A stretch of 64,000 bases of DNA, taken from positions 13,748,501 to 13,812,500 of the forward strand of contig JAYKKI010000052.1 of assembly GCA_039881145.1 (NCBI GenBank), written 5' to 3'. The notes beneath the pieces were generated by a model. It had not been told where the DNA came from. It did not search any database and saw only the letters and a list, made by a program, of their open reading frames with translations. Source of the stretch: Druceiella hillmani (taxonomy: Eukaryota > Arthropoda > Insecta > Lepidoptera > Hepialidae). Of this stretch, positions 1-64,000 are shown in pieces; within the stretch, counting starts at the first letter, position 1; the number at the start of each line of letters is the position of its first letter. Position numbers and translations under genes: made by a program.

Positions 1-1764
1 GATTGTGTGATTATTCGTTAAAATTAATGGGGTCGTTATTTTTTCGTTTGGCGTTTGAACATATTTTATTCACTCTTCAGTTTTTGAGGTATCAATTTCA
101 AACTTATTTAGCAAATAAAAAGCTTTTAATCGTATCTTTATTCTGACGTGACATAAATCAATCTCTTCTCGTGTAATGCGATGAATAAAGCGCTTAAGAA
201 TATCATGGTGACACCGGACGCGACGTTGATAAATGTCTGTAAATTTCGGTAAATTTGGATACTATCCAATCGTTTTTCTTTTGTTTGCAAAACATCAGTC
301 GTACACTTGTCGAGTTTACAGACAAGTCAGAGAAATGAAGTCTGAATTGTTGAGTATTCTCTAATAAGTTTGAGTGGAATATAAAAAAATCAAGACCAGA
401 TATAAATGAAATGACATATGTACTTCAAAGCAATATTTGTTAATTAAAACTTGTGGTTTTTAAAATAAATTTAGCCAAGTAATTGGGACTAGGAATATAA
501 GTGCAAAAGTTTTAAAATATTTTAAAAATTTTTATAAGCGATTTGTAACACTAACCCTAAACGAGAGGTAAAGAATTAACATTATACAGTTATATTAATA
601 TTACCAAAAATTAAGTGTAACCTTTAAGCTAGATGTCATAAATGTTACAGTAATACTGCTGGTATTTCCAAAGTGTTATTGCGAATGTTTCAATAGGAAT
701 ACGTCCAGACGGGCGCGAGTGCGATTGATGTATATGGCGCGAGCGGGCCTCGTTTGTTAATGTTATTATCGTTTTATCAATACTATTGGCTCAATTAATA
801 TTTGAGCATTGAAAGTACTTGGCAAATATGATGTAAAACAACCTGCCATTGTTGATAGCATTTAGGTGTGACAGTTTAAAATGACAACACTTTTATCTGC
901 AACAAATTTAATACGATAGTATAACAAAATTTATATCACAATGAATATTTGGAAAATATTACTTTTTTATAACCCGTTTAACATGTACCACTCATAAATA
1001 TGTTACCTTTTTAGATCCCTGGTGGCGGTAGAGTTCCGTTAATATATATTCGTCTTGAAATTGTTAATGCAAATTAAAGTAATTAAATGCTATCATACAG
1101 AATTTCTTCGATTTTCCAAATCTATGATTTGTAATTTATGATAGATACCGCAGGATTGGAATTGCATCCAACATCGTTTTAAAGTTTATTATTTCCAAAG
1201 TGGATACTTTTAATAAAATTAAGAGATGACATAAACATATGTATTTAACCTGATAAAGAACATAGATATTACTCATACACCTGATTCTATGCATCAGACT
1301 GGGTATATTTGAAGCGTTTCTGTATAAAATAAAAATGTGAATTATTTTTTCTGTTGCATTAGCAACCAAGAGAGTGATGTTTTCCAAAATAGTTGAGAAT
1401 TTTATATAACTTCTTAATATTTTTAACTTAGTTTCATGAACAGAACCATATATAGGAATAATATATACGTTCTTTGTTACGTAGAATAATGAGATCGTAA
1501 AACTTTTTTAAAAATGTTATATATACATTTAAGTTATGTTTTAAACTATTATTTATCGCACTAGAAGACTCTATTTCCTCAGGATTCTTTGCATATTGAT
1601 GAAACCTAAAGCAAAATTACTGATCGCGGACGGAGTGATTTCTTGAGCTTTTTAACATGAGGCCTATTTGTCTAATAAGAAAAGTGTCTCGCGTTCCGTT
1701 CGTAAGGTTATGTGAAGTGGATGTGGGTGGTACTTTTTGTATAATACCTTAGTTTCTTTAGTAA

Positions 1765-1765
<1 letters not shown>
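1..1765. other. AT-rich unique DNA, no gene seen
   Basis: Stop-rich in all frames; the longest open frames are under 90 codons and have the isoleucine/phenylalanine-rich composition expected from random AT-rich DNA. A short GC-richer patch at about 705-750 (gggcgcgag, ggcgcgagcgggcc) is the only compositional feature. Confidence 0.6.

Positions 1766-1801
<36 letters not shown>
1766..1801. repeat. (TA)n microsatellite
   Basis: Near-perfect alternating TA run of about 35 bp. Confidence 0.95.
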
Positions 1802-1807
<6 letters not shown>

Positions 1808-4045
1808 CCAAAAAAATAGTGTCAAGTGGAAACACAGAGCTTAAGGGCTATCCGAAGCATCCCTATGTAGGTTTAGCGATTTTTGATAGTTTCTTAGTTA
1901 CTTTTTTTTTGTTTATTTTAGTCAAACTCGTAAATTGAATACTCCCTTGTTCATTATAAAAACACTTATTTACATAGGTCTCAGCATGGTACCAAATAAT
2001 TAAGAGAAAAAATGAGATATTCGAGACCCCAGGATTTTGAATTTCATTTTCAAAGTCATTTAAAAACGAGTTCGCACAATTTTTTCTCAAAAATGTACTT
2101 AATTTTTTTTTTATTTCATTAACTTTTGATTCAAATACAATGGCAAACCGTAGAGGGCTACGGTTTTGTTCTAAAACTAAACCCAAAATGTAGGAAGTAA
2201 AAAATTAAAAATGTTGTGTGTAATTACAGAAATAATTAAAATTAAATAAAGAGTTATCAGAAATGTGTTTATTTTAAAAAATAACATAAATTTTAAAAAT
2301 CTTTGATCACCTTGTTTAATACAACTGTGGCTTAGTAGAAAGAAATTTTCTTTTATCTGTCTTGATGCCGTTGAACTGCTTTAAATTTTTTCTTCATTTT
2401 CACTTGGATTTCTTCCCACTTCTTCCAAACTGCGAATTTCTTTGAGTACATTAACTCCTTGTATTATTTTCAGCTGGAAAATTTAATGAGATATAAATCA
2501 GAGACCGTAGACACTAAGTTATGTATCCACCAAAACCTCCATTTGCCGGGAAATCTTTCATTTACTAGTAAATTATTTCTTACCTTCAAGGTATACTAAT
2601 ACGATACAGCATCATTCTCGAATATAACATTTACACATATCCGTAAATAGAGATCCTGCAGAAACTCAGTTCAATTATCTCTTAAAAATTGTATGCAAGA
2701 CCCCGCCTTTCAAGAAATATGAAATAGAAAAAAAGAGGAAGATAAAAAGAGGTCAATTAGCCGTCAGTTTAGTAGCTCGACCTAAAAGTTCACACATTAA
2801 ATCATACTTAAAAATTTCATACTTATCTATATCATATCTGAAATAGAAAAGTTTCCGTTTCCTCTTGGCTACTCAACATTTTCTGACAAAATCCTACTCC
2901 TACAACGTAATCTAATGGTACGAGTCATATTTCTCTCTCTGGACTCTGTAATTTATCTCTAACTTTGGGACTCCAGTTTGGCGTTTTACTACTTTGACAC
3001 TTATAGCCAATAGATATCTTCCATTATAAACGCTTCAAATCATATAATGATTAAGGAACCACTCGAATTGAGGCCTACCCCTACCTTCTACATATGTCTT
3101 GTACAGGCTTGCTGCTTCCGAGTTGTTCCATGTCGTGAAATCATAATGGTTATAAATTTACGCATAGTCTCTTGGTAAACAAAAAAACCACTCCGACGGC
3201 TAACTCACTCCGAGAAAAACATAATGATTATTTGTTTGTAGTGAAAATATAAAAACGTTGAGCGTTTCAATAATCCGTTATATTCAATTGTTCAATTTAT
3301 ATAATAACGCTAATCCAGGTAGTTATATATTATAAAGTACTGGGAAAAGAATTAAAGAAATTAATTCCTGAAACAATTATAGCGTACACCAAAACCAAAG
3401 AGTAGCCAGATGAGTGAATAACTATTTCAGCTAATTTGGCCGGCACAGTTATACTATATTACTTTATAGCACAATTATACTATATTACTTTATTTTATTG
3501 CTCTTTTTAATAAATACGCTTCAAATTTAATTATATTAATGTTTACTATCTTAATATTTACTTCGTTAATTACTGACAAGAATTATGATTTTCCACTTGT
3601 TACTTTTCGGGTCCATTTTTATTATCTCTCTGTGAAGGTAGCAATGCCAAATTTCTTGTTCAAAAAGTTAATGAAATGAGAAAGTTTTGAAGTTGATTCT
3701 AGAAAAAAAGGTACGTAATTTTTTTTAAAATAACGTCCAGAATTAAATTCGAAATCTAGTGTTTCGAATATTTAGTGTTCCTGTAAATTGTTTGACGTCA
3801 AATTAAGAATTATGTAAGTAAATATTTTTATTCCCAATAGGCCATTTCGTCAACTAGTTAATAAAAAAAATTAATTTTGTATCTCGTTTCACAAACAAAC
3901 ATTTAGTCTTCAATGTATAAATTTGGCTAAAAAATTACAAAATAAAAATAAAACTTTGCTACTATCAAAATTTGCTAACATAAATAGGATTGTTTCAGAT
4001 AGGCTTGATATCCTCTAGCTTCTGCTTAGCACTATCTTTTGGGAT

Positions 4046-4113
4046 GCACGCACGCACGCACGTACGCACGCACGTACGCACGCACCCACGCACACACGCA
4101 GACACGCGTGCAC
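4046..4113. repeat. (ACGC)n microsatellite, interrupted
   Basis: Tetranucleotide tract of cgca/cgta units decaying into cacacacgca and gacacgcgtg at its 3' end. It is one of very few GC-rich simple repeats in a window dominated by TA tracts. Confidence 0.9.
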
Positions 4114-4460
4114 ATAAATATTTACATATGTTGAGTTGAGTTATATGTGTGTGTTAGTGCTAGCGGCTCTTTCGGATTTGCACGGGCAAAAGATCCAAAC
4201 TATACTTTGTGTTTGTTTCTTTCTGTGTGATAATACCTTTAACGATTAGTGTTTTTTTTTAAATGCAAGGGGATTTTTCGTTTTCATACAACTCTCCATT
4301 GCCGTTTTCACATCTTTCGGGTCCCTTTCGATTCAACCAATATTTTTGGGCAAGCGCCTAAAAATCAAGAATAATATACGTGATACATTACAAGTTTGTG
4401 AGCATTAAGGCTTTATGGAAATTTCGTGTTGTGTCAGCCAGTGAGTTGTATTTGGCTTAA

Positions 4461-4511
<51 letters not shown>
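4461..4511. repeat. (TA)n microsatellite
   Basis: About 50 bp of TA with a single tatg interruption at the start. Confidence 0.95.
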
Positions 4512-4515
<4 letters not shown>

Positions 4516-5162
4516 GTATGAGATTGTGAATACAAATTACATCTATCACTTCACATGGCATCTGTAAAGCATCATTAACGTTTATATTATTCTTTGCTTA
4601 TATCATTTGTTGTTGAATGTTTCCTTTTTTCTAGTTTTCAAAGAGCATGACATTTGTCCTGAAATAACTGCATAATAATGTAATTATAACAGCATGTACA
4701 AATAAAGGAGGACAAATATTAGGTTTTCCAAACTTTTCCTATTTGAATTTTAAAAAAAATCTATGTATGCGAATATATGCCTATATGTGTGTGATCACAT
4801 TCTCTTTGGATGAAATTTTTAAATAGTAATTTTTATAAACATTAAACATTATTTTCTCAAAAAGGATTTAAATAGTTGAATTATCCAAATAATATATACT
4901 ATAACTCACAGATCGGTGCATATGATTATTTTAGAGACAGTTTTATATCTTTTACATAATATTGAAGTGTATTACATGCGTTCATAAAGTAAAAGTTCGG
5001 CATGGCGCAAAGTCCGCAACGTTTCAGTGGTTAGTTCTTTATGAAGTCAACAAAGTACTGATGTAAAACTTTTTACGTCTGACTAGAACTCGCACCACCA
5101 GGTTCCCTACCCTTTTAGGAACATATGCAAATTGAAAAGCACATGTAATTTCTATTAATGTA

Positions 5163-5219
5163 TTTATAAATATTAATATTATTTTTGATCACAATCAAAA
5201 TAATATTAATATTTATAAA
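5163..5219. repeat. 57-bp near-perfect palindrome
   Basis: Inverted repeat with arms of about 26 bp around a 4-nt centre (caca). The left arm runs tttataaatatt to tttttgat and the right arm mirrors it with one A missing. Arms are almost pure AT. It could be a miniature foldback element or a replication-slippage product; no flanking duplication is evident. Confidence 0.85.
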
Positions 5220-8200
5220 CAGTTTAATAGAATCAATCGATCACAATATCCACAGGCTTGCAAGTATCGTGAAATCATAAAAAAATATGAAATTTGTAAA
5301 GTAAAGTTGAAATAAGTTTCCAGTAATGTTTTTTTCACAATTTTCACATTGGAAGTTTTGGAGATGAGTTTGTGGCAATTTTGTGTGATCATCAAGATTT
5401 TTTTTAGAAATATCGTTCTAAAAAAACTTGAAGTCTATTGTAACTTGCTGTTGCAACTGATGTTATCACACTACAAACACTTCATTGGTTCATCTGGACG
5501 CTATAAAATGTTCATATAAATAATTGCAAAATTTTGAGTTTCCACGTCAAACAGTTTGAGAGAAAAAGGGGTGTGATGGACGAACGGACCAGTGAATGAC
5601 CTTAAATATGTCCCTTTTTTCTTTAGAGGCATTTAACCCGAAAAATAAAGTATTATTAGGATTTAATAAAAAAAAAATACAAACATAAATACGTACACAA
5701 TACACGGAACTCATTAAAAAAATAAATGGGTATGGAGGCGACTTGCAAAAAACTTTGATGGATAGTGTAGCTGTGCCGTTAATATTATTTATAAAACCCA
5801 TCACTTGTTAAGCAAGTTAATAAAAAAATTACAGTTAAAAGTTAAAGAAAAATACAAGAATGGAAAATTCACCTACTCTACTCAAGAGATATTAATGTAA
5901 AATAGTGCAGTTATACCCTAAACCGGGGGAGGTAAGTTATAGTATTTATCTCGCTCTGTTTATACATACATATACGTAGTTACATACAGATGAAATTAAG
6001 TAGTTACTCAGACTCCCACAAATTATGCGCCGCCAGTAAAACCTCGTCAATCATTGCGGTATCTTCATGTCGCTTGCGCTACTCGTAAATGTAAACCTTA
6101 TCCTACTGGTAGGCGAGTTTTACTACTGAGGACTGAGCCTACGGACTCAAATTTACGACAAAGCTTCAGGAATAGATCGTAACTTTCTACCGCATTGTAA
6201 TTTTAAAACTATACTTACGGCTCACTGTGATTTATATCTGCAAAGCTGTAACAGCAATAATTTATGTAAAATGCGAATAGTCGTCACTTGTTTAATTACT
6301 GTGAAAAGTGATGTGAGTAGCACAGCGAAATTAGAACGATTTCGATAAATATGAAAAGTTCGTAGATGTATATGAAACGTATTGAAATATATACGATTAA
6401 ATTAAAATTAAATATAAGAAATGTTTATTACTAACTATTATTTAACTAACTATTTGTTATTAATAACTATTATATTACAAACTATTATATAATTGAGTAT
6501 TTATTATTTGGCAGTAATGAAAAAAATATTTAAGTATCATTTTAGATTTGGAATTTATACAATTGTGGAGATACGAGAAACAGGGGTGTCGAAACTTTTT
6601 GAAATCTCCCAAATCACAGTGTAGGATTGGTGTAAAAACAATTTGACAACAGTAGCACATTAGAATATTCATATAATGGCTCATATTTACCTACATTACC
6701 AAAATTATAACGAAACTTGAAACATTTTGATTATATGTTACTTCCAATTTATCATATAGAATGTATTCAGTTAGGAAATATTTTTATTATATTTCTGAAA
6801 CTCAGGATATAGATGTAAAAGACAAAAAGTATAATGTGACTCTGTAAAACGATCAACGCGTCACATTACTTAAAATAAACAATATTTACGCTTTGTGACC
6901 TTCCTATACCTGCAAAATCATTATAATTTAGCGAAATTATTTAATAATAAATATGCATTAGGTAACCAAATAAATTTTGAATCAAAGCTTGCTGAATACA
7001 TTAGCTTATATGGTTACTACTCTACAATAATGTTTAGTAAGTAATGACAATAAAAAGAAAATAAATGAATCACAATCACAGAATCACACAACCACAGAAC
7101 AAGTCAATTGGGTTAATAACGAATATTTACAAGTCGTAAAATCCCTAAAACAAACGTGGCAACGCCGCTTGTTGGTGTGATACAAATTTAAAACCTATGT
7201 GCGTTATCTTGATCGCTTAAATAATGACAAAAATGAAAATATGTGTTTTATATATTATTTTCTTGGTAAAGAGTTTCTTTTTTTTTGTTTTATCAAAATT
7301 ATGTCAAAACAACAATAATAATATTAGTATTATCCCAGTTTTAATTCGGATTTCATTCTTTGAATAATCGAGTTAACCAGATCAGTAGGCCAATTAATTT
7401 TATCTTCCACATGCGGTTTTATCAAGACAGTGGTAACTTGTTACGACAGTGACTGTCTTCAACCAGCAACAACATAAAAACCAAAAGCCTAGGATAACCG
7501 CAGGGGAAATATTTTTAGACTCATTCATTTATTTCCTAACATCAGCCTTAAGGAAACAACTTGTGGTTAGGTACTAATTATCAAGAATCACGAAAATACT
7601 AATTGCTAAAGATACCACGTTTCCTCGTAACCCTTCCTCCTAACCAATTCCCAAACGAGTTAAATTTGCATTGATTCTCACAATGACTTGCCTGGTGAAG
7701 CGCGAAAATCTCTAATTAAAATTAAATTTATCTACCAAAGATTATCTTTATAATACTTTATTTTATATTTGAGTATTTTTGTTAAAATGAAATCTTTTAC
7801 TTCTTAATCATTTTAGTTAATTAAGTAATCATTCGTAGTTTTTTTTTAAATTTTGAAACATAAATTTTAAGAAGGAATGGCAATAAAATTTCGGGGCCCT
7901 GACATAATAAACTTTTATTCTTGTCGTCTCACGTTTAGGGCTTTTAAAATTTTAGCACTAATGGAATGTATGAATAATCTCTTAATTTCATTAATCTCGA
8001 TTATTGAGGATACACTAATTCTGGAATCAAAGAGTTTTGATAAATTTTCAGTAAATATGTTTCCATGTTATCTTTCCATAATTGATTATCCTTTACAATA
8101 AACTCGTATTTCAATTTTATTAATACCAGTCCAGACCGCGAACAGGCAGACTTCATGGCCAGTGATACGTAGCCGACTTTGTATTTAAAACTACAGATAC

Positions 8201-9490
8201 TACTTATTGATATTAAAATTACTACAATCGTATTTTCAAAACCCAAATTTTTTTAACTTATATTTTTACAATACCGCTTGCATACTGGCTGTCTGGTGCG
8301 GCTCCAAAAAAAAATATCAAGGAATAAACGGCACTCCTCAATATTGATACGTAAAAGTGTTACTAATTCTCTGTCACTACACTTAGAGAATTTCATTGTT
8401 TTTCCACGTTCGGTTAATGGCAAATGATTCTAATAATTCCCGTATAAAATCTGTTTAACTAATGAAGTGCAGTTCATATTTACACGTCTCTTGCACCCTT
8501 TGGTAAACCAAAAAGCTGTTAATAACTTTCTCCTACACTCTAACCAAAGTAACTAATACTTTGTTGGACTGAACTGCACCCTAGATTATGCCACTGGTTA
8601 GGAATCCATACCAATTCTTTCTGACACTCTTTTTTTGCTTTTTAGTACACTCCATCAACTATACTAGGTTTGTGACAGCTCTTATAACAGCAAGTCTTTT
8701 GATATGGGCTTGTTTTTTTTGTTTTTTAAAAATTGGAAGCATTATTAAGATTTTTAAAAAGTGTTTCTAATTTCTTTTTTTCGTAACTAGCGTCTGTTCT
8801 AAAAAGAAATTTAGGCACAAAATGTTGTAAACTGCCTTTGCTAAAATATTCTTCTGCAGATTGCCCACTATAAGGACATCGGAGAAAAAAATCAATTCAC
8901 TTTCTTCCTACATATTTGGAAAACGGCTAATTAAACCTTTCTCCTAATTTATTCTTTTCATTGTGACTAAGCTATAATGATGTACACATAATCTACGAAC
9001 GATGTCAGTTATTTTGTGGAAAACACCACTAATTATTAATTTTATAACTAAATTCTCATTATTATGCGTATTTGCGGAACAAAATTAAAATTAATAGTTA
9101 GAATGATCGCTAAATATGTAAAGGACCCATTAATAATATCTATTTTTCATCATATTATAATAAGTTATTCAACAAAATATTTATTTTCGCTATTTCAATG
9201 TTTTACGGACGAATCTATACCCCAGCGCAATCGCAAGTAGTTATCCTTGATAAGTTTCCATGCTGTCAATGAAATGGCTATGTTTAATGTAATTGCTACC
9301 AAGGATTTACATTAATTACATAAGAGATATTTTTTACGTTCTGTTTTACCTATTGTGATATTTTTATAAGGCCGGTAACTTCTTGAGAGGTATAATTGGG
9401 AGAGTCCGTCGACAATAAATTATGAAATCCACTGATTTGAGATTTTTGAAATCCACTCGTAATAATGACTGCCACCATTTTTAGATAGAA
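5220..9490. other. AT-rich DNA, no gene seen
   Basis: All open frames are below 90 codons and lack recognisable motifs. A degenerate fragment at 5562-5650 (gatggacgaacggacc, then ccctttttt and aacccgaaaaataaag) resembles the tail of the dispersed repeat better preserved at 19.7, 48.9 and 58.2 kb. Confidence 0.55.
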
Positions 9491-9715
9491 GTGAGACAGT
9501 ATTTATTTTTTACTACTAAATGAATCACTCTTTTATTAAACGACCGAGACAAGTGAGACAGTATTTATTTTTTACTACTAAATGAATAAACTAAATGAAT
9601 AAATGTTAAACGACCGAGACAAGTGAGACAGTATTAACTAAATGAATAAATGTTAAACGACCGAGACAAGTGAGACAGTATTTATTTTATACTAATAAAT
9701 GAATCACTATTTTAT
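9491..9715. repeat. Tandem repeat, four units of uneven length
   Basis: The motif gtgagacagtatt recurs at about 9491, 9553, 9622 and 9670, and units share taaatgaataaa and aaacgaccgagacaa. Spacings of 62, 69 and 48 bp show that units gained or lost internal segments. Confidence 0.9.
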
Positions 9716-11080
9716 TATGAATAGTTGCAATTATTTCAGCAGCGTAAAAGCATTATAATTAATCATTGGTACACCGTTTTCTACACTGCCAATGGATTTT
9801 GCATATGCTGCTTCTTCTCGTTCTACCTCAAGCACACAATGCTCTATTACTTGGTCTCACTATTTAAAAATGGTATAATGACAAGAGATATGTAATCTTT
9901 GAAGAAATAAATGGAATATTTATATGACATAAAACTCTATTTAACTGTATTAAACCACTACCGGTAGACGTTATACCAACAACAGCTAATTGGTTTATCT
10001 CCATTTTTGTCTCATAAGTCCGTGTTCCTTCGAAATCAAAATTTCCACCGCACATACCGCAAATAAAAATAAAATTTCAGTATAAGTCTTTTCTTTTGCA
10101 TTACGTATTTGAGATATATCGCAAACGAAAAGGATATTTTGTTTACTAATAATTAAAAACTATTTTAATAAATAATTAACATCTTCTGTTATTTTGCCAT
10201 TTAATTGAACAATTAGTTTCTTCTTAATTGAATATTATCTCATTAGTTTCTTCTTGTATTTAGAAACATGTGCTATAAGTATATGACAACCAAAATGGGA
10301 GTAAGAATTTAATAGATCTAAAGAAAGTGACTTAAAAACTTTCAACGGCTGCTGACGTGCTTGTTTCCTCTGCCCATGCCCATAATGCGTGTACTCTAGA
10401 ATTTCACAATTTCGTATATATTTAATCTTAATAATTGAATTGTGTATCAACAACAAATATGACAACTAAGAGCCAAGACATTTTGCAGCCAGCCTTTTGT
10501 AAACTATATGTACTAAATGTATATCTCCTAAAATACAAATATATCCTAGAATAATAAATATATTCATCTAATATACCGTGACAATATATCTCAATAAGCC
10601 GACATTGTAGGGTGACAAAAACGACACTTGTTACTTTTATATTAACTTATTATTACCTCTTGATTATCTATCAAATAATGAATAATAACGGCATAACATA
10701 TAAAATATCATTGTACTCTAGTACAATGATATATATATATATATAGATATATATATATATATATATGTGTGTGTGAAGTTGAAAAATTCGCGCTTTTTAA
10801 ACGTAGTATCCGCAAACAAAACAGAGCTGAAAATAATTTATTTCCTAATAAAACAGGTTTTTCTTCCAAATGTTTTGTATACCAACTTTCAAAAAAATAG
10901 TGTTACTCTGGAATATTCATATTTGTTTGAAATTTAAAAAGAAAAACAAGGCTGTCGTGGCGTTCTCTTCGTTTGCATATATTCGAAATTATTTATTAAT
11001 TACCAAAATATCATTAATATTTTATTAATTACCAAAAAAATACGTGATAAGCAAGAATGGAAGAATTAATTTCACTTATT
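9716..11080. other. AT-rich DNA up to the satellite, no gene seen
   Basis: Contains a palindrome and TA tract at 10.70-10.78 kb (listed separately). Just before the satellite, 'taccaaaatatcattaatattttattaattaccaaaa' type duplication of short AT words is visible near 11000-11040. No coding potential seen. Confidence 0.55.
10705..10775. repeat. Palindrome running into an AT/GT microsatellite
   Basis: Arms atatcattgtac and gtacaatgatat around the tetranucleotide tcta form a 28-bp palindrome. The right arm merges into an (AT)n tract with one gat interruption, ending in (GT)4. Confidence 0.9.
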
Positions 11081-14000
11081 AGAACGAGTAAGTGAAATGT
11101 TTCAAGATAGTCGAATAAGTGAAATGAAATCGAAACTAATTATAATAGGATTAAAGGCCGACTAATTTGTATACCGATATAATGCTAGAATGACTACGGT
11201 AAAAACACTTCAAAATTATAATTAGGAGAAAGAGAAATGCATCAAAATAGTCGAATAAGTGGAATGAAATCGAAACTAATTATTATAGGATTAAGGGGCG
11301 ACTAATTTGTATACCGATATAATCCTAGAATGACTATGGTAAAAACACTTAGAAATTATAATTAGGAGTAAGAGAAATGCATCAAAATAGTCGAATAAGT
11401 GGAATGAAATCGAAACTAATTATTATAGGATTAAGGGGCGACTAATTTGTATACCGATATAATCCTAGAATGACTATGGTAAAAACACTTAGAAATTATA
11501 ATTAGGAGTAAGAGAAATGCATCAAAATAGTCGAATAAGTGGAATGAAATCGAAACTAATTATTATAGGATTAAGGGGCGACTAATTTGTATACCGATAT
11601 AATCCTAGAATGACTATGGTAAAAACACTTAGAAATGATAATTAGGAGTAAGAGAAATGCATCAAAATAGTCGAATAAGTGGAATGAAATCGAAACTAAT
11701 TATTATAGGATTAAGGGGCGACTAATTTGTATACCGATATAATGCTAGAATGACTATGGTAGAAACACTTAGAAATAATAATTAGGAGTAAGATAAATGC
11801 ATCAAAATAGTCGAATAAGTGGAATGAAATCGAAACTAATTATTATAGGATTAAGGGGCGACTAATTTGTATACCGATATAATGCTAGAATGACTATGGT
11901 AAAAACACTTAGAAATTATAATTAGGAGTAAGAGAAATGCATCAAAATAGTCGAATAAGTGGAATGAAATCGAAACTAATTATTATAGGATTAAGGGGCG
12001 ACTAATTTGTATACCGATATAATGCTAGAATGACTATGGTAAAAACACTTAGAAATTATAATTAGGAGTAAGAGAAATGCATCAAAATAGTCGAATAAGT
12101 GGAATGAAATCGAAACTAATTATTATAGGATTAAGGGGCGACTAATTTGTATACCGATATAATGCTAGAATGACTATGGTAGAAACACTTAGAAATTATA
12201 ATTAGGAGTAAGAGAAATGCATCAAAATAGTCGAATAAGTGGAATGAAATCGAAACTAATTATTATAGGATTAAGGGGCGACTAATTTGTATACCGATAT
12301 AATGCTAGAATGACTATGGTAAAAACACTTAGAAATTATAATTAGGAGTAAGAGAAATGCATCAAAATAGTCGAATAAGTGGAATGAAATCGAAACTAAT
12401 TATTATAGGATTAAGGGGCGACTAATTTGTATACCGATATAATGCTAGAATGACTATGGTAAAAACACTTAGAAATTATAATTAGGAGTAAGAGAAATGC
12501 ATCAAAATAGTCGAATAAGTGGAATGAAATCGAAACTAATTATTATAGGATTAAGGGGCGACTAATTTGTATACCGATATAATGCTAGAATGACTATGGT
12601 AAAAACACTTAGAAATTATAATTAGGAGTAAGAGAAATGCATCAAAATAGTCGAATAAGTGGAATGAAATCGAAACTAATTATTATAGGATTAAGGGGCG
12701 ACTAATTTGTATACCGATATAATCCTAGAATGACTATGGTAAAAACACTTAGAAATTATAATTAGGAGTAAGAGAAATGCATCAAAATAGTCGAATAAGT
12801 GGAATGAACTCGAAACTAATTATTATAGGATTAAGGGGCGACTAATTTGTATACCGATATAATGCTAGAATGACTATGGTAAAAACACTTAGAAATTATA
12901 ATTAGGAGTAAGAGAAATGCATCAAAATAGTCGAATAAGTGGAATGAAATCGAAACTAATTATTATAGGATTAAGGGGCGACTAATTTGTATACCGATAT
13001 AATGCTAGAATGACTATGGTAAAAACACTTAGAAATTATAATTAGGAGTAAGAGAAATGCATCAAAATAGTCGAATAAGTGGAATGAAATCGAAACTAAT
13101 TATTATAGGATTAAGGGGCGACTAATTTGTATACCGATATAATCCTAGAATGACTATGGTAAAAACACTTAGAAATTATAATTAGGAGTAAGAGAAATGC
13201 AACAAAATAGTCGAATAAGTGGAATGAAATCGAAACTAATTATTATAGGATTAAGGGGCGACTAATTTGTATACCGATATAATGCTAGAATGACTATGAT
13301 AGAAACACTTAAAAATTATAATTAGGAGTAAGAGAAATGCATCAAAATAGTCGAATAAGTGGAATGAAATCGAAACTAATTATTATAGGATTAAGGGGCG
13401 ACTAATTTGTATACCGATATAATCCTAGAATGACTATGGTAAAAACACTTAGAAATTATAATTAGGAGTAAGAGAAATGCATCAAAATAGTCGAATAAGT
13501 GGAATGAAATCGAAACTAATTATTATAGGATTAAGGGGCGACTAATTTGTATACCGATATAATCCTAGAATGACTATGGTAAAAACACTTAGAAATTATA
13601 ATTAGGAGTAAGAGAAATGCATCAAAATAGTCGAATAAGTGGAATGAAATCGAAACTAATTATTATAGGATAAAGGGGCGACTAAATTGTATACCGATAT
13701 AATGCTAGAATGACTATGGTAAAAACACTTAGAAATTATAATTAGGAGTAAGAGAAATGCATCAAAATAGTCGAATAAGTGGAATGAAATCGAAACTAAT
13801 TATTATAGGATTAAGGGGCGACTAATTTGTATACCGATATAATCCTAGAATGACTATGGTAAAAACACTTAGAAATTATAATTAGGAGTAAGAGAAATGC
13901 ATCAAAATAGTCGAATAAGTGGAATGAAATCGAAACTAATTATTATAGGATTAAGGGGCGACTAATTTGTATACCGATATAATGCTAGAATGACTATGGT

Positions 14001-17000
14001 AGAAACACTTAGAAATTATAATTAGGAGTAAGAGAAATGCATCAAAATAGTCGAATAAGTGGAATGAAATCGAAACTAATTATTATAGGATTAAGGGGCG
14101 ACTAATTTGTATACCGATATAATGCTAAAATGACTATGGTAAAAACACTTAGAAATTATAATTAGGAGTAAGAGAAATGCATCAAAATAGTCGAATAAGT
14201 GGAATGAAATCGAAACTAATTATTATAGGATTAAGGGGCGACTAATTTGTATACCGATATAATGCTAGAATGACTATGGTAAAAACACTTAGAAATTATA
14301 ATTAGGAGTAAGAGAAATGCATCAAAATAGTCGAATAAGTGGAATGAAATCGAAACTAATTATTATAGGATTAAGGGGCGACTAATTTGTATACCGATAT
14401 AATCCTAGAATGACTATGGTAAAAACACTTAGAAATTATAATTAGGAGTAAGAGAAATGCATCAAAATAGTCGAATAAGTGGAATGAAATCGAAACTAAT
14501 TATTATAGGATTAAGGGGCGACTAATTTGTATACCGATATAATGCTAGAATGACTATGGTAAAAACACTTAGAAATTATAATTAGGAGTAAGAGAAATGC
14601 ATCAAAATAGTCGAATAAGTGGAATGAAATCGAAACTAATTATTATAGGATTAAGGGGCGACTAATTTGTATACCGATATAATGCTAGAATGACTATGGT
14701 AAAAACACTTAGAAATTATAATTAGGAGTAAGAGAAATGCATCAAAATAGTCGAATAAGTGGAATGAAATCGAAACTAATTATTATAGGATTAAGGGGCG
14801 ACTAATTTGTATACCGATATAATGCTAGAATGACTATGGTAAAAACACTTAGAAATTATAATTAGGAGTAAGAGAAATGCATCAAAATAGTCGAATAAGT
14901 GGAATGAAATCGAAACTAATTATTATAGGATTAAGGGGCGACTAATTTGTATACCGATATAATGCTAGAATGACTATGGTAAAAACACTTAGAAATTATA
15001 ATTAGGAGTAAGAGAAATGCATCAAAATAGTCGAATAAGTGGAATGAAATCGAAACTAATTATTATAGGATTAAGGGGCGACTAATTTGTATACCGATAT
15101 AATGCTAGAATGACTATGGTAAAAACACTTAGAAATTATAATTAGGAGTAAGAGAAATGCATCAAAATAGTTGAATAAGTGGAATGAATTCGAAACTAAT
15201 TATTATAGGATTAAGGGGCGACTAATTTGTATACCGATATAATCCTAGAATGACTATGGTAAAAACACTTAGAAATTATAATTAGGAGTAAGAGAAATGC
15301 ATCAAAATAGTCGAATAAGTGGAATGAAATCGAAACTAATTATTATAGGATTAAGGGGCGACTAATTTGTATACCGATATAATGCTAGAATGACTATGGT
15401 AAAAACACTTAGAAATTATAATTAGGAGTAAGAGAAATGCATCAAAATAGTCGAATAAGTGGAATGAAATCGAAACTAATTATTATAGGATTAAGGGGCG
15501 ACTAATTTGTATACCGATATAATCCTAGAATGACTATGGTAAAAACACTTAGAAATTATAATTAGGAGTAAGAGAAATGCATCAAAATAGTCGAATAAGT
15601 GGAATGAAATCGAAACTAATTATTATAGGATTAAGGGGCGACTAATTTGTATACCGATATAATCCTAGAATGACTATGGTAAAAACACTTAGAAATTATA
15701 ATTAGGAGTAAGAGAAATGCATCAAAATAGTCGAATAAGTGGAATGAAATCGAAACTAATTATTATAGGATTAAGGGGCGACTAATTTGTATACCGATAT
15801 AATGCTAGAATGACTATGGTAAAAACACTTAGAAATTATAATTAGGAGTAAGAGAAATGCATCAAAATAGTCGAATAAGTGGAATGAAATCGAAACTAAT
15901 TATTATAGGATTAAGGGGCGACTAATTTGTATACCGATATAATGCTAGAATGACTATGGTAAAAACACTTAGAAATTATAATTAGGAGTAAGAGAAATGC
16001 ATCAAAATAGTCGAATAAGTGGAATGAAATCGAAACTAATTATTATAGGATTAAGGGGCGACTAATTTGTATACCGATATAATGCTAGAATGACTATGGT
16101 AAAAACACTTAGAAATTATAATTAGGAGTAAGAGAAATGCATCAAAATAGTCGAATAATTGGAATGAAATCGAAACTAATTATTATAGGATTAAGGGGCG
16201 ACTAATTTGTATACCGATATAATGCTAGAATGACTATGGTAGAAACACTTAGAAATTATAATTAGGAGTAAGAGAAATGCATCAAAATAGTCGAATAAGT
16301 GGAATGAAATCGAAACTAATTATTATAGGATTAAGGGGCGACTAATTTGTATACCGATATAATGCTAGAATGACTATGGTAAAAACACTTAGAAATTATA
16401 ATTAGGAGTAAGAGAAATGCATCAAAATAGTCGAATAAGTGGAATGAAATCGAAACTAATTATTATAGGATTAAGGGGCGACTAATTTGTATACCGATAT
16501 AATGCTAGAATGACTATGGTAGAAACACTTAGAAATTATAATTAGGAGTAAGAGAAATGCATCAAAATAGTCGAATAAGTGGAATGAAATCGAAACTAAT
16601 TATTATAGGATTAAGGGGCGACTAATTTGTATACCGATATAATGCTAGAATGACTATGGTAAAAACACTTAGAAATTATAATTAGGAGTAAGAGAAATGC
16701 ATCAAAATAGTCGAATAAGTGGAATGAAATCGAAACTAATTATTATAGGATTAAGGGGCGACTAATTTGTATACCGATATAATGCTAGAATGACTATGGT
16801 AAAAACACTTAGAAATTATAATTAGGAGTAAGAGAAATGCATCAAAATAGTCGAATAAGTGGAATGAAATCGAAACTAATTATTATAGGATTAAGGGGCG
16901 ACTAATTTGTATACCGATATAATCCTAGAATGACTATGGTAAAAACACTTAGAAATTATAATTAGGAGTAAGAGAAATGCATCAAAATAGTCGAATAAGT

Positions 17001-17240
17001 GGAATGAAATCGAAACTAATTATTATAGGATTAAGGGGCGACTAATTTGTATACCGATATAATGCTAGAATGACTATGGTAAAAACACTTAGAAATTATA
17101 ATTAGGAGTAAGAGAAATGCATCAAAATAGTCGAATAAGTGGAATGAAATCGAAACTAATTATTATAGGATTAAGGGGCGACTAATTTGTATACCGATAT
17201 AACGCTAGAATGACTACGTTAAAAACACTTTGAAATTATA
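11081..17240 (+). repeat. 140-bp satellite array, homogenised core (44 monomers)
   Basis: Head-to-tail monomers of exactly 140 bp; I phase each unit at attaggagta (11221, 11361, 11501 and so on). Shared blocks are atcaaaatagtcgaataagt, ttaaggggcgactaatttgt and ataccgatat. Units 2-43 differ by only a few substitutions and show no indels by eye. The first unit (11081-11220) is a diverged edge copy. The main polymorphism is a C/G site in aatcctagaa / aatgctagaa; about 13 of 42 core units carry C, scattered along the array. A second variant is agaaacactt for aaaaacactt. The array has no open frame of note and no CENP-B-box-like motif that I could see. Confidence 0.98.
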
Positions 17241-19040
17241 ATTCGGAGTAAGTGAAATGCATCAAAATAGTCCAATAAGTGAAAAAAAAACTAACCTAAT
17301 TATAATAATATTAAGGGACTACTAATTTGTATACCGATATAACGCTAGAATGACTACGTTAAAAACACTTAGAAATTATAATTAGGAGTAAGTGAAATGG
17401 ATCAAAATACTCGAATACGTGAAATGAAATCGGAACTAACTATAATAGGATTAAGGAACGAATAGTTTGTATACCGATATAACGTTATAATGGCTACGTT
17501 AAAAACACTTTGAAATTATAATTAGGAGTAAGAGAAATGCATCAAAATAGTCGAATAAGTGAAATGAAATCAAAACTGATTATAATAGGATTAAGGGACG
17601 AATAATTTGTATACCGATATAATCCTAGAATGACTATGGTAAAAACACTTAGAAATTATAATTAGGAGTAAGAGAAATGCATCAAAATAGTCGAATAAGT
17701 GGAATGAAATCAAAACTGATTATAATAGGATTAAGGGACGAATAATTTGTATACCGATATAACGCTAGAATGACTACGTTAAAAACACTTTGAAATTATA
17801 ATCCGGAGTAAGAGAAATGCATCAAAATAGTCGAATAAGTGAAATGAAAACTAAACTAATTATAATAATATTAAGGGACTACTAATTTGTATACCGATAT
17901 AATGCTAGAATGACTACGGTAAAAACACTTAGAAATTATAATTAGGAGTAAGAGAAATGCATCAAAATAGTCGAATAAGTGAAATGAAATCGAAACTAAT
18001 TATAATAGGATTAAGGGACGAATAATTTGTATACCGATATAATCCTAGAATGACTATGGTAAAAACACTTAGAAATTATAATTAGGAGTAAGAGAAATGC
18101 ATCAAAATAGTCGAATAAGTGGAATGAAATCAAAACTGATTATAATAGGATTAAGGGACGAATAATTTGTATACCGATATAACGCTAGAATGACTACGTT
18201 AAAAACACTTTGAAATTATAATTAGGAGTAAGAGAAATGCATCAAAATAGTCGAATAAGTGAAATGAAAACTAAACTAATTATAATAATATTAAGGGACT
18301 ACTAATTTGTATACCGATATAATGCTAGAATGACTACGGTAAAAACACTTAGAAATTATAATTAGGAGTAAGAGAAATGCATCAAAATAGTCGAATAAGT
18401 GAAATGAAATCGAAACTAATTATAATAGGATTAAGGGACGAATAATTTGTATACCGATATAATCCTAGAATGACTATGGTAAAAACACTTAGAAATTATA
18501 ATTAGGAGTAAGAGAAATGCATCAAAATAGTCGAATAAGTGGAATGAAATCAAAACTGATTATAATAGGATTAAGGGACGAATAATTTGTATACCGATAT
18601 AACGCTAGAATGACTACGGTAAAAACACTTTGAAATTATAATTAGGAGTAAGAGAAATGCATCAAAATAGTCGAATAAGTGAAATGAAATCGAAACTAAT
18701 TATAATAGGATTAAGGGACGAATAATTTGTATACCGATATAATCCTAGAATGACTATGGTAAAAACACTTAGAAATTATAATTAGGAGTAAGAGAAATGC
18801 ATCAAAATAGTCGAATAAGTGGAATGAAATCAAAACTGATTATAATAGGATTAAGGGACGAATAATTTGTATACCGATATAACGCTAGAATGACTACGGT
18901 AAAAACACTTTGAAATTATAATCCGGAGTAAGTGAAATGCATCAAAATAGTCGAATAAGTGAAATGAAAACTAAACTAATTACAATAATATTAAGGGACT
19001 ACTAATTTGTATATCGATATACCGCTAGAATGACTACGGT
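17241..19040 (+). repeat. Satellite array edge with 420-bp higher-order repeat
   Basis: The same 140-bp monomer, but diverged, and from 17521 organised in threes. Type A has cgaaactaat, gggacgaata and aatcctagaa; type B has caaaactgat and aacgctagaa; type C has ctaaactaat, tataataata and gggactacta. The order is A'BC (17521-17940), ABC (17941-18360), AB with C missing (18361-18640) and ABC (18641-19040, last unit cut short). Unit 17241 is C-like and unit 17381 is the most diverged. Exact 140-bp phasing is kept across the boundary with the core. Confidence 0.9.
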
Positions 19041-19127
19041 AAATTTAATAATACACATATTTATAAAAACCGATTAACCGAACCGAAAAATACGGTAAAT
19101 TTATTAATACACGTATTTATAAAAACC
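19035..19127. repeat. 37-bp direct duplication at the satellite 3' junction
   Basis: tacggtaaattta through ataaaaacc occurs at 19035-19071 and again at 19091-19127 with two mismatches, separated by 19 bp. The first copy starts inside the last satellite monomer (tgactacggt), so the second copy carries a few satellite bases beyond the array end. Confidence 0.9.
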
Positions 19128-19222
19128 TATCAAGCACGAATAGAACGTGCAATAGGAGGGTTTCGTATACATTGGGGCAATTATAAGCAGTTAAAGGTAC
19201 CTACTGTTTCTATTAAACTGTA
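19128..19222 (+). pseudogene. Possible DDE transposase C-terminal scrap
   Basis: A short reading frame starting near 19134 gives ARIERAIGGFRIHWGNY followed by KQLKVPTV. The block R-I-E-R-A-I-G resembles the region around the last catalytic acidic residue in PIF/Harbinger-like (DDE_Tnp_4) transposases, where an (V/I)ERAIG-type motif is common. The match is only about 25 residues, the frame ends soon after in a T-rich run, and no other transposase motif or terminal repeat is seen nearby. It may be chance; a protein profile search of 19100-19250 would decide. Confidence 0.25.
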
Positions 19223-19714
19223 TACATTTTTTTTTATGACGTAAATAACTTATTTAATGGTTTTAAAAGAAGATAGATGTTTCCAAAAGTGTAGGATAAT
19301 AGCTATAGTTTTTCGGAAATAAGGGAGGCATGCTAAATTTTCGCATATTTTTTGGAATATTTTGTTGAATATAGAATTAAAAATAATAAAAAAATTGTTA
19401 TTTTTTCATAATTGAATAATACTAATATGATATATACAATAGCCTAGCTTAAGGCCTTTTTTTGCGCACCCATCGTCTCGATATATTAAAATCAGCTGTA
19501 AACATAGAAAAACCTAAATAATAAAAGAAAAACGTAAATATCTTACCATGTCTACTAAATCTTTCATATGTGTAAAAACATGATTTATATTTCAAGATTT
19601 AAGACAATTAGAATCTTGGCTATTGTTTACTTGCATATTTAGTGGACTTCTAAAAGACTGAACCCAAAATTGATCCTAATTTTAGGTTTAGTACTCTCGA
19701 AGTAGTATATTTTT

Positions 19715-20085
19715 ATGTATTTTTCAGCATATATCCTAAGATATGTAACCTAAAATGATGAAAACAGCTTAGAACTAATCGTTTCAATAGTTATAAGCTC
19801 GTTTATAATGAATATTTAAAAAAAAATCTAGTTCTTGTCCCACGTCTTTCCCCCACGACCTTCCGCCGACCTTCCCGCACGAAAATTTTCATATTAATGT
19901 TTTTGAGTGTAAATAATTGAAATATGTGCGGGTTAATGTATTTTATTACTGTGGTAAATTGCAAGTTTCTTCGTCAAGCGGATTCTGGAAAAAATGGCTA
20001 TAACGGACGGACGGGTAGGCCCTTAAATGATCTAACAAATTCTGTTTTTCCTTTTGAGGTTCAGAACCCTAAAAAATAAATAATT
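19715..20085 (+). repeat. Dispersed SINE-like repeat, copy at 19.7 kb
   Basis: Starts near ttttcagcatatatcc and ends with aacggacggacgggt, a gap, then ccttttgaggttcagaacc and ctaaaaaataaa. The order 'cagcatat-cctaagatatg', 'gcgggttaatgtattttattactg', 'ggacggacgg', 'ttttgaggt-aaccctaaaa' is shared with the pieces at 48.25-49.15 kb and 58.15-58.48 kb. Many lepidopteran genomes carry repeats with this ending (gacagacggac ... ggaaccctaaaa). No element boundary or flanking duplication could be fixed by eye. Confidence 0.6.
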
Positions 20086-20846
20086 TACAATCTTGCCAAT
20101 TGTGAATTTTTTCTGGGTCTCTATAATATGCTATTTGACGGGCGACTAAAAAAATGGGAAGAAATAGTTTTTATTAATAAACCCTCAACATTATTAATTA
20201 CATCCTATAATGTAATTAAACAACCATATATTGTATCTTTTTATTTGAAATGTGTTTAATCACAAAATAAGATTTTGTTATTCTGTTAAACATTTGATTT
20301 TATTCTTTGAAATTGTATTTTATTTTTCGACAAATAATTTGTTATTGGTACTACAGCCAGCAAAAATATGATAGAAATATAATATCGATTCTAACTCTGA
20401 AGTTCCAAATTCTATAATGCAGACAAATAGCGAATATTTACCTCATTATATACCTTTTAATTCTATTATAAGTTTTATGGCGTCCATTTAAAGAAATCAT
20501 TCAAGTCAAATTTTAATCCATGTTTTCATTTAATAATAACTCCAAAACTTCGTTTTATTTGCATTTAGCTATCAATTTTGCAGCTGAATTTACCAAGCTG
20601 GATAAATATAGAAGCTTAAAAAGTTTATTTTAACAATTATCAGTTTAAAAAAAGGAATTTTAAAAAATTATAACGCAAACTCGTAAGCGAGATATTGTAT
20701 TAAAATCCCCGTTGGTTTCGTTTTCGTCGTGTGTTCTTACTACTAGCGACATCTAGTCAATTTTCTTGAATGGCTTATATAACCATGTTTAGATTTGGAG
20801 GATAAAAGATCGTTATTGGGTCAATCCAATTAAATAAATTTGTAGG

Positions 20847-20851
<5 letters not shown>

Positions 20852-20936
<85 letters not shown>
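20852..20936. repeat. (TA)n microsatellite
   Basis: About 85 bp of TA with one tgta interruption. Confidence 0.95.
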
Positions 20937-20938
<2 letters not shown>

Positions 20939-21048
20939 GATTCTCTTGAACAGTTTTAAAAGAAAAATCTTTTTTTTCTTTTTCTTAGCAACATTTAAAA
21001 ATATTTATTAATGGATTTTATTATTTTATTTAAAAAAAAAAGAAAAGA

Positions 21049-21118
21049 TTCGTTCCGTGATTCGAACCTAGTACTTTGCGGTAGCGCCTCTGATTTAGAA
21101 GAGCGATTTTATCAAAAT
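21049..21118 (-). pseudogene. tRNA-like relic (tRNA pseudogene or SINE head)
   Basis: Read on the minus strand this contains a perfect B-box/T-arm motif, ggttcgaatc, preceded by gctaccgcaaagtacta. Further upstream, ctcttctaaatcagag resembles an anticodon arm, with ctct/agag pairing around tctaaatc. Downstream it runs into acggaacgaatc and a T-rich tract, as RNA polymerase III units do. I could not fold a complete cloverleaf: the 5' acceptor strand and D arm are not convincing. It is therefore more likely a decayed tRNA copy or the head of a tRNA-derived SINE than a working tRNA. Confidence 0.45.
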
Positions 21119-22499
21119 GCAAATACTAAGTACCTTTTCGCTTGTTCTAATTTTTTGGTATAAATAGGTAAAAACTGGAAGTTTCAGATATCTTCTCTGT
21201 ACTATTAAAATGCCAAGTTTTAAATTCTTAACTACGCAATAAATACCTAAATAATATTATTATATAACCATGCAAAATGTCCCAATAAACGATTAAAAGG
21301 AGTATACTTATTGCGTACTTATAATTATAATAAATTTCTATGATCAATTCGTGTGATCCATTTTCTACATGTTCATATAAAACCTCAGTTTAGATAAATC
21401 ATTATTTTTTCCAAAATAATAGGTATTTTTATGTTTTTATTTTTGTCACTTACTAAGTTCCCTGTATGCAAATTCTACTTAGTTTTGCATCTCTTCCTAA
21501 TATGAGAAATGCGAAATTTAAATGTGCATTTGTCTCACAACTTGAAGGAGGATTTTTAAACAAAATGAGTACGACATTCATTTTTATACATTTAACAATA
21601 TTTTCATAAAAAATAAACACTATATTTTGGGATTACGAACGCGAGAAGTTTCTCGAAACGTAGAGCTAGGTAAAGGACAGTTATGATAAAAAATTATAAA
21701 TTAATTTTCTTGGTGTACTTATGTCCCCATAATTCTAGTTGAATGTCTTCACAATGCCATTACAATTGGTCTTAAATTAAAATAATTACATTTCTATAAA
21801 ATATTAATGGAAATAAATTACGCAATTATAAGGGTTCCTTTATTGTCCTTTGATATAGCCCCTAGAAGTGATCACAGAAAAGAATACAATAGTTTAATTA
21901 GGATAATTTTACCTTATCCGTGACGAGACATCGACACGAAACAATTTTCTTTTGCACATGAAAGGATCAATATAATAATTTTCTTTTCCTGTACTAAAAG
22001 CCAAAAAGGTTCTTATAATCGTTATATCGAATGAATATAAAATACACATTTTACCTAACTACATGTTAGCAGTTTCTTTTCCTATAAGATTTTGAACCTT
22101 AGGCCGGTCGTACTCATAACAAACGAAGTACTTTTTAAATTGAATATCTTTCATTTACGTTTTCTACCCACTTCGAGTATTTGAATGTACGCTCATTCAT
22201 CCGTACCACTGCCACCACCCCAAAACCATTTTCCGACACACAAAACATAACAACATCAAAGTAAATCCGCATTGCCCAAATCCTCCCTCCCCTCTCTGAA
22301 ACCGATTTACCCGGCAGCATCATCTAATAATGGAAATAATTTATTCCGCAACCGCACCGGAGATATTACCTACATAATATTTAACTGAAAAAAGTCAAAC
22401 CGAGCGTGAAATTATAAGAAAAATTACGTTATATATCCATTGCCGAAAAAAAACATAAAAGCGTATTAAGTTGGGCGTTAAAAATATAATTTACATTCA

Positions 22500-22770
22500 A
22501 ATATATGCCGCCGCGCCGGGAAATAAGGTGGCTGACGTCAACATAATTTAACACTCGACGTAAGGAAATATATCGTTCATATTAAGATCGCGCTCAGCTT
22601 GATGTATACGCTGTGGAGTATTAGATTTAGTATTCCGTAGGTGGGCCGATGACGGCGCGGCGACAACTCGCGTCGCGCCGCAAGCTGCCAGATCGATCGT
22701 GCTCCTTGTTTCATTACATCGCTCGCGGAGGAGGGATAGGGATGCGCAACCCGCTAACATTACTAGCGCA
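22500..22770. other. GC-richer, CpG-containing island
   Basis: Compositionally distinct from its surroundings: ccgccgcgccggg near 22508, a perfect CRE-type palindrome tgacgtca at 22533-22540, and a run of CG dinucleotides at 22640-22690 (acggcgcggcgacaa). No open frame with recognisable domains spans it. It could be a conserved non-coding or regulatory segment, or a non-coding exon; sequence alone does not decide. Confidence 0.45.
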
Positions 22771-22872
22771 ATATCGCAGTTTTTGAGGTATGACGCGACT
22801 TAACTATATCGCAATTTTTGAGGTATGACGGGACTTAACAATATCGCAACTTTTGAAGTATGACGCGACTCT
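22771..22872. repeat. Three tandem 35-bp units
   Basis: atatcgca starts at 22771, 22806 and 22841, each unit containing ttttgaggtatgacg (third unit ttttgaagtatgacg) and a cgact or ggact end. It abuts the GC-richer island on its 3' side. Confidence 0.9.
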
Positions 22873-24698
22873 AAAAAAAAGATACGAGTGCGCAGTAAAA
22901 AGATCTACTGCCTCTTTCATGACCGATAGTATAGTAAGAATATTTTTGAAATGAAAACTTCATTAGTCGCGCTTCACTTCGAAGTGAGAACTTTTCTGAG
23001 CAATGAACGAGGCTGAGGCCGTCACGTTCGGATCGATTACGCTGAATCGGGTAAACTCGGCCTCATTCGGCATCCGCTGACCGAGTTCACTGTCTAACAC
23101 GGAGTGTATCTTTCCCAAAATTACGTTCTTCTATTTTTGAATAATATTTTATTTAAGTATAATTTTATATAACACGCGTATGTTATTTTTCCGACTAATA
23201 CCCCATACGGCCAGCTTCGTTGTATTGTTTGTCGGCTATATCAGAAATAGCTTGGCATTTTATTGGCTCTTTCTGATTAATTTGATCATCTCCTTCATAT
23301 CAGTGTATTTCATTAAACTATTTTAAAACTGGTAAACCTTTAGAAGGATTTTGAATCCAAGACCTCTCATCATGCCCCTAGACCGATTGTGGTTTTGGAA
23401 ATTTTAATATACATAGGTAAGCCTATATTTTTAGCATTTTTTTCTGTAGATGGCTGAAAAGGAGACTTATAAAGATTCCAGAACTATTTTTGAAAGTCAG
23501 AATTTTATGAAAAATAGTCCTTATATTTGTTGAAAATATCCCCAAAAATATGATCCAACCACCATCTCCGCAATTGAAGAAGGGAAATGGAGAAAAAAGT
23601 AAAAGAATACAGGATAATTAAAGTTTGGTGAGAAACTGTACCTACAACTATGATTGTTTGAGAAACTCGCGATTTTATTACGCTTGTTAAACTTATACTG
23701 AGCAATTACTATAATATATTTTCTATAAGTTTAACAAGCTCAGTATAAGTTTAACTATCAATACTATAATATATTTACACGGTAAAAATAATATTGATAT
23801 TTAAAAATAGTTTAACAGAAATACTATATAGAATTAAATGTTCCACTCTTATCTAATAGTTTTTCTTGTAATTATCACATTCTTTATTGTACATTCTTTC
23901 TATACACATATGTAGTACAGTTATAACCAAAATGGTTTTATTCATATAATTGATAAAACATAAAACTAGGTAGAAAAGGTAAGGAATAATATCATAATTT
24001 TCAACCGTTTCTGGCAAAAATTAAATTTAAATTGGAACATTAATATCTCAGAGTTAGCTCTAAAATTAAGTGCCACCGCATTTGCCATAAAGAAAGTAGT
24101 GGAATTATGCCAGATGGACTTCGCAAAGGCAGTTTATTTTACTTATGTTCATGGCACCATGACTTACGGGTTGCTCTTTGGGTTTTATTTTGAGGTTAAG
24201 GATATTTATTGAGTCTAAAACCCAGAGACTCGTGTGAGGAGATATTTCTAAGCATAAATTTTATGATTATACTTAGTAATTATGTATATAAAAATATTAT
24301 GTATATGCCAAAAATGTGTTAACAATGTTTCTTTAAATTCTTATGAACACGAACATAGCACTAGGTACAGGTAAAAGCATTAAGCACAGTCTGTCAATGT
24401 TTTTGATTAATTGCCTACAACCATTAAAGTTTTTGAAGATACAATATCAGAACAGAGTGATAAATATGCTTATATAAGAAGTTTATTATATGGTGAAGCA
24501 AACATTAGCTAATAAGTATTTTATAAATGTTACTATTGTCAATTACATTAACATTTCAAATTTAATATTTTGCATTATTATTATATTATTATTTTATAAT
24601 AGTTTATATTTGACAACTCTTTTGTCGACATCTTAAAATTACGCAGTAATAACGTTTACGTTGTATGTGTGTTACGTGTAAAAATATTTATTGATTAA
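22873..24698. other. Mixed-composition then AT-rich DNA, no gene seen
   Basis: 22873-23110 keeps moderately high GC (gaggccgtcacgttcgg) and may extend the island. The rest is AT-rich without motifs except the inverted repeat at 23.69 kb. Confidence 0.5.
23686..23755. repeat. 18-bp inverted repeat, 34-nt loop
   Basis: gttaaacttatactgagc at 23686-23703 is the exact reverse complement of gctcagtataagtttaac at 23738-23755. A second, overlapping pairing (gcttgttaaactta at 23683 with taagtttaacaagc at 23726) suggests a duplicated, partly inverted segment. Confidence 0.9.
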
Positions 24699-25056
24699 TA
24701 CTAGCCGCGCTCTCGACTTCGTTCGCGTGAAATTCACCATTGATTATTATTTTGAATAACTGTCATACGTAAAAATATTCACAATAAATGAGATAAATAG
24801 TGTTAGCAATATCATGTCATAATATATCTATGAACATGAAGTTTACTAAAAACGCTAATAGATAACGTTGAAAGTACCAATACATTTACATTGGCGTTGA
24901 AAGTGCCGTAACATTCATCATCCAGATAAAAAGATTCTATATTTTTCTTCAGTATAAACTATTACCACATCAATTTTTATTGAAATCCGCCCAGTAGATT
25001 TCACGTGATTGACGAATAAACTAACAGACAAAAATACTAAAAACAGGTTTTCTGGC
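24699..25056 (+). repeat. Dispersed repeat with 'cttcgttcgcgtg' head
   Basis: The head tactagccgcgctctcgact followed by tcgttcgcgtg, and the distal part aaatccgcccagtagattt with cacgtgattgacgaat and aaactaacagacaaaa, match in order the head and tail of a non-autonomous repeat common in moth and butterfly genomes. That identification is from memory. The boundaries are approximate and no target duplication was found. Confidence 0.5.
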
Positions 25057-25656
25057 TTCTATTATCATTCAATATCCTAAATCAATCACTCCCTTTAAAA
25101 TATTTATATTTTTAAAATCATGTACAGAATTCACTCTTTGTATTGATATAGAGAGAATTCATTCTGTTATTGTATTGTCAGAATTCACTCTGTTATATGT
25201 ATAGATATAATTGAATAATTGCCAAAAATGTGTTGTGTTTAATTTATCTTACTTGTTCCTGACTCATGCATTGGTAGTGTACTTAATTATTTGTGTTGTT
25301 GTTTTTTAACCTTTGATTATATTATTGCATGGAAAATCTACGATAATAGTTATTTAAATCTGCAATATTTAGAACATGTTGTGGTTACTATTTAGGATAG
25401 ATTTTGTAGACTAAAGTTTTTTAATCTACAAAGTCTCTCTTAAATATTATCCGCATCGCGTTTTAAATTTCCCACAGTTTATTACGATTTTTATGATCAA
25501 AATACAGATACATTTATAGCATTTTATTAGCTTTATACTTATTTAGTAAAAAAAATGTAACTTCTTTTACGAAGAAAACAACGCAGTCGCTACTTTTTTG
25601 TGCTTCAAAAGCCTGTTACCAAATATAAGAAAAATACCGTACCCTATGACCAGAGA

Positions 25657-25813
25657 GGTATGTGTTTATATGTATATTATATATAGAATATATATATATG
25701 TATATGTATATATATAGAATATATGTGTATATAGAAAAATAATATATACACATATATTCATATATACATATACATATATACACAGATAGATATATATGTA
25801 TATATAGAAAAAT
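25657..25813. repeat. Compound TA-rich microsatellite
   Basis: Alternating tatata/tatgta tracts with repeated tatagaat and atatagaaaaataat words; part of it is an imperfect inverted repeat. An apparent tyrosine/isoleucine-rich reading frame on the minus strand is a by-product of this simple sequence. Confidence 0.9.
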
Positions 25814-26701
25814 AATAAGACATTTTTCCTGTTACATTCCAATAGTTCTCGACCAAAGAAATCTATGACATGTATAATGGCTTCCTGATATATGACAGTC
25901 AACCTAATGGCTCCCTAATACATGACAGTCAATAAAATAGACGAAATATTTTTTTCACATTTAATATCTTCGCGTAATTGCTGTTTTCAGTTGTGCCATT
26001 TGAGTTGTAAAATAAATAATAATAAAATCAGTGTTGAAATTCATCACAATTTGAAATTCATGCGCAACAATTTATTTTATCCATAAATTATGTTTTTGCA
26101 TTTACATTAAAATCTTAAACAAAGGTTGCAGTTGATAATTTTATTGTAATTAAAAACGACGTAACTATATTTATTTTTGTCCTGTAACATCTTATAGAAA
26201 AATATAGTATCATATTCAAGTTTTTATTAATTAATGCGATCATAAAATATAAATATCATAAAGATTCATAAGCGAGTGAAAAGTAACTCAACTTTTGAGT
26301 AATGCGGGTAACTCTGGTTATTTAGATGTAACTTAGTTAACTTTGTAACTATGTCAGATTTCATAAAAAGTGAAAAACTCGGAGTATATAGTATCATTCA
26401 TTTTAATGCCTGGGTTTTTATAAAGAATAAACTTTTTATCTCCCCTCATAACAATTTAAAGCTATTCAGTTCCATCTCCTAAACATTTAAAATGGAATTG
26501 AAAATCGATAATCTTTACAATTAATTTACAATAATGCGGTTTTAAGATACATAAAACACAATTTTTAAATTTTGCAACCTATTTCAAGAAGTGTTAAACT
26601 TTTCGTGAGGATGCATCCCACTGAGCAAAATATATTAAACACCAGGCTAAGTAGGTTTCTTCTTCGACAACAGAACGATAAGTATCTTTACTAAAAAAGA
26701 T

Positions 26702-26766
26702 CGGTTGGACCATTTCTACAAGCACTTGTAGGACGGTTGGGCCATTTCTACAAACACTTGTAGGAC
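26702..26766. repeat. 32-bp tandem duplication
   Basis: cggttggaccatttctacaa at 26702 recurs at 26734 (cggttgggcc), each followed by a small dyad of the form ctacaag..cacttgtag. Confidence 0.9.
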
Positions 26767-27584
26767 CTGAATAACAATTCGAAACTCATTTAATTAGGCC
26801 TCACAGATATTTAGATTTAATTTAAAGTTCTCACAATTCCTATAATTGTATAATTACCCCTGTTCAGCGGAAGTTGCAAAATAATTTATAGTTCCTTTAG
26901 AATTTGTGTTAACTATTTGGGTAAAAACAATGCCAATCTTGCATGTATTGTTTGTTCTTATTAAAATATTTGAAATTGATTTCATCTTAAAATCCTACAT
27001 ATTTTCCAGTCGTCAATAAAGAAAATTAGGACTAATGCCAAACAATTCAGTTATTTTATTTCTGAAAATGTAACGCCTATTTTTAACAAATTTTATCTGA
27101 ATTAGATGTTTTCAAAATAACTCAAACTTTATTAAAAACCTCACTTTTTTCTGAACAGAAGCAATCAGCAAAAAGAGAACAGTTGATTATTAACTGATCT
27201 GATAATATAGTATCCAGAGGTTAGGTTTATTGAAAGAAAAAATGGAGAAATACAGTATTTGGTATGTAGAGAAATCTGGTTAGTGGTTTTGGTATCAATC
27301 GATATTAATTGATATCTTCCAATGCCGACGACAAATTCAAGAAACGCGTTATGAATTAATATTATATATGAGAAGGAAACGACCACATAAAAAACTATAA
27401 CATAGACCTAATAATTTCTATACCAAATATAATATGCCTCGTACTTCGGCAATCACAAGTAAAATATTAATGCGGATAGAAACAGACATGGGTAAGAAAT
27501 ATTGTGGTGTATAATAGCAGTAACCTCTATCCACATTTAGTCAGCATCTCCAACACCGTTTATTACACAAAACAATTCGTTTGC

Positions 27585-27815
27585 CGGAATTCTTCGAACC
27601 CTAGGCAACGCGTTAATAATCCCCAAACCACCTCACACGCAGACGACTTCATAAGACATTTTTATCGAATACATCTCGATAATAGACGGGACCGAGGCAA
27701 TATCGCAGCGTGAATTTGTAAGCGAGCGGGTCGGCCCGATCCACTCGCCGATGCTAGTCACGCCTTCTCATATCTCCTTCTTGTGCTCGCTCGCGTCAGA
27801 ATTGTGAGCATTTCC
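27585..27815. other. GC-richer, CpG-containing island
   Basis: GC rises sharply over about 230 bp (agcgagcgggtcggcccg near 27722, ctcgctcgcgtcag near 27785). A 69-codon open frame at 27504-27713 has no recognisable domain. It resembles the other islands in this window and may be conserved non-coding DNA. Confidence 0.4.
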
Positions 27816-28769
27816 TTAGTCTTCAAACGGTCTCTCGGGTCATCCGTCATGGTGTACTTTCACGGTGCCAACATATGTACATGTTAACACATGGTGCGCA
27901 GGGTTATAGTGTTTCGTTGAGGACATACCAGCGAGGCTTAATATTTAAAGCTTTCGAAAATTACTCTATTTAAGTTTTGCATCAATAGCGTAATTTATTA
28001 CAGTGTTTCTTCAAATCACGTTATTACGTCGGACTGAATATTATAAAAAAAGTTCGATGAAAACTCGAGTCAGAAATATACTTTTTTTATTTCATGGCAA
28101 CTTTATCTGAATAAATCAAGTTTAATACTGTATGAGCTCTTGTTAATTTTTGAATCAACATGCAGAATGAAGTTTTAGCGATTTTGTAAAATTAAATCGT
28201 AAATATCTCACGAAATATTGCCATATCTGCAGATTAAAGAAGTAAAGTTCTATTTAATAGTAATGTTTTGCATCTTCATGATCTATGTCTCCAAATACAT
28301 GTTCCTATTTTTTTAGGTATTTATTTACATAATTGGCTAAACCGTACAATATACTATTCAAAGAAAGAAAAAAGCACAAAAAAAAAATGTGGATTAATTA
28401 ATTTAAATGTTATTAATTATTTCCTAACATAATAACTCCTACAATTGAGTGTAAAACAGTGTTCTGTGACGGCTTTTTCATATTTTAAAATAGGAAAAAA
28501 ACTCGGTTCGTGCTAAAGATTTTTTATTCTTATGAAAACATTAATTAAAACTTTCGGTAATGAAACTTTACTAAATAATTTGTTGTACATAAGGTGTGTC
28601 GAAAAAAGTCGCAAATTTTTGGTTTTTCGTATTTGTTAAAACAAAATACATTGTTCAAAAAATTCATGCACGAGAATTTATTTGTCCGTCCTAACATCAT
28701 GTGTTAAATGGCAATACCTTTTTATGAAAAATTAACTTAATAATAACTTATATAACTAAACATATTATA

Positions 28770-29240
28770 TATACTTGTTTGTATTAATGGACTATGAATT
28801 TCTTGTACATATTATTTGAGCTTTGAAAACGGAAATCTTCTAATCTTATAGATTTCACATGAGAAAATTTTCTGAAAATAATTTTAAAGATTAATCGAAG
28901 AATAGGGTATTAATTGTAAGTAAAACGTGTTTGTAATTATAGACTATAAACTGATTTCAAAACGTATTATTTAAGCTTTGAAAATAGAAATCAACTCATT
29001 TTAAAGATTTTATGTGATAGAATTTACCGAAAATAATTTGAAAGATTAATAGAAGATATTGATCATCAGTAAAAATGTTTGTATTTATAGACCGTGAATT
29101 AAATTTAATTTATTATGTATTATTTGAGCTTTAAAAAGAGAAATCTTCTTATTTTAAAGTTTTAATGTGAGAGAACTTACCGAAAATAATTTCGAAGATA
29201 AACCAAACAATAAGGTATTGGTCATCAATAAAAAGTTAAT
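28770..29240. repeat. Three degenerate tandem units of about 154 bp
   Basis: The word attattt(g/a)agctttgaaaa starts at 28811, 28966 and 29119. Each unit continues with a taaagatttt-like word, then gagaa..ttaccgaaaataattt and a gatattgatcatcagtaaaa-like stretch. Divergence and small indels show the array is old. Confidence 0.8.
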
Positions 29241-30199
29241 TTAAGGCAGTCAGATAATGAAAATTTATGATTTCAGATCTTTCCATATAAGTAAAAGTTT
29301 TTATGTGTTTGGAGAAGTATAATAGAAACGCATAGCAGAGCTGATGGTAACTTTGACCCTAAATTAAAAAAGATATTTGTTATTAACTTCAAATAAAAAG
29401 CAAAACTTGATACTCTGAAATTCTGATTTACCCTAGATTATTTCTCCCGTGAGTACATATTGCTAAAAGATAACTTACAATTGCAAATTTTCCGTATGTT
29501 AGAATTGAAAAATTCCTTTAATTCAGTGGTATTTTAAACGTATTCTGTGTAATCACGTGGTTTCCTAGTGGTAGTAGTAGTTTGCTAGTTATGTCCGTAA
29601 GTATATAAGTTATTAAAGTGTAAAAAAGTAACTTAATAATATCGTACAAAAAAAATTGGCACGCTTTTTCAAAAATCTGTAAAAATCGTTATTCGATTTG
29701 GGTTCAAGGTTAAATGGGAAAATTTTAAATAGCTACGTGTTGCCATTGAAAGGGTCGTTGCAATTATCGATCTCAAGCTGATTACATGCTTTATTTATTT
29801 ATTTATGTACTTCAATGTATATTATACATATGTATGGTGGACTTATTGCTACGAGTAATCATAAATACGAACGATCCAGTCCCGCATTGTTTTACGAAAG
29901 TAGCTCACTTCAAACTGAACTAAATTTATATAATGAAGTAAACATTAGTTACTTTCAGTTTCAAGAAATGTTTGTGACATGAACATGATTAATGTAAAAT
30001 TTTGTACATAAGGTAAAAATTCAAGATATTATTTATAAACGTCTTAATATATATCATTGGTTAATATTAATTTAAATCTTATAATTTACGACTTTTTATT
30101 CAAAATTTAATATTTGAACCAAGCCTTGGAGATTAATTTTGCTTTCTTTAATTAATATACCAATTCGAATTATTAAAATGAATTTCACCTCTTACTCAA

Positions 30200-30740
30200 A
30201 CTTTGATCGCAAACCCTCGACCGCTGAGCAAAATTCTAGTTAGTACCAACCGAAGCGCACAGAATATCTCATTTAGGACGCTAAATAAAAATATCGCGGT
30301 CCGCTTTCCGGAAAATCACGTAGCTCACGGTCCGCAGCCCCTGCTTCATGAACTTCATTTTTCCGCCCAAGTTTTTGCGTGAAAATTTCAATTTTCCCGA
30401 AGACAACTCGCTCTCGAGACGTTATTTCATATTATTATACATTTATTACCCTCAACGACATGAGGCGGCGCGAGCGGGTGAAATAAAACAAAATATCAAC
30501 CCTCTCCCGGCGAGGAAGGCCATCGCAATCGCGACAGAGGGTGGGTTTTGTTAGCGTGCCGGTTTATTATTTATTTTACACATATCCTTATGAAATGCGA
30601 GCATTCAGAATTATCAGTTTACAGCGCGCTCGGGTGTGCTCGGGGCCTGCGAAGGTGTCATTCAAATTTACGTCCGTACTGACAAATGGTTTGTTCTTTA
30701 TCAGGAGAACACGACGGTCGACATTGAAGCTCTTTGAATG
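30200..30740. other. GC-richer, CpG-containing island
   Basis: About 540 bp of raised GC with no repeat structure: ggtccgctttccgg, gaggcggcgcgagcggg, gcgctcgggtgtgctcgg. Two short open frames (30348-30554 and 30541-30750, plus strand) overlap it, but neither has a recognisable domain or splice context, so I do not call a gene. Candidate conserved non-coding or promoter-like segment. Confidence 0.45.
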
Positions 30741-31769
30741 CTTGATGTAATTATTGAGTGAATGATAATTTTAGCATTAATACACTGGTTGCAATATGTG
30801 CAAAAAAACTTTGGTAGTAATATTGCAATAATGTTGACTCATATATTGTGGATAAAAATATGAGTCCATTGACGCAATCAATTCTTTTATTAGTGAATGG
30901 ATTACGATTTAAAAATAAAATGAAGTCCTGAGATCTAGAATAAACTTGAACATGCAAACATCCAAAAATATGTGGTAACTATCTATTAAAATATGAAAAT
31001 CAGTATTTAAGCATAATGCACAGAGAGAAGTAATTCTGTTACATTAAGTATTTGTTTAAGTAAGGATGTGAAAAAGGAACAATTTTAGGACTTTCTGTAA
31101 AGGAATTATTTTTCAAAAAACACTTTTTTATATAAAAATTTACATTGATGAAAGTTTTATGATAATTTTTATAAAGTGGAACGTAAATTTTTTAAACGTA
31201 GTGTTATTATTCTGATCATCCACAAAAAAGTGTTTTCCAGTTACAAGTGGGACTTTTGATTTTAGGAAAAAGAAATTAACTCTTAAATGCAAGTAATGAA
31301 TAGGCAGTTTACTTTCCGAAATTTTCTTTTAATATTCTCTGAAATTCATCATTAAAACACACCTTTGACCAAAAAAGTGTTTAAGAGCGTTCATCGAATT
31401 CTTCGACAGATTTAAAACTGTGACTGTCTGACGAAGGTTACTAGAATTTACCTAAAAAGATAACGTTTTTATTTATTGAGGTATAAAATATTAAAAATCT
31501 TTATGAGATATTTCTAATGTATGGAAAGAATGGTTAAGATAATAATAATCAATCCTAGAGATGAGATAGTAAAGAAATATTAACAAGGACATGTAAATCA
31601 TTGAAAATATATAAGACCTTTTTATGCCTCTGCGAGGAATGGTATGCAGAAAATATAAATAGTCAACTGGTACATGAATATATTTAACAGTTACTTTTAA
31701 ACCTCAAGAAAGCCTATTAAAGCCTAAACAAAAATATTCGAAACAAACAACACTCACTCGCACTCAGTC

Positions 31770-32112
31770 ATAGCTGGTGACGCCTCCCGCAAAGCGTCAT
31801 AAAGTATAAATGTAAACAATAAATCAGTTCATTTACGAGGAGGAATAATAAAAAAGCGACATCGTATCCATTCCAATTTGCCCGGGTCCCGCTGCGCTGC
31901 AGCGATCCTCGGGGCGAGTGTCGTCTGAAATTCAGTCGCTGAAACACTTTGATGAGGGCTCAATAGCGAGGGGAGGGGCATGAAAAAGTTTAAATTTCCC
32001 AAAGGACTATTGATGATGTTACTGTCTAACCCATCCTTCACCTCGTAGAACGGTCGCACAGCACCCGTTGTGCGTGTTGCCGCGATACACGTGTTGCCGC
32101 GATACACGTGTT
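31770..32112. other. GC-richer island ending in a 17-bp duplication
   Basis: Raised GC and CpG (cccgggtcccgctgcgctgc near 31881, gcgaggggaggggc near 31965). At the 3' edge the word gttgccgcgatacacgt is tandemly duplicated around 32076-32110. Minus-strand frames here have no recognisable domains. Confidence 0.45.
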
Positions 32113-33120
32113 CCAATAAGGTAGTTGACTAATTCTAAATTTTGATATTTTTCATACAATATTGTGAAATATAAGTTAATTAAAAACCAGCCTGGAAAAA
32201 AATTCAAAAATTTATTGAAAAATAAGCCAGTTGTAGGCTTCTAAATTTGAAGATACGGATAGAGTTGGATATATCCCTGCCTCTTTTCCTTTCGTAGAAC
32301 ATAATGTGCAATATTAAAAATGCCCTCACAATACAGTATTGCCGTCCTTCTCTAAAGGTTAAATTTAAACTTTTAAAACTCGGTCAATTTTTAAGATTAT
32401 TAAAAAAAAAATTCACTCTTCATCAGCTTATACCTTGAAATTATGAATAATGAAATTAAAAAAAAATTTAGTCAAATACCCAATTGTGCTGGAATTCGCT
32501 TCTGAAAAATATTGATTACTACATTTTTGCTCTCATATACTGTTATTTACTTCGTTAAAATGTGATTTATAAGCAAAAAATTTGTAAGCGAAAAAATGTG
32601 ATTTATAATATATATGTATGCTATTAATGTTAATAAGATATTTTTTGTTTTTTCTTTGGAATTAACCTAGAAAACGTGTTTTTCATAAGTACAATTTTTT
32701 CGTTATTGAATGTTTAACTCGTCAAAAGATATCCTTGGAAAGTTTCATAATATTTAATTTCCCACAACTTTATTATATGAGGACGACGAAAAAATTAATT
32801 GAAAATCCCAAACCTTTAACGTACTTTTGGATTTTATTAATTACATCTTTATGAAGATGCGAATAAAAAGCAAGTGGGAAAATAAGTTTTTCTAATTTTT
32901 ATTGTTGACATAAACAACTTGATTTGAAATTTGGTGTCCTATTAAATTTTTTTTCCATTTAAATTTTTCATCAAACTGTTCTTATAGAAACTCTACTTTT
33001 GCTTAAAAAAACAATTTTCTGAAAAAATAGGCCCATACAAAATCAAAGAGCAAAAAACAATTTAAGAAAAACAATTTCTATGAATTTAGTAAAATTCTCT
33101 GAAATATTATTATTTGCAGA

Positions 33121-33519
33121 TATATAAGAACAAAATAAATTTGTGTCCAAATTTCATTAAAAACTACCTTTAAGTAACTCGAAACTTTGTTAATAACATT
33201 CACTAAAATGTTTACTTAAATGAGTGAAATGTCAGATATTGTTTCCCCGGTATTACTATTATATATAAGAACTATTATATATAAGAATATAATAGTTCTT
33301 ATTAATTAATATAGAACTATTATATAAATTAATATAGAACTATTATATAAATTAATATAGAACTATTATATTAATATAGAACTATTATATATAAGAACAA
33401 AATAAATTTGTGTCCAAATTTCATTAAAAACTACCTTTAAGTAACTCGAAACTTTGTTAATGACATTCACTAAAATGTTTAATTAAATTAGTGATATGTC
33501 AGATATTGTTTCCCCGGTA
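33121..33519. repeat. 132-bp direct duplication around a 23-bp tandem repeat
   Basis: 33121-33252 and 33388-33519 are copies at a 267-bp offset with only a few substitutions; both contain aaatttgtgtccaaatttc and gatattgtttccccggta. Between them lie about four units of an AT-rich repeat built on attaatatagaactattata, plus an inverted copy of ataatagttctt. The tandem repeat may have driven the duplication by unequal exchange. Confidence 0.9.
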
Positions 33520-34347
33520 CGACTCTCATCGGAATTTTTTAGGACATAAATAAAAAATTAAACCATTAAAAACATATTCAAAAAGAGCACTCAGACCATG
33601 AACTATTTTTTTTTCATTCCGATGCAGGACAGATATAAAATTATCGTAACTAAATTTTGATATTTTGATGGACCCAAAATTAATCATATGGCTAACGTTG
33701 TCATTATTACCGTTCTATTTTTTGACTTGTATTAACTCCATTAAGGTCCAAAAAACATTTATTTCTGCTTCATAATATTTCATTGCCGACTACGAAAATA
33801 AATTTGAGGAACTCATTATTTACTTAACATCTACAGATTTCAATCAACATTTAACAAGAAGAGATAAAAAAATATATTTACTCAGGATACGAATATTGTA
33901 AGGGCTTTCTTTCTATAATTACTATAATAAAATGTAGACAATTTTTTTTCCAAATAATAAAAAATTAAGTAAATACCAATTTACAAAAAAGAAAAAAAAA
34001 CAATTGACAACTTCACGTCTTGTGTATGTTTCAACATGCAGAGCATTTGTTAAACTTTTTCTACTACCTATTATGTTTAAAAAATATCTAAATTGACGCG
34101 TTGGTGATTTATTTGACACTTGTTAATTCACCATTAAGTTGCTGTCAACCCTTGTTTTAATTTCTTGATTAGTATTACTTCTGGATAATGCTCCATTTTC
34201 AGAAGAAAAAAAGGAAACTCATCCACACAATTTGCTCATTTGAAATCTGAAAATTTAATCATTTAAAGAAGACAAGACCTATTTGATCAAATTCAAAACT
34301 GACTTTAAAAAAATTAGGTGCTAAAAAGTAAAAAATAATTAACTTAA
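33520..34347. other. AT-rich DNA, no gene seen
   Basis: No open frame above 65 codons and no repeat structure noticed. Confidence 0.6.
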
Positions 34348-34618
34348 AATAGGTACCCAATTATTCACAATAAATAACTAAGTTACTTATATTTGAAGTC
34401 CGTGCCACAACTGACTTAAACAAATTAATAATATTACTTAATTTATACGATAAATTTAAAACATTAACCTCTAATGTACTCACAATATGAAATAGTTTAA
34501 TAGATGGTGTATTTATATTATATAAAATTTTGCGTTTGTTTAAGTTGATCGGCGGTGCTGGTACTGACTTCAAAAATAAGTAACTTAGTTATTTCTTGTG
34601 AATATGTAGGCACCTATT
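34348..34618. mobile_element. Foldback/MITE-like element, about 80-bp inverted repeats
   Basis: The left arm (34348-34424) begins aataggtaccca and contains aataactaagttacttat followed by a tttgaagtc word. The right arm (34535-34618) is its reverse complement with scattered mismatches and ends ggcacctatt. The 110-bp middle is AT-rich and non-coding. This is the form of a miniature inverted-repeat transposable element, but I could not identify a target-site duplication or superfamily-diagnostic ends. Confidence 0.75.
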
Positions 34619-34884
34619 ATGATTTAATCGTTTTTCACTTTTTCTACCTACTTTTTGAAGTCGGCTTTTTAAAAAGATTCTATTTTAATATTTTTAGTGA
34701 TTGAATAATATTAATCTTCACACTTTACCTAACAATCAATTATTTTCTGTCTTAGAATGTAGTATAATTGTTAAAAGTGGCGGGAAAAAGCTGGTATATA
34801 GGTAATTTCCTCTTTGTCTAAAGGTGGTTATCAACAACAGATGGAAGCGAAGCGATAGCAGTAACTTTGAGTAGTTAGCTGTTG

Positions 34885-35418
34885 TCTATATCCGAAGTCC
34901 ATCATCAGATCTTGCAAAATAGCAACTACCAGTAACAAATATTTTAAATAACCGTTGATATTTTACCATAAGTTAAAGAGTTACACCATTTATCTCTAAA
35001 ACTCGTCATCAGACCCTGACCTAGACAACGGCGTAGTTATTTTACAATGTCAATATCTTGAATAACAGCTGATTTACTAGCATCCGTTTAGGAGTTCAAT
35101 TGTTCATATCCAACACTCATTATCAGACCTTGACTTGGTGAACGACGTCGTTATTTTGCAAAACAATTACCAGTAGCAAATATTTTGAATCAGAATTGAT
35201 TTACATCCATTCGTTAAGGAGTTCCATTATTCATTCCGGATTTCATCATCAAATCATCACCATATGTATTTGGGACCGCCTCACTAGTATACACTTTCAA
35301 ATAAAAAAGAATCACGCAAATCGGCTCAGAAATTTCAGATAAATCGGTGTTACATACATTCAAAAAGTTATGCGTCTAACATGTATCATTCTCCTTTTTG
35401 AAGTCTGTTAAAAATAGG
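34885..35418 (+). repeat. Dispersed repeat with diverged internal units of about 115 bp
   Basis: Words of the form catcatcaga(t/c)c(t/c)tg recur at about 34900, 35004, 35118 and 35244, with shared ctaccagtaacaaatatttt and gttaaggagttcaatt between them. The 3' part has tgggaccgcctcac, actttcaaataaaaaagaat and aaatcggctcagaaattt, and the end ttttgaagtctgttaaaaa is a signature I associate with a dispersed lepidopteran repeat. A separate tail piece (ttttgaagtcggcttttt) lies at about 34650-34676. Confidence 0.6.
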
Positions 35419-35904
35419 TAGCTTTTAATTTTTCAAATACGAATGAGAATTCACTTTAAAATGAAATTTCTTTACCGATGCTGGACGAAACGTTTGAAAA
35501 TTTGTAGAGACAGTTACTCCAGTTAAGCGGGGAAAGAGTCTGAGTGAATGAAAAGGAAAAAGCGAGTTTGTGTATGCGAAAAAAAGCAAGCGAATTAGAA
35601 AGAGACAGAGTGAGCTCTGTCGTCGCTGGTAGACTAGTACTCTAATAATATGGCTACCCTGTGATGCATCGTCTATTGTTTTCATGTTTTTACATAAGCA
35701 CTGCTAATACGGGTCGACATCAGAGAATAGTAATATGTAAGAACGATTACGGATAGAACGAATCCCTAAAAAAGACGAAGTGCGTGTTAGGCCAGCGCTA
35801 GGGGGACTATTTATATTATTCAAATTTATCTACACGTTGGTCTTTAAATGACGTGACGTGAATATCCGTTTTATTCATTTACACTGTAATTCAATTTTAT
35901 ATCA

Positions 35905-36005
35905 TAGAGGATCGTGATAACTACCAGACCCACCACGTTCATAGGAGGTTCCGTACCTCGCTTGAAGTAAAATTACTTCGTTTATTATAAGTAATCTCTA
36001 ATAAG
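35905..36005 (+). repeat. SINE-like head fragment (tRNA-like B box)
   Basis: Contains ggttccgtacctcg, close to a polymerase III B box, followed by cttgaagtaaaattacttcg and tttattataagt. The same order (ggttcaatacctcg, ttcgaaatgtaattgctg, catttattacaagt) is found at 47.56 kb, so the two are homologous pieces of one dispersed family, probably a tRNA-derived SINE. Confidence 0.45.
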
Positions 36006-36237
36006 TACTTCTTAACACAAATATTTAACAATACCTGATATAATTAAGAATGGGGAAATATATACTATCGTGAAAATCTCAAAAAATATAACAACTAACC
36101 ATCAAATTATGCTCCTTATCTTATATTACATGAAATAAAAATTTTTTTTCAGCATTTAATTAGCCGTCCTGTAATTTCAATATAATTATTTTTGAGTTTT
36201 AGCTGTTATCTATTTGTGACAGATGTAATACTTTATT

Positions 36238-36326
36238 GCAATGTAAACTTTTCTATGTAAAGTTTGTTTCTATGTATTTTCTATGTAAAATGTTCTATGT
36301 AAAGAAGTTTCTATGTAAAGCAGGTT
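36238..36326. repeat. Short tandem repeat of ttctatgtaaag words
   Basis: Six irregular copies of (t)ttctatgtaaa with spacings of about 12-22 bp. Confidence 0.85.
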
Positions 36327-38121
36327 CTCAGAAAGAGGCTTGTGACCGACTGACAAACGAAAATGTGATTGATATTATGACAGTTTCGTTTTTTAAATTA
36401 CGTAACTATAAAATAATTATGTTTTATTTTCCAAAACTAATAAACTCTTATACTGGGATATGATTAATACGTTTTGTTTACAGTACAAAAAATTAATTTT
36501 ATATTAGTCAGGTTATAATTTCCAATACTGACCCAGTCACAAACATAGTATAAATTCGATAAATTTTATGATGATTTTCCACACCGTTATCTTCCAACGA
36601 ATTAAGATTTTATAAACTTATTTTTAATCTAGAAAGAAAAGCTTGAAATATTTCTGATTTCTTTGTATGTATGCCCGCTGCCTCAAAACAAAATCTGTAC
36701 TAATATAGATAAGAATGGAAGTTTGTTAGTTTTTAGTCTATATAATTTTGAAAATTGCCTAATCGATCTTAAAAAATATTTCACTACTGGCGTTCCTTGA
36801 TTTTTATAAAATCTATATTTCAATCGGTTTTTTTACAATAAGTTAGCTGCAAAAGGATAAAGCAAAAACCGAAAGAGAAAATGTCTGCAGTTCATAAGAA
36901 TATTCCTGCATTAAATCGGATCCTAAAAGTTAAAGTTTGTAAAAAAAATCAAATCGTTAGGGGGTAGTTTTAATATATAAAGTCAAGCGGCTAAAAAATA
37001 ACTCCCTCTGGTATAAACTAATGTAATCTAGTCCTATTCGCCTTCAAGCAGTTATAGCTCCAACTATAAAATTACTTTCGGACAAACTTTTTGAATGGTT
37101 TTAATCTAATTGAGATCCAAATATTTTTTCATGTGCAATTATATATCGCGTTTTGCAGGTTGGGAACTCCAGAAACCCAACATATTTTGCTCCCATAAAA
37201 TAACATAGTAAGTGTACAAAGAAGCTATTACTAATAAAATAAAACATTAAAATGCACCAAGAAGCATATAGGTAAACCAAAAATGTCACAGGAAAAAGTA
37301 TGAACAATAAATCTATTAACCCATTTCAGTTATCCGCGCAAACGAAATAGCGGGCAAAAAGTTTGTCGTGCATAATTTAAAAACGATTTTCAGAAAACTT
37401 TATGGAATGACATAACAAGTATAAAATTTAGATCTGTAAGTTGTTATGTCTCTAGGCGCTTTTGACTAACGACATCACAGACAGCGTTATCACGTAGCGA
37501 ACTATTTGGACAGGAAACCCTGAAAGCTATGAATACTAAAAATTCATAGTATTAACACCTGAAACTTATAAATAGTAATACAGAACATTCTGTGCAAATA
37601 TGTTTAATGTAACTTACATTTTCATGAAAAAAATTAATTTACAAAAATATTAACATGGAGGAGGCCGGTGTGAACATCGCTTCCTACACTCGCATGTCGT
37701 TTGCTGGAAAGCGAACGATAATCAAATTCAATATAATATTTGCTATGGAATATTATTTTTCTTCATAATATTATTCGAATTATTCACAATATTTTACCCT
37801 CAGTTATTCTATAGGTATAGAACTGGAACGAAAATAAATGACTAACATCTCTTGGGACATAAGTTATGAATTAGTTACATAAATTTTCTAATCCAATTTA
37901 TTGAACGAAACGTAATATTAAAGTATTGCACAGTAGTTTTATTATAAGTAAAATATGTATTAACAAAATAAACGGGAACTTTATTCATTTCCACGTAGTT
38001 TTAAATTAGAAGTTTGCAAATTATAAGTAATAATAATAATATAGCCCTTTTATTCGGATCTATTATACAATTCTTTATATAACCAAACTTAAAATTAAAG
38101 AAAATATAACATAAAATAATC

Positions 38122-38612
38122 CTATCTTAATAATTCAATATTTCCTGTTTCTTCATTTTCTGTGGATCCGTTTGCCATTCGGCAAAAGCCTCTTCCAATT
38201 ATTAATTTATGATCAGTGTTGAAATTTAGATTCTTGATTACGTCAAAGTTTGTGAAATATCTGGTTTTGTTGGTCATTATGAAATCAATTTCATTTCTAA
38301 TCTTCCCATCCGGCGATATCCATGTCCACATGTTCTTTTTATTTTTCTTGTACACTGTGTTTAATATAGTCAAGTTGTTCCCCAGTGCAAATTGAATCAT
38401 TCTTTCTCCATTTTTGCTTCTAGTTTTGTTGTGATACGTAAAGCTTCCTATTGTGGACTCTTCTTTCCTCTCTCTTCCTATTGTGGGGCATCTGAGTCCT
38501 AAAATATCGCATTTGATTTGTTCTAGCGCACACATTAGTTCTGTTAAATCCTCTTCTTCTCTCAAGGTACGAACATTTAAAGCTGCGACGTAAATTTTCG
38601 ATTCTTTGTGCT
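38122..38612 (-). pseudogene. LINE endonuclease fragment (RTE-type), internally deleted
   Basis: The frame reads VAALNVRTLREEEDLTEL near its start (about 38600-38545), the typical beginning of the APE-like endonuclease of RTE-type non-LTR retrotransposons. It ends with TWISPDGKIRNEIDFIM and FNTDHKLI (about 38330-38200), the conserved C-terminal S-P-D-G / N-E-I-D-F-I / D-H block. Family endonucleases have over 200 residues between these; here DILGL is joined after a short junk segment to SKNGERMIQFALGNNLTILN. The middle, with the catalytic glutamate and the GDFN-type motif, is therefore missing. A stop lies directly upstream in frame, and the product ends at a stop soon after the D-H motif, without any reverse transcriptase. 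It is a dead fragment; the enzyme family would nick target DNA to prime reverse transcription. Confidence 0.85.
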
Positions 38613-39053
38613 AATGATTGAGGTACAGTTTATCTTTGTCTTCTTCTTTTGTTAGAAGGTTGTGGTCTCTTTTCCCCACGATGACCAGTCGACTTGGGAA
38701 ATTATAAATATAAGTTGTAAATTAATATTTATAATAAAATAGTAAAGTTAAAAAAGTCATCACTTCGAAAAAATATTTTCGAAATAATGAGTTACAGTAC
38801 TTAGTAAATTTCTGAGAGAAATTTTACGTTTATTTTAATTTCCGTTTGTTTTTTCTCCATTTAAAATGTTTGCACGAGTATAACTAAGCTACGGATTTAA
38901 CGCCTTTTTTAAAATCGTAAATATTTGTTGTCGAAAAATTAAGAAATTACTTCTTATTGAATATATTTGGCGTTAATTTTGTAGAAATTCATTGTTCACA
39001 ATTAAATGAAACTACGTGATGTAGTATTATTTCTACTTTCTTTAATTTCTTAG

Positions 39054-39094
39054 CCACGACCTAGGTTTCGTTGTATTACAACATCTTCAGGTGG
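39054..39094 (-). ncRNA. Hammerhead ribozyme motif (copy 1, intact core)
   Basis: Minus strand, 41 nt. Read in order: ccac (stem I, 5' strand), ctgaaga (core, fits CTGANGA), one bulged t, gttgt-aat-acaac (5-bp stem II with a 3-nt loop), gaa then acc-ta-ggt (3-bp stem III with a 2-nt loop), c as the cleavage-site base (position 39058), and gtgg (stem I, 3' strand, pairing with ccac). Very short stem III is typical of hammerheads in Penelope-like elements, which are thought to work best as dimers. The unpaired base between the core and stem II departs from the minimal consensus. Activity is not shown by sequence alone. Confidence 0.75.
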
Positions 39095-39115
39095 GCTAGA
39101 ATATTTGCTAATAGC

Positions 39116-39156
39116 CCACCTAAAGATGTTGTAATAAAACGAAACCTAAGTTGTGG
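39116..39156 (+). ncRNA. Degenerate hammerhead motif (copy 1, other arm)
   Basis: Same layout on the plus strand, but the core is ctaaaga (G to A at the invariant third base), stem II is broken (gttgt-aat-aaaac) and stem III plus the cleavage site read acc-ta-agt-t. Predicted inactive. Confidence 0.65.
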
Positions 39157-39224
39157 TAAAGAAATTAAAGAAAGTAGAAATAATACTACATCACGTAGTT
39201 TCATTTAATTGTGAAATTATTTCT

Positions 39225-39895
39225 TTTTATTTGCCTTTTCACAATAAAAGTCACATAGCAAATATAAATGAAGTTTTCTTAGATATGTTAATTAAATTAC
39301 AGACAAAAAGACAAAGAAAAATTAACAAGAAAATATTGTAATTATCCCAAATTATAAGAACATCTCCTTATAAACGTTGTTTAAAATATAAATTGTAAAC
39401 ATATAGAAAAATTATTTCTTAAGCAGTCTTTTCACGTCGTTTGTCTAAAAATCATCTTTTTTACCATATAATTTGATGGTACATTAATACCTGAAAAATT
39501 AATAAACCGGCTAATTACGTAAAGACATACAGAGAAAGGTTCCATAGTTGTCTACACCTAATGAAATTGTTGACATAGGTCTAAAACTATAAATTACGAT
39601 GATATGACAGATGGATGGACACACACACACGGAGAGAAACTATAAGGGCTAAGTATTTCACTATGGAACCCTAAAATACTTAAACATTCCATTTAGAATT
39701 AATCAAAGTATAGTTTAAGAAGTCGATAATTATTTAATTTTCCTCACGATATTTTTCCATTCTGTAATTTTTTATTGCAAATTTATTTAACATTGTATTT
39801 TTATTATTTTGTGAACCAGAAATTACGATATATCATTAAATCGCGTAAACGAAGTTTACTTATATTTGTTAAATATTTAATTCTTGAAAAATTAT
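39225..39895. other. AT-rich DNA with a dispersed-repeat tail
   Basis: At about 39595-39680, gatggatggacacacac followed by ggaaccctaaaa resembles the tail of the dispersed repeat seen at 19.7, 48.9 and 58.2 kb. Nothing else noted. Confidence 0.45.
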
Positions 39896-39907
39896 TAAAT
39901 CAAACTA

Positions 39908-40090
39908 TTGAATATATTTGACGTTAATTTTGTAGAAATTCATTATTCATAATTAAATGAAAAATATTGACTTGATTGAATCTTTGCTAATATCCCACCT
40001 GAAGATGTTGTAATACAACGAAACCTAGGTCGTGGTAAAGAAATTAAAGATAGTAGAAATAATACTACATCACGTAGTTTCACTTAATTG
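39908..40090 (-). mobile_element. Hammerhead-bearing retroelement, copy 2 (one arm deleted)
   Basis: Element orientation minus, about 183 bp. The tail (ttgaatatatttgacg on the plus strand) and one arm with an intact hammerhead are kept; most of the tail-side arm is gone. It is flanked by taaatcaaacta at 39896-39907 and 40091-40102, a perfect 12-bp duplication of which the outer bases may be shared with element ends. It lies only about 700 bp from copy 1, in the same orientation. Confidence 0.8.
39995..40035 (+). ncRNA. Hammerhead ribozyme motif (copy 2, intact core)
   Basis: Plus strand, identical in every paired and core position to the copy 1 motif: ccac/gtgg stem I, ctgaaga, gttgt/acaac stem II, gaa, acc/ggt stem III with loop ta, predicted cleavage after c at 40031. 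It lies in the arm far from the tail, so it is antisense to the element orientation defined by the tail. Confidence 0.75.
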
Positions 40091-41334
40091 TAAATCAAAC
40101 TAGTTAATTTTCTTTTTCTTAGAGAAAATTTCCACACCTCATATATATACCACAAATATTTGCAGTTTCGTGAGACACGAATTTATTTATCTTCAATGTG
40201 TATTCTTAAAAAGCAAACTTTTTACAAGAAAATGTTAATATTGAAGTTAAAATGAATTGAAATGATAACTTTTTTTTCAAAAGACTAATAGATTAGAAAA
40301 TAAAAGCATTTTAACATAATTCGGCACCAATAATTCGGCATAATTCACTAACGACCAAATTCGTTTCATATTCAACATAAAATTCTTTGTTTTAACTAAT
40401 TAAACATACAATATCTATCAATATTTCCTGAGATTTAAAGAACGGAAAGTTAATATGACCAGGAAAAAATCATTTGATAACGATATTATAGTAACCTCTT
40501 TGTACTCGCTAAATCGTCGTCTTGTTCTTGGAGTTTCGTTGAATCCAAATTATGAAATCGTGTTCTATTTATTCCATACCATCAATGTATACAGCAAACG
40601 CTACGATGATATGCATCAGAATCTTTTCATATTACTAAGCACAAAAATTTAGTTACTAAAAGATTTTTTTCCACATCCATCATATCTCCACAAAATTCAC
40701 ACACTATAAAAATCTAATGTCTAAATCAGAGATTTCATCAAGTCTAGATGGAAGCGTTTTGCAAACCGTAAATCCTACTTTTATTTAAGTATTTGCTAGC
40801 GTTAAGTCGTACAATGTTCACCGCATACCACTCGCTAACGGCTTTTATCTAATTTTACGATCAAGTTTACGATTAACGGTCGAGTTAGTTTAATGATCGA
40901 ACGATGCAAAGCGTTGCATTCACTGTTCAATAAATTACTTCAAGGACATCACCTTCCAAATTTCTAAAAACTTTATTTCTCCTAGATGTAAATCTATTTT
41001 ATATTATTTTAAGAAAATACAGTAATTGACAATTATATTACTTCGAAAAAAATCGACCATTAGACCGATTTAGTATGTTTGTTTATTTTAACAGAATCTT
41101 ACACTTAATTAAAGGTTATATTTGCCTTAATGTACATAGAAGAATTAATTTTTAGTTTCATAAATCTCCATTTTGAATAATATAAATTCGTATGTTGTAT
41201 ATGAAGTACAACTACGATATCATTAACGTCATTGTCAGTGTGTATTTCATTATTTTAAAAATATAATAAAATGGTAAATTAAAAGTAGCTATTTTTGAAG
41301 TAAAACTTCTTTACGCACAGTTGGCTTGGGGAGT

Positions 41335-41633
41335 AAGCTGGTGAATGCGTGACAAGAACGTTACGAAAAATGTGATTGGGCGAGGCGAACGGAAGTTGAG
41401 AGGGAGATATAAGTTAGTGAAGACAGAAAGAGAGAGAGTTACGTTTCGTATATTACTGTAGGAACAAGAGAGAGAGGTGCGAGCACATATTTTCTTTCCC
41501 TCTTTCTCTCATAGCCAGTTACGTTTCGTATATCTAAGACACAATGTAAGCCTATTGTCTGTATCACACTGTAGGAGCAAGAAAGAGCAGTGCGCGCCCA
41601 CATTTTCTTTCTCTCTTCCTCTCATAGCCAGTG
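41335..41633. repeat. Imperfect direct duplication of about 80-115 bp
   Basis: gttacgtttcgtatat through ctctcatagccagt occurs at 41438-41519 and 41519-41633; the second copy carries a 33-bp insertion with ctaagacacaatgtaagcc. Both hold a purine-rich caagagagagag part and a pyrimidine-rich tttctttc part. It abuts the long TA tract. Confidence 0.8.
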
Positions 41634-41637
41634 CATG

Positions 41638-41639
<2 letters not shown>

Positions 41640-41691
<52 letters not shown>

Positions 41692-41693
41692 TA

Positions 41694-41744
<51 letters not shown>

Positions 41745-41782
41745 ATATATATACACACACACATATATATATATATATATAT
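41640..41782. repeat. Long (TA)n tract with a (CA) interruption
   Basis: About 140 bp of TA with phase slips (tataatat, tattatat) and a cacacacaca segment at 41753-41762. The tyrosine/isoleucine open frames on both strands here are artefacts of the repeat. Confidence 0.95.
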
Positions 41783-42109
41783 TTATGCGAGTTTGCTAGC
41801 GTTACGCGAACGGTGATTTATCTCAGAAAAAAAGTTTCCGTACCATGGAAAAAGTAAATTTTTTCACGATTTAATGTCCAAAACCACTGTATGAATAAAG
41901 TAGTGAATACCTATATACGGAGTTCCAGTGCATCCTTAAGTTTCCGTATCTGAAAAAAATTGACCATGATTTTCTGAAATAAATTTCTTTTCAAAATGCA
42001 ATTAATTTTATAATAATACGGAAAGTTGTTCATATTGTTTAGAAAACACTTCCTAGTGTTTTAGAGTTTCAACACTTTAAAGTTTCACGACCGAAGTTCC
42101 AACGTGACT

Positions 42110-42480
42110 CATTACCGCCACATTATGCAGTGAAACCTTGTGACATCCTTAACATCCTTTCAAACCTCAAGAGCATAATACGAAAAGCCGAACGAGTATG
42201 GACCGGAAGTTATTTATGTTTTCATCTTACGTCGCCTCTGCTCAGTCGCTACGGAGCTCCGCACGGAAAAATTGAAAATGTGGAGCGGCGACGCGCACGC
42301 CGCCGCGCGCCGTAGACGAACAAGTGCGGCCCGTAACGGCATCATTATAATGGATGAAATATTTTAAATTACTTTCGCCCGCCTCAAATTGCTTCTTGTG
42401 TCGTTGCGTCGTGATATTGCTACGCCACGGCTGACGCGACGTGGGCCGTGCCGCGTGGATGAACAATTAAGGTGTGCGTC
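42110..42480. other. GC-richer, CpG-containing island
   Basis: Raised GC with dense CpG: gtggagcggcgacgcgc near 42280, gccgcgcgccgtagacg near 42300, gctgacgcgacgtgggcc near 42430. Short frames on both strands have arginine-rich compositions due to CpG, with no recognisable domain. The embedded AT stretch atcattataatggatg could hold homeodomain-type sites, which is inference only. Confidence 0.45.
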
Positions 42481-43210
42481 GAAGTTGAGTATATGTATGT
42501 GGCTTGGTATACTACGTAAAAGACTTCTGAAAGTAAGTTTCCTGTTTAAATAGTGGTAGAATAAACCGGAGTTATTATTCCCCTATATAAGCTGAAACTT
42601 CCATAGATTCAGCCAATACCACTATTATGTGCGACGGAAATGGAGAAAGGACGGTATATTACAATTGAACGGTATATATGAACGGTATATTGAACGGTAT
42701 ATATGATTGAACGGTTAGAAATTAGATCAAAATTGGTACGTTCGTTCAAAATTTAAACGTTCAAAATGTATAAGAGAAAATATTTTTAAATAAGATAACT
42801 TTTTAGCTAAAATTATTTTTATTAGTACATAAATGATGTCCATATTAATTAATTCAACAAGTTGAAAAATAAACTATGGTATAAATAAGGCATATTGTAT
42901 AACGAAAACTAGTCGTATTCAAACCGGTATTCAACAATTTATTTTTTAAAATTAGGAGTTTGTTTCGAAAGGTAACACACGTAGCCAACTTATATTTCAT
43001 AGTATATTTTATCTTTCGTAGTAATTTTAGAACCTAGCAATAAATACTATCAAATAATTCTTAGTAATTACTTTCAGCCCTTCCATTGAAATAAATTACT
43101 ATTAAATACCTATAACTGCAAAACCAGAGTCCAAAATATTAATAAATTCAATATTATCCGACTATCCACTTGTATTTTAGTACTTGTACGTTCCTTAGAG
43201 CGAAATATAC

Positions 43211-43408
43211 ACAATTAAATGAAACTACGTGATGTAGTGTTATTTCTACTTTATTTAAGTTCTTAACCACGACCTAGGTTTCGTTGTATTACAACATATT
43301 TAGGTGGACTATTAGCAAAGAGAGTAGAAATAATACTACATCATGTGGTTTCATTTAATTGTGAATAATGAATTTCTACAAAATTAACGCCAAATATATT
43401 CAATACAA
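43211..43408 (+). mobile_element. Hammerhead-bearing retroelement, copy 3 (one arm deleted)
   Basis: Element orientation plus, about 198 bp. It starts acaattaaatgaaactacg and ends ccaaatatattcaatacaa. The tail-side arm has lost its ribozyme section, joining agcaaag to agagtagaaataatac. It is flanked by aaatatac at 43203-43210 and 43409-43416, an 8-bp perfect duplication. Confidence 0.8.
43267..43307 (-). ncRNA. Degenerate hammerhead motif (copy 3)
   Basis: Minus strand. Stem I ccac/gtgg, stem II gttgt/acaac, gaa, stem III acc/ggt and the cleavage-site c are kept, but the core reads ctaaata instead of ctgaaga, so two invariant core bases are lost. Predicted inactive. Confidence 0.65.
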
Positions 43409-43801
43409 AAATATACTATAAAACATAAGCTAAAAGTATGAAATATTAAAATGTTGATTATATTTGAGAGTATGTAGTGATTTATTTTAATTACTCACTA
43501 CCTAATTTATTTCAATTACTCGTTACCACTAGTTTTACTCGTAAATAATAAATACTCTATTGGAGGAATTAAAATATTGAATTGGGAGACGTCCCCTAAA
43601 TTTTAACCAAATGAAATTTTTATTGCAATTTATGTTTCGGAGATTTCGATGGAACATCTATTTATATATAAAATTAAATGACCTGTTCCTACTTTTTTAT
43701 AGTATATACTCGACCTTGATACTCGACCTTGGCTTCTCCAACTCATATTTCTTCATAAATTCTATTATATCTCCCTTCATATTATGAAATCCCTTATACA
43801 T

Positions 43802-43810
<9 letters not shown>

Positions 43811-43838
<28 letters not shown>
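43811..43838. repeat. (TA)n microsatellite
   Basis: TA tract preceded by a short (CA) run, directly adjoining the foldback element that follows. Confidence 0.95.
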
Positions 43839-43842
<4 letters not shown>

Positions 43843-44040
43843 TATTTTCAACGAACTTAAAAATACTTAACTGATTTTATTGATGGGTGTCAAAATTGCC
43901 AATTTGGCCATTTTTTATACTTCGAACTGCACGGTGTCAAAATGGCGACAGTTCGAAATATAAAAAATGGCAAAAATAGCAAGTACACACGTGACCCTCT
44001 AATAAAATCAGTTAGGTATTAAGTACTTTAAAAATACCAA
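43839..44040. mobile_element. Foldback/MITE-like element, about 91-bp inverted repeats
   Basis: The left arm (43839-43929) starts ttggtattttcaacg and includes aactgattttatt and ccattttttata. The right arm (43949-44040) mirrors it and ends aaaaataccaa. The arms nearly meet, leaving a 19-nt centre (cacggtgtcaaaatggcga). It sits immediately beside a TA tract, which is compatible with a TA-targeting transposon family, but no clean target duplication was found on the right side. Confidence 0.75.
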
Positions 44041-47000
44041 AATTGTTATCTAAATACTTTTGTATTACTTATTTCAAAACAAGAAAAATGCTCTAAACCC
44101 TATTTAAACCTGTAAAGACACGAAACTAACGACATGTGCATAACAGGTCACCTCATTCTCATAAACATTTCTTTGAGAAATTCTATATTTTAGTGCATTG
44201 GTTAAAGAAAATCAAAATCGAAATACGTAGGTAGGCCTTCCAAACTAGATATGTAAATAACAATGCACAACAAAATTAACGATTAATCAAGTTTCTCTCC
44301 GTTCCCGTCCATCTCCGTTTTATTAATAAAAGAAAATTAAATTTAAACTTACAAATAAACACTAAACTTTTACTAACGACCATTAAAAAACCCTTTATTT
44401 TTTTTTGAAACGGGGAATTTATAAAAACATTTTCCAAACCAGAACGCCACTTCAAAAAATTATTTTCGAATAATTTAGTGACCAAACCTTTTTATTTCGT
44501 GCATGCGTTTTGTCATCATTATATTTTCATTAAAATAAGTAATATAAGTAATAAAAAATTCCACGAAATTGACCTTGCCAATTAATTTGACTATCGTTGT
44601 TCTTAATATTTGGGTCGACAAAAATGTTCTTATTAACTCAATTACAGTATCAGTTTTACCAATAAAAAATTTGGCAACACAACAGTTTAAAATTAAGTGC
44701 TATAAAATAATTTGTTTTTAATGTTAGGAAATAGACAATAGTTTCGTAATTTTTGGTTCTTTAAATATGTACACTCAATGTGAATGTATTCGAATGTAAT
44801 GTATTCATACGTATGTAGTTAAGTATGCATGTGAAGATAAATAACCAATATCTAATGTTAGTTGTCATTGTTAATATAATTGTCCGAATAAAATAACGGA
44901 AAATAGTAATGACCCCTAAATCTTAAGAATTCAGTGAAAATAATATATGTATTTATTTCACAACTCGATAACGGATATGTATAATGGGTTTATTTGACAA
45001 ATGGTTTTCCTTTTTCTTAGTTATGCTTTATTTATCTATATTGTTAAGCTGTTTTTGTACACGTCGCAGGCAGCTAACAAAATGTATCTTAATTTCATTT
45101 TTTCATTTAATTTCCATTTAATCTTATTTTCGTCACTAAGTTTCATATGATTTTTTCATATTTCTCCTTTCCCACCATTTATCATCGAATAGCTCCCCAG
45201 TCTTGAATTTTAATGATGTCAGTAATTACAACTCGGATAATTTTACAAACAATCTATTCTTAGTATAGCTTTTCAGAAAGAGATCTCGTTTTGAAAAATT
45301 ATATATATTTTTAATTTTTAAAATATTTATTATGACCGAAAATTGTTTTCGGAAAATAACTTGCTTATCTGTCCATTGGTCTGTACGTACATATGTACTT
45401 ATGTACGTATTAGGACACGCTACTAGAGGTCGCAATTCTTGGTGATAATTTTTTCCATCTATTGGGTATCAGAATAAAAACTTATTCATTCTGACCATGA
45501 TTTATGAAACAATTTCATTTGTATAAACAATTTTCTGTAACTACGACCTTTTTCCGTGCTTGACAACTATTCCCGCTCTTGGTTCCCTATACATCCAACT
45601 CCCCTTCCCTTAGTTCCTTGCTCTTTTTAACTTTTTATAACTATTTATTTAAGACATTTGATATTGTTAATGATTTCTTAATTTCTTATAGAAAACCTAT
45701 ACATGTAATAAAATCAACAATACATGTCTACCTTGAGCCTATTAAATAACATTTGCTTTATACAATATGTAGTGAAGAAGTATCGAAATCTATACATCTA
45801 ATAAAACGCGTGAAATCTGTAATGGAAAATATGTTGACAAGACTTGAAAACAAGCGGTGTGCTCTGGTATACCTGAGTATAAATAAATCTGCGCTTTGGT
45901 AATTTTATTAGCTGAGCATATCTTGCTGTGTTTTATGTTTTATTTTTTTTCTGTTAAACTTTTTCAGACTTAGAATGTTAAATAAAAAAAAAATATGATG
46001 GAGTTATTGCTACAGAAGCAGTATCTTTCAGCTCATCAGATAGCCACAAGTGGAGAAAGAAAATATAAAACCTATGATCCAGCAGTTATGAGAAATAAAT
46101 CATTAAATCGTTTATAACAATGCATCGAGTTAAATTTTTCAATTCTGATCATTTTGTTTCAATCCATACTTAATTCTCAATTTTTATAACATTTTTCAGA
46201 TTTTTCGGAGCGATCTTTTTGGTCGACAGCAATTTTTAAGCGTTTTTATCAAAAAAATATTCGAAAAAATGATTAAATAAAATATGATAAACTCGTTCTC
46301 CTATAAATTTTGACACTATACACTCTTTGAATATTTCTTTGCGTCCCAATTTACCCTTAAAATTAACGCCCGAATCAAAATTAAACTTTTTATATTTGAA
46401 ATCTATAACTAGACCTATATTTGTGATAAATTTAAAATATTAACCTCGAGTATTTTATGGGAAAATCGTTTGAGACAGAAGGACGGATGGATATCGAAGT
46501 GATTCGATAAATTTTCCGCTTTGGGAAATTTGCTACACTAACACAAAAAATGAAAGAAAAAATTCATAGATGAAAATAAGAGGTACAAATAACACTAACG
46601 TGAAGTTAAATGAAATGATACAAGCAACACATATGGAGTTATAAAGGATGAGGTTATATTGCTTAGTTATGTAGCGTATACGGTAAATTGTTCTCAGTAG
46701 AACGCAGTCTTCATTATCTTTAGAATATTTGGACTTACTTTACTTCTGAAATAATGAATAATAGCATTCACACGAAATAATGTAAATTTACTTAAGTACC
46801 ATTAGTACTTAAGTAGTATTAGACTCAACCAAAATTATGCTTATAATCTATGTTATTTTTTAAATGAAATGTAAACCGCCTCAAATGATAAATTATATAT
46901 CACTAGTTATCACAAAATAACCACTTTTAAATAATCAAAAACAACGAGAAAACATGAAAAAAACGACTAGCTAATTATTTTATTTATAATAACTGACTCT

Positions 47001-47810
47001 AAGATCAGTTGTAAATAATATCGCAACTACTTCGGAACTACGAGTATCCCTTAGTGCTTTTATTCGGATACTGCCCACGATAAAGTTTAATGGACGGAGG
47101 CATCCCAAGGGAGAGAGATCCAGGAAAAGTCGAAGTTATAGTTGAAGAAGTTATGGCAGGGCGTGACTTGCATTGCTGCTAAGATTAAAGTAATCCGATG
47201 GAGTGAGGCGATGAAGATGCGACTCGTGAAATGCATTTTTTAAAGAAGTAGCGAGATGTTTGCAGGGTAAGTAATAATTGTTTGGATTGAATTTGTAATA
47301 AATTTTAATTATTTGCTCAATATAAAGGGATTACTCAGGTATTGAAAAGATTGAATTTTCATATTCCAAGAAAATATGACGGGGTAAGAAATTTGAACAT
47401 ATATCGGTTCCTAAAGTTAAAAGTAAAATAAAAGCTTTAATTTTTTGATGCCAAACAAAAAATTCCAATTTCTGGTTAATAAATGAAAACGTATACAACA
47501 TCATAAAATATAGTAAATGTTCCATTATGGATGGCCAAGTGCGAGATTGGCTTAAGCATTAAGGGTTCAATACCTCGTTCGAAATGTAATTGCTGCATTT
47601 ATTACAAGTCCTCGTAAATATGGAATTTCCCGAGCAAAAATATTTAATATTAGCCGTGATAATTAAGTAGAGGTATATATATATATATATATAAGTATTA
47701 ACGTGGATATTTCAAAAAGAATAAACATCTAGAATTATCGCTATGATTTTTCTACAAAGATTGTATAAATTTTTAAAAACCCTTTTTTCAGTGAAGACTT
47801 AAGTGGTTTC
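44041..47810. other. AT-rich DNA, no gene seen
   Basis: Degenerate pieces at 45340-45400 (cttatctgtccattggtctg) and 46475-46520 (gacagaaggacggatgg) resemble tails of the dispersed repeat at 19.7 kb, in opposite orientations. A moderately GC-richer stretch at 47085-47240 has no intact frame. Confidence 0.45.
47525..47625 (+). repeat. SINE-like head fragment (tRNA-like A and B boxes)
   Basis: tggccaagtgcgagattgg resembles a polymerase III A box and gggttcaatacctcg a B box at tRNA-like spacing. The following ttcgaaatgtaattgctg and catttattacaagtcctcg are shared with the 35.9 kb fragment. This order is like that of lepidopteran SINEs beginning ggcc..gtgcgagt and ..ggttccgtacc, as I recall them. 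Confidence 0.55.
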
Positions 47811-48221
47811 GTAGTTAAGAAGGTACTTCAGTAGTTAAGGAGTTACTTCAGTAGTTAAGGAGTTACTTCAGTAGTTAAGGAGTTACTTCAGTAGTTAAGG
47901 AGTTACTTCAGTAGTTAAGGAGTTACTTCAGTAGTTAAGGAGTTACTTCAGTAGTTAAGGAGTTACTTCAGTAGTTAAGGAGTTACTTCAGTAGTTAAGG
48001 AGTTACTTCAGTAGTTAAGGAGTTATTGCAGTAGTTAAGTAGTCACTTCAGTAGTTAAGGAGTTACTTCAGTAGTTAAGGAGTTACTCCAGTAGTTAAGG
48101 AATTACTTCAGTAGTTAAGGAGTTACTTCAGTAGTTAAGGAGTTACTTCAGTAGTTAAGGAGTTACTTCAGTAGTTAAGGAGTTATTTCAGTAGTTAAGG
48201 AGTACTTTAGTAGTTAAGGAG
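47811..48221 (+). repeat. 20-bp minisatellite, about 20 units
   Basis: Head-to-tail copies of agttacttcagtagttaagg. Most are identical; variants such as agttattgca, agtcacttca, agttactcca and aattacttca cluster in the middle and last units are shortened by one base. A precursor-like half unit (gtggtttcgtagttaagaag) sits at the 5' edge. Confidence 0.97.
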
Positions 48222-48899
48222 TGTCGAAACATATTATTTTTGTTGCCTAATTTTCAGCATATCTCTGAAAATATGCTATCCAAAATTATGAAAAAAATTT
48301 TGCGTGTCAGCTCTGGTGTTTACCCCTTAAGTACGATTGTCTTAGGATGTATATAAATATGAATATGAATGTCATTGTAATCGTCATCTAAATGGAAAAT
48401 TGTTTAATAAAAAATGCTGACAATATAATTATTTTTAAGAAAAACAAAAATAAACAAGATCAAATTAAAAACAATTAGTAACGTCAGACTGAGAAGTCAA
48501 AATTAAAAGAGACTTTTTATTATGTAGGATAGAAAACACCAAAAGTATAAAATATTCCCACATAATGACATTTAATGATATAAGCGAACGATAGGAAACT
48601 ATGTGTTTCACACACCGTCATTGCGATTACGACGTTAAAAATGTCAGTATGTGTGTCACACTCTGCCATTACGAATGCGCCATAAAAAAATGCCAAATAA
48701 ACATATTAATAACTCACTCTAACCATGCGCAGAAATGTTGCGCGGAGAGGCCACCTAACGGTTACATTTTTTTTAACGGCTGATTTCACTCCTTACCAAA
48801 CTTTATACCGGGCGTCGTATATGAAAATCGTTTCTTAAAAAGTGAAATCCAAAAATATTTTTGCGATCCTTATTTACTAACCCTTTCAAACAATACACA

Positions 48900-49148
48900 A
48901 AACTGAACACGGAATTTGAAAAAAAAATTTCGAGTCCCAAAATTTTCAGTATTTCCTAAATCCTTCCGTTCCCTTTCTAGTAATATTGATATTTATGAAT
49001 GTTAACTGTTTAGATATGTGCGAATTAACATACTTTATTACTGTGCCATTTCTAAGAAAAGGGGCTATGACAGACAGAAAGACGGACACGTGGATGCTCA
49101 AATAAAATGCTCATTTTTCTTTTGAGGCACAAAAGCCTAAAAAAATAT
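48900..49148 (+). repeat. Dispersed SINE-like repeat, tail part at 48.9 kb
   Basis: Shares tatgtgcgaattaacatact with ttattactg, then gacagacagaaagacggac and cttttgaggcacaaaagcc, in the same order as the 19.7 kb copy. Its 5' portion may be the piece at 48245-48300, in which case about 600 bp has been inserted or the two are separate copies. Confidence 0.5.
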
Positions 49149-50399
49149 AACAACACATTAATAACAACGAAGCCGAAAATTGCGGAATAAATATGAAATT
49201 ATGTTTGGCCTTCACTTTGGTCAAGTGCATTTTAAGATATGATAGTGTTTTCTTACTATTGAAAAATAGTAAGAAAAGATTATTTTAGTTAACCCGTTGG
49301 TTAAAATTTATAACACATTATGCAGTATATATATTATTAATATTGTATCTTTTGATTAATAATTTATGGCCTACTGTAGTTCTTACTCCACAAACGGAGT
49401 TCTTGACACCTTCAATTAATGTTACATGAAGACCACATGATTGAAACGTTAATGCAGTCACTAACTTGAAATTCCTGGTAATGACATATCAACTTGCGGG
49501 TTTTAGTGGCGTGAAATATAGATGTGTTTAAATTAGCCTGAAACCTAGCATATTAAAAACATACATGATATTTAAATATAGCATTGGTTTATTTCGACAA
49601 TGATCGCCAAAAAAAAATGAAAACCATTAATGTAAATAAGCTGAAATGTTCAAAATAATATAAAACATTAGTGGGCACGAAAACGTAGTTTAGCTTCTGA
49701 AAGTTAAACAGGCCTAGACGGCTTTGTTTCAACCTGTTAACACTCGATGTTTCTGATTATTCATTTTGATTCGTTCCTACCGCAATAGCCTTAATAATTA
49801 TGTGTTTAGATTTGGATGGATACTTCCATCCTTGAAAAAAAAATCCTGAAAACCATAATTTTGACAACTATTCTTCAATATCGATTGTTATTCAGTACTC
49901 ACAAATATTGATATGGTTTATTTCTATCCTAACAGCCAATATCATTATATGTTCCATGTTTGGATACACGCATGATCTCCTTATCGACTATATTTTGTAA
50001 GAAATTAATTTCTGTATACTCTTTCCGTGATTAATTTCGTTTAAAATATAATTAATATACAATTATTATTACGTGACTTGGATAACTTTTCATTACTCTA
50101 TTTCTGATTGTAAATTTTCACAATATATATAACAACTTATACATTTATTCCTTGTAATATTGAGAGATACTTAATAATTACTAATGTGTTCGGAAATTAT
50201 CTTCTTTTACCAATTTCGTTACCATACGTATTGAGATTAAATTTTTCTTAACAGCAGAGAAGCCCAATCGCAGCTTAATGAATTCCCCAGTCTTAATTAA
50301 CTCCGCGAAATAAGTTTATACATTATTAAAATCGATATAGAAATCTAAGAGATTTGACAATGTTTAACTGAAACAAGAAGCAATTAAAGCCAAAACAAT

Positions 50400-51070
50400 T
50401 TTTCCTCTCAAAACGGCATTCCGCTCTCTTCCACTCCGACGCAACTCACTTCAAAATGATAATACAGAGGAACTAATTTCATTTCGCAGCCGACTAAGGA
50501 GATTACATGCTAATATGCATCATTTTAGATTCAATGAGCGAAAAAAAAAATTAGCATTATTCCAATGTGGTACTCAAATTTGCTCGCTCAAAGCGACTAA
50601 GCTGATTTACTTTCAGACGAGCACTCTGCGGAATGAAAGTCAACTAACTGCCGGCCAGATTAAAGAAGGCGTACCTAGCGCGGCAAAGTGGGGCGCGGAG
50701 TCGGAGGGGGAATAAGATAAAGAAAAATATATATCATTACAATGAATTTCGTGGCAGCCGACGACCGCGGCCCCGAAGGAACACGTCGTCTGAAAAAGGG
50801 GAAAAAATACGGAACCGCCTTAGAGGAAGAGCGGACTTTCGAAAACGGAGCGTTTTCAATTCTCCGTATAAAGGGATAAAAGGAGAATGAGCACGCCAAG
50901 AGAGGAGGCGAAACTATGCATTATTATGGAGACGGGGCACAATGCAGCGGACACAAAGGCTGCCAGCCTCCGTCTTAAGAAATTTGCGTGTTCGGCCTCG
51001 TCTCGCTGTACAGATGTGTGCAGTTAGCGATAGGGACAACAGACGTGTTGTGGGGTGCATTATTGTTAAT
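50400..51070. other. GC-richer, CpG-containing island (largest)
   Basis: About 670 bp of raised GC: ggcaaagtggggcgcggag near 50680, cagccgacgaccgcggccc near 50755, aaaacggagcgttttcaatt near 50840, tgccagcctccgtctt near 50960. Several 66-74-codon frames overlap on both strands, none with a recognisable domain. Two atgcat words (50515, 50915) could be POU-type sites. Candidate conserved non-coding or promoter-like region. Confidence 0.45.
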
Positions 51071-51712
51071 GGCGAAAGTTTCATTAATATGATTCTAGAT
51101 TTTATAATTTGGCTGATTGATTTATGCTTGTTAAAAGAGAATAGCCACTTATAATATAATAATAAATATAATTATAAATACTGACTTAATTGTCAGTGAG
51201 CACTTGAGTACTCAGTCCTTTTTACACTTGGATAATATATCTGTTGTATTACATTGTTATCATCTTCAATAATGTAATATCCATTTAATTAATTCTTTTT
51301 GCATATTGCACTCTATGTGGTGCATATACGAAGTGTACTCTAACTGATATCGTCCCGATACTTTGGACTGTGTCGCCAAGTAACTTTTTTAAAATGGATA
51401 TCTATTTATGTTATTTCAACGAATTTATAAAAACTATCTATTACAGTAATAAAGAAAGTTGTTTTGTTTTATAATATTAAGTAATTTTCGGAGGAAAATT
51501 TTGTTACAATACAAGATACAAAATTTTGGTCTTTCAATGTTGACTTCCTTGGATAGGTGAAATATTTAATAGAATCTATTCCGGAGGGATTCGTCTGCTT
51601 GTCTATTCTCTTTGCCAGCTAGTAGTTTTCATCATAGTCCTTAAAATTTCGTACAATAATTTTGTTAAGTAATATATTCACTCGATCTAGTGGTACCAAC
51701 ACTTGACAAAGG

Positions 51713-51713
<1 letters not shown>

Positions 51714-51772
<59 letters not shown>

Positions 51773-51773
51773 C

Positions 51774-51841
<68 letters not shown>
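51714..51841. repeat. Long (TA)n tract
   Basis: About 128 bp of TA with phase slips (ataatatatcatat) and one tacata interruption. Apparent tyrosine/isoleucine frames on both strands are artefacts. Confidence 0.95.
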
Positions 51842-51843
<2 letters not shown>

Positions 51844-52015
51844 CCAATTCGATATTTAATTTATTGGATATATAAACACAATTGTCCTCTGCCTAGACGA
51901 CAATTGTAGAATGTTTTTTCATTCCCTTTGCCATTTAGTTATTGAAATTTTATTCTAAACTTTTGAAAGTTGACACCGTAGTTTCTTTTTTATGAATAAT
52001 TTTATTGAACAAGAC

Positions 52016-52061
52016 TTTCACTCAATCCACCATTGCCGAACTAATGGTGGGTTGAGTGAAA
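52016..52061. repeat. Hairpin with 19-bp arms and 8-nt loop
   Basis: tttcactcaatccaccatt (52016-52034) pairs with aatggtgggttgagtgaaa (52043-52061) with a single mismatch, around gccgaact. It is short and GC-balanced compared with other foldbacks here. No known small-RNA precursor was recognised. Confidence 0.9.
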
Positions 52062-52235
52062 ATGTTGGTAAAATTTCCGCGCCGATAATAAATTGTTTAT
52101 GAATTTAATACTCAACCAATATTTTATTTCTGTCTTTCACATTATTATCTACTAGAATCTTGTGTTCCACATTCGGAAATAATAAACAAAAATTACAATG
52201 AAAATTATTCGTTGCTTTAATTTAGTTAAGGCGAT

Positions 52236-52380
52236 AGCCAGACACGATTAGCTTTAACTATTATTATCTATTAACTATTACTTATTTAGCCAGACACGAT
52301 TAGCTTTAACTATTATTATCTATTAACTATTACTTATTTAGCCAGACACGATTAGCTTTAACTATTATTACTTATATATT
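52236..52380. repeat. 52-bp tandem repeat, about 2.8 units
   Basis: agccagacacgattagcttt begins at 52236, 52288 and 52340; each unit continues aactattattatctattaac. The units are essentially identical, so the duplication is recent. Confidence 0.95.
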
Positions 52381-52504
52381 GTCATTTACTATTATTTTTC
52401 GCTAATTGGAGCAACAACTTAATGTAAATAATATTTCGATCTTCCTGGTCCGGTGACATACAATCATATCATATATAAAGGAGAAGGAAGATTTGGGCAC
52501 ACGA

Positions 52505-52981
52505 ATGAGTTCAATTGCCTAAGCTCTTCAATCAATATGAACAAAAATAAAATCCCGCATATTTAATCAGTGTATACTACCGGTCATCACTTATTGGCCC
52601 GAAACTTGGGTACCAACAAAAGCCGTCCTACAAAACTCAAAGGGCAATGGAAAGAAAGTTGGTAGGAATCTCCTCAAAGGATAGTTAAACAAATAAGTGG
52701 CTTCGGAGACAAAGCAAGGTAGCTGACATTACAAAGAGAGGGGCGAAAGTTAAGTGGCAGTGGGCTCATCACATTGATGGAAAGTCGGATTCGTGGTGCA
52801 AAATTCTCTTGGAGTAGAGAAGCTGGGAGTGCAAAAGACCAGTTGGGCGGCTATAAATGAGATGGAAGGATGACGTTATGAAAGTGGTGGGAACAAACTG
52901 GATCCAGATAGCCCAAAATAGAGTCGAGTGGTGCAGGTTGAAGGAGGCCTACACCAAAATGGTTGAGAATGGCTTATTATA
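52505..52981 (+). pseudogene. LINE reverse transcriptase C-terminal fragment
   Basis: The frame holds IFNQCILPVITYWPETW (about 52561-52610), corresponding to the LPVMTYGSETW block after the RT palm. After a frameshift come RAMERKLVGISSKDS, SKVADITKRGAKVKWQWAHH and MRWKDDVMKVVGTNWIQIAQ, ending NRVEWCRLKEAYTKMVENG and a stop at about 52981. This is the C-terminal part of a non-LTR retrotransposon polyprotein (endonuclease/reverse transcriptase type common in Lepidoptera). It has at least one frameshift and several in-frame stops. The catalytic RT core is absent, consistent with a 5'-truncated insertion that then decayed. The downstream aatacgatgatatgatatata may be the start of its 3' tail. Confidence 0.85.
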
Positions 52982-53984
52982 ATACGATGATATGATATAT
53001 AGAAGAACATTTTTAAAAAAGTATAACAAATTAAAAATAGAATAAATACTTTCATTTGTATTTAGTTAATAGACGATTATCACTGATATTTGGATTGTGA
53101 AGTTTGTTCAGTCTTCATTATAACATCTTATTTTCAATGAATAGTTACCATATGGAAATGGTGAACTGTCAGTAAATATACAGTTAATCGAAATTGGTCA
53201 ACTTCTCAATCAATATAGTGGGCCACATTTTTAGAATCCATACAATTTATGGATTCTTATTTGGTATAGACCCAAAATTTTCATATTTACTTACCATAAG
53301 TTTATAGTTATTGCTGGATTGGTAAACAGGATACATTTTTGATATGACGGAAACATATAAAGAAATTGAAAATACCCTATGAGACGCCTAACAATTTTGG
53401 TGCGAAATAACGTGAAATTGAAACTGTTAAATTGTAAGATTTAAATTTATATAGTTATCTCATATTGTGATAGGCATTTTTTAAAGTTTCTGAAACATTA
53501 ACTATGTTTAACGTAGAACAGAAAGTAGACCATTCTCGTCCAATTACTGGTTCTCTATGAAATCGGTAATTAAGGGCCGTGATAGTATACCCTGCGTAAC
53601 CCAGACTATTTAGGCCATTCAGTGCATAATAGGGTTACCATAATGGTGTCATCTAGTGATTAGTAGCGAGTGTTAAGTGACATTAGGATGAAAAGAAACG
53701 TGTGTGAAAAGTATACTTACTGAAAATGACAATTTTTTAATGGGACACACGTGACTCTCCGTTCCCATGTGTTCATTTATTAAAGCATTAATTATATATT
53801 TCTATATTTTTTAACCTCATTGGTAAAATTATTTATTCTTAATATTAACTTGAACTATGAGAAAAATATTTAAATGAAATGACACGTACAAATTATTTTT
53901 ATATTAACTACTTTAATATCTTTCTTTATTATATTACTATCATTATCTCACTAAGGTAAAACAAATTTCAATTTTTAAAAATAA

Positions 53985-54135
53985 AAAAACGGAACCCTTA
54001 TATGAACACTTCGTTTTCCGTCCATCCGTGTGTCTGTCGCAGCCTTTTTTCTCGTAAACGACTTCACATATCAAGTTGAAATTAATATACCCGAGCCTTA
54101 TATTGCTCTGAAAATCTCAACTTTTTTGGTTCGCA
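53985..54135 (-). repeat. Dispersed SINE-like repeat tail, minus orientation
   Basis: aaaacggaacccttatatg, cacttcgttttccgtccatc, cgtgtgtctgtcgcagcc and ttttttctcgtaaacg, then atcaagttgaaatt, is the reverse-complement order of the gacagacggac / gggttcc ending. This motif order is very common in moth and butterfly DNA. Confidence 0.6.
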
Positions 54136-54187
54136 CAACAAAAATATATGGCTGTTTAAACCGTATTTTTTTATTCATACAATTGTC

Positions 54188-54370
54188 CAGAATTACGAAA
54201 CTACGTGATGTAGTGTTATTTCTACTTTCTTTAAGTTCTTTACCACGACCTAGGTTTCATTGTATTACAACATCTTCAGGTGGGCTATTAGCAAAGATCT
54301 TTGCATCACATACTTTCATTTAATTGTGAATAATGAATTTCTACAAAATTAACTCCAAATGTATTCAATA
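54188..54370 (+). mobile_element. Hammerhead-bearing retroelement, copy 4 (one arm deleted)
   Basis: Element orientation plus, about 183 bp. It starts cagaattacgaaactacg and ends ccaaatgtattcaata. The tail-side arm has lost its ribozyme section (gcaaagatctttgca joined to tcacatactttcattt). It is flanked by tcatacaattgtc at 54175-54187 and 54371-54383, a perfect 13-bp duplication and the clearest in the family. Confidence 0.85.
54243..54283 (-). ncRNA. Hammerhead ribozyme motif (copy 4, one stem II change)
   Basis: Minus strand. Core ctgaaga, gaa, stem III acc-ta-ggt, cleavage-site c (54247) and stem I ccac/gtgg are all intact. Stem II reads gttgt-aat-acaat, turning its core-proximal G-C pair into G-U. 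Possibly still foldable. Confidence 0.7.
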
Positions 54371-55079
54371 TCATACAATTGTCTTACTCACTAATCATTG
54401 AAACCTGGTTAGATATAGGGTACTTCCGGTCGACCTGAAATTTTGAAAGTCGGCATAATATAAGGTATAAACACCTCACAAGTAAATCCACAAATATAAA
54501 AATGAATGGTTGTATGTGGAATTGTATATTCTTATGATTAATTTGTTTTTACGCCTGTGAAAGATAGTATACGATATGATCACATTATGAAAAATTAATA
54601 TTTGTGAATGGTTTAATTAGAACCGTTTGTACCCTTAAACGTTTATAAATGCCTAAATATGTGCTCAACAGGGGTCACAACGCCGCGGTTGTTGCATTTT
54701 AGGCTTCCCTTTTCGTATCTTCACGAATTTGGTGGTCAACCAGTTTTAATTTCTGTTTAATTTATATCATTCTATCAATATAGGCATATCTACAGAATCA
54801 ATATATACATATTAAAATTAATTTGTCCAATGATAGCTACTTAGCTGCTATGAGGAAACTAACTTACATATATACGTAAATAAACTGCTAAAATCATAAC
54901 GTCTTTTTTAGTATCGTCGCAATGAAATAATAAGAATATCACTGTAAAATGGAGTTTATGCTCTCTAATTAGACAATAAAAACGCAATAAATTATATTTA
55001 TGTTTATAATGATACGAACTAATTCCATGACAGAATGTTTTCACTAGCTTATGAAACATATCTTCTTCTCGGTTAGCAC

Positions 55080-56060
55080 TAAATCCTATTACAGGTCAAG
55101 GCTGTCTCGACAAGCTTTCTCCCGCGGATCCGACTCGCCAGCGTTGAATTTGTAAAAGCTTAAAATCCTTCTCGACACAATAGATCCATCTTGTGCGAGG
55201 TCTTCCTCTTTTTCTGGTGCCCTCCACATTGACAAATGTCACTTTCATGACCGGGTTGTTTCTTCAAATCTAAAAATGTGCCCAAGCGCCCTTATACGAA
55301 ATTATTTAATGATTCATACAATATTTGGTTGCTTAAATTTTCTATAAATTTCACGATTAAACAAAATGCTCCATTTTTTATTTTCTTTGACTGGGCCAAA
55401 TATTTTATGAAGTATTTTTCTTTCAAAAATAAGAAGTCTATCCTCATCTGCTTTTATTAAATGCCAACATTGACTGTCATACAGAATTATTGGTCTAATA
55501 CAAGTAGTATAAATATTAATTTTTGATTCCGGTTTTAATAGTTAGATTTCAGAAAATTCCTTTGGCTGAAGTAGCACCTATGAGCCATATACAATCTAGT
55601 ATCGATTTCAGGCTGGGTATAGTTTCTATTAGTAATGACAGTACCGAGATATGTGAAACGGTCAACATATTCGAAGACGTAAGAATTTATCTGCAGTGGG
55701 AGGGAAGTATAAGATTTAGTTGTTACCACCATGAATTTTGTCTTTCCCTCATTTACGGTTAATTCAATATCCTTAGCTGTAGCCTCTAACGAAATAAAGG
55801 CATACACAACAGCCTGTTTGCTGTGCGATGTCAATGTCATCAGCACAGGCCAAACTCTGTAAGGACCCCTAGAAAATTGTGCCCCTTGTTATAATTCCGG
55901 CATCTCTAATTGCTTTTTCAAGAGCAATGTTAAAAAACAGGCATGCAAAAGCATCAACCTGTCTTAAGCCTCTTTTAGTATAAAAAGCTTCTGAGAGTTC
56001 CGACATAACTTTAACTCTACATTTAACTCTTTTGAAAGTAATTCTAGAGAGTACATGAAA
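55080..56060 (-). pseudogene. LINE reverse transcriptase fragment (palm to C-terminus), frameshifted
   Basis: From 56055 down, one frame reads VKCRVKVMSELSEAFYTKRG then LRQVDAFACLFFNIALEKAI (the G-L-R-Q-G-D-A-L-S block, with the G and S lost) and RDAGIITRGTIF. Next comes LACADDIDI at about 55855-55828, the catalytic Y-A-D-D box with Y changed to C. The frame then shifts, continuing SKQAVVYAFISLEATAKDIE, VNEGKTKFMVV, RFTYLGTVITNRNYTQPEID and, past a stop, YTTCIRPIILYDSQCWHL, KADEDRLLIFERKIL and IFGPVKENKKW. Closing blocks such as LGHIFRFEETT are also recognisable. It is a non-LTR retrotransposon RT of the insect endonuclease/RT type, 5'-truncated and inactivated by frameshifts, stops and catalytic changes. 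Confidence 0.88.
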
Positions 56061-56269
56061 ACATATACCTCTTAAAATTTAATGTTGAACAAAACTATTT
56101 TTCTACCTCAAACAGGTCAGCTTATAGATCACGAACTTATATTATAGCACATAATTATATATTTAACACATTCTTATAAATACTCAAAACACACTTTAAT
56201 ATTCAATCTAAGTACCTATATATCTATATAACCTTTGAACCATTATGAAAATAAATCTTTACTACCAGC

Positions 56270-56500
56270 ATCAGTACTGGCCACGTAGCTCGGAGCTTCA
56301 CAGATCTTCTCTCTATCTCCATACAATTGTAGATGCGAGCAGCGCGATGTTTTTTGCTCTTCAACGTCGGCTGCGCCTATTCACGACGTTGTCTTTAATC
56401 TTGGCAGTTTGTCCGTTCGTCTCGAGCGTAGCCCGCAGACGTCTGGCGTAGACGGCCTGCGTCTACGAGCGCTCGATGAGCTGTATTTTCTTTCAATTGT
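56270..56500. other. GC-richer, CpG-containing island
   Basis: Raised GC with CpG (gcgagcagcgcgatg near 56335, gtctcgagcgtagcccgc near 56420). A small dyad cgtagac/gtctacg brackets ggcctgc at about 56447-56467. No repeat match or coding domain seen. Confidence 0.4.
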
Positions 56501-58030
56501 AACAACTCGATTACATATTTACAAGTCAGTCTGCGGGAGGTGCCCATAAATGAAATGGGATTTTTCTCAGAGTGTATTGAATGTGTATTTCTTTATTTTT
56601 TAATGTATTTAATTTAGGAGGGGTTACCCCATTTTAATATTAATTATGTGTATTTAGCAAAGACTTAGCCAAATTTGAGGTTCATGAAAACTAATCTTTT
56701 TTGTTAGCTTAATATATTAAAATAAAATTTAATGTTACAAGAATAATTGTCTTACTATTAATTATGAAGATTATTAACTAAAAATAATATTATACATAAT
56801 CAAGGTAACAAATCCCAAACTTATTTAATTTCATCCTTTAATATCACAATAATATTGAGAGACTATTCAAAAACAAATTTCTTATTTTTGTAATAAAGAA
56901 AACATAGTTCTCAAAACCTTCTCAATTTATCAAACTAAAAACTATGCTTATGTATAATACGGTCCATATGCGCGCAACATTTGGTAATGATTGGTTAAAT
57001 ATTTAAATAAGTAATTAAGATTAGAAAGGATTAACAAAAGTTTAAAATATTGTTATATTATTTTATTAGGACCGTTAGAAAAGTTCGCGGCATTGAAATA
57101 AAACTAAATAGAGCAGTTTACAAAATTATTACTATTTCTCAATCTAATCATCACCTAGCTCGTTGTACTTCCTTCATCTGGTTTCTAAAGCCATTAAACC
57201 ATTTTCAAAAAATGTTTCCTCCAAGTCCCCTAAATTCGCATCGATGGCAGCTTAGGTTTCTTCGTTTGATATAAATTTCTTTCCACCTAAATGTTTTTTT
57301 TTATTAAAAAAACATGTAAAACTCAGACGGTATCAGATTAGGTAAATAAAGGGTAGTAACTCGAAATTACATTTCAAATTACGAATATCTGTCATGATTT
57401 TTAGGGATGTGTGAGCGCGCGTTTGCCTCATGAAATAAAACTTTTATTGACATTTCTGTCTGTTTTTCTTTTATTTCACCACGCAGTCGAGTAAAAGGGC
57501 CCAAAAGTATGTGGAATTTATAGCGATATCCTTTGATATAACCTATTGTAACTTTTTGTCAACCAGAATACCGATATCATTACATTGTTAGCAGACAAAA
57601 TTACTTCGGCTTTTTTTGGCTCTGGTAACCCCGATCTTTAAATATAAGTTTTAGTAAAGACTTAAATGAAAACAATAAAATAATGATTAATCCAATATTT
57701 ACGTAATTATAATTTTTACTTGTTTTGTTTATTAACAAAAAAAGTAGAAATGCAATGCAATGCTACACATGGAATCAAACAATCTCATAAACACGGGGAA
57801 CGAAAATCGTAGAAGGATTTTATTTCAGACGAGTATATAGGTACGGAAAATAAGCAGCATTATCTCATTGATAGTAGTTGCGAATAAAATAAAACCTCTA
57901 GGATTCTGTACCCCATTTTAAGTGAAATTGTTTTATTTATTACGATTCATACGTGAAATAACTAAGCAATGAAGACACGTACATATATCATCGTAAATAT
58001 CTAAAGTCTATTACATGTTGAATTATCACA

Positions 58031-58124
58031 TTATTATTCTAAAGTTCTGTTTTCTTCATAATTTTAAATTCACTAATTTCTGTGAACCTAAAGTTATGAA
58101 GAAAACAGAATTTTAGAATAATAA
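58031..58124. repeat. 31-bp inverted repeat, 32-nt loop
   Basis: ttattattctaaagttctgt at 58031 continuing to 58061 pairs with 58094-58124 (ending ttttagaataataa) with one mismatch over 31 bp. The loop contains its own small dyad (ttcac..gtgaa). Foldback element remnant or a hairpin-forming locus. Confidence 0.9.
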
Positions 58125-58149
58125 AATTATAATTCTGCCATATATTTTT

Positions 58150-58480
58150 TTTCTAGTTTTTAGTACATCTCGGAAGATATACTGTCTGAAACAATATTTT
58201 TGAGCTAATATTACCTTAATTTGGGACTTTTCAATCTATACCACATACTTTCCATGGAATTTGATTTTTTTGCAAATAGTTAATTTACCGCTCCTAAAAT
58301 TTCCATGTAAATATTGCTGATAATCATATCCATTTCCATATGTACATAGAGATTAATATATTTGATTACTATGTAAAATTTCAATTTTCTGCGTAAAACG
58401 ATTTCTGAGAAAAGTTACTGTGGTAGATGGACAGACGGAAACTTAAGTGGTCTTTGAAAGGGTTCCTTTTTTATTTATTC
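58150..58480 (+). repeat. Dispersed SINE-like repeat, copy at 58.2 kb
   Basis: Starts ctagtttttagtacatctcg with gaagatatactgtc, and ends tagatggacagacggaaac with tttgaaagggttcctttttt. It aligns in order with the 19.7 kb copy but is diverged. Confidence 0.55.
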
Positions 58481-58694
58481 GAAGTACCACCAACTCTGAT
58501 AAAATATAAGGAACGGTCAATAAAATACATTTAAAACTTTAAGAGACGTCAAAACAAATGAGACTTATTTTTTAGAGGAAGCGAAGAAAAAAAATAGGAA
58601 TCAAGGTAGAAATCTGTATATTTAAAGAACAATAGTAATAATTGTTATACTGAAATAAAAACTTTACTAGATTACGTGTTACGATCATATATAA

Positions 58695-58918
58695 TTAATA
58701 TAATATTCACATCTTCACGTATTATACTTATCACACCTTTAAGTACGAGTATATACAATTACTATAATATTCACACCTTCAAGAATCATACGTATCACAC
58801 TTTTACGTACGAGTATATACAATTGCTGTAATATTCGCACCTTCACGTATCATACGTATCACACATTTATATACAAGTATTTATATAATTACTGTAATAT
58901 ACACACTTTCACTTTATA
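58695..58918. repeat. 64-bp tandem repeat, about 3.4 units
   Basis: The words attcacatcttcacgtatta, tatcacacctttaagtacga and gtatatacaattactataat recur at 64-bp spacing (58705, 58769, 58833) with moderate divergence; the last unit is partial. Confidence 0.9.
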
Positions 58919-59220
58919 TCCAACGTAAGGATATTATTTATACTAACAGTTGTGTGAACAAAATCATCCAACATGAAACAAATTTATTAAAAGACTCTGG
59001 ATATAAAAGTTACTTTACTAATACTTTTATCATATGCAATGTCGCAAAAATGAATTAAGCGACATTTTAGTGGCTTACATACCGCATAGTTTTACACATC
59101 ATTATTTTAGCACTTATCAGAACTATTTAAATATAATATACTAATATTATTAACGTAAAAGTTCACAATTAAATGAAACTACGTGATGTCGTATTATTTC
59201 TACTTTCTTTAAGTTCTTTA

Positions 59221-59261
59221 CCACAACTTAGGTTTCATTGTATTACAACATCTTCAGGTGG
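59221..59261 (-). ncRNA. Degenerate hammerhead motif (copy 5, outer arm)
   Basis: Minus strand. Core ctgaaga and gaa are intact, but stem II ends acaat and stem III plus the cleavage site read acc-ta-agt-t, so stem III loses a pair and the cleavage-site C becomes T. Predicted inactive or weak. Confidence 0.65.
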
Positions 59262-59279
59262 GCTATTAGCAAAGATCTT

Positions 59280-59320
59280 TGACCTGAAGATGTTGTAATA
59301 CAACGAAACCTAGGTCGTGG
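59280..59320 (+). ncRNA. Hammerhead ribozyme motif (copy 5, inner arm)
   Basis: Plus strand. Core ctgaaga, stem II gttgt/acaac, gaa, stem III acc/ggt with loop ta, and cleavage-site c (59316) are intact. The 5' strand of stem I is tgac rather than ccac because the arm breaks at the hairpin turn, so stem I with gtgg is reduced to two good pairs next to the core. Confidence 0.68.
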
Positions 59321-59431
59321 TAAAGAACTTAAAGAAAGTAGAAATAATACTACATTACGTAGTTTCATTTAATTGTGAGTAATGAATTTCTACAAAATTA
59401 ACGCCAAATATATTCAATAAATGTAAAAGTT

Positions 59432-59769
59432 GATTTGTTTATCAATTCACGTTCGTTGTATAACAATTGGTTAGAAAAAATAAATGAAACGGTCAACAAA
59501 CGAGTTCAAAAAAGTCCCTATATTGTTGGGCCTTGGTTTTGCAAGAATAAAATTTTCACTTTTATATAGACAAGAAAAAAATAAGTTTCTTAAACGTGCC
59601 ATATGAATCGTCAATCGGAATATGAAAAATCTTGTCTAAGAAACTGAACTAGCAACTGGGTAGTTGCGTCGCAAAATAATGAAGCAAGTCATGTCCCATT
59701 GTATCATCTATATAGAAATGTAACAAAAATCGTGAAAAAGAAACTACATAAAACTTATAAAGAGCGAAA
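59432..59769. other. AT-rich DNA, no feature seen
   Basis: No open frame, repeat or motif noticed. Confidence 0.6.
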
Positions 59770-60213
59770 GATACATTTTCAAAGCAACTCAGAACAAATG
59801 TCAATATTAGTTAACAGTTTATTTCTTAATTATTTACGCAATGGCTACTTAAAGGTGATATACATTTATTATTGTTAGTAAAGGTTCGTAAAAATGTATC
59901 ATGTATTTCATTAGATCTTTATTTCACAGCAACTCAGAGCGAATTTCAATGTCAGTTAACAGTGTATTATTAATTCTTTACGCAATGGCTACGTAAAAGA
60001 TAATCAATATTTATTATTGTTTGTAATCGGTATTAAAAATGTATCATGTACTTCATTAGATCTTTATTTCACAGCAACTCAGAACGAATGTCAATGTCAG
60101 TTAACAGTGTATTGCTAATTCTTTACGCAATGGCTACGTAAAAGATAATCAATATTTATTATTGTTTGTAATCGGTATTAAAAATTTATCATGTACTTCA
60201 TTAGATCTTTATT
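59770..60213. repeat. 145-bp tandem repeat, three units
   Basis: agcaactcagaac/gcgaat starts at 59783, 59928 and 60073. Each unit has gtcagttaacagtgtatt, ctttacgcaatggctacgta and catgtacttcattagatctt. The second and third units are nearly identical while the first is clearly diverged, so the last duplication is recent. Confidence 0.95.
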
Positions 60214-63200
60214 TCTTATTAACTACTCTTTATATATTAAGACTATAATACTTATATAAACACGTTTATGAAGATAACCTTTTCGTTTTGATTGTATTTA
60301 TGATGGATGATTGCATTTTATATTTTGATCTTTCTTAATTTTCAATATATGAGTTGTTTATTTTGATTTTCCTGATAATACCAGTTTTTATAAATTATAT
60401 TCTATTTCTGTAACGCTAGAAGATGAAAGAGAATTTAATAATTTATTAGTACTAACGAATCTACTAGTTGGTTAAAAATAATGCGGTATACGACAGAAAT
60501 AGATCAAAGAATTTCAAGTCACACAGATCTTTCTATTAAGATGATGAGAAAATATAATATTCTTTGCATTCTGAAGCAATGGTACCCATAGCTTTAGATG
60601 TATTGAATCATCACTGACATGATTATGGATGTTACTTTATGTGTAATTGATTGAAGAGCATTCATGCCTTACTTTGTATAAATTTGGTCAGATAATCAGA
60701 TAAAATTTAGCAACGACCTCCAATTTGTATATATATAGATATGTGATAGTTTAATTATATTTATTTTCAGCAAAAAGACGAGAAGACGTTATATTCTTCA
60801 ATATTTAAACTTAAATTTCCAATTCAATGTTTAAATGCTACAACTGGTTTAGCAAAAAATTACATAGATTGAGATTAACGAAATAGATTCTACATCAGTG
60901 GGACATTATCAATACTCAGAACTGTAAGGAGTTTGTAAATGTTGCTGAAAGTGGAGAAGCGTTTTTATGTAGAAATATGGTGTATTTTTAATAATTATTT
61001 ATTACTGTGATCGTTAACTCACCTATTTTAAGATATTTTTATCATATTTAGAGTAAAACTTGAATTCGTCTCCGTGAGTGCTAATGTGGTCAAATCTGAC
61101 TTACCAACATATTTAAACAAAAAAGAAAGAACTTTTAGAAAAATATTTCATAACGTAGCCAATTACTGGAAAAGGTTTTTGGAAATTCTAACCAACTAAG
61201 GTAAAAAGAAAGAAACTGACAGTTAAGCAACTTTTTAAGCCAACTTGTTTTTTTTATGTAGTCCGTGTGGCTGACTAATAATACCCACGAAAAGTACTTT
61301 GAGATATTTGTTACTTAATCACGACTAAAAGGTAGGACTTCATGAAACTATATTATTGGTATAGGCTGGATACGAGCTAAGACGTGGGCTACACTATAAT
61401 AAAAAAAATAACATAACATAGCAGAACATGTATATTAAATCGATTACTTACGTGTCTCGACAGCCCAAAAGTTACATACGATCAATAATTTATCTCACAA
61501 AAAGCTAGTCTCTTTTTATAAAATTGACATTTCGTTTTACATAAAAATATTAGATTATTATTTATTATTGGATAAAATTGTTGTACAAAAATTTAGTGTT
61601 AGATAGAGAAAGAATAAAACTAGCACTATGAGGGTTCGGAACATACTTAAGTACACATAATAGTTAAAACAAATAACTGTATATAAATACTCGACTTGTG
61701 TTAACCAATAACAAATATTATTTTTCACTGTGTAAATATATTGCTTATTATGCATTTCACAAGCATACGAAAAATAAATTCGTTGCCTATTCAAAAATCG
61801 AGGAAGATCTCTAATGTACAATCGTATAAGTATACATTTTAAATATATAAGCGAAATTAATACAATTTAATTTTAACACTATTACCATATTAACATAAAG
61901 TCCTAATAACATTTTTAATAAAATGTGTAAAAAATAAACTGGTTATTACGAATTAATAAATTGGAATAGTTGTGAATTAAAAAGGCCAGTATTCCGAATT
62001 TCAGAAACCTTTTTATTAAATCTATTTTTGTTTTCTTTTTACCGCTGAAGAGATGCAATAAGTTATACAAGAACGTAGGATGTGAAAAAAGTTTAGCACA
62101 TTTTTGCTTACGAATGGACTACAATTTCACTATATGTGAGATTTGTTATATTTAGCTACAATAAAATAGCTCTTTACTAGTTTGCAACTATAACAAATTC
62201 TCTCTTTAATTTACTAGTAGCCGTTATCCTAATTTTTTCCTTTCTTAACAAAAGTAATTCAGAAATTGTGGAGTAAGGATGGGAATATATTAGCAAAATA
62301 TTTTGAAGACAAGTCAACAGAGATCGTATAAAATATGTTACTAGATATTTTTAGTTTAATTTCACTTATAAGCCTTTTTAAAGAAATTGAGATTTTTGAG
62401 ACCATTTTTATTGTTCCGCAGCTAAAAGATGGAAACAGAACCTACGAGTTTATGATTAGACTTCGATGTCTGTCCATTGAGAAAAACAGTTGCGAAAATA
62501 GTGTCAATTTGAAATTGGGCGTAATTATGGAATCTGCTTGTCCTCATCTATTAAAAGAAATTTTGAAAGTGTTTTTATTTTTATTGAAAATGGGAATTTT
62601 ACATTGAAAGTGGGGACTACAAGTCAACGTCAAGTATCATATGAAAGTGTATTCTTTATACAATTCAAAATTATTTCTCTTTTAATTTTAAACTATGCAA
62701 CTTTTGGGATGCAACAAAAAATATTGGAAAAAAATCACCCCAACACCCACCTCCCACCCTTCCTCGACGCCTAAGTTCGAAGTTAGCTAGCTGAAAGACA
62801 TAGACATCATTTAGAGTAAAAGAAGATTTATTTATTTATTTAAAGACTTTGATGAACAGTCATCTGACAAACTTGTTTCTACAGAAGCAATCTCTTACAG
62901 TTAACCAGAGTTAGAATGCAATAAAAACAAAATAGGATATGCATAAAGTTACATATTATAACAATATGTAAAAGATAAAATAATTTAAATCAAAACAGGG
63001 ACAAAAAAGGATAGGCAGAAAATCACACATTACAACAACTTTTAAAAGATAAACTAATAGAAACCAAAAAAAAGAGACCAAAGAAAACAAACAAAAATCT
63101 AGATCGATATGACTGGTGGAATTTTAGATCTGAATTGAGGGAAAGGAATAAAAAGAATTAAAGGATGCAATGATATGAAAGGAAAGAGAATTTTTCAAAG

Positions 63201-63844
63201 TTAAAGAAGACAACACTTTTTCAGACGGCTTTTGAAAGCTAGAAGTTACGGCGAAAGTCTGATGTCAGAATTCAGTTTAATCCATTATTTGGCAGCATAA
63301 ACAGTGAAAGAATGCTCATAGAAAAAATAGAATGTTTGGGGATAAGGAGCGTGAGAAGTATGTCAGAACGTAGATACAGATGACTAAAAAGGGCTGTAAA
63401 TTTTGCTAAAAGATAAGGGGGACTGTTAGGGTTATTTAAGATATTATAGAGTAGCAAAAGAATATGGAACTTGCGTCGATATTGTACCAAACATTTGTAG
63501 TTTTTTTTGTCACTTATTACTTAATTTCTACAACATTATCGTGAAGTATTGTATTGAATAGAGAATTTTAATTTTATCTGCGCAATTCATAATATTCTGG
63601 AAACAGGATCCTCGGCTTTAGTATTCCGCTTTTTATACTATTTAGTGGTTTTTTTTTAAATTTCAAAGCATCGTTTGTGAATTATTAAATTCAAACCCTC
63701 TATTTTGAACTGATGCACAAATATTGTGAGAAATGGAAAATTTATGTAAAACTGTTTATTTGTTGTAAGTTTATATAAGAATTACTCGTCAGGTATGCTG
63801 CAAAAATTAATTTGCTGAATTGTGTATTCCGACAAGTACCTGAC
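60214..63844. other. AT-rich DNA, no gene seen
   Basis: Open frames up to 90 codons (62335-62607 plus, 61558-61821 minus) are of random AT composition with no motif. A (TTTA) run lies at about 62827-62844, and 62880-63260 is strongly A-rich on the plus strand, which could be an old untranslated region of a retroelement, though nothing else supports that. Confidence 0.5.
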
Positions 63845-63995
63845 CGTTTTTAGGGTTCTGTAATAGAACGGTCCAATCGAAACCCTATTTTTTATGAACT
63901 TTGTATATCCATTTGTCCATTTGTCCCTCCGTACGTCTGTATATAACAGGCTTGTAACTTCTAAACAAAATAAGATACAAACATAAAATTGATCC
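63845..63995 (-). repeat. Dispersed SINE-like repeat tail at the window end
   Basis: tttttagggttctgtaatag, gaaaccctattttttatg and catttgtccctccgtacgtc with tgtatataacaggcttgtaa give the reverse-complement order of the gacagacggac / aaccctaaaa ending. It probably continues beyond the window. Confidence 0.5.
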
Positions 63996-64000
63996 ATGAT

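Follow-up and report, generated by a model that had tools for sequence, protein, structure and literature searches.

The window, that is, the whole 64,000-nt stretch of DNA analysed here, contains a dispersed repeat whose arms carry hammerhead-type ribozyme motifs. This raises the question of what the repeat is, how its copies were inserted and whether the motif is catalytic. We located seven such motifs across five element copies (38955-59419):

38955..39215, minus strand: copy 1 (L001), a head-to-head pair of a tailed arm (38955-39098, sense -) and a tail-less arm (39101-39215, sense +)
39054..39094, minus strand: motif carried by the tailed arm of copy 1, complete in core, site and stems, with an extra T; found by the descriptor scan
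39116..39156, plus strand: degenerate motif of the copy 1 tail-less arm, its core reading CTAAAGA; CCTAAGTT
39897..39907, plus strand: target-site duplication left of copy 2, AAATCAAACTA
39906..40095, minus strand: copy 2 (W2), with a truncated tailed arm (39906-39962, sense -) and a tail-less arm (39980-40095, sense +)
39995..40035, plus strand: motif in the tail-less arm of copy 2; complete, extra T; RF00163 16.6 bits; found by the descriptor scan
40092..40102, plus strand: target-site duplication right of copy 2, AAATCAAACTA
43206..43405, plus strand: copy 3, with a tail-less arm (43206-43321, sense -) and a truncated tailed arm (43317-43405, sense +)
54182..54370, plus strand: copy 4, with a tail-less arm (54182-54300, sense -) and a truncated tailed arm (54304-54370, sense +)
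54243..54283, minus strand: motif in the tail-less arm of copy 4; one stem II G-C to G-U change; found by the descriptor scan
59162..59419, plus strand: copy 5 (L006), with a tail-less arm (59162-59278, sense -) and a tailed arm (59282-59419, sense +)
59221..59261, minus strand: weak motif of the copy 5 tail-less arm, a variant of CCTAAGTT; found by the descriptor scan
59280..59320, plus strand: motif carried by the tailed arm of copy 5, with an intact core but a weak stem I

The duplication at the ends of copy 1 is imperfect, and copy 4 is flanked by TCATACAATTGTC. In copy 3 the motif core is mutated in the tail-less arm, and the truncated tailed arm carries no motif.

Layout and statistics of the hammerhead-type motif

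The complete motif reads CCAC-CTGAAGA-T-GTTGT-AAT-ACAAC-GAA-ACC-TA-GGT-C-GTGG. Core, stems and cleavage base are present in the order given by a preliminary description of this DNA, but its listing omitted an extra T (U in the RNA) between CUGAAGA and stem II, i.e. beside the core base A9. CTGAAGAGTTGTAATACAACGAA, the motif without this T, has no match in the window at up to three mismatches. A descriptor scan (4-bp stem I, CTGANGA, 0-1 extra nt, stem II, GAA, stem III and a non-G cleavage site) lists four of the seven motifs: 39054-39094 (-), 39995-40035 (+), 54243-54283 (-) and 59221-59261 (-), the last with a 2-bp stem III. The first two combine the type I core CUGANGA...GAA with a non-G cleavage base and three stems and had rightly been called complete, apart from the extra T. 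The kept core and poor stem I at 59280-59320 (+) and the single G-C to G-U change in stem II at 54243-54283 (-) also agree with that account; three further motifs had been described as mutated, and two of these do have core changes, but 59221-59261 (-) still passes the descriptor. Stem II does not lie directly beside A9 as expected for type I, since the motifs of the window carry the extra U, as do the 17 motifs listed that are linked to a Penelope-like element (PLE; see below); the whole layout is identical in 12 of these 17.

A chance origin of this layout is unlikely, because the match rate in random sequence is so low: we obtained 0 descriptor matches in 20 Mb. A scanner that differed slightly, run over both strands of 288 Mb of first-order random sequence, gave 11 matches (∼0.002 per 64 kb), 1 of them with stem II of at least 5 and stem III of at least 3. 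The covariance-model check suggested in the preliminary description did return Rfam RF00163 (Hammerhead_1) at 39993-40037 (+), but the score of 16.6 bits is about half the gathering cut-off of 34. On 39985-40045 the listing names no family besides RF00163 (it omits one weaker match from that clan), nothing in the window reaches a gathering score, and at E ≤ 10 no hammerhead was reported over 21.5 kb or over ten further copies with their flanks. High scores in the latter two scans come mostly from microRNA models responding to long hairpins. A genome-wide RF00163 search (E ≤ 10) gave no match among the 73 scored of 260322 candidates, a negative that says little because of this small scored share and because the control fell below the cut-off in 11 of 14 genomes. 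Stem covariation is almost nil: among 1225 pair cells a single one has changed on both sides, and the core of that copy is broken; the copies are too young for this to be telling.

The parent Penelope-like element

The source genome contains a PLE with reverse transcriptase (RT) and GIY-YIG domains, whose pseudo-LTR (pLTR) bears the same motif, extra U included. The arms of the short copies correspond to the final ∼115 or ∼157 nt of this pLTR. The longer arm has an additional ∼42 nt, the PLE "tail", which includes the PLE start codon and first 12 residues: its reading frame MNFYKINAKYIQ, flagged beforehand as a possible ORF start, begins ORFs of 807 and 804 aa. The predicted hammerhead cut lies 65 nt before this start codon. 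In L072 a single ORF of 807 aa encodes a reverse transcriptase (RVT_1, 55.2 bits) and a C-terminal GIY-YIG endonuclease (21.0 bits, slightly below the cut-off of 22.6). Both direct and inverted pLTR copies are present in L070, and inverted ends in L054 and L072; a tail of ∼42 nt, in keeping with the optional 30-40-nt tail of PLEs, is found on one of the two ends in L070, L071 and L072. The whole elements L070-L072 and L054 are bounded by two inverted arms, of which one has a tail and the other has none, and by duplications. The same arm and motif lie downstream of the endonuclease ORF at all eight loci fetched, one of which is the query's own. Judged by these sequence matches, the repeated element is the pLTR end of a PLE and not an independent ribozyme element. 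The Penelope affiliation suspected earlier is thus upheld, and the proposed genome search for longer copies linked to a Penelope-type RT recovered the whole elements; as a whole, the earlier interpretation is partly supported. A relaxed descriptor applied to L052-L061 found motifs only in L054, L056 and L060, all of the arm family, and in another PLE family (L058) Rfam gave no hammerhead in 251 bases.

Long inverted arms and an Rfam score under the cut-off would also suit a DNA transposon of foldback or MITE type in which a hammerhead-like stretch arose by chance. However, the arms are unequal, the duplications vary in length around 12 bp and the null rate of the motif is low, and the identity of the arms to the pLTR ends of an RT/GIY-YIG element refutes such an origin, leaving it a next to negligible probability.

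Short copies and a putative insertion mechanism

The five copies of the preliminary description hold for the window, but the family is larger, with 1316 first-look candidates genome-wide, 40 of which were scored. Six elements are also present in 109.8 kb of sequence that had not been selected at those places by the arm query. The short copies are palindromes of ∼260 bp and low GC. Each of the 43 copies examined pairs a single tailed arm head-to-head with a single tail-less one, 40 of the copies having been retrieved with a one-tail query by which tail-less pairs could be missed. Target duplications are ∼12 bp and of varying length (match score at least 8 in 37 of 43 copies versus 9 of 212 shuffled pairings). 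The predicted hammerhead cut is ∼60 and ∼100 nt short of the outer arm ends, and the inner end of the tail-less arm falls into two classes, ATCTTTGC and AGAATATTTGC. Central joins are variable, and several copies nonetheless have an identical join. The two arms of a copy agree at position 16 in 30 of 37 cases and at position 66 in 36 of 40. We find 51A with 54T in 19 of 40 short (tail-less) arms and both in only 1 long arm, a bias left unaccounted for if each insertion derives from one RNA. In the old copy L024, we rejected a longer pLTR as the identity of the 231-nt centre: it is a separate nested repeat (L044-L051, without the arm).

We think it probable that the copies are PLE insertions of the pLTR end alone, made by two-strand priming at two leader sites and subsequent cDNA joining. 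The PLE protein would cut both target strands ∼12 bp apart, and reverse transcription would begin inside its own leader RNA from a pair of neighbouring sites separated by ∼42 nt. The upstream site would serve one target strand and yield the tail-less arm, the downstream site the other strand and yield the tailed arm. Both cDNAs would pass over the hammerhead motif on their way to the 5′ end of the RNA and be joined by short homology into a head-to-head palindrome. Of this mechanism, priming on both strands, the use of the mRNA leader as template, joining through microhomology and any part played by hammerhead cleavage are inferred. In the available part of PMC11167929, a purified PLE protein is seen to extend the two target strands and to use two start sites whose interval equals the tail.

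More tentatively, the palindromes may be fossils of asymmetric two-strand priming, in which only the leader is copied, always from the upstream site on one strand and the tail site on the other, and tail-less inner ends record the 5′ ends of template RNAs. The available text of PMC11167929 gives no start-site difference between strands, which counts against the insertion mechanism above; PAc, the element studied there, shows the same start sites on its strands in vitro, whereas the two ends differ here. If true, the very numerous copies would reveal in vivo where PLEs start, where their templates end and how joining occurs, and the leader-only palindrome would be a main product of PLE activity in the genome. 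RNA 5′ ends at GTGGTAAAG would be the signature expected from hammerhead cleavage in vivo.

Alternatively, a ∼260-nt palindrome could have formed once from PLE pLTR ends and then been transcribed and multiplied whole by the PLE machinery, as a non-autonomous, SINE-like element. This would account for arm-specific bases such as 51A/54T, for centres shared by several copies and for the high copy number, but many centres differ, the short-arm inner end has two classes, the tailed arms of window copies 2, 3 and 4 are truncated at arm positions 101, 69 and 91, and whole PLEs have the same end layout. We regard such a unit as rather unlikely.

The PLE insertion mechanism is still largely open: internal starts and both-strand extension have been seen in vitro, and later insertion steps were left unvalidated in PMC11167929 as far as available. 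Insertions by two-strand priming as tiny and abundant as the present ones would record how PLEs insert: each would show its two ends, its two start sites, the duplicated target and the join within ∼260 bp, so that the two-strand model becomes testable by counting.

Related elements and the role of the motif

Endonuclease-bearing Penelope elements of Adineta vaga have inverted pLTRs placed head-to-head with a palindrome at the inverted junction, an optional 31-bp tail on one inverted pLTR, an 8-10-bp TSD, a pLTR extending into the ORF start and captured sequences between solo pLTRs (PMC3846280, in the part available). Our elements share the head-to-head inverted pLTRs, junction palindrome, one-sided tail, TSD and extension into the ORF start. 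Unlike in A. vaga, an abundant class here consists of two pLTR ends alone (∼260 bp), with a tail of ∼42 nt and duplications of ∼12 bp, and, in contrast to the elements as described there, a hammerhead motif lies within the arms. PAc, a Poseidon element of Anolis, resembles our PLE in its RT and GIY-YIG ORF, a hammerhead near the ORF start, a tail between two RT start sites and AT-rich targets, the in vitro cutting and extension of both strands being PAc data (PMC11167929, available sections). Its hammerhead cut lies 26 bp inside the ORF according to the same sections, whereas ours is predicted 65 nt ahead of the start codon. An ATG at arm position 28 that we had likened to the PAc ORF start was dropped; the ORF here begins at arm position 120.

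Metazoan non-LTR retrozymes are likewise small, non-coding repeats with type I hammerheads and low GC, and PLE enzymes have been suggested as retrozyme machinery (available parts of PMC7229834 and PMC7761336, respectively). A retrozyme-type element spreading via small hammerhead-cut circular RNAs is nevertheless highly improbable here: known retrozymes, in the former source, form head-to-tail tandem repeats with hammerhead-bounded monomers and circular RNAs, whereas the arms are head-to-head in 43 of 43 short copies and their outer ends lie well past the predicted cut. Judging from titles and abstracts, we found no description of a PLE class of palindromic pLTR ends alone with hammerheads.

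The direct pLTR copy of L072 starts exactly at the hammerhead cut. We inspected the 5′ regions of all other loci whose open frame reaches 690 aa or more (19 rows, 4 in L070-L072 and 15 fetched). Among the 15, joins relative to the cut were +61, +271, +204, -67, +271 and +51, the -67 join occurring at three places with the same flank and counting as one event; three loci had a longer direct copy running to the edge of the stretch, three an inverted copy only and one nothing. We rejected hammerhead cleavage as the maker of PLE 5′ ends, only 1 of 7 resolved events being at the cut.

It is quite possible, if short of probable, that the motif merely looks like a hammerhead, having lost catalysis or never had it: with its extra U and tiny stem III it would not cut, and it would be retained only as part of the PLE leader. 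This is compatible with insertion of pLTR ends by two-strand priming. The U beside A9, the 16.6-bit Rfam score, the lack of covariation and the 5′ joins fit such a look-alike, as does a core that is not clearly more conserved than the remainder (core versus rest, 2.0% versus 2.9% in long arms and 7.8% versus 3.1% in short arms). Against it stand a full layout far above the random rate, its identity in 12 of the 17 PLE-linked motifs listed and the fact that hammerheads are a recurrent finding in PLEs, the position of the motif here matching where they are reported. Its presence in a segment inserted many times without the coding part makes its role separable from coding function.

Small hammerhead variants of PLEs have reportedly been treated by Luense et al. 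(2017). As far as the accounts at hand describe them, including Cervera and de la Pena (2014) on PLE hammerheads as given in the available part of PMC7761336, such variants resemble our motif in being type I, having a minimal stem III and lying in pLTRs; the motif here has an extra U between A9 and stem II, by which it may differ from them. ACCTAGGT is self-complementary, so that a stem III shared between two RNAs is possible.

Mirror-image copies and their hammerhead-type motif

Comparison with the window sequence located the five copies and seven hammerhead-type motifs of the preliminary description, all where it had placed them. Its list of motif parts omits one T, the motif at 39995-40035 reading CCAC CTGAAGA T GTTGT AAT ACAAC GAA ACC TA GGT C GTGG. 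A descriptor permitting 0 or 1 extra base recovers four of the seven motifs. Applied to first-order random sequence, a scan of almost the same design gave 11 matches in 288 Mb on both strands (1 with longer stems); the descriptor had been relaxed by one base to fit a window motif, so this null is not blind, yet the margin is large. The covariance-model search that had been suggested returned no Rfam match reaching the gathering score in the window, and Hammerhead_1 was the sole family listed for the 61 bases around the best motif (16.6 bits against a cut-off of 34).

We searched the 2.59-Gb genome, of which the window is part, using copy 1 as query and scoring 40 of 1316 candidates. These 40 loci (window copies 1 and 5 among them) and window copies 2-4 form the compared set (n = 43). 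All 43 pair one tailed arm, extending to approximately arm position 157, with one tail-less arm that stops near 115; the motif sense strand of both arms is directed from the center outward. The one-tail query found most copies, so pairs without a tail could have escaped; the one-tail rule is obeyed by the five window copies and three whole Penelope-like elements (PLEs), none selected for tails. Target duplications reach a match score of at least 8 in 37 of 43 copies versus 9 of 212 shuffled pairings, 12 and 13 being the commonest matched lengths. Six elements lie in 109.8 kb of sequence not picked at those places by the arm query, which would correspond to ∼10^5 elements genome-wide, a rough figure since most of the sequence examined adjoins other copies.

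At least one motif retains core, non-G site, and 12 pairs in 16 of the 40 loci. Among 104 motifs, one two-sided stem change was found, in L012, where the core is broken. The arms of one old palindromic copy enclose a nested, separate repeat of ∼175 bp (L024:2540-2714; 1533 first-look candidates).

The parent element and its reading frame

A GIY-YIG peptide query (150 of 3177 candidates scored) led to ten extracted loci. In one of them, L054, the endonuclease end of an ORF is followed by the arm of this family in sense and preceded by the same arm inverted (88% match between the inverted ends over 508 nt). The L054 ORF then served as query (150 of 7231 candidates scored); eight loci were examined, including L054's own place (L062), and all carry the motif with the extra T downstream of the endonuclease. 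Whole PLEs are present in three longer stretches (L070-L072). All three have two inverted ends, one of them tailed and the other tail-less, and the duplications at the two ends match. The ORFs of L072 (807 amino acids) and L070 (804 amino acids) have the same start; that of L072 matches RVT_1 at 55.2 bits and GIY-YIG at 21.0, just under the cut-off of 22.6. The feature is real and the suspected Penelope class was right: the arms are pseudo-LTR ends of a PLE with an RVT_1-matching ORF, abundantly inserted as mirror-image pairs. PLEs, inverted pseudo-LTRs, tails, and PLE hammerheads are already known; in the portions of the literature compared, we found no abundant ORF-less palindromic class, extra U, or two-class inner ends. 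Many of the endonuclease matches listed for the GIY-YIG peptide and L054 ORF queries are neighbors on opposite strands, minus before plus and separated by a few kb, so that whole PLEs, too, often stand head-to-head.

The ∼42 extra nucleotides of the long arm include ATG AAT TTC TAC AAA ATT AAC GCC AAA TAT ATT CAA, flagged as a possible ORF start ahead of any full copy and later matched by the L070 and L072 ORFs, which both start MNFYKINAKYIQ. In older copies, tail changes are mainly silent or mild (MDFYKINAKYIQ in L024, MNFYKIGAKYIQ in L012). In Adineta vaga, the pseudo-LTR contains 12 codons, 22 once the tail is added (PMC3846280, in part).

The predicted hammerhead cut lies 65 nt upstream of the start codon. 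The direct PLE copy in L072 starts exactly there, and six other resolved 5' events do not. Direct copies at two different places (L074 and L085) share a start 271 nt past the predicted cut. For the Anolis Poseidon element PAc, the sections of PMC11167929 consulted report that cleavage required protein and was dispensable for insertion in vitro. Since ACCTAGGT is self-complementary, two RNAs could pair through a shared, predicted 8-bp stem III, in agreement with the dimeric action reported, in the extracts compared, for small PLE hammerheads.

Central joins and a probable insertion route

Classed by its inner end, the tail-less arm is GCAAAGAT in 16 copies, GCAAATATTCT in 18, and neither in 9 (n = 43), window copy 2 being placed in the GCAAATATTCT class by a one-mismatch rule and readable as GCAAAGAT. 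Among the 40 centers listed, the tailed arm is joined at many different places; in window copies 2-4 it is truncated, at arm positions 101, 69, and 91, respectively. These centers lead us to favor a join made at insertion rather than copying of the pair as a unit, although some copies have an identical join in common. The two classes differ in their bases at arm positions 51 and 54: 51A and 54T occur together in 15 of 16 GCAAAGAT-class versus 1 of 18 GCAAATATTCT-class copies (p = 2e-7).

A purified PLE protein cleaves and extends both strands of its target and initiates reverse transcription within the RNA, from two adjacent sites with the tail as the interval between them (PMC11167929, as excerpted). 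The short palindromes probably arose by such a two-strand, two-start-site route: both target strands would be extended from the two RNA-internal sites, giving two cDNAs on one leader RNA whose ends would be joined head-to-head. We infer that the template was an mRNA leader and that microhomology guided the join. Against the two-strand reading, the published assay detected no difference in start sites between the strands, as far as the excerpts of PMC11167929 extend. Between the arms of one copy, position 16 agrees in 30 of 37 cases and position 66 in 36 of 40; 51A with 54T, independent of both, is found in 19 of 40 short arms versus 1 long arm. One RNA per insertion explains the agreement at 16 and 66 but not this arm bias, for which two RNA species would be a hypothetical source.

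Other features of the window

11086-19043, ∼57 tandem copies of a 140-bp unit (97% matches)
38122-38610, minus strand, open frame resembling a LINE endonuclease or reverse transcriptase piece by eye
43864-44018, second long hairpin, unrelated to the arms, matching microRNA models in Rfam
47811-48222, 20-bp tandem repeat, ∼21 copies
55535-55888, minus strand, open frame of the same LINE-like kind by eye

Pfam returned no match at E ≤ 0.001 for the two open frames. The 140-bp array accounts for the skew in GC and AT between 12 and 20 kb, and the hairpin at 43864-44018 is perhaps a MITE.
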